This document shows, piece after piece, positions 1 to 64,000 of a stretch of DNA of 64,000 bases (position 1 is its first letter; each line of letters begins with the position of its first letter). A program made the translations under genes and the position numbers. The DNA is from Dioscorea cayenensis subsp. rotundata (lineage: Eukaryota > Streptophyta > Magnoliopsida > Dioscoreales > Dioscoreaceae). A model generated the notes under the pieces. The model saw nothing but the letters and a program-made list of their open reading frames with translations. It made no database searches and was not told the origin of the DNA. Location of the stretch: assembly GCF_009730915.1 (NCBI RefSeq), contig NC_052489.1:30435916-30499915 (forward strand). The letters run 5' to 3'.

Positions 1-2
1 AT

Positions 3-564
3 CTATCTTGCACTCGGGCGACGCTTGTGGAATATCCTCCATAAGCCACTTATGCGTCGCTGCGCCCATGCGTGTCGCCCCATGGTCGGTAGATCATCGA
101 CGTAATCAACGATGCGGTTCGGAACCGAGCATGATGTATTTGGGAAGAGGACTGTCCCCATGAGGTACACCATCAGGAGTTTGACAAAATTATCTTCTTC
201 TCCCCTCTGTCGAACAAGTTGCACCGAGTGCTCTTGATGGAGTCTCGTGTCTCTCGTGAGGTCTTTGATAGATACCGCCCTTGACGCGACTTGGTTTTCT
301 TCTTCGAAAGACCATCTGCGTCGCCATCGCAACGCTGAGACCAAGAACGAGGGCCACATCTTGAGGTCCGAAACTCGGCGAGGCTTTCCCCGATCCCGAA
401 TTTATTGGTGCGACCATCGTACTCTTTGCAAAAAGAGAATCAAGAAGGGCCCTCTCTTGGTATATGGCTTCCAGCTCGAGTGAGCAGCGCAAAGCGGTGT
501 CCGTCGAATAATCTCCCGAGTGTCGAGGGGTCATGTTATTTTTCAATTCGACTAAAGTCTCCAC
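3..564 (-). pseudogene. Broken plant transposon-associated ORF (plant mobile domain/DUF1985-like)
   Basis: Two overlapping minus-strand reading frames (564 down to 190, and 359 down to 3) make sense only when read one after the other. The first carries FGPQDVALVLGLSV and the second continues with GEEDNFVKLLMVYLMGTVLF and a VDYVDDLP segment. This order and wording resemble the plant proteins carried by MULE-type transposons together with Ulp1-like protease domains. A change of frame is needed near 350, so the copy is broken. It also runs off the left edge of the window. The family assignment comes from remembered sequence style and is moderate at best. No host function is implied. Confidence 0.4.
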
Positions 565-1755
565 TACCCGGTGTCAAATAGCATCGCCCATTAACTAGGT
601 TGACCGCCGTAATCACAAAGCTGCGACAATAACAACACATTCAACATGCGATATTGACAAAAGTTTAAGCGGAAATATAAGGTTTTAAGCGGTAAACTCT
701 CGGTTATTAAAGCAGAGATATAAAATGTTAAGCAGAGACCCATTTTTGTTAAAGCAGAGGCGAGAATACTTAAAGCAGAGACAACAAATGTTAAGCGTAA
801 CATCTCATTTCTTAAACGTCAGACCTCATTTGTAAAAGCTGCAACCATATCAAAAGCGAAGCGGAAATGTACATTATAAATATTACACAAATCATAACAA
901 TCGAAAAAAACTAATTTCGATAGTGTATACATACGAAAATGCAAAACAAAACAAAACCCCTAACCGAGAAATCTCCTGCAGACTAACAAAAACCCCAGTA
1001 GAAATCCCCCTGAGACTTCAATATCTTCCCAACAAAAAGCAGGAGCACAAAACAAAACCGAAAAATCTTTCTTTGTAACGGAGCAGTTAACATAAAACCA
1101 TACTCAATACCTTAGATTTCAAACTGATGAAATGCCAACTAGTTACGCGGGGGACTTCTCCTTCGAGATACCGGTGGAAAGGGAAAAAGGCGATGAAATG
1201 CCGATTACGGAGGCTTCGCGAGTAGAGACAACTCGGAGACGACCCGGAAATGGAAAAGGCGAAGGCGTGAGTTGAGAAAAAGCAATTAAAGCGGCTCCAA
1301 TAAATTCGTCTCTCGGGGTTACCCCTACGGAAAACCGCCCACTTCCTCTCAAATCGCCGAGATGGGCTGCGAGCCCACGACTCCCCATGCAAGGGCATTT
1401 TCGTCCAAAAAAATTTGAAACTCACTCCGTTCACATCCGATTCTGAGGGGTTTGGGGGTTTGAAAAACATAGACTTTTAAAAAGGAGGGGGTTTTTGGGG
1501 ATTGCAAAACTAACGGGGTGTTTTTGGCAATTTTACAAACTTAAAGGGTTTTTTTGGCAATTTCCACTAAAATTTAACAATAAAGTCAAACTTCACTTAA
1601 TTTATTAATTTGTTTTATAGTACAAAAATCTAGAAATTCCGTGCAATCCCTTACCAACCACTGCGACCTTTTCCCCCCATTATTTCCTTAATAGATAAAA
1701 GTAATTTAAATTGAACAAAACCACGTGATTTTTTTGGTTGAATCGAGGCTAATGG
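565..1755. other. Non-coding flank of the transposon fragment, with an iterated short motif
   Basis: No supported gene. From about 660 to 840 a short motif of the form TTAAGCAGAGA or TTAAAGCAGAG recurs roughly seven times at irregular 20-30 base spacing. The ORF at 1087-1470 on the minus strand has no recognisable domain. Phrases near 1500-1570 such as GGGTTTTTTTGGCAATTT are repeated with small changes, as is common in transposon terminal regions. This stretch is probably the end of the element whose coding remnant lies at 3-564. Confidence 0.4.
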
Positions 1756-1961
1756 TTTTTTTTTTTTAATTTATAAAAATGAATAAATCACTGATTTATT
1801 GAGAAGGGAGAAAACCGTATAAAGTAAAAAATTCTCTCACAAGAAGTGAGGGAGAATAAAATACAGTAAAAATAACAGTGAAACTAAAGGAGATAAAAGT
1901 CTAATTAGAAGAAAGACACCGTCTGGCATCTCAGGCTTGGCTAGAAGAGCAGGAGAGACAA

Positions 1962-2674
1962 CTATTCCTGTGTTGCGTCGTGATCAGGATCGCCAGTAAG
2001 ATTTGAGGCTCTAGCGCTGAAGAAGTCGAGAGAGCGCTTGATTTTCTGTGTTGCTTCATTGAGAGTTTGTTGATGCCTGTCAGTAGTTGTTGGGAACCAA
2101 GAAAGAAGCATATTAGCAGTTTTAAAAATAATACTTAAATGTGTTAAATCAGTCAATTGGAAGATACGAAGGTTTCTTTCGAGCCAAATATTCCATAAGA
2201 TTGCACGGGAGATGAGGTCCCAGAGGGGTTGGAGTTGAGGAGCAAGGGACGGAATCCAGGAGGTCCACAATAGAGGAATAGTTTGTGGGAGAGAAATCGG
2301 ATCTAAGATTTGAGAAAAGAATGCCCAGATACGTTTTGAGAAGTCGCATTCCAAGAAAAGATGTTGAAGGTTCTTAGAGGCATGTGACAGAGGACACAGG
2401 TATCAGAGGAGTTTTGAAAATTGCAACTTTTCTTGAAGAGGTTTGAGAGAGTGAGGATTTTGTTCTCCCTAGCAAGCCAGCAGAAAAGAGTGATTTTGCT
2501 AGGGTAGCGACTCCTCCAGAAAAGGGAGTACAGTGGGTTGCGAGTTCCACTATCAATGAGAAATTTATAAAAGGATTTGACTGTGAATATGCCACTTTTT
2601 TCAAGGGTCCATGTGTAAATGTTATTCTGATTATGGGTATATTCTGGTATAATTTCTAGGAGAGGAGATAACAT
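1962..2674 (-). pseudogene. LINE ORF2 C-terminal zf-RVT region
   Basis: Two overlapping frames (2674-2303 and 2354-1962) together encode the usual C-terminal zinc-binding region of plant L1 ORF2. The first has SGIFTVKSFYKFL, then SKITLFCWLARENKILT and a CVLC pair. The second has ECDFSKRIWAFF and ILWNIWLERNLRIFQ. The frame change around 2310-2350 and the gap to the RT domain show decay. It lies directly downstream of the reverse transcriptase in the element. Confidence 0.8.
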
Positions 2675-2776
2675 ATCATGCGTGACTGCATGAAATAATA
2701 GCTCTGTGTTGTTTAGAAACTGGGAAAATTGACTGATGGTTATCCAAGGAGCATAACAATTGTTGAAGACGTCAGG

Positions 2777-4015
2777 CTAGCGATCTTTAAGTAGGATTCC
2801 AACGTGCCAACGGTCAAACCAAAGAGAGGTGTTGGAGCCACTTTTGATCGATTTCGAAATGCATGACCGAAAAGAGAGAAGAGTGGAAGTCACACCCGCC
2901 CAAAAAAAGGATTTATTTCTGGGTGGGTTGTGAAATAAGATTCCATTTATATCTCTGAAAGAGTAATTAGCGTGAATGATTTTGGCCCAACCGCAATTTG
3001 GGTTGCAAGATAATTTCCACCACCACTTTCCTAGTACAGCGTTGTTAAAAGTCTGAAGGTTAAGAATACCCCAAGCATCCATATCCCACGGTCTAGTGAT
3101 CCTATTCCAAGCGATTAATCTGATTCCTTTGGGTCCTAGATCAGGTCCTCTCCAAAGGAAACCTCTCCGAATTTTGTCAATTTCCTTGATCACCCAAGCG
3201 GGAAGCTTGAATACCAACATCCAGTAAACATGCATGGTAGAAAAGACAGATTTGACAAGTGTTAAGCGGCCACCAAGGGATAAGTAGTTTGCTTTCCAAG
3301 AGGTGAGCCTAGAGCGAACCATGCCAATGAGTTTTGCCCAGTCATTTCGTCTAGGTCTTCGACCAAAAAGAGGCACTCCTAAGTAAGTGATTGGAAGACA
3401 ACTACATGAGTAGTTAAGGATTCTAGCAGAGGAGTGATGGGATTGGAAGCCATAGTTAGAGGAATACATGCAGCTTTTAGAGTAATTAATGGTTAAGCTA
3501 GAAGACCCCTCATAAAGATACAATATTAGTTTAATGATTTGTAGGTCTTCATGTCCTCCAGTAGAGAAAATTAGGAGGTCATCAGCATATTGGAAGTAAC
3601 AAATGTTATTAGTTTGATCTAGTGATACGCCAACCAAGACTTTGGATTTGAGAGCGTGGCGGAACATAGCGCTCAGAACATCAGTTGCAAGAGCGAAGAG
3701 CAAAGGAGAAAGGGGATCACCTTGTCTTAGGCCTCTTTTGCAACGAATGTTGCCCTGAGTTGTTCCATTGATAATGAACTGTGCTTTGGCAGTGCTAAGG
3801 ATGGAATTAACCCAGAAGAGCCATTTAGGTCCAAAGCCTCTTGCAGTAAGAATTTCAAGTAGAAAGTTCCAGTCTAGAGAATCGAAAGCTTTTGCGAAGT
3901 CCACTTTAAAAATGTAACAAAGACGTTTTCTTTTTTGTAGATTAGATGACTTCTTGTGCACCGACAATATTATCCGCGATACATCTGCCCTTAATAAATC
4001 CAGATTGTGAATCAT
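2777..4015 (-). pseudogene. LINE ORF2 reverse transcriptase domain
   Basis: A 412-residue open stretch with the hallmarks of a non-LTR reverse transcriptase. These include FKVDFAKAFDSLDW, GLRQGDPLSPLLFALATDVL, the catalytic FQYADD box, and ITYLGVPLFGRRP followed by GGRLTLVKSV. RT copies RNA into DNA at the nicked target site (target-primed reverse transcription). Here the frame closes near 4015, and the preceding finger region (about 4000-4200) is in another frame. The domain is therefore separated from its endonuclease and the ORF is dead. Confidence 0.9.
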
Positions 4016-4202
4016 CTACCAGCAAATTGATAACTGTACTTAGACGATTGGCGAGGATTTTGGATATGATTTTACAGGTGGAATTGATAAGGCTGATGGG
4101 TCAGAAATCCACTACATTGCCAGGCATGTTGTTTTTTACGATAAGAGCGATATGAATCCAGTTGATACGCTCGAGGTTGATGGTACCCTCGTAAAAGTCT
4201 TC

Positions 4203-5642
4203 TCAAAGTTTGATAATTGAGGGTTGAAGGGTAGTCCAGTGTTTTTGAAAGAAGAATATAGGGAAACCATCCGGACCAGGAGATTTGTCAGGGTTAAGGC
4301 CAAAAACAGCTTGTTTAATTTCTTCTGAAGAGAAAGGTAATTCAAGCTGGGAGAAATTGATTCTTTCGTTATAGTTAAAAAGGTAGTACCAGCCAAGGAG
4401 AAATCTGTTTGGCAACGAAGTACCAAAGGTAGAGCGGTAGTGATCTGTGAAGATTCTACCGATATGATCATTTCCGGCAATCCAATGGCCATTATGAAGA
4501 ATACGAGAGATGTGGTTTTTATTTCTCCTGCCATTTGCAACTTGGTGGAAGAATTTAGTGTTGGAGTCCCCTTCTCTAAGCCAAGTAATTCTGGATCGTT
4601 GTTTCCAGTAAATTTCTTCTTGATTTAAAATGTTGTGAAGTTCAGATCGGATTTGGGAAAGACGGTTAGACTCCTCCTCAGAGAGGGGTCTAGTTTCGAC
4701 AAGAATGTCAATGGAATGTAATTCTGCAAGAAGACTACATTTAAGAATCTTGGGAGCACTAAAAGTGTTCTTGGACCAAGTGCGGAGTTTGGATTTTAAG
4801 TGAGCAAGTTTTTTGGATATGATAAACGCACCGCAACCAACAGGATTTGGTTCCGACCACCAGTCTTGAATAAGATTGGTAATCTGAGAATTGGTATACC
4901 AAAACTTCTTGAATTTGAAAAGTTGGGATCGCTTAAAGTGTGTCACAAAATCAAGACAGATAGGTGAATGATCTGATCCAAATCTGGGAGATCAAATTGG
5001 GTTGATCTGGGATATAAAGAAGTCCAATCGTGAGAGTAAAGGAATCGATCAAGTCGAACCCAGATAGGATTAGATTGTCCATTAGTCCAAGTAAATCTTC
5101 TCCCACTAATGGGGGGGATCAATAAGGTCTAGTTCACTTAGGAGGTTCTGGGAAATGAAGATATCTCTAGGATTAGAAATACCGTTATTTTTGTCTTCTA
5201 AGGAAAAGACCGTATTGAAGTCACAACAAATGATCTAGGGAGTTGAAATGAGGTTTCTTAAAGTTCAGAGTTCATTCCATAAATCAGATCTTATGGATCT
5301 GGAGTTAGGCACATAGACGTTGGAGCGGGTCCAGGTGGAGTTATCGGAACGATTTGTGAATCTGATGGAGATGGAAAAGGATCCCTTATGAATTAAGTTA
5401 CCAATGAGTTACGAGCTATCCCAAGCGAGGATAATACCTCCAGCAGTACCTTGGGCCGGTAAGAAATCAAAAGAGTCAATGCGTTTACCTCCAATTAATC
5501 TCCAGAGAGAATAATGAATGTTTTGGAGTTTAGATTCTTGGAAGCAAATAATGTCTGCTTTGGAATTTAAAATAACTTCTTTGACTAAATGGCATTTAGA
5601 GGGTCTGCCTAGACCTCTAACATTCCAGTATAAAATTATCAT
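4203..5642 (-). pseudogene. LINE ORF2 endonuclease and EN-RT linker, interrupted
   Basis: ORF2 begins at 5642 with MIILYWNVRGLGRPSKCHLV and ICFQESKL, the apurinic-like endonuclease N-terminus. After 5409 the frame is lost. A second open piece (4946-4203) carries the EN-RT linker: SRITWLREGDSNTKFFHQ, then NPDKSPGPDGFPIFFF leading into RT. The part between about 4950 and 5400 still looks like endonuclease-derived sequence but contains stops. Confidence 0.82.
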
Positions 5643-5805
5643 TAAAAACAGATAATGTCTAAATAGGTCTCGGAGGAGACCCTTGGGTTGTAGGAAATTT
5701 GGAATCTCTATCGGCTTCGAGGGATTTGATTTTGTCTAGGCATTTGGTTTTATGATTAGGAGATCCTAAGAATTTAATGCCACAAGAATTATTGTATTTA
5801 AGAAT

Positions 5806-7893
5806 TTAAGCATCAGTCCAAGAAGAAAAAACTGAATTAATAAAGGAGGGTGTACCTTCTCGTGGATCTTCAGGGATTTTTTTCTTGGAAGATCGAGGAG
5901 GGAGAGAAACAAACTCAGCTTCTTCATTCCATCGCCCGGAGGGTTTCTTGGGTCTGCCACTTCTTCTAAGCTGTTTAGAATCGGTGTGGAGATGTTTTGG
6001 AATATCTTCCAAGGTGCCTGTGATTTCTTGTTCAGGGACATTTTGGTGGGGATCAAGGTCATCCTGATCAGTGCAGTTTTCATTAGGAAGAAAATCCTCA
6101 TCATCCATGTCATGATCAAGAATATTCTCATCTTCTCCCCAGTCAAAGAGTTCTTCATTATAGGGAACCTCCACTGGAGTATTCTGGGGTGTGGGATATT
6201 GATCGTAGAATTTCTCTGAATTAATACTTGGCACCAAGGTCCAACCTCCATAAATGAAAATTTATTTATAACCATCAGGGAGGGGTAAAATTGGAGGGAG
6301 GGCTTGCAGGTGAGAAGGGATGTTTTCCTGCAGGTTAGGATCAAATGAGGATTCATGTCCAAGGTCTGAATTAGGGAGTGAATATTGTTTATCACAAGGC
6401 AAAGATGCCTTGACAAGAGAGGTAGTAATTAAATTTGATTGTTGCTTATCTTGATGAATTAAGTCTGCATCTGATGGAGGATCGGGAGTGTGCTTATCAA
6501 GAGGTAAAGCCTTCTTTAAAGATGGGAGAGTACTGAGATCTGGAATGAGTGTATCTCGAGGCGTCTTATCAGATGGAGGGATGGATGTTTGATCAGAGAT
6601 CTGATAAAGATGAGGAGGCCTCTCAAGAGAGAGATTATCTCGAGGCGTCTCAATAGGCATAGTTGTAGATTCACGGGTTTTGTAGGAATCCCGGGAGAGC
6701 TGATCACTAGGTAGTAGAGACGAGGGCAAAGTTCCAAAACGGATGATGGGAATCTCATCACGAGGCAGATGGACGGTCGTTGCGGGCCTCTCCATCACGT
6801 CTCCACTGCATGGCGACAGTGTAACGTGTCCCTTGGCTCGGTCACGAGGAGCCGACGGGATCTCAGGGATTCTGGCGAGCAACCGGTCATCGAAAGGAAG
6901 AGAAATATCTCCCTGAGATCTGCTCTGTCAATGGTCCCTGTCGATAGGCCAAGGCCGGAGCAAAGCTTGACATCCTTGCCGGAGGAGTCATCGACGGAAG
7001 TGTGAACTATAGGAGCTTTGCCCTTATCGGATTTAGGGATATAAATGACGTTGCTAGATGGCGGAGCAGGACGTTGTTGAACCGGAAGGTGAGTCGTCGG
7101 GCCGTGAACTATCTTGGATCGGAGAATGTGAACTCCATCGTCTTCAAGTTTGACAATGAAGCTTCTGACTCTAACGTCCACCGTGATCTCCAAGGGGAAG
7201 GTGATCGAAGGCTTAAGTCTGACAAGGGTTCGAAGGTGTTCCAGGGTTACATGTTCCTTCTTCTGAACATAAATTAAATCACCGATCGGCCGGAGAATAT
7301 CAACGATGGAATCCCAGTTCCAACAGTGAAGGGGGAGGTTGGTGATTTTGATCCAATTATAGTTGCTTGCGGCCACCGCATGAGAGCCAAATTCGGCGGC
7401 CCAGTGAGAGAGGGAGATGCAGCAAGGTCCATGGGTTGAAGTTAGGGTTAATGGGCTTCTCTTCACTGCCAAGGCTGCATCTCTGACAGTGGACATTGTG
7501 AGGACAAAGTCGTTATTGAATGGGGTAATGTGCTCGCAGAGATCAGTGTTAAAGCACTGGGGAAGAGAATCATGAAGAGCTTGGACGCTTGCATTGCCTG
7601 AAACAACCCTTATAAATTATAATCACCATCTTCTTGAGCTCTTCTTTCGACTTTAAAATAGCTTCAGTTATTGGCAAAAATACACGAAGAGAGGTCTTGC
7701 TAGTTCTCGCTGGGATATGAAGAAGAGGTTTGAGTTCAGAAGTGGAACCCCGAGTCTTGGTGTCTAAAGAGGATTCCTGCGAGTAGAGCTTGGATCGGAC
7801 CCTGGCTTTCTTGGATTCAGATCGAGAAGGTGGAGAACTGAGCGAGCAGCAGATGGCGAGGTGACCAACACCGGAGCAACGTTTACAGGTGAG
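5806..7893 (-). pseudogene. LINE ORF1 (gag-like, zinc knuckle plus DUF4283-like domain), interrupted
   Basis: Near 7850-7893 the minus strand encodes CKRCSGVGHLAICC, a perfect CX2CX4HX4C zinc knuckle. An in-frame stop near 7620 and a frame change separate it from the next open piece (about 7610-6795). That piece contains a DUF4283-like stretch with WIKITNLPLHCWN and RPIGDLIYVQK. Pieces at 6882-6262 and 6237-5806 give a Ser/Pro-rich and acidic tail with QLRRSGRPKKPSGRW. ORF1 proteins of plant L1 elements bind the element RNA. Here the zinc knuckle precedes the DUF4283-like domain. Confidence 0.7.
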
Positions 7894-7915
7894 TTGGTGT
7901 CGACATTCATCTACC

Positions 7916-9110
7916 GTATATTTTTTCTGAAAGCTTTACTTTTTTTTAATATAAAGTAAATATAACAGTGTTTGCGTTTTAGCCAACGAGTTATCATTCC
8001 AATACATTTTTTTTTTCCTTTATTTGTATTTATTTATTATAATAAATTAGATAAATTATAATTTTATTTAAAAAACTAAAGTATGTCACGGACCTGATGA
8101 GGCAGCACCCAAAAAACATTACGAAATAAATATTTGTCGAGTTTATCCCATGCATAGGCATATATGTGTCCTTAACCTTTTTTTTTTAAAGGGGGCAATT
8201 ATCACATACTTGTAAAAAAAAACTAAAATAAATCTTCACATATATTTTACTTTATTTTTCTTTTTATTTTTGTGAAATATTTTCTTAATAATAAAACTTT
8301 TTTAATTTAAGTGCCTTGATAACGAACAATTAAGTTTAATTACTCTGCTAACATAGGGTTCTTTGTTTTGTTGAAATCCTATGCTTTAGAAAGAAAAAAA
8401 AACTTTAAAAAACTCTAAATTTGGCATCCCAAGGAAAAAAACCATTATTTTCTTATTAGTTTATTGAAAAATATTAATCAAAGACGGAAGAAAACAGTGA
8501 ATTACCAATTATTGGTGTTATTATATTTTCTTATATGCTAATATGAATAAGAACACATGATAAAAACATTTTGAATAAAATATTGAAGTTGTCCATTATA
8601 AGGTTTATAGTTTAAAATAACACATATTTATTTTTCACAGAATTACTGTTTAGATCTTTTAATAAAACAACAAAACTCATAGATGTTAATGGACATGCAA
8701 AAGGAAAAAAGAAGACAAGAAAAATAATTTCCCCAAGAAAAGCCAAAAGCTGAGGAGATACACAATGGCCAACCAAGGTGCCCACAAAAAAAGGGGCATT
8801 ATTTTTGTATGTTATAATAATTTTATGAATAATCATAGTGTAAAAAATTGTCCTATATACCGAGATAAACCATAAAATATGTCACATGATTTCCATCACA
8901 ATTATTAATATTTCATAATAATTTAATAAGAATGAGTCTATTATTCATCACCATAAAAGGAGACCCCCCTCCATTATTTCCATGCAAAAATCATCTCCTT
9001 CTTCATTTTTGTTTCTATTTTTTTTAAAAAAAATAATAATTTATAAATATATTTAAATTATAAGACACTTGAGAGCCGTTAGAAGAGAAAGGAAAAAGAG
9101 CAAAGAAAGG
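7916..9110. other. AT-rich intergenic region; upstream region of the first ABCC gene
   Basis: No gene seen. From about 8870 onward the sequence resembles the stretch upstream of the second ABCC gene (starting about 33,340): both contain TTTCCATCACAATTATTA, and both reach the ATG through a T/A-rich leader. The similarity marks the left edge of the duplicated segment. The rest is low-complexity AT-rich DNA. Confidence 0.6.
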
Positions 9111-12100
9111 ATGAGGTTATCCTTTGAGGCACAGCCATGGATGACCTCGCTCTCATGCTCTCCATCTCAAGCTTCCACTCTCTTTCAATGGCTAAGCTTT
9201 GTATTCCTATCACCATGCCCGCAGAGGATGCTCTTCTCCATCGTCGACGGGCTGTTTCTCCTCGTGCTTTTAGGTTTCGCCATCCAAAAGCTTATAGTAT
9301 TGTTCCGGCGAAGGAGTGGCACGACGGAGGAGGAGAAGCCGTTGCTGGCCAAGGCGCAGCAGCGGCAACAGCAGCCGTTTTTGACCACGATAAGGTTTAC
9401 GGTGGGGTTGGTCGTCGTCGGGATAGTCACCGTCGTGTATGGTGTAGTCCTCGTGGTTGCCGTCTTCGTGCTTGGCTCCAAGCCTGAATGGCTTCTCATC
9501 GAGTCCCTTTTCCTTGTTCTTCAGTTCCTCTCCCATCTCGCAGCCACCGCCGTCGTTGCTCACGAGAAACGATTCCGAGTGTCAGTACACCCACTCACAC
9601 TCCGGCTTTACTGGTTCGTGAGCTTCATTGTCTGTGTTCTATTCTCAATCTCATCTATCCTCCGACTCGCCGGCGGGAACCCAATCAAGCCGGATGACTA
9701 CATATCGCTGGGTATCCTCCCTTTCTCTCTAGTTCTCCTCGTGCTTGCTGTCAATGGAGACACCGGTGTTGTGGAGGTCAACGCCAACTCCAGCGGCCGG
9801 GAGAGTGAACCAGGAGTTTGTATCACCGGCTACGCCAAAGCATCGATCATCTCACGAGCGACATGGACTTGGGTAAACCCACTCCTGGCCAAAGGCTACA
9901 AATCCCCAATTAAAATGGAAGACGTGCCAGGGCTTGCACAGGAGCACCGGGCTGAGAAACTCTACCAGCTTTTCCAAAGCAACTGGCCGCGTCCTGCGAG
10001 CCGCGCGAACCACCCTGTTCGCACAACACTCCTCCGCTGCTTCTGGCCCCAACTCCTCTTCACCGCCTTCCTCTCCATCCTCCGCCTCTGCGTCATGTTC
10101 GTCGGCCCAACCTTAGTCAAGAGGTTCGTCGACTTTGCGAGCGGTAAACGCAGCTCTATCTACGAAGGCTACTATCTCTGCCTCATCCTTCTGGCAGCCA
10201 AGTTCTTCGAGGTCCTTTGTTCCCATCAATACAACTTCCAGTCAGCGAAGCTCGGCATGATGATCCGCTCCACCCTCATAACCAACCTCTACCGTAAAGG
10301 TCTCCGTCTTTCCTGCTCCGCCAGGCAATCCCACGGCATCGGCGTGATCGTCAACAACATGGCTGTGGACGCACAGCAACTGTCCGACATGGTGCTTCAA
10401 CTGCATTACATCTGGCTCATGCCACTGCAAGTCGGCGTCGCTATCGCCCTCCTTTACTTGTACCTTGGTCCCTCCGTCATCACTGCCACTGGCGCCGTTG
10501 CAGGCGTCATCGTCTTCATCGTCTACTGCACTCGTCGGAACAACCTCTTCCAGTACTTCCTCATGGGCATGCGCGATAAGCGCATGAAAGCCACAAGCGA
10601 GATGCTCAACTACATGCGGGTCATCAAGTTCCAAGCTTGGGAGAATCACTTCAGTAGCCGGATTCGGAAGTTCCGAGAGGGCGAGTTCGGCTGGCTTTCC
10701 AAGTTCATGTACTTCACCTCCGGCAATACAATCGTCCTATGGTGCGCTACAGTCGTCATCTCCTCCCTCGTCTTCGCCACCTGCGTCGCCACCGGGGTTC
10801 ACCTCGACCCTGGTCTCGTCTTCACGGCCACCTCCTTCTTCAAGATCCTTCAAGAGCCAATGCGGAACTTCCCGCAAGCTCTCATCTCTGTCTCCCAAGC
10901 CATTATCTCGCTGCAACGCCTCGATGTCTTCTTGACCAGCGCCGAGCTCGATGAAGCCGCCGTCGAGTACGTCAGCGGCAGCAACGTCGCCATCGAAATC
11001 CAGGCCGGTAACTTCTCTTGGGATGATGAGAACCGCACGCCATTTCTCAAAGACCTCAACGTAAAGATCAAGCGCGGCTCCCTCTCCGCCGTCGTCGGCA
11101 CTGTCGGTTCCGGCAAGTCCTCTCTCCTCTCTTGCATTCTCGGCGAGATGCACAAAGTCTCCGGAAAGGTATTTGCTTTCTTTCTTTCTTTCCTGTTTCT
11201 TTGTTTTCGTTTTTTCGATTTCCGTTTTCCAAAACTCGTGCCTGTTTTCGCCTTCGTCCCCGCAAGAGGTAATATATATATATTCACACGTGCATACATT
11301 ATATATATATATATATATAAGTGTCCTTTGTAGCAAATTTTTTCCCAAATTATTCTTCATCTTGCAAAATTTTAAAAAAAAAAATCAAATTATTTTAATG
11401 AATCTGAAACAACTATATTTTTTCCAAAATTTATTAAATAGTCCTAAGAAAAAAAAATGTTAGTACCAGAATGAATTTTTTTTAAAAAAAATATTCATTA
11501 ATTTTGTTAATCTTAAACGATATTTATTCGAGAATGGAACGTGAACGCACTGAATAGGTGAGAGTATGTGGGAGCACTGCGTATGTTGCCCAAACTGCAT
11601 GGATTCAGAATGGAACTATCCGAGAAAACATCTTGTTTGGAATGCCAATGAATTCAAGTAAATACAAGGAAGTTCTTCGAGTTTGTTGTTTGGAGAAGGA
11701 CTTGGAGGTGATGGAGTTTGGAGACCAGACTGAGATTGGAGAGAGAGGGATTAATCTGAGTGGTGGTCAGAAGCAGAGAATTCAACTCGCCAGGGCTATT
11801 TATCAGGACTGTGATGTTTATCTACTTGATGATGTCTTCAGTGCTGTTGATGCTCATACTGGTTCTGAGATCTTCAAGGTTTTCATTCTTTTTTCCTTTC
11901 TCCTGTTTTGTATGCTTTTGATATTACTAGTTCTTAGATTTTGATTCATTGGTGGTGGTGGTGGTGGTGGTGGTGGTGTTGGTTTGTAGGAATGCGTCAG
12001 AGGAGCTCTCAAAGAAAAAACAGTCCTGCTTGTTACTCACCAAGTTGACTTCTTGCACAATGCTGATTGCATCTATGTGAGTAGTCTCTGATTTCTGCTT

Positions 12101-15100
12101 GTTTATTATTTATTTGTTTATTTTTTTTTTTGAATTATTGGTGAAATTGAATCATGTAACAGGTTATGCGAGATGGGAATATAGTAGAAGCTGGAAATTA
12201 TGATGAATTAGCTGCTTCCGGACCAGAATTTATGGGTCTTGTTGCAGCTCATGAGAGTGCCATGGAGCTTGTAGAGCAGGGTGCAAAGCAAGACAATGAC
12301 CAAAACTCCGGGCCAGAGCAAGCTGCTAAGTCGAATCAGAAACAGTCAGCCGGCAACAATGCGCAGGAAGGATCAACGAAAACAGAGAAGGGAAGCTCGA
12401 AACTCATCAAGGACGAGGAACGCGAGACCGGCCGTGTCAGCTGGAGTGTCTACAAGACTTATGTGACTGAAGCTTGGGGATGGTGGGGAGTGATTGCAGT
12501 CTTGCTGGTTTCACTGGCATGGCAGGGCGCTAACATGTCATGTGACTACTGGTTGGCATATGAAACATCAGCTAAAAATGCGGCTTCCTTCAGTCCCTCT
12601 TTTTTCATTGAAGTATACGCAGGCTTAGGGGCTCTTGCTGTCATTCTAGCGATAGTTCGAGGTTTCCTTAATGCCTACCTGGGGCTCCAGACTGCTCAAT
12701 TATTTTTCGAACAGATCCTCAACTCTATACTGCATGCTCCAATGTCATTCTTTGATACTACACCTTCAGGAAGGATTCTAACACGGGTAATCCTCTTCTT
12801 GAAGCCTCTAGCTTTTAAGCATTTTGTTTCAATCAAGTGATTCAGCACTTATGCGAGTTCTTTTTTTCTGCTGTTTTTTTTTTAGGCATCATCAGACCAA
12901 ACCAACATCGACGTGTTCCTTCCCCTCTATATGGGAGCTACTGTTTCAATGTACATCACTGTGCTCACCATCATCGTTGTTACTAGCCAGGTTGCTTGGC
13001 AAACCTTCATAGCTGCTATTCCATTAACAGCACTGAACATTTGGTACAGGGTAAGCTCGCAGTTTAGCCCGCGGCTAATACAATACCTTTTGGTATAGCG
13101 AAGTCGAATTAATATGATCTGATCATGGTTTCTTTCAGGATTATTACCTTGCGACATCTCGGGAGCTAACTCGTCTTGATTCAATCACAAAAGCCCCCGT
13201 TATTCATCACTTTTCTGAGACAGTTCAGGGTGTGACCACAATTCGATGCTTCAAGAAGGAAGCTAGATTTTCCCAAGAAAATGTTAACAGAGTTAATTCA
13301 AGTTTGCGGATGGATTTCCACAACAATGCATGCAACGAATGGGTAGGATTCCGGTTAGAATTATTTGGTTGCATTGTCGTCTGCATTGCTGCTTTGCTCA
13401 TTGTCATGCTTCCTGCAGATATTATCAAACCAGGTACCTCTTCAGAAGCTGTTCTTTTTTTCTGCTTTCTATATAGTTCAATCAAGTATCACACTAGTAT
13501 AATGCATTTGTATACAATACTCACTCAGCAGCTTTTGGACGTAAAAATTAGCTGTAAGTTCAGAAATAGCCATTCAAGGATTCGTAGGCAATTGGCTGAT
13601 ACCTTATAATGCTTGCTCAACTATATATGACACAAGGATTGTTCCTGGTTTGCATGTGGTCAGTGGTAACTGACATGTGTTTCTTGCGATGCAGAGTATG
13701 TAGGCTTATCCCTGTCCTACGGCCTCAATTTGAATACTGCATTGTTTTGGGCTGTATGGACCAGTTGCTTCATTGAGAATAGGATGGTCTCGGTTGAAAG
13801 GATAAAGCAGTTCACCAAAATTCCTTCTGAATCAGCATGGGAGATCAAAGGAAACCTTCCTTCTCCAAATTGGCCCACACGAGGAGATATTAGTATTCAA
13901 GACTTGAAGGTGAGTTACTCTGGTGTTCTGCCAGGAACTACTCACTTGGGATGTAACTTCAGGTCTATTTGTGATGTGTCAGATTACCATTACCATTCTG
14001 GACTTCAACTGTATAACTTGGCTTGGCAATTTTTTCACAGGTTCGATACCGGCCGAATACTCCTTTGGTTCTCAAAGGCATCTCACTCAATATCCATGGT
14101 GGAGAGAAAATTGGAGTTGTTGGTCGAACAGGGAGTGGAAAAACAACACTGGTACAAGTTTTCTTTAGACTTGTTGAGCCTTGTGGTGGAAGGATTGTAA
14201 TTGATGGAATAGACATCTGCACATTGGGACTTCATGATCTCAGATCACGCTTTGGTATCATACCTCAAGAGCCTGTTCTCTTTGAAGGAACAGTGCGAAG
14301 CAACATCGATCCAATTGGAAAATATTCAGATGATGAGATATGGCAGGTATGAACCATTTAGTTTCTTTCGTCCATGTCTTTTAGCCTTCAAAACTTGATC
14401 AGTAGCTGATCAGCTTCCTCGAAATTACAAACACTAGATCACTCCAAGCTCTCAACCTGTATTTACTAGTACTGTGTTATCATTTCTGCTGTTTCATTGT
14501 TTTCCATTCACAATGCTGTAACTTCTTCATGCCTGCCATTGTGGTAAACAACATGTGTCCTTGCAGAGTCTTGAGCGTTGCCAACTTAAAGATGCAGTAA
14601 TTTCAAAACCCGAGAAGCTTGACGCATTAGGTACATCTCTCTTTCACACATACACGACAGGCACTTTCCTGCAAATTTATTGAAATGCTTGTTCGTAATT
14701 TGTGACCTTCCTTCTTTCCATAGTTGTTGACAATGGGGAGAACTGGAGTGTGGGACAGAGACAGCTTCTTTGCCTGGGCAGAGTAATGCTAAAGCGCAGC
14801 CGAATCTTGTTCCTGGATGAGGCAACTGCTTCAGTGGATTCTCAGACTGATGGAGTGATTCAAAAGATCATCCGTGAAGACTTTGCATCTTGCACCATTA
14901 TCAGCGTTGCTCACAGAATACCGACAGTCATGGACTGTGACCGAGTGTTGGTTGTAGATGCAGGTAAGCAGCAAACATCTTTTATGTCAAATTAAAATAT
15001 GTTCGAATTTGAAACTCAAGAGACACACTTTGCTTGTTTTACTCTGAGCAGGCTTGGCAAAAGAATTTGACAAACCAGCAAACCTGATTGAACGCCCGTC

Positions 15101-15152
15101 TCTCTTTGGTGCATTGGTTCAAGAGTACGCAAACCGCTCCAGTGAGCTGTAG
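9111..15152 (+). CDS. ABCC-type (MRP) transporter, ABCC4/ABCC14-like, copy 1
   Basis: Full-size ABC transporter of subfamily C, an ATP-driven membrane exporter of organic anions and conjugates. Eleven exons join in frame: 9111-11168, 11558-11878, 11990-12076, 12163-12786, 12886-13050, 13139-13433, 13695-13909, 14041-14346, 14567-14630, 14724-14963, 15052-15152. The product is 1491 residues, the usual length. An N-terminal TMD0 (about 30-200) precedes TMD1. NBD1 has Walker [10 protein letters not shown] (663-671), signature LSGGQ (753-757) and Walker B LLDD. TMD2 is followed by NBD2 with GRTGSGKTT (1283-1291), WSVGQ (1386-1390) and ILFLDE. The ATG at 9111 was chosen because [15 protein letters not shown] aligns with the start of the second copy; the open frame extends upstream only to a TTG. 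All catalytic motifs are intact. Closest remembered relatives are Arabidopsis ABCC4 and ABCC14; the substrate is unknown. Confidence 0.93.
11281..11318. repeat. TA microsatellite in ABCC copy 1 intron 1
   Basis: Two short TA runs flank CACACGTGCATACAT within the 389-base intron. They are absent from the corresponding place in the second copy. Only a marker-type repeat. Confidence 0.7.
11950..11980. repeat. GGT microsatellite in ABCC copy 1 intron 2
   Basis: A run of about nine GGT units lies just before the exon 3 acceptor. The second copy has only two or three GGT units at the same place (38,607-38,619), so the tract expanded after the duplication or shrank in the other copy. Confidence 0.8.
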
Positions 15153-15457
15153 ATAACAATGAAGAAAATGCGATGCTGACTCACTGATGACCTGGTGGTT
15201 GAATACCTTTGAGTTATTAAGAATTTTGCCAGTGAGTCGCAGAGTGATGATCATGAACATTTGGAGGCATAATCGTGAGGGAAACAAATAATGTTCATGT
15301 CATACTAAAGTCTATTTCTTTTCTACCAGAAAATTCTATGTTTGTGATCTGAACTTCAAAATAAGTTTACACAATTGTGTGGAACTCCAGATAATGATGT
15401 TTTTAAATTGGATGGTCGAAGGGCAAGAATAAGGGCCTTCCACTGTAAAATTAGTCC

Positions 15458-15463
15458 AATAAA
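15458..15463 (+). terminator. Poly(A) signal of ABCC copy 1
   Basis: AATAAA in the context TCCAATAAAATT, about 306 bases after the stop. The second ABCC copy has the same signal at 42,095-42,100. Conservation between the copies supports it as the 3'-end signal. Confidence 0.5.
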
Positions 15464-15628
15464 ATTAGAGTTTGCTTATTTTTTTTAACATTTATTCAAC
15501 TGCATGGCATCTCAATACAAGTAGCTTGATTTTACATACAACACAGAGAGTAACTTGCTATAATTACAAAACAGGGAAATTTGACCAGAAATAAAACAGA
15601 TAACCAGAGAGTTGGAAATGAAAGTGTA

Positions 15629-17762
15629 TCAAATACCCATTAGTGATCGGCATTGTGACTCCCAATGCTCCTTAGCCTGTTGTACCCGCTCAATTCTCTC
15701 AGTTCGAAGCCGTTTTTTCCAGTAATCAGGGCAGCTGTGAAAGATGCGCAACATTATTGTTTGTTGTTTAAGGGATACAAGAAGACATATATTCCTATAA
15801 ATTATGAACCTTTGGCTTAATAAAAAGCTCAGCTCATCAAGGTTTACAGCACCCTTGTGTACTCCTGACTGCATTTATAGAGGTTTATGTTATATTCAAA
15901 GAAAGTAAGGTTTGTAGATAATCTAAAATGGGTTCAATGAGAAATCTTGATCATTGAAAAGTTCAACCTTTTATGTCTGCCTTCATCTATGGACAGTCAT
16001 ATACAAAACAGATTCAGCAAATACAAAAAAATGGCAATTTACCCGTCGACATAGAGGGCACTGTGTTTTGGAGTCAGCAGTGTCGAGACCATCGATGATC
16101 GTGACCGACGCAGCAGAACAAAAGCAAATGTAGCAGAAGATATGGCCACATCTTAAAGCAACCGGATCAAATACAGTCTCCTGTGAACAAAATCAAATAC
16201 ATTGATCTTCATGGTGATGGTAGCATAGCATGATTCAACATCAAGTGATACGGTTTGATCAACGAAAACATTAATTAAGCTTGAACAATTCTGGATACTA
16301 AAACAATGATGAAAATTAACGTGAAGCAAAGGTTATTCAATTAATACATAAAGAAATGGTTCAGTTGATCAGGTTGAAATTTTATATGTTTGAAGAGAAT
16401 GAGTAAAATAGTTTATTCAATGAATAGATCAAGTGATAAGGTTTGATCAACGAAAACATTAAGCTTCAACAATTCCAGGTACTAAAACAATGGTGAAAAT
16501 CAACATGAAGCAAAGGCTATTCAATTAATACATAAAGAAATGGTCCAGTTGATCAGGTTGAAATTTTATATGTTTGAAGAGAATGAGTAAAACAGGTTTA
16601 TTCAATTAATAGATCAAGTGATAAGGTTTGATCCACAAAAACATTAATTAAGCTTGAGCGGTTCCAGGTATCACGATGATGAAAATTAACATGAAGCAAA
16701 GGCTATTGATTAATACATAAAGAATAGGTTCAGTTGATCAAATTGGGACTTTTTTATATCTTTGGAGAGAACTAGTAAAACAGTTTATTATAGAAATGGC
16801 ACAGAATGACACAACAATGAAATCAGCAAAATATGCAGAACAAGTAAGGTCAACATCAGGATTCACAAAGTCAGAAGAGGGATAACTAAAGAATTAGATA
16901 CCAGGAACTCACCAAACAAATGGAGCAAGAAAGATCAATTTGAAGATTTACACGGTCAAAAAGACCATAATTGAGCATCGGTTTCCCATCATCAATGGAG
17001 AGGGAGCAATCACCAAAAAACCAAGGTGCCTCAGTGCCATGGTTTGAAGCCCTTCGCCTCAAGTTAATATAGAAAGCCAATAACTCGCAAAGCCATGGCG
17101 ATTGAAGAATCTCAAGATACATACTCTGAACTTTTGATCTAAAGATCTCACCTTTATTACAGTTATGAATCTGCAAACAGGGAGTCAACGTTGTATAAAG
17201 TTCAGAATTTTCATTGGAGTATGAAATTGAAAAATAAGAAATAAAGGACCTTATCATATTTCTTCAAGATTTTCCTTATTGCAGCTGAATTGATAACAGC
17301 GTAGGTGATCAGTTTCTTGGCTTCTTGCATCATAGTTTCACGATTATTCAACAGCTTGCTGGCTCCAAACCAAAGAATACACTTAATGGAACATGAAGAT
17401 GAATGCAGTTCAAGCAAGGTCTTAGCTTTTTCATTGAAACAACAAACAACTGCTGAAATCTCTTTGAGAAGAGACGGGAAGAAGGTGGCATCACACACTA
17501 GATTGCATACAGGTCAAAATGAGTAATAGAAATGAAAGAAATCCATATGTGAATGATATAAAATTATATGGAATTTGAGAGAGAAAAAGAAGTTACCAGG
17601 ACAATGGAGAGGAAGTGAGGTGCTGGGGTTGTGTTGGTGGTGCTGTGAACGGGATTTGGTCCTGCAACTCTTGAGTAGCCTTTTGAGCTTCTTGAGAGGA
17701 ACTTCAGGGAGACCCCTGTTGCTTCCTTGCATGTACTCCTGATACCTTTTGCAGAACTTCAT
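15629..17762 (-). CDS. BAH1/NLA-like E3 ubiquitin ligase (SPX-RING)
   Basis: Six minus-strand exons join in frame (17762-17597, 17497-17250, 17170-16913, 16180-16043, 15868-15810, 15734-15629) to give 324 residues, close to Arabidopsis NLA/BAH1. The N-terminal SPX domain starts [11 protein letters not shown], with basic helices [12 protein letters not shown] and [11 protein letters not shown] that in SPX proteins bind inositol pyrophosphates. A C3HC4 RING runs from CSIC (220-223) through RCGHIFC to CPLC (265-268), and the conserved tail ends [19 protein letters not shown] ligases ubiquitinate plasma-membrane phosphate transporters and affect nitrogen-limitation and salicylate responses; that role here is inferred from family. 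It is convergent with ABCC copy 1, about 475 bases apart. No miR827 target-like sequence was seen in the near upstream region. Confidence 0.92.
16240..16795. repeat. Three tandem copies of a ~187-base unit in a BAH1-like intron
   Basis: The phrase ATCAAGTGATA recurs at 16240, 16428 and 16613, followed each time by the same order of phrases (AACATTAA.TTAAGCTT, ATGAAAATTAAC, AATACATAAAGAA, AGTTGATCA). The period is 185-188 bases. All lie in the intron between exons 3 and 4. The pseudogene at 45.1 kb retains only one degraded unit. Confidence 0.85.
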
Positions 17763-18563
17763 TTATTACACCCTTCTGATTCAACATTCAAGAGGAAAAC
17801 ACAAGGACCGTCTTCTGTGTAGAAACTTGCTTTTTGGAGATATAATCACAATGTATGTATGGACAAAACCCACTTGTCGCAATGCCGTTGGAGAAATAAA
17901 TAAATTAAATATAGTAATTCTTTTCAGTGATGGATAAATACATATTTTTTCTATTACCTATTTGGGCATAATAAAATTTTCGAAGGGTTGCCAGTTGCCT
18001 CAGATATTTAAAATCATTGACACTATTTTTATATTTTAATAATTCCATAATGATTACATACTTGAATCAATGTTTGCTTGGAACTTTAGAGATGAGAAGT
18101 CTATAAAACTGGAACACAGGCCATTGTCACACATGAAAGGAATCTTACTTTTAATATAGATCTGTATTTTAGCAAATGGCCGGGCCTGTTCTTGCTGAGT
18201 CGTCGAGATGCTCTCTTTCATCGACTTCATCTCTGCGCACCAATTCGCATATGAGATCACAATAAAGCTAGCCTTTTTACAGCTCTCACAAAAGATGCAA
18301 CAACCATCCATCTCACAAACAACAAAGCATAAGACATTGTGTCGCAAACTTGATAGATTTCTCATCAGAATAAAAACAGTAGAAACAACATGAATAAATA
18401 TTTTGCAGAATTATTTAAACTCAAAAGAGTCGGATAATAAAATCACAACCAAAATAAAACCAGACATGACAAATGGTTCTACGTCCCAATAGAGTAGAGC
18501 GGTAGTGCCCTATAGTAGAACTAAAACTACAAAGGCCAAGCGGGGCTCATGATATATCTCTTC
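17763..18563. other. Spacer between BAH1-like 5' end and TCTP 3' end
   Basis: Holds the promoter side of the BAH1-like gene and the 3' flank of TCTP, both on the minus strand. A 104-codon minus-strand ORF (18365-18054) has no recognised domain. Part of it (about 18,060-18,290) is similar to 46,110-46,310 in the second unit, where the frame is not kept, so it is more likely conserved flank than a gene. Confidence 0.5.
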
Positions 18564-20545
18564 TTAGCATTTGACTTCCTTCAAGGCATATGCGAAGTAG
18601 ATGAATGTTGGATTGGTAGCACCCTCCTTATAGTATGCAAAGACCATGCTTCCCTCATCGTGCATGCTTTCACCCACAAAACTGAAGCGATGGTAGATTG
18701 ATTAGATTTCCAAAAACCACATCTACAATGCAAAGATAATGTTATAGATCACACTTACAATTGAAGGTCTTTGAGCTTTCCAAGCAGATGCTTGGTGGCT
18801 CCCTCAATGTGCTTTTTGAACGCCTCTTGTTTCTCTGCTTCAAGCTTAGGTGTCAATAATTTGATAAATCGCTTCACGTAAGTGACGAACTGTTTCTTAT
18901 CAAAAGCAGGTTGCTCCTGACAAATATAATATCAGTGTCATCTGTTATGATTCTGATCTGTATGTGACTTGAGAAGAGTTTGGAATTAAATCAAATCATA
19001 GAAAGACCAACCACCTGAAGCCTAAATGTATCAACGATATCAACAACCTTGGCTGCCTGATCATCAACACCCTCATCTTCTTCACCACCTTCAGCAGATG
19101 GATTTGCACCAATGTTGACTTCAACAGCACCTTGCACTACCCACTACAAAACAAATTGAAGTACCATCAACCACAGGGCCTATGCCACAATATTGTGCTG
19201 TAAATGTAAAGATGTGCTGCATTACAAGGCAAAATTACATGACATGCAAAAGTTACACATGCACCAAGACTTATGCTGTGATCAAACACTGCATATATTC
19301 CATTGTCAATTACATCTCTCAGGAATAAGATATCTATAGAAAATACCCTAATTGAGGCAGCTAATAAGAGATAACGTGGAAGCATGAAAAACTGACCTTG
19401 CCCTCCACTTCCCAGAGCATCCCATTTTCAATTTCAGTGTATGGGAATGAATCAGACAAAAGCTCATCTCCTGATTTTTGTGAATAAAAAGCAAAGTTAA
19501 GCAGAAGGATCAAACAACCAAATTCCATCTAGAAGATTAAAACATGATATTTTTCATTGATTGGTATATCTCTAAAACACAAAGCAAGTCAAAAAAATTA
19601 TCAACAACTCAGAAACACACAAATTATAGAGGAAAAAAAAACACAACAGAAAAGGCTCAGAGGACAAGATTCCCAGTGCAGAGTTATATTTAACAAAGAA
19701 GAAAAGCCTTATTCAGAATAAATTTCTTTATTCCATCACAAGCAGAACGAGGTTCAATCATTTGAAAGTGTATTATCTCTGAAAGTGTGCTGGTATAGGA
19801 AAGTGAGTGTGAGTCCAAAGGAAAAACACAAACAAGTAGATGGTATTGTTCCAGTTATCAGACATTCATTGCAATGTCTTGCTCTCTTGCAGGTGGGCTG
19901 TACCTGTTATAGGTTATGTTTCATCCTTCACAATCAGCAAATACAGAATCATATTATAACTGGAAGATTGTAGCCAGATGATAAGCTGTTAGGGACTTGT
20001 TCATCCCAGGGGCACAGAGCTACGCCAAAGGGGCAACGTGAAGTCCCAACTAGTACTTTGAGTGGTCACCAAACTAACCATGAAGATGAATTACAAGGTA
20101 AAAAAAATAGACACTGGTTCTAATTTTCAAAATCACGCACGTCATAAGAATTTCAGCAGGTGAACACAATAAAACTGAAAGCAAAGAAATCGCTGGTCCA
20201 GATCCATAACTCAACAAACATCAAGAACCACAGTTTCAGATTTCAGATCACAAAACAAACAGTATAAAAAACATCGCATATGATTCAACTAGTTTCATAA
20301 TTCATCTACATCACCTCTAACAAGATCAGAACCTTACAAGCAACTATATATAAAAGGAAACAGATCAAAGATCAGCAAATAGAAAAGGTAATTCAGCCAT
20401 GGATCAACAAGAAGTAAGAGCAACAAGAATCACAACAACAAAAAAACAACGAAAAACCATAGATTGAACTCAAATCCAGAGAGGAAAGCAAAAAAACCAA
20501 CAGATCTGATCGATTACCTGTGAGGAGATCCTGATAAACCAACAT
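18564..20545 (-). CDS. TCTP: Translationally controlled tumour protein homologue (TCTP)
   Basis: Five minus-strand exons (20545-20518, 19470-19397, 19143-19015, 18916-18759, 18681-18564) join to 168 residues, exactly the usual plant TCTP length. It starts [20 protein letters not shown], has the TCTP signature [10 protein letters not shown] from residue 45, and ends [15 protein letters not shown] is a cytosolic protein linked to growth control, TOR-related signalling and cell-cycle progression, and is usually one of the most abundant plant mRNAs. The leader carries a telo box and pyrimidine-rich stretches. The gene has no counterpart in the second duplicated unit. Confidence 0.95.
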
Positions 20546-20561
20546 ATTGCCTCCGATGAGC

Positions 20562-20579
20562 AAACCCTAACCCTAAACC
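20562..20579 (-). promoter_or_regulatory. Telo box in the TCTP leader
   Basis: AAACCCTAACCCTAAACC lies 17 bases upstream of the TCTP start codon. The AAACCCTAA telo box is a known element of plant genes for translation components. Upstream of it on the minus strand is a pyrimidine-rich stretch (about 20,585-20,630) of the kind seen in such leaders. A similar element precedes eL22 at 55,076. Confidence 0.7.
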
Positions 20580-20653
20580 TAATCGAAGGAACCGAGAAAC
20601 AAGAGCAAAGAGGCGAGGGAGGCGAGAGAATCACTCTCGATGGCGGACAAGGT

Positions 20654-20663
20654 CTATTTATAG
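20654..20663 (-). promoter_or_regulatory. TATA box of TCTP
   Basis: CTATAAATAG on the minus strand, about 109 bases upstream of the ATG. It leaves room for a leader of about 75-80 bases that includes the telo box and the pyrimidine tract. Confidence 0.65.
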
Positions 20664-20699
20664 GCGAGCATTGGAGAGCCCTTATCGCCGCCGAAGTAG

Positions 20700-22434
20700 C
20701 GAACTCTTAAAACTCCTTTATAACCGTCCGATCAGAAGATTCTCACGGGATAAACTCAATGGACGGTCGTGATCCTGTTCTAGATAAACTCATTTAAATT
20801 ACATAGGAGATTTATCTTGATCCGCGTGACAGGTTATGCGAGGGATTTTTGCTTATTAGTTCTCTAAATATTTTTTAATTATTAAACGGTAGTACTTTAT
20901 AAGGTCAGATAAGACTTAATGGGGAATAAAGTGAATCAATATTCTCAGCCTTTTTATGACCTCTTGCACCAATTGAGATGCTTATGCACCAACTTAAGAT
21001 CAAGATCTAAAAATTAGATCTCAAATTTTAATAGTGAAAAAGCTTTCCTTTTTTTTCTTTTAGTTTTTAAATTTAAATTTATTTTGGTCAAATAAATATG
21101 TTTATGAAATCTTTAAATGAATAGGATGCTTAAATATCATTGGATTAGTATAAACACATGCTTAGATAATAACATATGATTAATATCATTTAAATTTAAA
21201 TAATGATTGCACCCAACCATGATTCATAATTCATCTCCCCCAGCCATGATCAGATCTATTTCCCAGTCAATTGGGCATGACAAGTTGTCTCCTTCTAAAC
21301 AGCGTACACACTTTTCCTTTCATATCTACCGACCAATCAGCCTCGGGATACGTATCATTCTCAGGTAAAAACTCAAAATTAAAATAATCTTAGTTTAAAT
21401 ATTTTAAATTTTTTATTATCCATGACAATTATTTGTTACAATGATAAATGTAATACATGATGTAAAAAAAGAAAAACATATTCAGTGCCATGCTCTTTTT
21501 ATTCCAGTAGTAATATTTACTGAGGCTGAAATAGAGTTGACCTTTGCTATATTCAAGCTTGGTTTTGTTATTTTTTAACCGAGTCCAAAGTTCAAATTAA
21601 AGCTTTTTTGAGGTTCATTTGTCACTTTGGCTCAGTTTATTGGGAAAAATATAGAGTTTGAGCTAAACTCGATTAAATGCATTACAAACATCTACATTGA
21701 TTTAACTAACATAATACGGCTGCAATATTGATAAAGGGTTAAATTGGGTTAAATTGTTTTGGTAACTAATATGCTATAGTACGAGTTGATTATGAACCTT
21801 AGCAAGCTATGTTTGAGCGCGTTCAAACTTAATTAGTTTATTTTATGAACTCATAAATTAAGTTTGAGAATAACTTGTTTAACTTAATAACCAAGCCCAG
21901 TCAAGTAGAGCCTTTGACGAGTGACGAGTGACAAGACAAGCTTTCAGAGTTTTTAATGAACACATTGATTCATTTACCACCGTATTATTTACTTATTTAT
22001 TTATTTTTGATGAAACTTGGACAAGCTACCTGTTAGAAGTTAGAACATGCACAAATACCAAAGTTTAATTATCCAATCCAAGTGTCCTCAACTTAAGATG
22101 AGAGGCTTGGATTAGAAGGCTACACTCACAAATGATAACTCATTATAATTGTTCCTTCCATCAAGTTTGGAACTCAAGAATTTTGAATATCTCACTTTTG
22201 ATTTTCATAATGGTCCCAAGGTACTACTAGGGTTTACAACCTCTGGCTATTTATTTTATTTTTAATAAAAATATGAATTAATACATGTTGTACACTGATA
22301 TATATATATATAGTGTTAACGTCTGATCTACTAACATAAGGTCTCATATATAGGTTAATTTGTTATGTTGAAGATGAAGGTTTGAACCTTAGTTCACATA
22401 GGTGAAGGTCACAAATATTGTAATAAATGTTGTA
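20700..22434. other. AT-rich intergenic region
   Basis: No gene or clear repeat boundary seen. The stretch at about 21,530-21,920 has phrases such as GAGCTAAACTCGATTAAA that look like old repeat DNA, but no terminal repeats or target duplications were found. A short TTTA run lies near 21,990. Confidence 0.5.
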
Positions 22435-22442
22435 TGTGTTCA

Positions 22443-23597
22443 CATGGACGGAACCAATGGGGGCTAGTATGGGCTTCAGCCCTCCTCGGCACCGGAGATA
22501 TTCTTTGCTTGACTGGAAAACACATAATCAGCCCCCCTTCGGCCCGGCCAGCCGCCCTTCCTCCGGACCTCCGCAACTCCAGCCCGGGACCCTCGTAGTT
22601 GGCCGCCCCCCTCTCTCCCTCATACTTCTCTCTCTCCCGAGCCCCCAGCGACCCCTTTCACCTTTTTTTCTATATATATATTCATAGATTTTTTTAATTT
22701 TTATTTTTTTTTAAAATCTCTCTATCTTTAATTCTTCATAGATTTTTTTTGTATTTCTAAATATCTCTCTTCATCACTATATCTTCATAGATTTTTTTTA
22801 TTTTTTAAAATAATTTTTTAGGTTTTTATTTTTATTTAAAAATAAATCATTTTTTTTACAAATTAATAGCTATAGTCTAAAATATAATAATATTTTTAAA
22901 AAATATTAACAAAAATTATTATTTAATCTATGGATATGTTATAAATTACTTTAAAAACCCAATTAATTTATATAATATATAAAATTATATTATTAATAGA
23001 TTTTTTTAAAAATTATTGTTTGACACTTAATTTTTATAAACTAAAATATAAATTAATATTTAAATAAATTTAAAATTTTATAAAAAATTTATTAATTGAA
23101 TTTATGGGTGAATTAAATAGAACATGAATGATAAAGTTCATTATTATAAATATGTCTACAATGTGTTAGATTTAATGCCTTAATGAGTTAAAATATTGAA
23201 AATATCAAATATCAAATATTAACATGTATCATAAATTCATAATGTATATATGTATAACTAAATAATGTTTAGTGTTAAATCTATATAACAAAATGCATGA
23301 TTGCCTATATTGAGAAAGAGGTTTTTGCAACTATTGACAATGAGGCGATTCTACAATATTTTTAAAAATGCAAACTTATTGTATTCAGTTACCTCCTCTG
23401 AGTAGCATGTGTCACAGAGATGACAGTTCTAGCTCAAGCGTGAGTAGATAAATGTTTTATGTGTTTTGTAATTGATTTAATTAAATGTCACAATATCATA
23501 CTATTTTGTATCGAATACAATTGTTATGTTGACTTAAATAGTTTTTTTGACATTTTACCCTCAGCCCCCCTATAAATAAGTCCTGATTTCATCCATG
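22443..23597. mobile_element. Non-autonomous hAT-type DNA transposon with 8-bp target duplication
   Basis: The 1155-base segment is flanked by perfect 8-base direct repeats TGTGTTCA (22435-22442 and 23598-23605). Its ends are imperfect inverted repeats: CATGGACGGAACCA at the left against CATGGATGAAATCA at the right, 11 of 14 matching. The left end (GACGGAACCAATGGGGGCTAG) resembles the GGCGGAxCCAggatttggggct ends of plant hAT elements. The inside is GC-rich at the left and AT-rich for the rest, with no transposase. Confidence 0.75.
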
Positions 23598-23605
23598 TGT
23601 GTTCA

Positions 23606-24203
23606 TCTTTGACACGTGACTTGTCCACATTTGTTAAAAAAAATTATAAATATAATAAAAAAAAATTGACATGTAAAGTATATGAATATATTTTTAATAA
23701 TTAATATTGATAATTGAGCCCCAAAGCACAAATAAATATTTAATGTAAAGATATAACAATTTACCAGGTATATTTAACATGAGCAATAATAAGAGGATAT
23801 ATTTGTTATTTCGGATTTTTCCAGGGGTACGTATGTCGAAATCTCAGACATTATTTTAAATTTACAAGCTTATCGGATGCGGATTATGAGTCTATGAATC
23901 CGACCCGCTACAAGAGCAAGAGCCAACACCTTCCCCGTTTACCAGTCTCCTTTTAAATCCGCTACTCGTCCTTTAACAGCGAACAGCGTGATAGATCGAA
24001 TTGCATCCGTCCATCTGTCAGTGGGCTCCATTCTTACATTCCAATTGCTTTCGTGGGGCCCGCGGCAGCCCCGATTTCATCTCTCTTCTCTTCCAACCAG
24101 ACTTCGTCGTTGCGCTTTCTCCTCCATCGCCTCCTCCCCCGATCTCGTCGTCTCTCGTCGGAGATCTCTCGCCGTGCCGCCGCCGAGATAAACCGGAGGC
24201 TCC
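23606..24203. other. Upstream region of the auxilin-like gene
   Basis: AT-rich at first, becoming mixed and GC-rich from about 23,900. This is the likely promoter and leader of the gene starting at 24204. No specific box is claimed. Confidence 0.5.
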
Positions 24204-27200
24204 ATGGACGAATTCCCCGGCCTTCTTGCCCGTGATTTCGGGCTCCGTCCTCAGGGCAAGGGTGCACCCATGGCCCCTCTTGCCGGATCCGCCCGATCCA
24301 ACCAAGGCCCCGCCTTCGACGATGTATTTGGTGGCCCTCCGCGGTTCTCACAGCCCCGATCTCCACCTTCGTCCTTTGACTCTCTATTCCCTGGTCTCAA
24401 AGACCCACCGCCCGCCTCCAAATCCTCGTCTCTGCCCGTCTATGATAAGCCTGTTTACGATGATGATATCTTCGATGGAGTTCCTGGGGTTAGGAGCTCG
24501 GCATCGGGGAAGTTTGACGATGTGTTTGCTTCGATGGGGTCGCACGAAGCGTCGGCGCCGCCGATGGGGGATTTTTTGGAAAGTCTTGGGCGGCCGCCGG
24601 CCGAATCAAAGGGTTCGGGGAGTGGGAGAATCGGTGATGAGAAGGAGGATTTGACGGGTTTCGATGAGCTGATCCCTGGGTTTGGAGGCAGCTCCGTTCC
24701 ACGGAAGAGGTACATCTCGGATCCACTGGTTGTATTTATTGATCTTAGTGTCTGCATTCTTTGTGTGTTTGTATGTCAACAAGTTTTGGGATTCAAATCT
24801 TGCAATATGCTTGCTTTCACAATGCTGCATAGAAAATGAGGCTCTTTTCTGTAATTGTCTTACTATTTATGCTGAATTAGCTTGTCATATCAATTCACAC
24901 TCCGGACCATTTGGGGACATAGAAGTGGAAAAGATTGAAGGACCTACTGCTTTGTTATTTACCATTGGTGAGCTAGGTAGGAATTGACTATTTGATGTTT
25001 GTCTATCTTCATGGAGTCAATAGCTTATTTGCCATTTTTCCTTTCACTCCTGGAGTAAACAAGATAGAACTAGGACAAAGGGAACCCTGCGGGGAGAACT
25101 TCTTGTTGAGCGTATTTCTCTTAATCTTAAAAGTTTGTGGAATTGAGAATGGTGCAAGAACCTAGATGTTATTGCAAAAATTGCAAGGCAGGAGTAAAAT
25201 GATCATTAAGCTGTAAGCTGCAGGGAACACATTTATGACCTTTCTTTCCATTTTCTTTAATTAGATGCTCCATTGCTAAGCGCATGTCATTAAATATTTT
25301 TTAATGCAATATGTTTTAAAAAGCAAGTACAATTTTATGGGAAGCTTCTTATATGTCCATCTCCGATTTTACAATCAAGCAGCTTGTTGCTTGCCATGAT
25401 CATGGCACACATCTGGTCCTGTGTCTCTATTCCAGAGTCCAGACATGTTGAATCACTTCAGATTCTCAAATCGCTGGATCTAGATAAAAGTAATTTTTGA
25501 TTAACCTTTATTTTGCCATCATGTGTAAGTGGGAGAATTTGGGTTTTTCTATTCTATGTGTCATTTGATGACAATTGCCAATAATTTGCAAACACAACTT
25601 GCCTGTATGATTTCACTTGTGCTTGCCATATGCAGGGCAAAGGTACAGAAGTGGTAATGACATCTGGTGGTTCAAGAATTTTTGATTTATTTGAACTGAT
25701 TAAATCAATTAGTTTTCTCATTATAAGAATTTGTATTAACCCATTTTGTTATCACTTCTAAATTGACTATTCATAGTGGATGCATTTAGAGCGAAAATCC
25801 TTGAGTGGCTGTTCTTGTTGTGATCTATTTTTGTTGTGAAATATCTATTTTTGTTTTTTTTCCCTGAGTGCAAAAAAGTGAATTTTTACAGGGAGTCTCC
25901 AGAGGCTAGCTTTCGATCATCATCAGTTCCAGCATCAAAGTCAGCCACCAATGTAGCAGATGATCCCTTTGTCATCTTGGAAACATCTACATCAGCAAAT
26001 CCATCCCCTGGGTTGTTCTCTGATCCGCTGGAGCAGATTAGCAGCCATACCAGCTACGGAAGCTCAAAGATCAATGATTCTTCTGTCAGTGGGGGGCTAT
26101 TTGATGATTTAGGTGCTTTTAGTGGGGTTAACAAATCAATTCCACCATTTACATCAGGAAATAATGAACATGGTAAGGATGAGAGTGTGCTGAAGCATGG
26201 CCAGAACAAAGGCCATAATGATCCTTTTGCTGATTTAGAACCGCAGGATCATTTTTCCAGTGAGATGATGGGGAATACGATGCCTAAAATGAGTACAACT
26301 GATGGCTATCAGGAGCAAAATCACAAATTGTCTGAGAAGCGTAGCACATCGCCCGATCCTTTTGAAGATCTTAGCAGAAGTGGTTTTCAAAGTTCAGATT
26401 CTAATGCTAGATCATATGAACAAAATGCTAAAGTGGATCCATCTCCAACATTTGATGAAACTTTGGAAGCAGCGGAAGATGTATGGCTCACGGTTTCTGA
26501 AATCCCTCTCTTCACCCAACCTACAAGTGCTCCACCTCCATCAAGATCACCACCTTCATTAGTTATTAAACAGGGACCTTCAGGTAAAACAGACCGAAGT
26601 GTAAATTCTAAAAGAAAAGATGACAAATCATCTAGCCAGTTCAGTCCAAGATTCGAGGACTCTATCAAGAATTCTAGGGCATCAACTATAGAGGAACTTG
26701 AAGATTTTGTTATGGGTAAGCCACAAACATATCCCACCGATCGGGCAGAAGTTCTTTATGGTGAAGATGATTTTGATAGAAATTCAGTTGCAGCAGCATC
26801 TGCAGCTGCTATGAAGGAGGCTATGGATAAAGCTGAAGCTAGATTTAAACATGCCAAGGAAGTAAGAGAAAGAGAACGAGATGCAAGATCCTCTAGAAGC
26901 AAAGAGACTGCACAGCAAGAAAGAGATGGCAGACCAATATTGGATCCCTGGGATTTAGGCCAAGAGAAACAAGAAAGATTAAATAGTGAAAGAGAACAGA
27001 GGGAGAGAGAAGAGAAAGAGAAGGAGGAAAGGAGATTAGAAAAGGAGAGGGAACTGGGACTTGAAAGGGAAAGAGAGAAGGCTAGACAAGCTGTAGAGAG
27101 GGCTACTAGAGAGGCACGAGAAAGAGCTGCTGCTGAAGCTCGTTCGAAAGCTGAGAGAGCTGCTGTTGAGAAGGCCAATGCTGAAGCTCGTCAGCGTGCA

Positions 27201-29673
27201 GAGCGAGCTGCGGTTCAGAGAGCGGCAAATGAAGCACGTGAAAGAGCTGCAGCTGAGGCAAGACAAAAAGCTGAAAAGGTTGCTGCAGAAGCTAGAGAGC
27301 GGGCTGCAGCAGAAGCAAGGATTAGAGCGGAAAGAGCTGCAGTTGAGAAAGTGACCGCTGAAGCTCGTGAAAGGGCTGCTGCTGAAGCCAGGGAAAAAGA
27401 AGCACGGGAAAGGGCTGCTGTTGAGAGAGCTGCAGGAGAAGCAAGGCTTAGAGCTGAAAGAGCTGCGGTTGAGAGGGCTGCTGCAGAAGCTCGAGAAAGG
27501 GCTGCTGCCCAAGCACGAGAAAGAGCTGCTGCTGAAGCTCGTCAAAAGCAGCAGAAAAATGATAATGATCTTGAGTCATTCTTCAATATGGGTGCTCGAG
27601 CTAACAGTGCTCCGAAACAAAGAGCCATGCCCTCGGTAGGGACCTATCTATTTGCCACATTATTCATCTTGCAACAATTCTACCAACCACCTCATGACAA
27701 ATTTATTTTCAGGAAAATTTCTTCGATGGTCAAGTACCAAGGAAGGCGGTCCCTGATACGGCTCCGAGGTCATCTTCTACTTCATCCACCATTAGAAAGG
27801 CATCATCAGCAACCAATATTGTTGATGACCTGAGTTCTATTTTTGGAGGTGATAAATATATTGATGAATGATGTTTTTTAGTATTAGAAAATATAACCTA
27901 ATTTTGTTTTACAATGAATACACATTCCTGATGAAGTTAGCTTTGCTTCATGTGTGATAAAGCTGCTCCATCATCTGGAGAATTTCAAGATGTTGAGGGG
28001 GAGACCGAAGAAAGGAGGAGGGCCAGATTTGAACGACATCAGAGGACACTTGAGCGCGCGGTATTAACATGCTTTCTCATTTTGTTGTGCAAACTAACAC
28101 ATGGAAATGATGCATGCTCACTTTTATATCACTAGAACACCAGTGGCTCCATTTTTTCCACTACCCATCCTTATAACATGGCTGTTCTGACAATTTTTTG
28201 TCAGGCAAAAGCCCTGGCCGAGAAGAATGAGCGTGACATGCAAACCAAGAGGGATCAGGAAGAAAGACATGTAAGTCTTAAATCCCGATAATTGTTAATT
28301 TTCACAATCATTTCCACCGATTACATGATACATCACCTGATTGTTAAATTTGGACAAGGTGGAACAATGTCATATCATTACTTCTGTCAAACTAGTTGAC
28401 TTGTATGTGAACAGTATACTGTTACTCATATTTTAGCTCATTCAAATTTATTTAATAAATGAGATGAACTTATACTATGCAAAATGCTTGCTTGAGTTCA
28501 GCTCATTTTATGTGTATTACAGCTTTAAACATTGATTGCAATTTCCGCTCTGGAAAGTTTTTCTGGCTTCAAATTCTCTCTGAGTCTTCTGTTTTGCTAA
28601 TTTCAGAGAATTGCCGAGACACTGGATACTGAGATAAAGCGCTGGGCTGCTGGGAAAGAAGGCAACTTGCGTGCATTATTGTCAACATTGCAATATGTGC
28701 GTCAGAATTTTTACTTTTACTTGAAATGTGGGCTATGCCTTTTAGGTTACTTACTAATAAATTATTTTTCTTTGTTATTTATCTTCCTCCATTTTGGCTT
28801 TGCTTCTGAATCCTGCTTGCTTTCTTGTTACTATCTTAAGACTACTTAATCATGCCTCTAACTCTTCATAATATGATTAACACAATAAACTTAGTACCAG
28901 TGATTTACATTATGTGTTTTCATTTGTTTGAACAATTATTTAAGTTGACCTGATCTGCACATTCACCAGCACTTCCTGCAGGGTGCCTTAAATATTGTTT
29001 ATCAAACAATGACTCAGTGTTGCTCAGATACCGCAATCTGTCTTTGACATAGAGATTTCAGAAAGGCTTAATCAAACACTTTTAAGCATAGATACATATC
29101 TGCTCAAGCAGGCATAAATTTCTCATTAACTTTATCACCAAATTGTCTTCTCGCCTTTTTTTTTTTTTAAATATTTTTTTACATCACAGTTCTGTTTTGG
29201 AATATTCAGTTATAAAATGGGAACTGAGTTTCACCTGTCAATTACTGAGTGATGCCATTTGTTTTGTGAATTGCAATCAGGTGCTTTGGCCTGAGTGTGG
29301 CTGGCAGCCTGTTTCTTTGACTGATCTCATTACTGGTGCCTCGGTTAAAAAAGTATATAGGAAAGCAACCTTATGCATCCATCCAGACAAGGTGCAACAG
29401 AAGGGCGCAAACCTCCAACAGAAGTATATTGCAGAGAAGGTGTTTGATCTCCTCAAGGTATTATTCCTTCTCCTTAATCCAAATTACATTTTCTCTGTAC
29501 CCTCTATTAGATGTTTTCTCTACAACATGAATCTGTTAAAGCTTAGTGTGGTTGTTGTTCTAGTGGAAGAGCATTGTTTTTATAATCTATGATTGTTATC
29601 AATAATAATGTTATAATTTTTATTGCTAAAACAGGAAGCTTGGAACAAGTTAAATTCTGAGGAGTTATTCTAA
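24204..29673 (+). CDS. Auxilin-related J-domain protein (clathrin uncoating)
   Basis: Eight exons join in frame (24204-24709, 25892-27635, 27713-27848, 27963-28060, 28205-28270, 28607-28696, 29281-29457, 29635-29673) to 951 residues, close to the Arabidopsis AUXILIN-RELATED 1/2 proteins. The N-terminus [19 protein letters not shown] and several DDVFGGP/DPFxDL-like acidic motifs are typical. A long charged helix (about 478-722) is made of Glu/Ala/Arg repeats ([11 protein letters not shown]). The C-terminal J domain keeps the HPD tripeptide at 914-916 (CIHPDK) that stimulates Hsc70. Auxilins recruit Hsc70 to strip clathrin from vesicles. The acceptor of exon 4 (GATAAAG) is pyrimidine-poor but the only in-frame choice. 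Upstream is the hAT element; downstream is the RING pseudogene. Confidence 0.9.
27100..27550 (+). repeat. In-frame degenerate repeat coding the auxilin coiled coil
   Basis: Units such as GAAGCTCGTGAAAGGGCTGC and GCTGCTGCTGAAGC recur throughout and encode [11 protein letters not shown]-like blocks. The repeats are in frame and of mixed length. A/R/E blocks like this form long single helices or coiled coils and tend to vary in copy number. Confidence 0.75.
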
Positions 29674-30160
29674 GCTCCTATCCAATTGAAATATTTGCAG
29701 TAGTACTTTAAGAGTTCAGGTTTTCAGATATCTTCTTGGAGTTCAAATTTGTTGATTTTCATGGTCTGCTTTGGATTGCATGGCCTTTGGGATGAATACC
29801 GACTTAAATTTCCAACAATTTAGCAGCCAAGCCTTCTCATTATTTCTTCTTTCTTCTCCCCTGTTTTGTCTGTATTTCTATTTGTGTTTGATCATTCAAT
29901 GTTGCTTCTTTGTAAGCTATCCAAAACATTACATAGAAATGTATTCTCTGATCATAATCACGGACATTGTATTGATGTAGAGTTGTTGAAGCTTTCTCTG
30001 TTATTTTATTATTATAATCTTATGGCTCTCTGTCTTTTGTGCTTTTACTTTTAGTGGTGGTGGTATGCTAAAAAAACATTTGATTGAAAAAAGTAATGAT
30101 TATTATTATTATCATTATTATCATAATGAAATTTACTTTTTTAAAAAAAAAGAAAAGTAA
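29674..30160. other. Spacer after the auxilin-like gene
   Basis: 3' flank of the auxilin-like gene followed by AT-rich DNA with ATT runs at about 30,090-30,120. No gene seen. Similarity to the region upstream of the RING gene (about 46,860) begins near 30,160. Confidence 0.5.
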
Positions 30161-31598
30161 ACAAGGGCAAAAGAATGTGGGTCCGCTGGAGATGATGACA
30201 TGTCATTAAAAAAAGGAAATTAAAAAGACCGGGATTTTAAATGAGGAGGCCACCACCAAGGACATTGTCTATGGCCAAGCTACGTTGCTGCCATGAATTC
30301 CATTTCGGTTGGTGGAATCCTACTCTGGATTCTTTTTCTTGCTTTTAATTTTGCTAAGAATTCATGTCCAGTCACCCATCTCTCTTGTGGTATCTTGGAT
30401 GATTTTTGATTAGATGCGGCTTGCTTTTGGTCATTCATACTCTTGTTTTTAATTTTGCTTAAAATTCAAGAATGAGATGCTTGAGCTTCTTTTGATTGCT
30501 GATTAATGTTCCAATGTTTATTTATTTTATTTATTTTAAAAAAAAGGGAGTGATTTGAAGTACCGATTTAAAATACCGTACAAGACGAGTCAAGATCTAG
30601 TAGAGGAGACAAAAGTTTTCTGTTGGTCTTAACGTTGGTATAAGAAAGATTAACGTGCCAATTAATTTCTTCTCTCATTTGATAAATTGATAGTCTGGGC
30701 ACAACACAAGATGAGTCAATTCCTTCCTGTGAATGCATTGATTATAGTTTGACACACCAAAACAGAGAGAACTGGTCTTGTATCTGAAGAAGAAGAAGAA
30801 AGAAGAAGAAAAATCATGGCTTTATCTTTGTTATTCTTCTGTTCATTATCATCTTTTTTTAGTTGTGCTTGTGACTGAAAATGGCTTTTTATGTAATTTG
30901 ATTGTCAATACTTTGTGATTGGTATGTATTTTTGGGCATTTTATAAGTGCCTTGCCTTCATCTTAGTACCAATTCAGCAATCTCAGTCATTCCTGCTAAT
31001 GTAATATGTTTTGCAGAGCTTTCAGATTGCATTTGTTCAATATCTGATTATAATGGAAAAAAGGGATGCCCAAACTACTACGCAGACATTGAGAAAAATG
31101 TTTGTTTACTGCCAATTTACCAATCACTTGGGACAAGACAAATTTGTGGCAGTTCGAAGCCAGCGAACAGGACGGATGTAGGTTACTGTACAATCCATTG
31201 ACAATTTTTACGTGGTGGAGACCAGACCATAACTTCAACATGAATCCATTAATTTGTCTGGTCCACATCAACATCTCTTGGCTGGATTTTATCTCCGATT
31301 CATGCTTTGTCTGATATTCACAATTAATTAATTATTTAATTATTTTTTTAACACCTGAATATTAAAATAAATAACTGCAGGTATTACTCACTCCAGTGAT
31401 TAAAACATTTATTTTCATCCAACTGGTCAAAAATTTTATTCTTACCCAACGCATAACAAGCAAATTAAATCTCATGTACATATATAGCATGAGATTTTTC
31501 ATATACAGAATGAGAATATATGATATATATATATTATATTTGAGCTGGTTTTGGGTAAATATTATTAATTCATAGTGATTTATTTATTTTATTAAAAT

Positions 31599-31625
31599 AA
31601 TAAATAAATAAATAAATAAATAAAA
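31599..31625. repeat. AAAT microsatellite
   Basis: About six AAAT/AATA units inside the AT-rich part of the RING pseudogene. No counterpart at the matching place in the second unit. Confidence 0.7.
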
Positions 31626-32639
31626 TGGGTAAGGTGAAGTGGTATAGAAAGTCTTGTCACTGTTTTGACTAGGGTTTCTAGAAACAATTGCCAGTTGTTA
31701 GCCAATCTGAATATTTCTTTTCAATATTTCTATGCTGATGTGGCACAATTCGTTGTCATTCACGTGCCCCCAGCGTGGCCGTGCAGTACTTACACTTATT
31801 TGCTTCTTTTTTATTAATTAGTGCAGGGAAATATAATTAAGTGGTTGTCATCTTGCTTAATCCACCACTAACTAATTGTGCCGTAAGGAAATTTAGTTCA
31901 CTTTTAGATTATTCCTGAGGTGTGAACTAAGTAGTCATATAAGTCCACCAATTATTGTGCCATACGGACATTTCTTTATTTAGATTATTATTCAGAGTGG
32001 TGTTTGATTGAAAATAATATTAGACTATTCTTGAGATGTGAGCAAAATAGTTTTAAATTATATCATTTAGTTGTTTAGCATAAGAATAATTATTATAACT
32101 TAACTAATATTATTAAAAATATGATTATTTTTTGAAAAAGTGACAATCTCACGTTCCAGAACGTGGTTTTTTTTTTTTTTCTTGTTATACATTTTAAATT
32201 GAATATAATTCTCAAAAAATTAGTTTTAAAAATAATGAGTTTTCAAATATTTAAAATTCGAAGTAGTTTTTAATAATAATTATTTATTTCCAAAAAAAAA
32301 ATTAATTATTTAAAATTCATACATTAATAAAGATGAAATATTTTAATATTAAAATTATTTAATATTAATAAATATTTATCATCAAACAACTTTTATATTT
32401 ACATCACTAAATAATATAACTTTTAATCTATTTATCATAAAATAATCATATAATAATACTATATTCTAAGTTAAATATTGTCATTTCAACCAAACAACAT
32501 TATTAATTTATATTCTAACTAAAATATTGTCTTATTAACCAATCAAACAAACAAAAATTATTAGACATATCTCCATCAATATGATCTTAAAATTATTTAA
32601 CCGGTGATCTAAAATTCCATGCTGTCCCATAATATATTG

Positions 32640-32967
32640 GGTTAAAATATCAAAATGATCCCTCTATTTTACGTTTTTCACCATTTTAGTCCCTCTAATA
32701 AAAAATCCGCCTTTGGTTCTCGTATTTTTCACATTTTTATCTTTTTGGTCCCTCTAATTGACGGATCTGTCATTTTGGTCCTTTCAGTTAATGAATTAGA
32801 GCAACCAAAAAAGATGACAATGTGTAAATACAAGGACCAATAGAACGGATTTTACAACTAAAAAACGAAAATGTATAAATACAAAGATCATAAGAACTGA
32901 TTTTTTATTAGAGGGACTAGAAGGACGAAATACGAAAAATAAAAAGATTATTTTGATATTTACACCT
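32640..32967. mobile_element. Foldback MITE with long inverted repeats and ~9-bp target duplication
   Basis: The two ends are inverted copies over about 60 bases. The left has AATATCAAAATGATCCCTCT and TTAGTCCCTCTAATAAAAAAT. The right carries the reverse complement with changes, ending GATTATTTTGATATTTACACC. Flanking 9-base repeats AATATATTG (32631-32639) and AATTTATTG (32968-32976) match at 8 of 9. The size and 9-base duplication fit a Mutator-type MITE. It sits within an intron of the RING pseudogene. Confidence 0.65.
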
Positions 32968-33444
32968 AATTTATTGCTATATAACTTCTATTAACTATTC
33001 CATTTGCCTAATTTCATTTTTTTTTTCACCTCATAATAATTGTGCTGCGCTTCTTTGTCTGTACTTTTTTACCTCAAATTTTATGTTGGTATAGTTGTTT
33101 GGATGCATTTAAACTCATTATTATACGTCTTTCGTACTACAGTAAACCATCTGAGTTGGATACAATTGCTCGCTTTTAATATAACTATTCTGCACTCTCC
33201 TGTCCTGTGTATGCCAATAAAGTCCATATTTCTAGGGAACACCCCACTGCAAAAAGTTTTTTTTTTTTAAATTTTTTTTCTTAAGCTTTAATTATTAAAC
33301 GAATAATAGCGGTCAAAATTGTCCTACAGAAAGAAATCATCACCGCGGGCAGAATGTGACGTGCTTTCCATCACAATTATTAGTATTTCCTAATTTAATA
33401 ATAAGAATGTGTATTTATTTATTTCTCATACTCATAAATAATAG

Positions 33445-33827
33445 GGAGAATTGGTTATAAATCCCTCAAAATTGTCTCATACTCATATATACCCTTGAAA
33501 AATATAAGTAATTACAGATATACCCTTACTGTTAGATTTCGGTAATCAAACTTGATTAACTATGGTTATAACTTAAATTAAAATAAAAAAAAGGTCCAAA
33601 ATAATTTTTGTACAACTTAAATTTTTTTTTTCAAGGGTATATATGGAATGGTATAATGGTAATTTTATATATATTGTTTGTTAATAGATGGTTTTTCAAC
33701 TAATTTGAACCCCAAGTATATATACGCAATTATGTATATTATTCAAGAGTATATATACAATTAATTTTTATTCAGGGGCAAATATATAATTTCAAAATTT
33801 TTTAAGGGTACACCTGCAAAAGCCCCT
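33445..33827. mobile_element. MITE in the ABCC copy 2 upstream region
   Basis: Comparison with the upstream region of ABCC copy 1 shows a 383-base insertion. It is bracketed by AAATAATAG (33436-33444) and AAATGATAC (33828-33836), a 9-base duplication with 7 matches. The ends are weakly inverted: AGGGAGAATTGG against AGGGGCTTTTGC on the other strand, and both have CATACCCTTG/TGTACCCTT-like phrases inside. It is probably a Mutator-type MITE. It ends about 200 bases before the ABCC start codon. Confidence 0.6.
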
Positions 33828-34027
33828 AAATGATACCCCTCCGTCCACTTTTTTCCATGCAAAAAAATCTTGCCCACTTTTTTTTTTTTTTTAATAAAAA
33901 AAAAAATTTTATAAATATGTTACTAATATATATATAAAGATATATTTATAAAATTAAAGTTATAGGACGCTTGTCTCTTGAGTCTTGAGAGACGTAGGAG
34001 TAAAGGAAACAGGATCAGCAGATAGGG

Positions 34028-37000
34028 ATGAGCTTATCCACTGCGTCGCCGCCATGGATGACCTCCCTCTCATGCTCTCCATCTCAACCAGCTTCCACTA
34101 TCCTCCAATGGCTAAGCTTTGTTTTCCTATCGCCATGCCCGCAGCGGATGCTCTTCTCCATCGTCGATGGGCTGTTCCTCCTCGTGCTTTTCGTTTTCGC
34201 GATCCAGAAGCTCATCGTAAGGTTCCGGCGGCGAAGTGGGACGCTGGAGGAGGAGGAGGAGGAGAAGAAGCCGTTGCTGATCAAGGCGCAGCAGCGGCAA
34301 CAGCAACCGATTTTGACCACGATCCGGTTTAAGATCGGGTTGGTCGTCGTTGCGATCCTTGCCTTCGCGTATGGCGTTCTCCTGGTCGTCGTCTTCGTGC
34401 GTGGCTCTGAGAGTGGATGGTTCCTCATCGAGTCCCTCTTCCATGTTCTCCAGTTCCTCTCTTATCTCTCCTCCGTCGCCGTCGTCGCTCATGAGAAACG
34501 ATTCCGAGCGGCCGTGCACCCGCTCACTCTCAGGCTGTACTGGGTGGCGAGTTTCATCCTCGTTGTCCTCTTCTCAATCTCATCGATCTTCCGACTCGCC
34601 GGCGGGAACCCGATCCAACCGGATGACTACATATCTCTAGGTATCCTCCCCTTCTCTCTAGTCCTCCTCGTGCTTGCCGTCAACGGAGACTCTGGGGTGG
34701 TGGTGGTGGTGGAGGTCAACGTCAACTCCGGCAGGGCGAGTGAACCAGATAGTTTGATCACCGGCTACACCAGCGCATCGATCATCTCCCTGGCGACGTG
34801 GAGTTGGATGAACCCACTCCTTGCCAAAGGCTACAAATCCCCTCTGAAAATCGACGACGTGCCATGGCTCGCAGCGGAGCACAGGGCCGAGAAGCTCTAC
34901 GAGCTTTTCCAAAGCAACTGGCCGCGTCCGGCGAGCCGTGAGAACCACCCAGTTCGCACCGCTCTCCTCCGCTGCTTCTGGCCCCAACTCCTCTTCACCG
35001 CCTTCCTCTCCATCCTCCGCCTCTGCGTCATGTACGTCGGACCAACCTTAATTCAGAAGTTCGTCGACTTCGCCAGCGGAAAGCGCAGCTCTTTGTTGGA
35101 AGGCTATTACCTCTGTGGCATCCTCCTGGTCGCCAAGTTCTTCGAGGTCCTGTGCTCCCATCAATACAACTTCCAGTGCGCGAAGCTCGGCATGATGATC
35201 CGCTCCACCCTCATCACCAACCTCTACCGTAAAGGTCTACGTCTCTCCTGCTCCGCCCGCCAATCCCACGGTGTCGGCATGATCGTCAACTACATGGCCG
35301 TGGACGCACAGCAACTGTCCGACATGGTGCTCCAACTGCATTACATCTGGCTCATGCCACTGCAAGTCGGCGTCGCTATCGCCCTCCTTTACTTGTACCT
35401 TGGCCCCTCCGTCACCACTGCTCTCGGCGCCATCGCCGCTATCATCATCTTCGTCCTCCTTGGTACTCGCCGGAACAACCGTTTCCAGTTCCTACTCATG
35501 AGCATGCGCGATAAGCGCATGAAAGCCACTAACGAGATGCTCAACTACATGCGCGTCATCAAGTTCCAAGCTTGGGAAAATCACTTCAATCGCCGAATCA
35601 AACAGTTCCGAGAGGGCGAGTTCGGTTGGCTTTCCAAATTCATGTACTCCATTTCCGGCAACATCATCGTCCTCTGGAGCGCTCCAGTCATAATCTCCTC
35701 CCTCGTCTTCGCCACCTGCGTCGCCACCGGGGTTCGCCTCAACGCCGGCCTCGTCTTCACCGCCACCTCCTTCTTCAAGATCCTTCAAGAGCCAATGCGG
35801 AACTTCCCGCAAGCTCTCATCTCTGCCTCTCAAGCCATGGTCTCCCTGGAACGCCTCGACTCCTACATGACCAGCGCCGAGCTTGACGACGCCGCCGTTG
35901 AGCACGTCATTGGCAGCGACGTCGCCATCGAAATCCAAGCCGGTAACTTCTCTTGGGATGATGAGAACCCCACCCCATCTCTCAAAAACCTCAACGTCGA
36001 GATCAAACGTGGCGCCCTCGCCGCCGTCGTCGGCACCGTCGGCTCCGGCAAGTCCTCCTTCCTCTCTTGCATTCTCGGCGAGATGCACAAAATCTCTGGA
36101 AAGGTTGGTATCTTTTCTTTCATTCTTTCATTCTGTTTCCCTTTTTCGTTTTTCGTTTCCCTTTTTTTCCTTCTTTGTTTTCCATTTTGCGTTTCCCAAA
36201 AAGTCGTCGCTTTTGGCTTTTTAACCTCGTCGTGGTCAAGAGGTGGCCTTGTCTTGTCTGGCTCTGCACGTGTCACATTTGCACTAGCTTTTGACGGGGA
36301 TCTGGGCCTCTTCTCACGTGATCATCGGTGCATCGAGCCGTGTGGAATTCTAAAATTTTATCTATTGTGTTATTATTATTATTATTTTTTTTAAAAAAAA
36401 TAATTTATAGTAGATCCATGATGTTGCTGTCGGTCTGACTCTTGCAATGACGAACATTAAATTATTATTTTTTTTTTAAATTTTTATAAAATAAAAAATA
36501 TTCTTATTCATCACACTTGCTTGCAAGCTTTTCTGTAATTCTCTCTCTACAATAAAATAAAAAAATCTATTTATTCTATTTCTATTCATTATTTTTGCCT
36601 CACTTCTTTATTCCTCTCTTTTGTTTTTTCTCTTGCAATGACGAACATTACATTATTATTTTTTTTAAAATTTTATAAAATCAAAAATATTCTTATTCAT
36701 CACACTTGCTTGCAAGCTTTTCTGTAATTCTCTCTCTAAAATAAAATAAAAAAATCTATTTATTCTATTTCTATTCATTATTTTAGCCTCACTTCTTTAT
36801 TCTTCTTTTTTTTTTTCCTCTAATGTTTCTTCCTTTTGTTGTTATTATCCTTTCTCTATTTCGATTTTATTTTTTTGTTTTTTTCCTTTTGGAAGTATTT
36901 CTTTTTTTTTTTTTCCTCATTCATATTCTTCCCCTTTGCTTTTTTATCATATTTTTAATGTATTTAGAAAAGAAGAAGAACGAGTACAAATAGCAGTTCA

Positions 37001-40000
37001 GAATAACCTAATGAAGTGGTTGGGAAGAAGAAAAGGAAAAAAGAGAAATAGTTAGCATGAAAATAACTTTGTGGTTTAAGACAACTAGCTAGTGGGTAAC
37101 AAGAAGGAATATAATTAGTTAAGAAATAAATATGAGCTAATTGGTCTACCAAAGATGAATTAAACTAATATGCTCTAATTAAACTTGTAAGGAAAGAATA
37201 TGATGTGACTAACTAAAAAATAAATATAATCTAATGAGATAGATTACATTAACCTGTTTTAACTGAACTAGTAAAGAAGGAATATAAGCAGGTAAGAGAT
37301 AAATATGAGCTAATGAGTCTAATGAGGATGGATTGCACTGATGGTTAGTGGTGCTAACCTAGCTGATAAGGACTATATAATGACTAATTGAGGAAATTTA
37401 ATATTATAAAGTGGAGGTTCTAAAATATAAAAATTTAATTTTAAACAAATTATATTAAATAGTTTGGTAGTTAAGATGTGAAGATGTAATCAATTATGGT
37501 TTGAAATTGTACATTTGCAATTTTTTATAATGGACCACTGATCAGCTCATGATTTTTACTTTTGCAATTGTTTATAATGGACCACTGATCAGCTCATGAT
37601 TTTTACTGAACTAATAAGTAAGGAATATGACCAACTGAGCAAGAAATATGAGTGATTGGACCTAATTACAAGGATTGACCAGCCAATAGCTTAAACTGAA
37701 ATGATAAGGAAGAAATATGAACAATTAAGAAATAAATACGGAAACTTCATTTATTGTCAATGTATTATGTCATTAAAAATCAAACATATTAATTAAAACG
37801 ACATGAGTAATCCAATGGCCATTTTCTCTAGTGTTAATTATTTGTTGTCTTCATTTGAAAATCTTTTAAAAATGAGAGATCTTGAGGTCACCTATAAAAT
37901 TACAAGGACTTCAAAGTCAATTGAAATTATGGCAGGGTTTTTTAAGATTATTTATTTTATACATGCATGCATAGTTGCATACATACCGCATGGTGTTTGT
38001 CTGTTTTTTGTTCTCTGTTTTTTAATGGAATGGTTTATCCACCTTTTCACGAAAAAAAAATAATAATAATAATAATAATACCGCATGGTGCATATACAAC
38101 CTCGAATAGAAGATATTATTTTCATACTACCCTCCCTGAATTTATTACTTATTCTTATGTTACTGGTATCACTACTGATACAACTACTATTACGTTTGTG
38201 AACAGGTGAGAGTATGTGGGAGCACTGCATATGTTGCTCAAACTTCATGGATTCAGAATGGAACTATACAAGAGAACATCCTGTTTGGAATGCCGATGAA
38301 TTCAAGCAAATACAAGGAAGTTCTTCGAGTTTGTTGTCTGGAGAAGGACATGGAGATGATGGAGTTTGGAGACCAGACTGAGATTGGAGAGAGAGGGATT
38401 AATCTGAGTGGTGGTCAGAAGCAGAGAATTCAACTCGCCAGGGCTGTTTATCAGGACTCTGATGTTTATCTACTTGATGATGTCTTCAGTGCTGTTGATG
38501 CTCATACTGGTTCTGAGATCTTCAAGGTTTTCATTCTCTTTTTCTTTTTTTTTTATTTTCCTATTTGTATGCTTTTGATATTACTAGCTCTTAGTTCTTG
38601 CTTCATTGGTGGTGGCGGTTTGTAGGAATGCGTCAGAGGAGCTCTCAAAGATAAAACAGTCCTGCTTGTTACTCACCAAGTTGACTTCTTGCACAATGTC
38701 AATTGCATCTACGTGAGTAATCTCTGATTTCTGTTTATTATTTTTACCATATGAAGTTAGAACATAGCTCTGATTTATTGCTGAATTTTTTTTTTATTTT
38801 GATAATGATTTATTGGTGAAATTCAATCACATATATAACAGGTTATGCGAGATGGGGAAATAGCAGAAGCTGGTAAATATGATGAATTAGCTGCTTCTGG
38901 ACCAGAATTTATGGGTCTTGTTGCGGCTCATGAGAGTTCCATGGAGCTTGTAGAGCAGAGTGCAAATCAAGACAACAACCAGAACTTTGAGCCTGAGCAA
39001 GCTGCTGCATTGAATCAGAAACAGTCAGCCGGCAACAATGAGCCAGAAGGATCACCGAAAACAGAGAAAGGAAGCTCTAAACTCATTAAGGAGGAAGAGC
39101 GTGAGACAGGCCATGTCAGCTGGAGTGTATACAAGACTTACGTGACTGAAGCTTGGGGATGGTGGGGAGTGATAGCAATCTTGCTGGTTTCACTGGCATG
39201 GCAAGGCGCTCAAATGGCATGTGACTACTGGTTGGCATTTGAAACATCAGACGAAAATGAAGCTTCCTTCAATGCGTCTTTGTTTATTGAAGTATATGCA
39301 GGCCTAGCCGCTGTAGCCATCATTCTTGTGACAGTTCGAGCTTTCCTTGTCGCCTATCTGGGGCTCAAGACTGCTCAGATATTTTTCGAACAGATCCTCA
39401 ACTCTATACTGCATGCTCCAATGTCATTCTTTGATACTACACCTTCTGGAAGGATTCTAACTCGGGTAATCCTACACATTCTCCTTAAAGCCCCTTCCTT
39501 TTAAGCATTTTCTTTCAATTAAGTGATTCAGCACTCATGGCGTTCTTTTTTTCTGTTGTTTTTTCAGGCATCATCAGATCAAACCAACATTGATCTGTTT
39601 CTTCCCTTCTTCGTGGGGCTGACTGTTTCAATGTATATCACTGTGATCAGCATCATCATTGTTACTGGCCAGGTTGCTTGGCCAACATTCATTGCTGTTA
39701 TTCCATTAGCAATACTGAATTTTTGGTACAGGGTAAGCTTGCAGTTTAACCCAGCTAATATGACCCTTCTGGAATAGTGAGGTTGAATTAATATGATCTG
39801 ATCATGGTTTCTTTCAGGGTTATTACCTTGCAACATCTCGGGAGCTAACTCGTCTTGATTCAATCACAAAAGCCCCCGTCATTCATCATTTTTCTGAGAC
39901 AGTTCTCGGTGTGACCACAATTCGATGCTTCAAGAAGGAAGCCAGATTTACCCAAGAAAATGTTGACAGGGTTAATTCAAGTTTACGGATGGATTTCCAT

Positions 40001-41801
40001 AACAATGGATCCAATGAGTGGCTAGGATTCCGGTTAGAATTAATTGGGAGCTTTGTCCTCTGCGTCACTGCTTTGCTCATTGTCATGCTTCCTGCGAATA
40101 TTATCCAACCAGGTACCTCTTGAAAAGCTCTCTTTTTTTCTGGTTTCTATAGTTTGATAGCGTATCACACTATTATAGTGTACATGTTAACTTAACGTAC
40201 AGCTTTTGGACTTAAAATTAGCTGTAGGTTCAGAAATAGCCATTCAAGGACTCGTAGATGTTTGGCTGATATCTTAATGCTCAACTATAACACAAAAGGT
40301 TTTTTTGTGGTTGGCATGTTGTCTGTGGGAACTGACATGTGTTGCTTGTGATGCAGAATATGTAGGCCTATCTCTGTCCTACGGCCTCAGTTTGAATACC
40401 GCATTGTTTTGGGCTGTATGGATCAGTTGCTTTATAGAGAATAGGATGGTCTCAGTTGAAAGGGTGAAGCAGTTCACTAAGATTCCTCCTGAATCTGCAT
40501 GGGAGATCAAAGGATGCCTGCCTTCTTTGAATTGGCCCATGCGAGGAGATATTAGTGTCCAAGACTTGAAGGTGAGTTACTCTGATGTTCTGCTAGGAAC
40601 TTAGGACGTCGCTTCAGGTCAATTTGGTGATGTATCGGATTACCATTCTGGACTTCAACTGTATAACTTGGCTTGCCAATTTTCACAGGTTCGATACCGA
40701 CCAAATACTCCTTTGGTTCTCAAGGGTATCTCACTCAATATCCATGGTGGAGAGAAAATTGGGGTTGTTGGTCGAACAGGGAGTGGAAAATCAACACTGG
40801 TGCAAGTTTTGTTTAGACTAGTTGAGCCTTCTGGTGGAAAGATTGTAATTGATGGGATAGACATCTGCACATTGGGTCTTCATGATCTCAGATCACGCTT
40901 TGGTATCATACCTCAAGAGCCTGTTCTCTTTGAAGGAACAGTGCGAAGCAACATCGATCCGATTGGAAAATATTCAGATGATGAGATATGGCAGGTATGA
41001 ATCATTTATTTTCTTTCATCCATGTTGTTCTGCCTTCTAAACTTGATCAGTAGCTGATTGACTTCCTCAAAATTACAAACACCAGATCACTTCAAGCTCT
41101 CAACTTGTATTTACTTGTATCCTGTGTTATTGTTTCTGCTGTTTCGTTGTTCTCCATTTACAATGCTGCAACATCTTCATTTCTCTCATTGTGGTAAACA
41201 ACATGTGTCCTTGCAGAGTCTTGAGCGTTGCCAACTTAAAGATGCGGTGGCTTCAAAACCTGAGAAGCTTGATGCATCGGGTACATCTCTCTTCCACACA
41301 TACACAACAGCTCTTTCCAGCAAATTTGTTGAATCACTTGTCCTTAATTTGTGACCTTCTTTCTTTCCATAGTTGTCGATAATGGGGAGAACTGGAGTGT
41401 GGGCCAGAGACAGCTTCTTTGCCTAGGCAGAGTTATGCTAAAGCACAGCCGAATTTTGTTCATGGATGAGGCAACCGCTTCAGTGGATTCTCAGACTGAC
41501 GGAGTGATTCAAAAGATCATCCGTGAAGACTTCGCATCTTGCACCATTATCAGCATTGCTCACAGAATACCGACAGTCATGGACTGTGACCGAGTATTGG
41601 TTGTAGATGCAGGTAAGCAGCAAACATCTTTTATGTCAAACTAAAACATGTTCGAGTCTGAAACTTAAAAGGCACACTTTACCTGTTTAATTCTGTGCAG
41701 GAATTGCAAAAGAGTTTGACAAACCAGCAAACCTAATTGAACGCCCATCTCTCTTTGGTGCGTTGGTTCAAGAGTATGCAAACCGCTCCAGTGAGCTGTA
41801 G
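34028..41801 (+). CDS. ABCC-type (MRP) transporter, ABCC4/ABCC14-like, copy 2
   Basis: Paralogue of the gene at 9111. Eleven exons: 34028-36103, 38206-38526, 38626-38712, 38842-39465, 39568-39732, 39818-40112, 40357-40571, 40689-40994, 41217-41280, 41373-41612, 41701-41801. They join to 1497 residues. Every exon after the first has exactly the length of its counterpart; exon 1 is 18 bases longer. The start [16 protein letters not shown] fits other ABCC4/14 proteins. NBD1 has GTVGSGKSS (669-677) and LSGGQ; NBD2 has GRTGSGKST (the other copy has KTT), WSVGQ and ILFMDE. All catalytic motifs are intact, so both copies look functional. Intron 1 is 2102 bases against 389 in copy 1 because of inserted repeats. 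The gene lies between the RING and BAH1-like pseudogenes. Confidence 0.93.
36441..36812. repeat. Tandem 191-base duplication in ABCC copy 2 intron 1
   Basis: CTTGCAATGACGAACATTA occurs at 36441 and again at 36632. The following stretch is repeated nearly unchanged (ATCACACTTGCTTGCAAGCT, ATTCTCTCTCTA, TTTATTCTATTTCTATTCAT). The few differences suggest a recent event. Confidence 0.85.
37070..37740. repeat. Diverged ~90-base tandem repeats and a 48-base doublet in intron 1
   Basis: Phrases of the form GGAATATAA..AGAAATAAATATGAGCTAAT recur four or five times at roughly 90-base spacing (37,070-37,340 and 37,610-37,740). Within this, TTTATAATGGACCACTGATC and the bases around it are present twice, 48 bases apart (about 37,513-37,607). 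None of it is present in the short intron 1 of the other copy. Confidence 0.65.
37996..38077. mobile_element. Short 5'-truncated retroposed insertion with A/TAA tail
   Basis: An 82-base insertion is flanked by perfect 13-base direct repeats ATACCGCATGGTG (37983-37995 and 38078-38090). It ends in a run of A followed by several TAA units. A target duplication plus a 3' A-rich tail is the mark of LINE-driven insertion. The body is too short to name its source. Confidence 0.65.
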
Positions 41802-42094
41802 ATCACAATGAAGAAAATGTAATGCTGACTCACTGATGGCCCGGTGTTTGAATACCTTCGAGTTATGGAGAATTTTGCCAGTGAGTCATAGAGTGATGAT
41901 CATGAACATTTGGAGGCAGAATTATGAGGAAAACGAAGAATGTTCATGTCATGCCAAAAGTTAATTTCTCTTTCTGAACTTGTGATCGAAAACTACAAAA
42001 TATATTACACAGCGTATGTAACTGCAGATGCTGATGTTCTTAAGTTTTATGTTTGAAGGGCATGAATAAGGCCATTCCACTGTTATAACAGTCC

Positions 42095-42100
42095 AATAAA
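42095..42100 (+). terminator. Poly(A) signal of ABCC copy 2
   Basis: AATAAA in the context TCCAATAAAATT, 294 bases after the stop and matching the signal at 15,458 in the other copy. Confidence 0.5.
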
Positions 42101-43069
42101 ATTGTGTTTGTGTATTTTTTATTACGTATATTCATGCGTATGGTATCTCAGTACAAGTGGCTTGATTTTATAACACAGGGTAGCTTGTTATAGTTGCAAA
42201 CAGGGCAAGTGATCATTTTGGATCAACGAAAATACTAGGCCAGTTCAGGTCCATTTCTGTAGCTGAGCTAGATCTACTTCATTTATTTATAACTAAACTT
42301 AGGCTAACAGTTTTCATTCTGGAGACTAATTCAATAGGCAAATAGTTAACTTGCTTATGTATGCTTTATCCTTTTGCCTATTGAATTAGCTTTTAAGCGT
42401 GTGTTGGATCGTGTTTTCTACCATATGATTTTTTTAATAATTTTTTTATTTTTGCCTCTATCCTTATCTTCAAATAGCTATTTTTGGACTGTGAGCTGCT
42501 CGAATCCAATGGATCTATTTCTGATTATTGGATAAGCTACCCTTATATACATACCGAGGTTCTTTTAAATTAATACTACTGCTCATTCTTCCTACTTCCA
42601 TTGAAAACTCTAGTAGGCATCTTTAGATTTTCTTTCTCAATCTCTTACTTTGCTCTTTATACTTGAGTGACACTTGAGACTGATTTTACAGAGATGTTCT
42701 GATCTTTGAGTTAGCTATGTCCTAATGACCAGAGTGACACCCGAAATTCCTGCACGAAGGGATGAAATTGGTTTTAAAGTAGCGTTTAACATGTCTAAAC
42801 TTAGGCTTAGAGTTTCAATTTGAATTTGTTGTTTTAATTAATATTTGCATGATATAATCTAATTATTTGTTCTAACAATCTAAGACTGATTTCTTAGTTC
42901 TTGTTTTAAATTTGGTTCTATTCATATCCTATCATTAGTGCATTCACTATTTTAGAAGGAAGCCATATATAACGTGATTAGCCCAATTATAAAAAACAAC
43001 ATCTAGATTCTCACTACTCTGCTAAGTTAGAATAAGCCACTAGGTTGTATTTGAGTTTTTAGGAAGAAA

Positions 43070-44130
43070 TTGAGACATGATGGTCCTAGCAAAAGGATTC
43101 AAGCAGAAGAAAAAGCATGGATCACTTTAAAACCTACCCTCTTACTACTCGTACCACCACTATTAGAATCATGCTTACCCTTGCTTCTGCTTTCAATTTT
43201 GAAATCCATAAGGACTAATAAAAGATTTACATGGCTCAATTGGAAGGTTTTGTTATTCTTGAATAAGAGTATAAAATTTGGAAAATCGTAATCTTTCTTA
43301 TTGCCTTAAGCAAGCCCCTAAGCATTGGCATACGAAGTTTGACACTACCATTAATTCTTGTGGATTTATTGTGAACAAATATTATAGATGTGTCCATTGC
43401 AAACATGCAGATTGTAAATGTGTTATTATTTGTTTGTATGTTGATGGCATGCTTATATTTGCATCTAACATACACTTGATCAATGATGGTTAAAGTTTCT
43501 TATATAGTAACTAGTAAGTTTGACATGAAAGACCTAGGAGAAGTTATTGTGATTCTAGGAATCAAGTTTACTATATTAGGCCCCACGTTAAACTATCCAA
43601 ATCTTATTACACCAACAAAGTGTTAAAGAAATATCTTGATTATAAACCTATTGATATATCTTTTGATCCTAGTGCACATATTAAAAAGAACAAAGGTGAA
43701 CTTGTGGATCAGGTTGCTATGCCTAGATTATAGAATTCATCATGTATATTGCAAACAAACAAGAATTGATGCTGCTTAAGCTACAACAACCCAAATCAAG
43801 AATAACTGGTTGCTCTTGAGAGGGTTCCTAGATTATTAAATTGTATTATATCCTTTGGACCAAGGTATATTGGATTCTCTAACGTGGTTGAGGGATGATT
43901 AATGATAGGCAAAACATCTAGTGGAATAAAACTTAGTCCATAAAAGTTAATAACAATAGTCACCCTACTTTTTTGATTGGAGATCCCATGATAAAGGTAA
44001 TCTATCTAATTGGTTGATTGAGAAAGCACAATTCTTATTCGAAATGTACTTTAACCCCATTACTAGGATAAGTGCTCTCATATAGTGGTTTAAGATTTAG
44101 TTGAGCTTTTAATGAGATCAAAGACTATAC
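43070..44130 (+). pseudogene. Copia pol remnant (reverse transcriptase and downstream)
   Basis: Successive short frames follow the copia pol order. A QLEGFVIL-like piece (about 43,230) leads to the RT core at 43,300-43,490 and the DMKDLGE region at 43,520. Then come KKYLDYKPIDISFDPSAHIK at about 43,630 and scattered later pieces to about 44,130. It has at least two frameshifts and several stops and cannot encode a working polyprotein. Confidence 0.75.
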
Positions 44131-44435
44131 TTATGCAAGATATTTTACTAAATTTCTTTAGAGATCTCACCTATATGGAAATAGATGCCAAGTCACATTT
44201 GTGAGCATACACAAGTAAATTCTCTAGTAATCTCCATGAAATATTATTAAGTATAAATAATCAGTTGCATAAGATCTATCTCAACCTTAATTTTGCCTAA
44301 GTGTTGCATAAGATCTTCATCAAAGTTGAATTCTGATTTAAATGTTACAGTTAAAGACTTAATTCACTATTATTCCTATATCATTGGAAACTTTATTGAA
44401 AATCTAAAGTTCAGGTCATATATAAAGCCACCTCA

Positions 44436-44611
44436 TGTGGCGAGAGGTCAATTGGTACTTAGATCCCCTCAAAAACTCTTCGCAAGTGGTGAGAGTTTGA
44501 TTTGCTGGTGAGGGCACATTTCTAAGAGTGTGATGGAGCAATGATTGTGCACGCCCCTACTTTCTTTGGCTACCTGGCCACTCATTTGGCACAAAATAAA
44601 AAAAAAAATCT
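44436..44611 (+). mobile_element. tRNA-derived SINE with 17-bp target duplication
   Basis: Perfect 17-base direct repeats TATATAAAGCCACCTCA flank the insertion (44419-44435 and 44612-44628). The body ends in an A-rich tail (about 44,591-44,609). Near its start are matches to RNA polymerase III promoter boxes: an A-box-like GGTCAATTGGT (44446-44456) and a B-box-like GAGTTTGATTT (44493-44503) about 37 bases further on. Body length is about 175 bases. It is nested in the dead copia element, so it is younger than that. Confidence 0.8.
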
Positions 44612-45103
44612 TATATAAAGCCACCTCAAGTTATGATCTTATGAAAATCTAAATTCTTCCCTTTGCCTTTCCTGCATTTCATCTCGACTTGGTTAAATCC
44701 TTTGTTCATAGCTTCTTGTTACTGTCTTGTTTAAAATCCAAACATTCTTTCAAATTTCTCTTTGATAATCACTGTGTGTATAATCTGTTGTCTTGACTTA
44801 AGTTATGATTATAACTAGAAAATTATAAGAACTGTACATGCCCAGGCCCATTATTGTAGCTAAGCTGGATACAATTCATTTGTTGACAACCTAACCTAGG
44901 CCAACATGATTTCTGCACTTGAGAATAATCCCACATTGGAAATGAAGTAAAAAATTTCACTTGCTTTTATATGTTTTATCTTTATGTGCTTCTTCAATGA
45001 AAAACTCAGGTAGCGACCTTTAATTTTCTCTCTAAAGATCCTTGAACAGAGAAATCTAAATCAGCAAAACATGAATAGCTTGAATGAGTGGCCGGAGTGA
45101 CAC

Positions 45104-45812
45104 GAAACATTAATCAAACTTGAACAAGTTTAGGTTCTTAAAAATGATGAAAATTAACATGAACACTACAATGAACTCAGCAAAACATGCAGAACAAGTA
45201 AAGTCAACATCAAGATTCACAAATTGAGATGAGGAATTAGTAAAGAATTGGATGCCAGAAACTTACCAAACAAACAGAGCAAGAAAGATCAATCTGAAGA
45301 TTCACAGAGTCAAATAGACCATAAGAGAGCATTGGCTTTCCATCATCAATGGAGAGGGAGCGAGCAATCACCGAAAAACAAAGGTGTCTTTCGATCTAAA
45401 GATCTCACCTGGATTTTAGAACCATGAATCTGCAAACAGGGAATCAACCTTGTATAAAGTTCAGAATTAAGGGACCTAATCATATTTCTTCAAGTTCAAG
45501 ATTTTCCTTATTGCAGCTGAATTGATAATAGCATAAGTGAGCAGGTTCTTGATTTCTTTTATGAAACTTTCATAATTATTCAACAGCTTTCTCGCTGCAA
45601 ACCAAAGAATACACACTTAATCAAGCATGAAGTAGGATGCAGTTCAAGCAAGGTCTGAGCTTTTTCCTTGAAACAACAAACAACTGCTGAAATGACAAGA
45701 TAGGGGGGAAGAAGGTGGCACCACACACTAGATTAATTACATACAGAGATCAAAATGAGCAATAGAAATGAAAGAATGTACTCCTGATACCTCTTGCAGA
45801 GCAGAACTTCAT
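45104..45812 (-). pseudogene. BAH1/NLA-like pseudogene, RING half missing
   Basis: Similar to exons 1-3 and introns of the intact gene at 15.6-17.8 kb. The start-codon region survives (CAT at 45810-45812, reading MKF-like then broken), but most of exon 1 is deleted. Exon 2 is present with small indels (45,478-45,720). Exon 3 has an internal deletion near 45,388 that joins CAAAGGTGTCT directly to TTCGATCTAAAG. Exons 4-6, with the rest of the RING and the C-terminus, are absent. Upstream flank similarity continues to about 46,310. Confidence 0.85.
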
Positions 45813-45984
45813 TTACAGCCTGCTGATTGAAGAGAAACTGAAAGAAGAGCAAGAAGAAAGAAGTGGAGGAAGAAGGACTTCTGATCTACTACTCTGTCAA
45901 ATAACTGAACTTCTTCATATTTTTGGAGTTACACTCATAATGTATGTATGGACAACCCCCACTTGTTGTCTTCACAATTAATGA

Positions 45985-46012
45985 ATATATATATATATAT
46001 ATATATATATTT
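45985..46012. repeat. TA microsatellite
   Basis: A run of about 13 TA units upstream of the BAH1-like pseudogene; absent at the matching place in copy 1. Confidence 0.8.
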
Positions 46013-46314
46013 AATATTTTATATTTCCAAGAGTAGAGAACTCAAAAGAGAACACTTTTAATGAAAAACATAGAATTATAGAAACAAATTTTAATGTATA
46101 ACTCTGGCAATAACTGTGTACATATATCAATGTTTGTTTGGAGATGGAACATAATAATTGCACGTAGGCCCTGTTACACAATGAATGGAATATTTTCTTT
46201 AAATATAGATCTGTCCTTTAGTAAATTGAGATGCTTTATTAAGTTTTCAGAGCTTTCATCTCTGCCTGGCAATTGACACATGAAACCCCAATAATACTGG
46301 CTTTGTCTGTTATT

Positions 46315-46860
46315 CTAATTATTCTAATCTCAAGGCTCTCTATGATAGTGCTTTCAACTTGCCTTCATAGTATATCTATCCATTTGATAAATGAATAATT
46401 AATTTATATATATATTAAATGTGAATAAATCATGTGTCATGAAGGACACTTGTGGAGCGCAATCACAAATTTAACAACATATGTGCCCGCACACTGTTTA
46501 GAAAAATCCAATGCCAATATATCAAATGATTGTTTTTTTTTTTTTTAAATAAATAATTAATATGCATATATATATATAAAGAGTTACAATATTTTTTTTA
46601 AATCTAATTTATTTATTTATTTTTATAAATATAGACTATCCACATATTCGTTGAGAATCCAATCCTTAATTTTTAAAAGTTATATAAGTAATTTTTTTTT
46701 ACAAAATAGACAAGCCACTCATAAAATATTTTTTACAATAGGGTGAGTGCCACTGCATCAACCTATAAGGTTTAAAAAATAAGAGTTAATTTGCATGTTT
46801 TAAAAGCTTAATTAAAGCGCCTCGTGATTGGAACTCATCAGAGTCAATGAGAGCGTGCCA
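46315..46860. other. AT-rich stretch at the site of the missing TCTP-auxilin segment
   Basis: No gene. It links BAH1-flank similarity on the left to RING-upstream similarity on the right. In copy 1 the corresponding interval holds TCTP, the hAT element and the auxilin gene. Either these were deleted here or they were inserted in copy 1. Confidence 0.55.
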
Positions 46861-47029
46861 CGTAAGCACAATAGTATGTGGGCCCGCTGAAGATGATGAC
46901 ATGGCATTCAGGAAAGCAAATTAAATAGCCCGCCATTTCTCTTTCCCTTTCCTGCCTCGAGTTCATCCATCGCAAACAAGCAAATCACTCTTCTTGTTTC
47001 TTGTATTTCGATCGAATTCGCAGGCGAGG

Positions 47030-49130
47030 ATGGATCTTCAAGGCAGTGATACTCCATCAGCCGATGAGGCCACCGCTGGCACTACCTGTTCCATCTGCCT
47101 TGAGGTCGTCGACGTGGCCACCAGGACGCGGTCTATGGCCAAGCTACGTTGCGGGCATGAATTCCATCTCGGTTGGTGGAATCCCACTCTGGATTCTTTT
47201 TTCCTTAAGTTTGATTTTTTTCTGTGAATTCGTGTCGAATCCCTCATCTCTTTGTGATATCTTGGATAATTCTTGATTAGATGCTGCCTGCTTGCATTCT
47301 TTCTCGCATTTGTTTGTTTTTAAATTTACTTTTAATTTAAGAATGAGATGCTTGATCTGCTGTGATTGATGATTAATGTTCCAAGATTTATAAGAAAGGA
47401 ATGATTTTGAAATACCAATTCAAACTTTGGAACAAGATGAGTCAAGATCTTGAAGAGAAGAAAAAAGTTCTCTGTTCATCCAACACTGGTATAACTGTAT
47501 AAGATGTGTGAAGTTCTTGTCTCATTTGATGAAATAATAATCTTGGCACAAGATGAGTCAATTCCTGTGAATGGATTGTAGTTAAGACCAAACAGAGAGA
47601 ATTGGTCTTGTATCTGAATAATCATGGCTTTGTCTTTGTTTCATTATCATCTTTTTTAATTGTGATTGAAAAAGGCATTATGTAACTTGATTGTTAGTAC
47701 TTTCTGATTGGTATGTATTTTATGGCATGACTACCTTGATCTTACATCAGTATATACTTACCAATTCAGCAATCTCAGTCATTTCTGCTTCTGTCTTGCA
47801 AAATTTTCAGATTGCATTTGTTCGGCATTTGATTTTAGTGGAAAAAGGCAATGCCCAAATTGTGCAGACATCGAGGAAGGTTACTGGAACTTTACCAACC
47901 GTAGGGGGATGAGACAAAATTCTCACACTTCTCAGCCAGCGAACAGGATGGCTGAAGCTCGTCGTCGTGTAGGTCACTGTAATCCCTGTTACTCATATGT
48001 TGTCGAAGCAAGAAGTGTACCTTACGTAAACCCATTAATTTGTGTCGGCCCATATCAGTATCTTCTAGCTGGAGTTGATTTGCTGGTTCATGCTTTGTCT
48101 AGTATTCACAATTTTAAATTTTTTTCGTCTGGAGATTAAAATCTATAAGATGCTAGTATTTTTCTATTGTTTTCATTATGTCGTTTCAACATCTTCTTTG
48201 GTGAAGAGGAATAGTGCACACATAGGAAAAAAAACTAGAGAAATTCTCTTCATGATGACTACATTTTCTGGAAATATTTGCCTCATTGGTAAGCCAGTGT
48301 GCATCACAAGAAATTATTGCCCTTATCTGAATGTTTCTGTCCTGTTATGGTAAAATTCGTTTCCATGCCATCTGGCCGTGCATAGACTAACACTTCTTTG
48401 CTCCCTATTTTCTGCAGGGAAATCGAATTCCATGGTGCTCATCTTGCTTATTCCACCAGTAAGTGTGCCATAAGGAAATTTCTTCACTCATAGTTTATTG
48501 ATATATAACTTGTCTAGCCTTATTGTGTATATTTTCACCTTCATAATTGTGAAATGTGCTTGCTTCTTTACCTGATCTCCAGCAATGGGCCATGCAGCCA
48601 GGCAGTTCTCCGTAAGTATATCTTGTACCCAAAATTTAAGTTGGCATATTTGTTTGAATGCATTTAACTGATTATGAGTCTTTTTTGGACCACAAGTAAC
48701 TTTTGAGTTGAATACAATTGCTTCCTCAACAGCTATTATGATGTCTCCTGTATATGCCAATGAAGTCCATATTTCCTGGCAAGAGCCTGCTCCACATTCT
48801 ATAACCATTCTCCTAATGAATGGTGCTGATCAATGCCTACAATCTATGTAAGCGATAACTTGATGTCTAACATTGTTATGTTACCTATAGGCAATTGCAA
48901 GCATTAGTTGCTTTCACATTTCACACATCAACTATCTATCTGAATGCAGCTATGATTCTAGAACCAATGGGCAATTTGTCTCTCCAAATTTACAGTACCC
49001 GTCCAACTATCAATTTCAGACCAATGGTCAGCAGCACCATCTAAATCACATCTCCGGTGGGCTTCATGGACATGTTTCAAGTGCACTGCAGGGCATGCCT
49101 GTATGCCAACGTTGGCGGTGGTTTCCATAG
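47030..49130 (+). CDS. RING-H2 protein, RFI2-like (exons after the second uncertain)
   Basis: Exon 1 (47030-47171) begins MDLQGSDTPSADEATAGTTC. Joined to exon 2 (47811-47968) it gives a full RING-H2: CSIC, KLRCGHEFHLDC, CPNC. The start and the RING wording resemble Arabidopsis RFI2, a ubiquitin ligase in phytochrome signalling. The stretch after CPNC (ADIEEGYWNFTNRRG) is less like that family. Later exon candidates with good splice sites are 48418-48458, 48583-48611 and 48950 to about 49,130. The last has a long Asn/Gln/Ser-rich frame (TNGQFVSPNLQYPSNYQFQ) ending TAG near 49,130. No single choice of junctions keeps all of these in the most convincing frames, so the gene may be decaying or spliced differently. 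It is the fuller of two copies. Confidence 0.5.
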
Positions 49131-49184
49131 TTTGCCAATCCTCCAAAGCCCTGTCTAAGAGGACTCTGCACACAATGACATCCT

Positions 49185-49704
49185 CCACTGTACATCAATG
49201 TGCCTAATTTCACTCTAAGAACATCCTTTCACTGAAATTGTTCGATCATATTTTACCGCAAGAACAAGCAATACTTCTAGTTCTAGACTTCTAATTCAGG
49301 ATGAGGATTCCAGCAGCAAGATCATTAGCTGCCAGAGTATAAACACTTTAACATTCTCTCTCTCTCTCTGTGTGTGCAATTTTGTAGCTAATAGAGCTTT
49401 TATATGATGCCTTGAAATTGGTTTCTTTCTAGTGTTATGCTTTAAGGAGAAGGAGATAGGACTTGAGAGATCAGAGCATTTATCGATTTTTTTTTTTTAA
49501 ATAATTTTAAAATATATGTGAATCGCTTTACTTGCCTTGAAGATTTTCTCTAATATTTTATTATTTTTATTCATAAAGAAATTACTTTTGGCTAATAAAC
49601 TACTACTACTTTTCAGCAGTTTTCACAGTCCAAAAAACACTGAACTAAGTTAATCTGGTAATCTTACCACTTCGGTAACTCCATCCCTTACAACTCACCT
49701 CCAA
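49185..49704. other. Spacer between RING gene and CAP-D3
   Basis: 3' flank of the RING gene, with a short CT/GT run (about 49,357-49,377) and AT-rich DNA. No gene seen. Confidence 0.5.
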
Positions 49705-49712
49705 GCGGGAAA
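49705..49712 (-). promoter_or_regulatory. E2F-type site upstream of CAP-D3
   Basis: GCGGGAAA (TTTCCCGC on the other strand) matches the E2F consensus and lies about 92 bases before the CAP-D3 start codon. E2F sites are common in plant S-phase and chromosome genes, which fits a condensin subunit. One 8-base match is suggestive only. Confidence 0.5.
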
Positions 49713-49803
49713 TTTCAAACGAAATTCGTACTTCCTTTTTTTTCAAAAAGAGCCCCTAAATTCACACTTCCTTTTAGAAACCCCGCCGGCGCCTCCCCCG
49801 CCT

Positions 49804-52800
49804 ATGGCCGTCGACGCCGAGGAAGCCCTCGTAGAGCTCCTCTCTGAGGTTGAAAGCCTCCACCGCTCACATTCCTCTGCCCCTCTCTCCGACTCCTCCC
49901 TCCATCCCCTCATCTCTGGCGATGTCGGCGACCGCCTTTGGGACCTTCTTGCAACCCGCAACCTCCCTCCGGCTGCGATACTCCGTCCTCTTTCATCCTC
50001 CATGGACGCCGGCTCCCTTCCGGCTTCCCTTGCCTACCTCTCTCTCCTCCTTCTTCCCTCCTCTCCGCTCTCCTCCCTCTTCTCCCCACTCCCCCTCCTC
50101 TCCCTTCTCCGCTCTCTGCGCCTCTCCTTCAAGCCCCAATCCGATCCCCCTTCCAATCCCCGCAAGCGCAAAAGCTCCTCCAGATCTCAAAAGTGCTACC
50201 TCGATCCCCCTGCCCTTTTCATCCGGGTCCTCGAATCCCTCGAATCGGTTCTTTCCCGCGTCCGCCTCGATTCCACCACCGATGGCCGGAGATCCCTTAT
50301 AGAGACACTGGCTGGAATACTTACCGCCGCCCAACATGGTCAACACCACAAGGTCCAGGACCAATGCTTCCGGATTCTCTATGAGGTGATTTCTCGGCCG
50401 GAGCACGGGGATCAGTCAACATCGATGGTCGAGGTATTGAGGTCGTTGGCTCCCATCATCCTCTCGCCATTGAAAACCCCATCTCGAGGATTGGCTTTGG
50501 GGTTTGTGACCAGAAAGGTGGCGCCTTTGAGTAGGGAAACTGATAAGATTAGGAAGGCTCTGATGTACTTGCCGAGGTATCTCGCAATGAAGTCTCCGGA
50601 GAAGTCGGAACCGAGGGGCTTTGCTGTTGATGCGATAATGGAGGTTGTGAAGGCGATGGAGGATGAGGACCGGATCAGTTTTGCAGAGTTCGTAGTGAAG
50701 ATGGGTTTGGGGAAGTCGCACCTCAGGTTATTAGCTGTTGATCTTTTCCCACATCTATTGACGTTGTTCCCCGATTCCATGGAAATTGAGGATGATTGGG
50801 TAATGAAGTGTTTGGAGGCATTGGTGAGCCGGTGTTCAGATTCTATAGGAGCAATTCGAGCACGGGCATTGACCAACATGGCACATGTGATTGGTGTGTT
50901 CTCCATGGATGCCAATAAGCTTGACAGATTGAAGGAAGTGGTGGCTTTCCAGAATTTGGGTTTCGCGGAGCTGCTTAGGAGGAGGTGCGTGGATGAGAAA
51001 GCTGCTGTGAGGAAGGCTGCATTGCTTTTGATAACAAAGTCTACAGCTTTGATGACCAGGCCAGTTGATGATGTAATTCTTAGGACAATGGGGATAGCCT
51101 GTTCTGATCCTCTTGTGAGCATTCGCAAAGCTGCTGTCTCAGCTCTCTCCGAGGTAACTACTTCCAGTCTGTTTAATCACTAGACTCTCATTTGTGGTAT
51201 GATCTTTAGTGTTCATTCTTCCTTGTTGCCCTTTTTGAGTTCTGGACATGTAGGTTTTCAGAAGGTTTCCAGACAGTAGAGTGATTGATGAATGGCTTCA
51301 TACGGTGCCACGGATGATTGTGGACAACGAATCAAGCATCCAAGAGGAATGCGAGAATTTGTTTCTTGAACTCGTATTTGACTGTATTTCTAGAGTAACG
51401 AAGATGAGCTTGACTGATGATACAATGGACATAAAATCACTTGTTCCCAAATTGGTATTGAATTTGTTAAGTGGCGTGTGTGATGGAGAGATTGCGCCTT
51501 GTATAACGAAGATATGTGCAAGCCTTGGAAAGAAGAAAAAGCTGAAGGGATCGATTGCTATTTCCCTTCAGCACTTAATTTCATCATCTGAGACCTTGTG
51601 GTTAAGAAATTCCATGCCCATAGAGAAGTGGACAGCCCCTGCTGGAGCTTGGCAACTTCTCTCTGAGGTATCTCTGTTCACACCTAAGTCAGTTAACTGG
51701 GAGTTTCTCCATCATCATTGGCAGCTCTTTGACAAGGCTAATCTGAAAGAACAAAGTGAAGTATCTGATGGAGTGGAAGCAAACTCTGCTTCATGGGCAG
51801 GAGATCGTGTCTACCTCCTGCAAACCATTTCCAATGTATCAATGGAGCTGCCTCCTGAGCCTGCTGCTGATCTTGCTCACAACTTGCTTAAAAGGATCGA
51901 GGATTTTAATATGAATTTTAGTGAAGTAAGTTTGGTTGACTGGTTCTTCACTTACCAGTGTGACATAAATATTTTCCTTTATGTTCTGTTGTTTTCAATC
52001 TTAGGGAATATTTTAACATTTTTATAATTGAAAGCGCGACACCAATCTTTTCCTTTATGTTCTGTTGTTTTCCATCTTAGGAAAGGTTCTAAAATTTTTA
52101 GAATTGAAATTTCTCTCAGTTTTGTGCTGTTTATGGTAGACATTATAAAATTTTTTTTCCCTTCTGATAATAGGTTGATGCTCATGTAAAGGCTCTCAAG
52201 ACTCTGTGCAAACAGAAAGCCACAGATCCGAAGGAGAGTGAAATCCTCATACTGAAGTGGGTGCGCCAGCTGCTATCAAAAGCTTTAAAGATTATCAAGA
52301 GCTACATTTCAGAGTTTTCAGATTCATCCAAAGCCAACAGCTTTCGAACACCCCCTCAAACTCGGAGTGGGAGGACTAAAGGCAAGAAAGAAACAGCATT
52401 ACCGAAGTCTCTGCAACAGGCTGTGGTTGCAGTCTTCTCTGTTGGTTCGTTGATTTTGGTTTGCCCATCTGCTGATCTGCAGGGTGTCATCCCGTTGTTG
52501 CACACAATTGTAACTTCCAGTAGTTCAGAAGCAAAGCCAAAAAAGCTTGCTGGCTTGACAGTTTTATTAAAGGAGAAGGCCCCTTCCTTGTATACACAAT
52601 CCTGGGTGACATTGGGAAAAATCTGTCTCGTGGATGGCAAATTAGCAAAACTCTATATTCCTCTATTTGTGCAGGTTTGCTTACAAACTGCTATTGCTTA
52701 TGGACTGGGTTATCTGGTATTATAACTGAATTGTTCTTTCGTGTCTATTCAGGAATTGGAGAGAAGTGACTGTGCAGCCCTTCGGAATAATATTATGGTG

Positions 52801-54739
52801 GTTATGGCAGATTTCTGTGTTCGGTACACTGCGTTAGTTGATTGGTACATCTCTTATGACTGAAAAATTAGAGAAGTTCCTTGCTTCTCCAACTAAGCTG
52901 TTAGAATGATCCTCTTGTTTCTTGATCTTTTGATGAAATTTTTCCAAGTCTTCTGAAAATTTCTGGCAGCATTTCTGGCAAATCTTAAGCAGTCTGTTTA
53001 TTCTGCGTATATTCTCATAGTATTTACTCATAAACATAGGGAGCTTAACACATGCTTGCTGTTGAATAATTGGAAATTAAAAGTATTGTTATGTGCTTGA
53101 GAATAACGTATCCTGGAGGTATGTTATGCAAAAAGAAACTGACATATGATCTTATATTCACCATTTGAATGAACAGTTATATCCCTAGGATTACTGCTTC
53201 ATTGCGTGACCCTTGTGAAGTTGTTAGGAGGCAAACTTTTATCCTATTGTCAAGACTATTACAGGTTTGTTCTTCCCAAGGACTTTAGTCCCTAGATGTT
53301 GTCTTTTATCATTACTATGGATCACCTGATTACATGATATTTATCCAGAGAGACTATGTGAAATGGAGAGGTGTATTGTTCCTTCGGTTTCTCTTGTCTC
53401 TAGTTGATGAATCTGAGAAAATCAGGCATCTTGCTGATTTCCTCTTTGGAAGCATCCTGAAGGGTGAGGCTCTACTTTCTTCTTCTTATCTGACAGAAAT
53501 GGAATGATTCAATTCTTGCTTGATTCATCTGCAGTTAAGGCCCCACTGCTTGCTTATAACAGTTTCGTGGAGGCTATTTTTGTTCTAAACAACTGCCAGG
53601 CCCATGGCTGTCAAAGTGAGATTCAGAACGAAATCGGTAAACAGAAAGGGCCTAAAGTTTTCTCAATAAGGTAGTGTTGGTTCATATTTGAGTACACATC
53701 CTATAATGATGATGCACGTATCTTGATTTTTGTAATTTTGGTTCCAGAGGCAATGATGAGAAGTCAAGGTCGCAACGGATGCACATCTATGTGTCCTTGT
53801 TAAAACAGATGGCTCCAGAGCACCTTTTGGCCACCTCGGCCAAGTTATGTGCAGAGATACTGGCATCAGCCTCTGATGGTATGCTCAATATTGATGATGT
53901 CCCCGGACAATGTGTGCTGCAGGTACGGCTCCTTTTCATCTTAAAATTAACAGCCAATTTTCCTATAGATATTTCTTTGCAAGATGATGAGAGCATTGTT
54001 CAAACTGTGCATATACTAAAATTCACATTGACAGGATGCCCTGCAAATTTTAGCTTGCAAAGAAATGCGTCTTCATTCCAACAAAAGCCATGACACGACA
54101 GACATGGATGATGAATCCGGTGATGCTGGAGCAAATCTTCTTGCAGCCAGAGGTAGGGTGGTCACCCAAGTAGCCAAGAAGAACCTGATCCAGATTGCGG
54201 TGCCCATCTTCATCGAACTCAAACGATTGTTCCAAAACAAGAACAGCCCCCTCACAGGTTGCCTAATGGACTGTCTTCGAGTTCTTCTCAAGGACTACAA
54301 GAACGAATTCGATGAGATTCTTGTCGCTGACAAGCAGCTCCAGAAGGAACTCATCTATGACATACAAAAACATGAAACTGCAAAGGCGAAATCCATGGTT
54401 GCCGATGCTGTTGCTACTGCAAAAAGGTCCAAGAACCATCAAACACTGATAAACCAAGCTACTCCAGCTACTACAATTTATTCTAAAGTTTCAAAGAAAC
54501 CCGGGAGTGGAGCAAAGATAGCATCAGCAATGGCAGATGAAGCAGCCAAAGTGACTGCTAGATCAGTGCTTGAGGAAGTTAACAGGAATGCAGCTACTCC
54601 ACCTTTGAAAAGCATGAGCATTCCCAGACTCAAGTCTAACAACAATGGCAATGCTGGATTAGCAAGAGGAGATAGATCATCAGAAGTGCTTGAATCTCTA
54701 AGAAGGAGACAGTCTTTTGATTCTGATGTTGAGGATTGA
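49804..54739 (+). CDS. Condensin-II subunit CAP-D3 (HEAT-repeat)
   Basis: Nine exons join in frame: 49804-51153, 51254-51925, 52174-52674, 52753-52844, 53177-53264, 53349-53463, 53535-53670, 53748-53922, 54035-54739. The 1277-residue product is near the size of Arabidopsis CAP-D3. The body is helical HEAT repeats (for example AAVRKAALLLITKSTALM, SIRKAAVSALSEVFRRFP). The most conserved block, RDPCEVVRRQTFILLSRLLQ followed by RDYVKWRGVLFLRFLLSLVD, is a hallmark of condensin D subunits. The C-terminus is basic and Ser-rich, ending RRRQSFDSDVED. CAP-D3 with CAP-H2 and CAP-G2 joins SMC2/SMC4 to form condensin II, acting in chromosome arrangement and mitotic compaction. The GC-rich first exon starts at the first ATG after the leader. 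It lies outside the duplication and is single-copy here. Confidence 0.93.
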
Positions 54740-55075
54740 TAGTGTTGTTATTCATTGTTTGTGTTATTATAAAAATAATTACTTGTTTGTAATTTTCTAA
54801 ACAGGTGCACATATTTGTTGGGAAATTTCTAAAAAAATAATTATTTAAGCTTGATTGATTGTTTGTAAATTTTAAACTATTTTTTTTCCGTTATGATGGA
54901 ATGCGGTACAGCGTAAACAAAATGATTACCCAAGTTAGAACTTAGAAGCGAAGAACAAATTGAGAACAGAAATAAATGGAAATTAATCCATTGGTGGGCT
55001 CTCGTTAACATTTATGATACGCGAGACATATTACCCCAAACATCATATAAATTCTCCATTGCTTGCTTGGCTCGA
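54740..55075. other. CAP-D3 / eL22 spacer
   Basis: 335 bases holding the 3' end of CAP-D3 and the promoter of eL22. A possible TATA box is CATATAAATT at about 55,043-55,052. Confidence 0.5.
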
Positions 55076-55090
55076 AAACCCTAACCCTAA
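55076..55090 (+). promoter_or_regulatory. Telo box in the eL22 leader
   Basis: AAACCCTAACCCTAA lies about 30 bases before the eL22 ATG. Same element class as in the TCTP leader. It is a standard feature of plant ribosomal-protein promoters and leaders. Confidence 0.75.
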
Positions 55091-55121
55091 TTTCAGCTAC
55101 TCCGGTGAGTGAACTTCAGAA

Positions 55122-56617
<1,496 letters not shown>

Positions 56618-57121
56618 TTTGCTGCGGCAACAGAACCGGGATTGTTTTCGTTTGAGCTTTAGTTTTAATGTTATTTGAATGCCACCACTTCTGTCTGAAG
56701 GAAACTAGCATTTGCAGCTACTTCTGTTTGTGGTTTACTATGTATTATGAAAATTTTGTAAACCTTTATTTGTCAGAAAACTATGTGATTTTTCTTCCAG
56801 CTTCCAACGAATGATTTATCTGTTGTCATACTCGTTTGTAATGAAACAAATGATCTGCGCATAAATTGTTACAATATTCAAATTGAATAATAAAATGTTG
56901 AATAAAAACCGTGAATAATTTTTTAACTAAAAATTTATCTAAGTAATATTTATATGTAAAACAACTCAATCCTTGGTTAAGAAGAACCAAATATATATCT
57001 AAGTGATTCTGCTATATATACATGCAAACATCCCTCCTGAAGAGAACTTCAAACCTCAAAAGCAACGGTCAAATAACGGTCCTTTGGCTTGGTTTCATCT
57101 TCTTCTCTCTGATGGGGAGGG
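56618..57121. other. eL22 / PPR spacer
   Basis: 3' untranslated region of eL22 (AATAAT and AATAAA-like signals near 56,885) and the short upstream region of the PPR gene. No gene seen. Confidence 0.5.
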
Positions 57122-59887
57122 ATGAAGCCTCTTTGGCGCCATTGTTCCTCCGCCTTGAAACTATTCTCTCCCGCCCCCTCTTCTAAGCCTTTCCAAACCT
57201 CCACCGTCTCCATCATCCCAGAGACTCCATCCATTGCCCATCTCTCCCTCCCCACCAGACCACTCGCCAGTTCCAATCTCTTGTCCTTCATCACCTCCCT
57301 CCAATCGCTCACCCAACACCATGCTTACCTCCTCAAATCTGCACTTGCTCATCAGCCTCCTTTTCGCAATCATCTTCTCTTGCTCTACTCCAATTTCCAC
57401 TCCCTGACCTTTGCCCGTAAGCTGTTCGATGAAATTCCCACACCAGATCTTGTTTCTTTCTCCACGCTTATCTCTGCCTGTGTTCACCATGGACTTTGTC
57501 GTGATGCCATCCAATGCTTTGTAAAAATGAGATCTTTTGGAATATCTAGTAATGAGTTTACTTTCCCCAGTGTCCTTAAGGCTTGCTCTGCCACCTCTGA
57601 CCTCAAAGCTGGTTTGCAAGTTCATGCTTTTATTGTTCTGACTGGGTTTGAATCTGACGTTTTTGTTGCCAATACGCTTTTGGTGATGTATTCCAATTTT
57701 GGGTGCGTTGTGGATGCTCGGAAGATCTTTGATGGGATTCCTGACTCAAATGAGGTCTCATGGAATGCTATGTTCTCAGGATATGTCAAGAATGGCTGGT
57801 TTGAGGATGCGATTGGGTTGTTCAGGGAGATGGTGTTGGGTGGGGTGAGGCCTAATGAATATGGGTTTTCAAGTGTGCTCAATGCTTGCACTGGATCTCA
57901 GGACATGTGCAGGGGGAGGATGATTCATGGATATCTAATTCGGCTTGGGTATGATTCAGACCCATTCACTGCTAATGCTTTGGTTGATTTGTATGCAAAA
58001 TTGAGGAATGTGGAGGCTGCTAGTATTATTTTCAGAAGGATGTTTCAGCCTGATATTATTTCTTGGAATGCTTTCATTGCAGGATGTGTTCTTCATGGGC
58101 ATGAGAGCTGGGCTTTGGATCTGTTCATGGAGATGAGAGATTCAGGCATGCTTCCTAATATGTTCACACTGTCAAGTATTCTGAAGGCTTGTGCAGCGAA
58201 AGGGAAATCAGTTTTGGGGCGACAGATACATGGTAATCTGATCAAGGTCGGCTTTGAGTCAGACAAATATGTGGCTGTTGGCCTTGTTGATATGTATGCA
58301 AAAGGCTATTACAAAGAGGAGGCAAAGAAAACTTTTGATTCTATTCCACGGAAGGAGCTAGTTATGTGGAATGCAATAATATCCGGATATGCACATAGTG
58401 GGAATGATGCAGAGGCCTTGTCCTTTTTCATTGAGATGACAAAGGAAGGTTTTAGCTTCAATCGGACCACTCTGACTGCTGTTCTCAAATCAACTGCTAG
58501 CCTAGAGGATCTCAGTTTAAGCAAACAGACGCATGGACTTGCAGTGCAGACAGGATTGGCATCTGATACTTATGTTGTAAATGGTCTCATTGATGCATAT
58601 GGAAAGTGTGATTGCATAGAGGATGCAGGAAGGCTATTTGAGGAATGCTCTTATCTTGATGTGGTATCGTTTACATCAATGCTCACAGCTTACTCACAGA
58701 GTGGCCAAGGGGAGGAGGCTGTGAAGCTCTTTGTGGAGATGCTGCATAGGAAGCTCAAGCCAGATTCCTATGTCTATAGTAGTCTTCTCAATGCTTGTGC
58801 TAGTTTATCTGCTTATGAGCAAGGCAAACAAATACATGTTCAGGCTTTAAAGCTGGGGTTTCTGTGTGATGTGTTTGCAGGGAATGCACTTGTCAACATG
58901 TATGCCAAGTGTGGAAGCATTGATGATGCAAACTTAGCCTTTTCTGAGATACCAGAACGAGGGGTAGTATCTTGGTCTGCTATGATCGGTGGGCTCGCTC
59001 AGCATGGGCATGGAAAGGAAGCATTGGATTTGTTCCATAAAATGCTGGATGAGGGGGTGCCTCCAAATCACATAACTCTGACTAGTGTTCTTTGTGCCTG
59101 CAATCATGCGGGTCTACTTAACGAGGCCAAACATTATTTTGACTCAATGGAAGAGATGTTTGGTGTTAAACACACCGAAGAACATTATGCCTGCATGATT
59201 GACCTTCTTGGACGTGCCGGGAAATTAGATGCAGCCATGGAGCTAGTGAACAGCATGCCATTTGAAGCCAATGCGGCAGTATGGGGAGCACTCCTAGGGG
59301 CTTCTAGAATTCATGGAAATATAGAGCTGGGTAGACGTGCAGCTGAGATGCTCTTTGCTCTTGAACCAGAGAAGTCTGGAACCCACGTGTTGCTAGCAAA
59401 CATGTATGCTTCTGCAGGAATGATGAAAGGTGTTGCTGAAGCTAGAAGACTGATGAAAGATAGCAAGGTGAAGAAAGAACCAGCCATGAGTTGGGTTGAA
59501 TTGAAAGATAAAGTTCACACCTTTATCGTCGGAGATAGAAGCCATGAAAGGACTGAAGAGATATATGCAAAGCTTAAGGAGTTGGGTGATTTGATGGGTA
59601 AAGCTGGTTATGTGCCAATGGTGGAAATTGACCTCCATGATGTCGAACGAAGTGAGAAGGAAGTGCTTCTCTCCCAACACAGTGAGAAGCTTGCAGTCGC
59701 ATTTGGATTGATTAGCACTCCTCCTGGAGCCCCTATTAGAGTGAAGAAAAATCTCCGAATTTGCAAAGATTGTCATGTGGCATTTAAGTATATATCCAGA
59801 ATAACTTCTAGGGAAATTATCATTAGAGATATCAACCGGTTTCATCGTTTCACAGATGGATCATGTTCTTGTGGGGATTATTGGTGA
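57122..59887 (+). CDS. DYW-class pentatricopeptide repeat protein (organelle RNA editing factor)
   Basis: An intronless 921-residue PLS-type PPR protein, typical for the family. The first about 60 residues are Ser/Pro-rich and basic, as in organelle targeting peptides. PPR motifs run from about 75 to 750, with the usual signatures (NALVDLYAKLRNVEAA, SWNAMFSGYVKNG, TLTSVLCACNHAGLL). The E/E+ region is followed by a complete DYW deaminase-like domain: HSE (853-855), CKDCH (881-885) and the final GDYW. These zinc-binding residues are those needed for C-to-U editing. Such proteins bind one or a few sites in mitochondrial or plastid transcripts; the target cannot be read by eye. The start is the first ATG in frame. 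Confidence 0.93.
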   Translation: MKPLWRHCSSALKLFSPAPSSKPFQTSTVSIIPETPSIAHLSLPTRPLASSNLLSFITSLQSLTQHHAYLLKSALAHQPPFRNHLLLLYSNFHSLTFARKLFDEIPTPDLVSFSTLISACVHHGLCRDAIQCFVKMRSFGISSNEFTFPSVLKACSATSDLKAGLQVHAFIVLTGFESDVFVANTLLVMYSNFGCVVDARKIFDGIPDSNEVSWNAMFSGYVKNGWFEDAIGLFREMVLGGVRPNEYGFSSVLNACTGSQDMCRGRMIHGYLIRLGYDSDPFTANALVDLYAKLRNVEAASIIFRRMFQPDIISWNAFIAGCVLHGHESWALDLFMEMRDSGMLPNMFTLSSILKACAAKGKSVLGRQIHGNLIKVGFESDKYVAVGLVDMYAKGYYKEEAKKTFDSIPRKELVMWNAIISGYAHSGNDAEALSFFIEMTKEGFSFNRTTLTAVLKSTASLEDLSLSKQTHGLAVQTGLASDTYVVNGLIDAYGKCDCIEDAGRLFEECSYLDVVSFTSMLTAYSQSGQGEEAVKLFVEMLHRKLKPDSYVYSSLLNACASLSAYEQGKQIHVQALKLGFLCDVFAGNALVNMYAKCGSIDDANLAFSEIPERGVVSWSAMIGGLAQHGHGKEALDLFHKMLDEGVPPNHITLTSVLCACNHAGLLNEAKHYFDSMEEMFGVKHTEEHYACMIDLLGRAGKLDAAMELVNSMPFEANAAVWGALLGASRIHGNIELGRRAAEMLFALEPEKSGTHVLLANMYASAGMMKGVAEARRLMKDSKVKKEPAMSWVELKDKVHTFIVGDRSHERTEEIYAKLKELGDLMGKAGYVPMVEIDLHDVERSEKEVLLSQHSEKLAVAFGLISTPPGAPIRVKKNLRICKDCHVAFKYISRITSREIIIRDINRFHRFTDGSCSCGDYW

Positions 59888-60373
59888 CTAATCTGGAAAG
59901 ACTGATTCTCCATAACATCACATAGCCACCAACAAGGTATGATTTCTCAAAGCAGAATAATTGGCTTTTAAATTTATTAAATTTAAACAAATACTTGATG
60001 CGTAATTGTTGTTTGTCGGTCATATGTCAAGCAAGTTTATTCTGTTCAAGAGATGTGTTTGACTCTGTCCACCTATCCTTTTCTAATTGAGAAGATTCAG
60101 ATACACTAAAATTCTATGTTGCTAGTGGACAACTTGATGTGGTGTGCTTGTTTTAGTCATCTCTCCATGGAGCTTCTGCTTTTGACATTGTGATTGAATT
60201 GTTATTTTGTTATTTATACATTCCCTTCCAATTCATCATTTCCCATTGACTTAAATTACACAAACTAATAATCTTTTTCAGGTACAATTTAAAGGACAAC
60301 TAAACACATACTGTGACATGCAAACATAGAAGAAGAAAATTCACACAAGCAGAAGAATAACAACAAATCAGGC
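59888..60373. other. PPR / LEA5 convergent spacer
   Basis: 3' flanks of two convergent genes. No gene or repeat seen. Confidence 0.5.
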
Positions 60374-60731
60374 TTAAGAAGATCCATGAGACAACATGGC
60401 CTTCCTGAGTTCAGCAGCATCCACCTCCGGCCCCTTGTTCCCCGGCCGGTAATATCCAGTAACAGGATCAGGCACCCAAGAAGAAGTATTTGCTTGTGAA
60501 GAGAAACCACCAACTGACTCTTTCTTGCTCTTCTTCACCATCCCTGCCTTCTCCTCCACAGCTCTTCCGGAGTACCATCTCCTGCCACACATATCAATTA
60601 ATCACTCATAACTCAAACTCCAAAAACAGATGCTATATATATATATATATATATATATATAAGCATGTTTATACTTACCTACTGATGGCTCTGAAGATAA
60701 TAAGCCTAGTGTTTGCAAGAGAAGAAGCCAT
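60374..60731 (-). CDS. SAG21/LEA5-like late embryogenesis abundant protein (LEA_3 family)
   Basis: Two minus-strand exons (60731-60679 and 60581-60374) give an 86-residue protein. The N-terminus MASSLANTRLIIFRAISRRW is basic, hydroxylated and free of acidic residues, like a mitochondrial presequence. The family hallmark WVPDPVTGYYRPGN is at 53-66, followed by EVDAAELRKAML. Arabidopsis SAG21/AtLEA5 is a mitochondrial protein induced by senescence, drought and oxidative stress. An intron within the presequence region is usual for this family. A TA microsatellite lies in the intron and a TATA box about 40 bases upstream of the ATG. Confidence 0.92.
60640..60662. repeat. TA microsatellite in the LEA5-like intron
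   Basis: About eleven TA units within the short intron (60582-60678), near the donor side. Likely variable in length between individuals. Confidence 0.8.
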
Positions 60732-60771
60732 TGAGAGATGATTGTGTTACAGTTGAATTTATGTATAAGTA

Positions 60772-60779
60772 TTTATAGA
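60772..60779 (-). promoter_or_regulatory. TATA box of the LEA5-like gene
   Basis: CTATAAAT on the minus strand, about 41-48 bases upstream of the start codon, implying a very short leader of roughly 10-20 bases. Confidence 0.5.
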
Positions 60780-60784
60780 CAGAA

Positions 60785-61957
60785 GAAGAGGAGAAGGAGA
60801 AGGCAATGAGGACAAATGTGTGAGGAGAGACGAAGCCGTGGAGCTCTTTGTTTGTGATATTATTAATAACAATGGATGTCAATAGCTTGCGTATCACCAT
60901 CATGCACTTGGTTTGCAAATGGGATTACCTATTTCTTGGTCTTTGTGGTTTGTGTTTGGCTGCCCGTGGTGTGATCATGGTGGCAACTTGCTTCTTAGAA
61001 GCTTTGATCTTTCTATATATATATTTATATATATCATATGCGTGGTTTATATATTTGTTTCTTTATTGCCACCTTTGTAATTGTAAGGATGCTTGCTGGA
61101 GTTTTCATAGAGTCAGACGTTAATGGCTTTCTGATTGATTGAGAAGCCATACTTCTTTTGTTCCTATTTATGACAAACACGATGTTGCACTGAACTTTTT
61201 GTCTTCTTTATTATTATTTTTTTTAGCTGTCGATATGTATGCCATTGTTTAGTCTGTTTATTTTATATTCATAAAAATACTATTTGAGTTAAATAAATAC
61301 ACACACAATGATAACAGAATAATATCATCTAAACAAATCCTCTCAAGATTATAATTTCAAAAAAATTCAATAGAAATTATAGTTTTGTATATCATTTTTA
61401 TCTTTCATTCAATAGAAATTCCTATTATTCTTATTTTTGTTTATACCTTCCTTGACCCCACCCACTTCACCATAAAAGGATGATAGTTTAAATTATAATA
61501 ATTTCATTTACTTTTCTTTAAAAATAAAGAAATAATACAATTTTGTCAAAGAAAAAGAAACTTTCAAAAAGTTATAAATGATTCCTTGTGTAATCCAACT
61601 TGGTCCAATTCCACAATGTGAAATAAAATAAAAGAAACGGGTCACATTATCTAGCTCAAGTTTTACAAGAACTAATCACTAAAGTATCATTTATCACTCC
61701 TTTCTAGATGACATTTCATTAAAGGAATCATTAATTTTATCCCAAGTCATATAAAATATTTTTTTAGCTTTGTAAAAATAGAGGTTAAATACACGTTGGA
61801 CACTTGGTCTCATTTTGGAGTCAAATGCTTGAGTCTTTAAAAAACACCACAAATAAAGCATGCTCCTCGTGATCATCACTTTTGTCTCATCACCACCGTC
61901 AAATCAAAGAGAAGCCATTGACGACGAGAGGCGGAGCTCGAGAGGAGAGAATCGAAG
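60785..61957. other. Divergent spacer between LEA5-like and PP1 genes
   Basis: Promoter region for both genes, AT-rich in the middle (61,200-61,700). A 92-codon ORF at 60,848 is low-complexity and has no domain. The last about 100 bases before 61,958 are GC-richer, as expected for a leader. Confidence 0.5.
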
Positions 61958-64000
61958 ATGATGATGACGATGAGCTCCATGGGGGCGATCGAGGCCTCCG
62001 TGCTAGACGACATCATACGGCGGCTACTGGCCGGTGGCGCGGCTGGGAAGCAGGTCCAGCTCTCCGAGGCTGAGATCCGCCAGCTCTGCGTCGAGAGCCG
62101 CAGGATTTTCTTATCCCAGCCAAACCTCCTTCGTCTTTCCGCGCCTATCAAGATCTGCGGTCAGTCCTCTAAATCTCTCCTGCTTTCGGTCTTGTGGTGC
62201 TTTTGATTGTCACTTGTTGCCAAGATGATTTTGTTTTCCATATGGGGATTGGGTTCAAAAATGATTTGAGTAACTCGTTGGTGATGAGGGAATTTGGGGA
62301 AAGTTGGGAATTTTTATGTGTTTTATGAGGATTGAAGCGTTTCTGAAGAAAAGGTTGGATTTTTTAGCCGTCCCAAGTTTGTTTTGTTAGATTTGTATCT
62401 GATGAGTTTCAATATATTCTAGGGTTCTTAATTCGAGCTGTTTATACATTTAAATTGTTTTCAACGAGGATATGATTTGATGTACCGTGCATTGAATGAC
62501 CATTTGGTTTCAATTGGTATGCAGAGGATTTGAAACAAATTGGAGGTGATTTGAGTGTGAAAATTGAAAACCATTGATTGATTATTGACATATTCTACGA
62601 TTATGAAGAAAATTAGGGAAATTTTGGCAAATTTAGTTGCAAGTTATGTTTTTGTTTCTGATATTAAAGTGTTGGTAAGATTGGTAGGAGAAATTACAAA
62701 CTTAGTTTCAGTTCTATCAACCCTAAATGGTGAAACCTTTTTTCATCATTCTCTCTGTTTCTCTTCTATGTTGAATTATGGAATTTGTTTTGCTTGAATT
62801 TTCAGATACATAGAGTTAATCTAATCATGCAATTAATTCTGCATTCTGGAAGTTGAAGAAGAGCATGCTGAATTAAAGAAAGCTGTGTGATGTTTAATCA
62901 CCAAGCGAGCTTTTGTTTTCAGTGTCCATTTACTATTGTTATTCTTTTTTATTGGATTATGACCAAACTTTGTTCAGATTTTGACAAACAGAAACAGACT
63001 AGAAAATTCTTTTGAAGTTTGTAATGTTGCAAATGTGATTCCAGGTGATATACATGGACAATTTATTGACCTCTTAAGGCTGTTTGAATGCGGTGGCTTC
63101 CCTCCTTCGGCATCTTACTTATTTCTTGGGGACTATGTCGATCGTGGTAAACATAGCTTAGAGACGATATGTTTGCTTCTTGCATATAAGATCAAGTACC
63201 CTGACAAGCTCTTTCTTCTGAGAGGAAACCATGAGGACCCAAAAGTTAATCGGGTTTATGGATTTTACGATGAATGTAAAAGGAGATTTAATGTCAGACT
63301 CTGGAAGATATTTACCGATTGTTTTAATTGTCTTCCCGTTGCTGCACTCATAGACGAAAAGATATTGTGCATGCATGGAGGCCTGTCACCGGAGTTGAAT
63401 ACTTTGGATCAAATAAAGGATATTGAGAGGCCAACTGAAATTCCAGACAGTGGTCTTCTCTGTGATTTGCTATGGTCTGATCCTGATCCTGATCCTAGTA
63501 CTGAAGGATGGGGAGAAAGTGACAGAGGGGTATCATGTACTTTTGGTGCCAATAAGCTTGTTGAATTTTTGGAGAAGAATGAACTCGACCTCCTTGTACG
63601 AGGCCATCAGGTCAGTCGATACTTCTGTCTTCAAGAATGCAAGTGTTCAAATAGTGTGAAATATACCTCAAACACTTTCCTTTTCAATTCTTAGGTTGTT
63701 GAGGATGGATATGAGTTTTTTGCGCAACGGAGACTAGTAACAATATTTTCGGCGCCTAACTACTGTGGGGAATTTGATAATGCCGGTGCTCTATTGAGCA
63801 TAGATGACTCCCTACTTTGTTCATTTGAGATCTTGAAACCTCTAGAAAGCAAAGCTAAAGCTGGTAGCTCAAACACATTGAAACCGCTACCAAAGAAGGT
63901 AAATTCCTTTCATTTTTTGTTGAATTCTCGTTAAATTATAGCAGCAATGTCAACATAAATCTTTTTTTTTTTTAACATCTTTTGTGTATGTTCGATCAAC
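61958..64000 (+). CDS. Serine/threonine protein phosphatase PP1 catalytic subunit (TOPP), 3' end outside window
   Basis: Three exons (61958-62159, 63045-63610, 63695-63898) give 324 in-frame residues, ending at a GTAAAT donor. The final short exon lies beyond the window. All metal-site motifs are present: GDIHG (68-72), GDYVDRG (96-102), RGNHE (127-131), and later [12 protein letters not shown] and [14 protein letters not shown]1 removes phosphate from Ser/Thr and is directed by regulatory subunits. Most of the protein is close to Arabidopsis TOPPs. Two local oddities are a three-residue longer loop at [12 protein letters not shown] and LLVRGHQ where LICRAHQ is usual. The start at 61958 gives [20 protein letters not shown], matching TOPP N-termini. 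Confidence 0.93.

Follow-up and report, generated by a model that had tools for sequence, protein, structure and literature searches.

A tandem segmental duplication with head-to-tail orientation lies in the window, i.e., the whole 64,000-base stretch of DNA that was analysed (C19:30435916-30499915, from a genome of 584,211,761 bases in 2249 contigs, with intron-containing plant-type genes), and the loss of genes within it is biased, being concentrated in copy 2. Very probably, a single head-to-tail duplication with one breakpoint inside a RING gene was followed by the decay of copy 2, with both ABCC genes kept. The evidence comes from the collinearity of the two copies, the two open and constrained ABCC frames, a large gap in copy 2, the gene order of a related segment on contig C6, and the RING gene crossing the edge of the unit. 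Contigs C6 (21.7 Mb), C7 (31.8 Mb), C14 (21.4 Mb), C26 (1.41 Mb) and C147 (66 kb) were brought into the comparisons. The first-pass annotation of this DNA had proposed a duplicated segment with reciprocal gene loss caught in progress; the duplication and the loss were corroborated here, and the words "reciprocal" and "in progress" were not.

Extent and collinearity of the tandem unit

The unit was delimited as follows, its edges (8831/33302 and 33253/48796) being uncertain by tens of bases:

8831..33253, plus strand: copy 1, with a length of about 24.4 kb; homology to copy 2 runs from 8831 (= 33302) to 33253 (= 48796)
33302..48796, plus strand: copy 2, shorter overall than copy 1 at about 15.5 kb
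33253..33302: AT-rich junction of the duplication, where copy 1 gives way to copy 2

The limits proposed earlier (8870..48800) are 39 and 4 bases off the ends found here. In the window self-comparison, the copies were aligned by blocks that keep the same order and strand in both genic and non-coding DNA. The collinear same-strand blocks (copy 1 / copy 2, identity) are:

8831-8955 / 33302-33430, 72%
9068-11228 / 33984-36165, 85%
11551-15579 / 38199-42208, 86%
16809-17031 / 45163-45389, 85%
17131-17540 / 45388-45776, 77%
17831-18277 / 45920-46306, 62%
29991-30031 / 46300-46341, 86%
30168-30237 / 46869-46938, 81%
30253-31475 / 47118-48250, 69%
31643-31913 / 48236-48499, 69%
33047-33253 / 48602-48796, 72%

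Far from being a diagonal limited to the ABCC exons, the collinear blocks extend over BAH1, the flank, RING and non-coding DNA. A lax self-comparison also returned off-diagonal AT-rich matches on both strands (e.g., 32246-32789 / 36346-36889, 57%, E 1.5e-12), so the weak blocks are credited by their position in the order only; the 42-base block at 29991 (E 4.5e-6), taken alone, is no stronger than these off-diagonal matches.

As a control, copy 1 minus ABCC (15600-33300) served as a query at E<=1e-5 with dust on. It gave 10 matches in copy 2, all on the plus strand among the eight matches listed, and no matches in the left flank (1-8800, 8.8 kb), in the right flank (49500-64000, 14.5 kb) or in each of the C26, C147 and C14 regions. 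The same query gave three matches on C7 at 1.81 Mb (two in a BAH1 paralogue and one elsewhere), one match on C7 at 11.86 Mb, and eight matches on C6, seven of them to auxilin and one to RING. The results clearly show adjacent units in the same orientation, collinear in coding and non-coding DNA and with outer flanks outside the repeat, which are the features of a tandem segmental duplication; the head-to-tail duplicated segment proposed by the first-pass annotation is thereby confirmed as real. No repeat common to both outer flanks was listed in the window self-comparison at 1e-5, and no Rfam match was found in the whole window at the gathering thresholds. Just left of the unit, LINE-type frames occupy the minus strand at 2777-7613, with a reverse transcriptase (PF00078) at 2777-4015 and DUF4283 at 6795-7613.

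Gene content of the two copies and of the C6 segment

The genes, remnants and gap of the unit are listed below:

9111..15152, plus strand: ABCC, copy 1; open frame of 1,491 aa in 11 exons, introns of the GT-AG type
34028..41801, plus strand: ABCC, copy 2; open frame of 1,497 aa in 11 exons; intron 1 exceeds that of copy 1 by about 1.7 kb
15629..17762, minus strand: BAH1-like SPX-RING gene, copy 1; open frame of 325 aa in 6 exons, convergent with ABCC
45105..45966, minus strand: BAH1 remnant, copy 2; exons 1-3 survive in pieces, with stops and about 100 bases deleted
42209..45104: stretch of 2.9 kb in copy 2, in place of the 3' half of BAH1 and without a copy 1 counterpart; no match at 1e-5
18564..20545, minus strand: TCTP gene, copy 1 only; PF00838, E 4.8e-54, profile positions 1-164 of 164
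24204..29673, plus strand: auxilin-like J-domain gene, copy 1 only; DnaJ at 25.3 bits, below the cut-off of 27.8; collinear homologue on C6; exon chain approximate
18277..29991: gap, i.e., sequence of copy 1 that copy 2 lacks; about 11.7 kb, or up to 11.9 kb (to 30168) if the block at 29991 is due to chance
46300..46306: gap junction in copy 2; the copy 1 ends lie about 290 bases beyond the TCTP stop and about 320 bases beyond the auxilin stop
30253..33253, plus strand: RING (RFI2-like) stub, copy 1; about 180 bases with the start codon missing, exon 2 damaged, cut at the duplication edge
47030..49127, plus strand: RING (RFI2-like) gene, copy 2; exons 1-2 with the RING motif, last part interrupted by stops; crosses the edge at 48796

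The SPX-RING gene, for which we assume the name BAH1/NLA, has a whole frame in copy 1, where the splice ends were read by eye; the Pfam scores are 27.8 bits for zf-C3HC4 (cut-off 21) and 25.6 bits for SPX, the latter below its cut-off of 27.8. Copy 2 retains pieces with stops, and exons 4-6 were not found there. BAH1 is thus intact only in copy 1, as had been claimed. A Copia-type reverse transcriptase fragment (PF07727, E 1.4e-10) was detected at 43275-43490 inside the 2.9-kb stretch without a copy 1 counterpart. The copy 1 intron between BAH1 exons 3 and 4 carries a 184-base tandem repeat (2.9 copies, 16240-16789), and a single short stretch related to it is found in copy 2 at 45105-45163.

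TCTP and the J-domain gene, which is presumably an auxilin, had also been assigned to copy 1 only, and both indeed fall inside the gap of copy 2. The gap is anchored by 17831-18277 = 45920-46306 on the left and by 29991-30031 = 46300-46341 (E 4.5e-6) on the right, the next anchor being 30168-30237 = 46869-46938 (E 1.4e-12). Since TCTP and auxilin share one gap, they need not be separate losses, and we infer that a single deletion removed both. A stretch of TCTP intron 1 (20058-20537) is a dispersed repeat with at least 20 matches outside the locus; among the matches listed, obtained at the DNA level, all are confined to this stretch, outside the TCTP exons. No literature on TCTP-auxilin synteny was found.

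The RING gene, which we take to be RFI2-like, is more complete in copy 2, in agreement with the first-pass annotation: exons 1-2 and the RING motif are present there, and in copy 1 the start is missing and exon 2 is damaged. A longer version is predicted on C6, with an unconfirmed splice chain. The C6 RING protein aligns to copy 2 at 48756-49094 (E 5.6e-9), i.e., across the edge at 48796, in an alignment that contains stops and is 31% identical overall; the homology of copy 1 ends at 33253, and there was no protein match for copy 1's own RING piece at the edge. On the right, the unit ends (33253 = 48796) within the RING gene, so that the RING of copy 1 was truncated from birth. For residues 80-215 of the C6 protein, neither copy yielded a match with E below 1, and the gene may therefore already have been broken when the duplication took place. 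Near the copy 1 stub, a stretch of about 110 bases (31255-31363) resembles C7 near 11.86 Mb (92% identity) more closely than it does copy 2.

The C6 segment was located by DNA searches with ABCC and with RING, each of which led to about 20.74-20.76 Mb of this contig. A region of 70 kb (C6:20720001-20790000) was searched, with PPR rows below 60 bits left out, and contains:

C6:20736226-20743172, plus strand: ABCC (single)
C6:20755145-20759799, plus strand: auxilin
C6:20762950-20767321, plus strand: RING, with its last part
C6:20782751-20782997, plus strand: ribosomal L22

The order and strand of these genes are the same as in the window, and L22 was the only right-flank gene of the window matched on C6. 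BAH1 and TCTP were not found on C6:20720001-20790000; when BAH1, TCTP and a condensin-like flank gene were searched at a lax cut-off in C6:20743200-20790000, the best E was 0.17 for the real and 1.7 for the reversed queries, and they were taken as not found. C6 therefore cannot polarise BAH1 and TCTP. The dS between C19 and C6 is 1.4 (NG86) or 2.0-2.1 (YN00) for ABCC and 0.76 for auxilin; these values exceed the 0.25-0.29 of the tandem pair, so that the C6 segment is older and serves as an outgroup. The auxilin gene stands between ABCC and RING on this older segment, which argues that it predates the tandem event and hence was lost from copy 2. For BAH1, its former presence in copy 2 is documented by the pieces left there. 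As for TCTP, it would have been in the unit before the duplication judging by one feature, the gap it has in common with auxilin. Compared with the window copies, the C6 ABCC has an out-of-frame base in its last exon (C6:20743330-20743460), which is either real or an assembly error.

The BAH1 pieces with stops in copy 2, and the gap of about 11.7 kb where the older C6 segment has auxilin, bear out the earlier claim that genes were lost after the segmental duplication. The whole-gene losses number three (BAH1, TCTP and auxilin), too few for statistics; all of them fell on copy 2, and a single gap covers two. In copy 1, RING was truncated by the edge of the duplication, and the middle of this gene was found in neither copy. 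The loss pattern is therefore biased toward copy 2 and does not sustain the description "reciprocal".

Conservation and divergence of the ABCC pair

The ABCC frame is open in each copy, free of internal stops, and the 10 GT-AG introns correspond between the two, so the claim that ABCC was kept twice with matching introns holds. The proteins share 1281 of 1489 aligned residues (86%; 14% differ). Walker A, signature and Walker B motifs were found in both halves of both copies, and PF00664 and PF00005 scored above the cut-off in exon 1 of copy 1, the exon covered by the Pfam scan; on this basis, the two membrane and two ATPase domains of a plant ABCC/MRP protein are present. The best PDB match to ABCC exon 1 was 9vrb, ABC transporter C family member 13 (E 2.5e-102). 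We assume that the window ABCC resembles ABCC4/ABCC14; no literature on RFI2 and ABCC4 together in Arabidopsis was found.

The tandem pair differs by dN 0.074 and dS 0.29 (NG86) or dN 0.078 and dS 0.25 (YN00), giving a pairwise dN/dS of 0.26-0.31. In a constraint-free point-substitution simulation of the copy 2 ORF, run at an author-chosen rate near half of the tandem dS, a mean of 18.8 stops was obtained, and none of the 2000 runs was stop-free. These sequence comparisons support purifying selection on both ABCC genes, and both still look functional. When the C6 ABCC was used as an outgroup (1,405 aligned codons), 71 private residues were counted in copy 1 vs. 41 in copy 2 (p 0.006), and the silent private changes numbered 49 and 54, respectively (amino-acid vs. 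silent, Fisher p 0.028). A relative-rate test by block gave p<0.05 (uncorrected) in 1 of 10 blocks; by codon position, none of the three counts was significant (p 0.11-0.29), the amino-acid total being the only significant one. This suggests that the ABCC protein of copy 1 is evolving faster, although its neighbours are intact. The data are compatible with selection for two ABCC genes. A division of roles seems rather unlikely, in which the copy 1 protein would have functionally diverged and copy 2, in the decayed segment and with its expanded intron 1, would keep the ancestral protein, this segment having outlived its other genes only because this ABCC was indispensable.

Other ABCC relatives in the genome comprise one gene on C6 and fragments on C26, C14 and C147. 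The C26 fragment (C26:1394613-1395461) covers parts of exon 1, exon 2 and intron 2, matches copy 1 at 82% and copy 2 at 75%, and seems to be a DNA-level copy derived from copy 1 after the tandem event. The stretches C14:4607430-4615000 and C147:29248-36825 are 95% alike within the compared pieces and hold the same fragment of ABCC exon 1; an allelic scaffold would explain their likeness, as would a mobile element that captured a piece of the gene.

The divergence between the copies is uneven, K being 0.09-0.24 in ABCC introns 2-10 and 0.15-0.21 in the BAH1 pieces vs. 0.24-0.52 in the flanks, RING and the gap edges and 0.48 at the start of ABCC intron 1. Under an even clock, a single event would not yield such a pattern unless conversion or constraint had played a part. 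Within ABCC, windows of 120 codons give dS values between 0.07 and 0.45. Four-fold sites differ at 75/311 positions in exon 1 vs. 50/325 in the rest (p 0.007) and at 3/48 positions in exons 2-3 vs. 122/588 in the rest (Fisher p 0.013), and the longest identical four-fold run comprises 40 sites (11656-12192, p 0.015). The tests were picked after viewing the dS windows; given such weak post hoc p-values, we do not claim gene conversion within ABCC, and the data give hints of a local conversion at 11656-12192.

With a synonymous distance of 0.25-0.29 between the ABCC exons, the reading of fractionation "caught in progress" is not supported. In the consulted portion of a published Dioscorea study, the median Ks is 0.163 for D. 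alata-D. dumetorum and 0.389 for D. alata-D. zingiberensis, divergences within the genus reach back about 60 My, and the median Ks is 0.869 for the delta whole-genome duplication, with a value of 1.21 reported for tau (PMC9010478). On this partial basis, the tandem dS falls between the two species values, which would very roughly place the event at 40 My if rates were even. The auxilin dS of 0.76 is near the delta value, the C19-C6 ABCC dS is above that of tau, and judging by auxilin, the C6/C19 pair may belong to such a duplication layer.

Origin of the locus and comparison with known systems

Taken together, the results point to an ancestral block ABCC-BAH1-TCTP-auxilin-RING, with a single ABCC, that would have been duplicated once, head to tail, the unit thus forming in one event. 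One breakpoint would lie upstream of ABCC and the other within RING, apparently in the last coding exon. The RING of copy 1 would have been a fragment from the outset and would have lost exon 1 later. In the decay of copy 2, most simply one event took TCTP and auxilin together, and BAH1 probably lost its 3' half, what is left of it now adjoining sequence that contains a retroelement fragment. The two ABCC genes would have been retained under purifying selection, with the copy 1 protein changing faster, and the keeping of two may reflect selection.

It is quite unlikely that a complete unit was duplicated and that each copy independently lost different working genes. The RING start is gone in copy 1 and kept in copy 2, and BAH1, TCTP and auxilin show the reverse, just as this scenario would have it; however, with the unit edge inside RING, copy 1 never had the whole gene, RING may have broken earlier, as residues 80-215 of the C6 protein are unmatched in both copies, and the other three losses all concern copy 2, two of them within one gap. 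A late insertion of TCTP and auxilin into copy 1, such that copy 2 never had them, is very unlikely: the gap does hold both genes whole with about 300 bases beyond each stop, as an insertion could, but auxilin lies between ABCC and RING in the same orientation on the older C6 paralogue, an argument that speaks for auxilin only.

The low K of ABCC introns 2-10 (0.09-0.24) relative to the flanks and RING (0.24-0.52), together with the four-fold differences of exon 1 and the identical run of 40 sites, would suit a duplication of ABCC alone, with the other pieces arriving separately, or a later homogenisation of ABCC. We consider this highly improbable, given that the blocks over BAH1, the flank and RING keep both order and strand, that the window flanks contain no matches, and that local conversion requires no separate origin; a separate origin of the non-ABCC pieces appears largely excluded. 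Finally, two haplotypes or a mis-joined repeat might have been placed in tandem by the assembly, which counts 2249 contigs and has near-duplicate stretches on C14 and C147. Such an artefact is extremely improbable, as the copies differ at 14% of ABCC residues, with a dS of 0.25-0.29 and large indels, and alleles would be far closer.

The favoured course, i.e., one duplication cutting RING and the subsequent decay of copy 2, is an event of an ordinary kind. The locus offers a worked, datable example in which an older paralogous segment of the same genome separates loss from gain. The apparent reciprocal loss is partly due to the position of the breakpoint; tallies of reciprocal loss after tandem duplication should first exclude genes cut by unit edges.

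As for the retained genes, the window ABCC proteins are like the plant ABCC/MRP full transporters in their length of about 1,500 aa and in the nucleotide-binding motifs of both halves, and no difference in kind is apparent from the sequences. In the consulted portion of a Drosophila survey, tandem duplications with a breakpoint inside a gene are described (PMC4503668). As far as that portion goes, the unit studied here is alike in that its edge cuts a gene, one daughter is partial by construction and the other genes are copied whole, and it differs in that the event is old, took place in a plant and is known from sequence alone. The biased gene loss after the Dioscorea delta duplication, as presented in the consulted part of PMC9010478, resembles our case in that the loss affects mainly one of the two copies; in the window, however, the two copies stand in tandem and derive from a 24-kb unit, and two of the three losses fall in a single gap.
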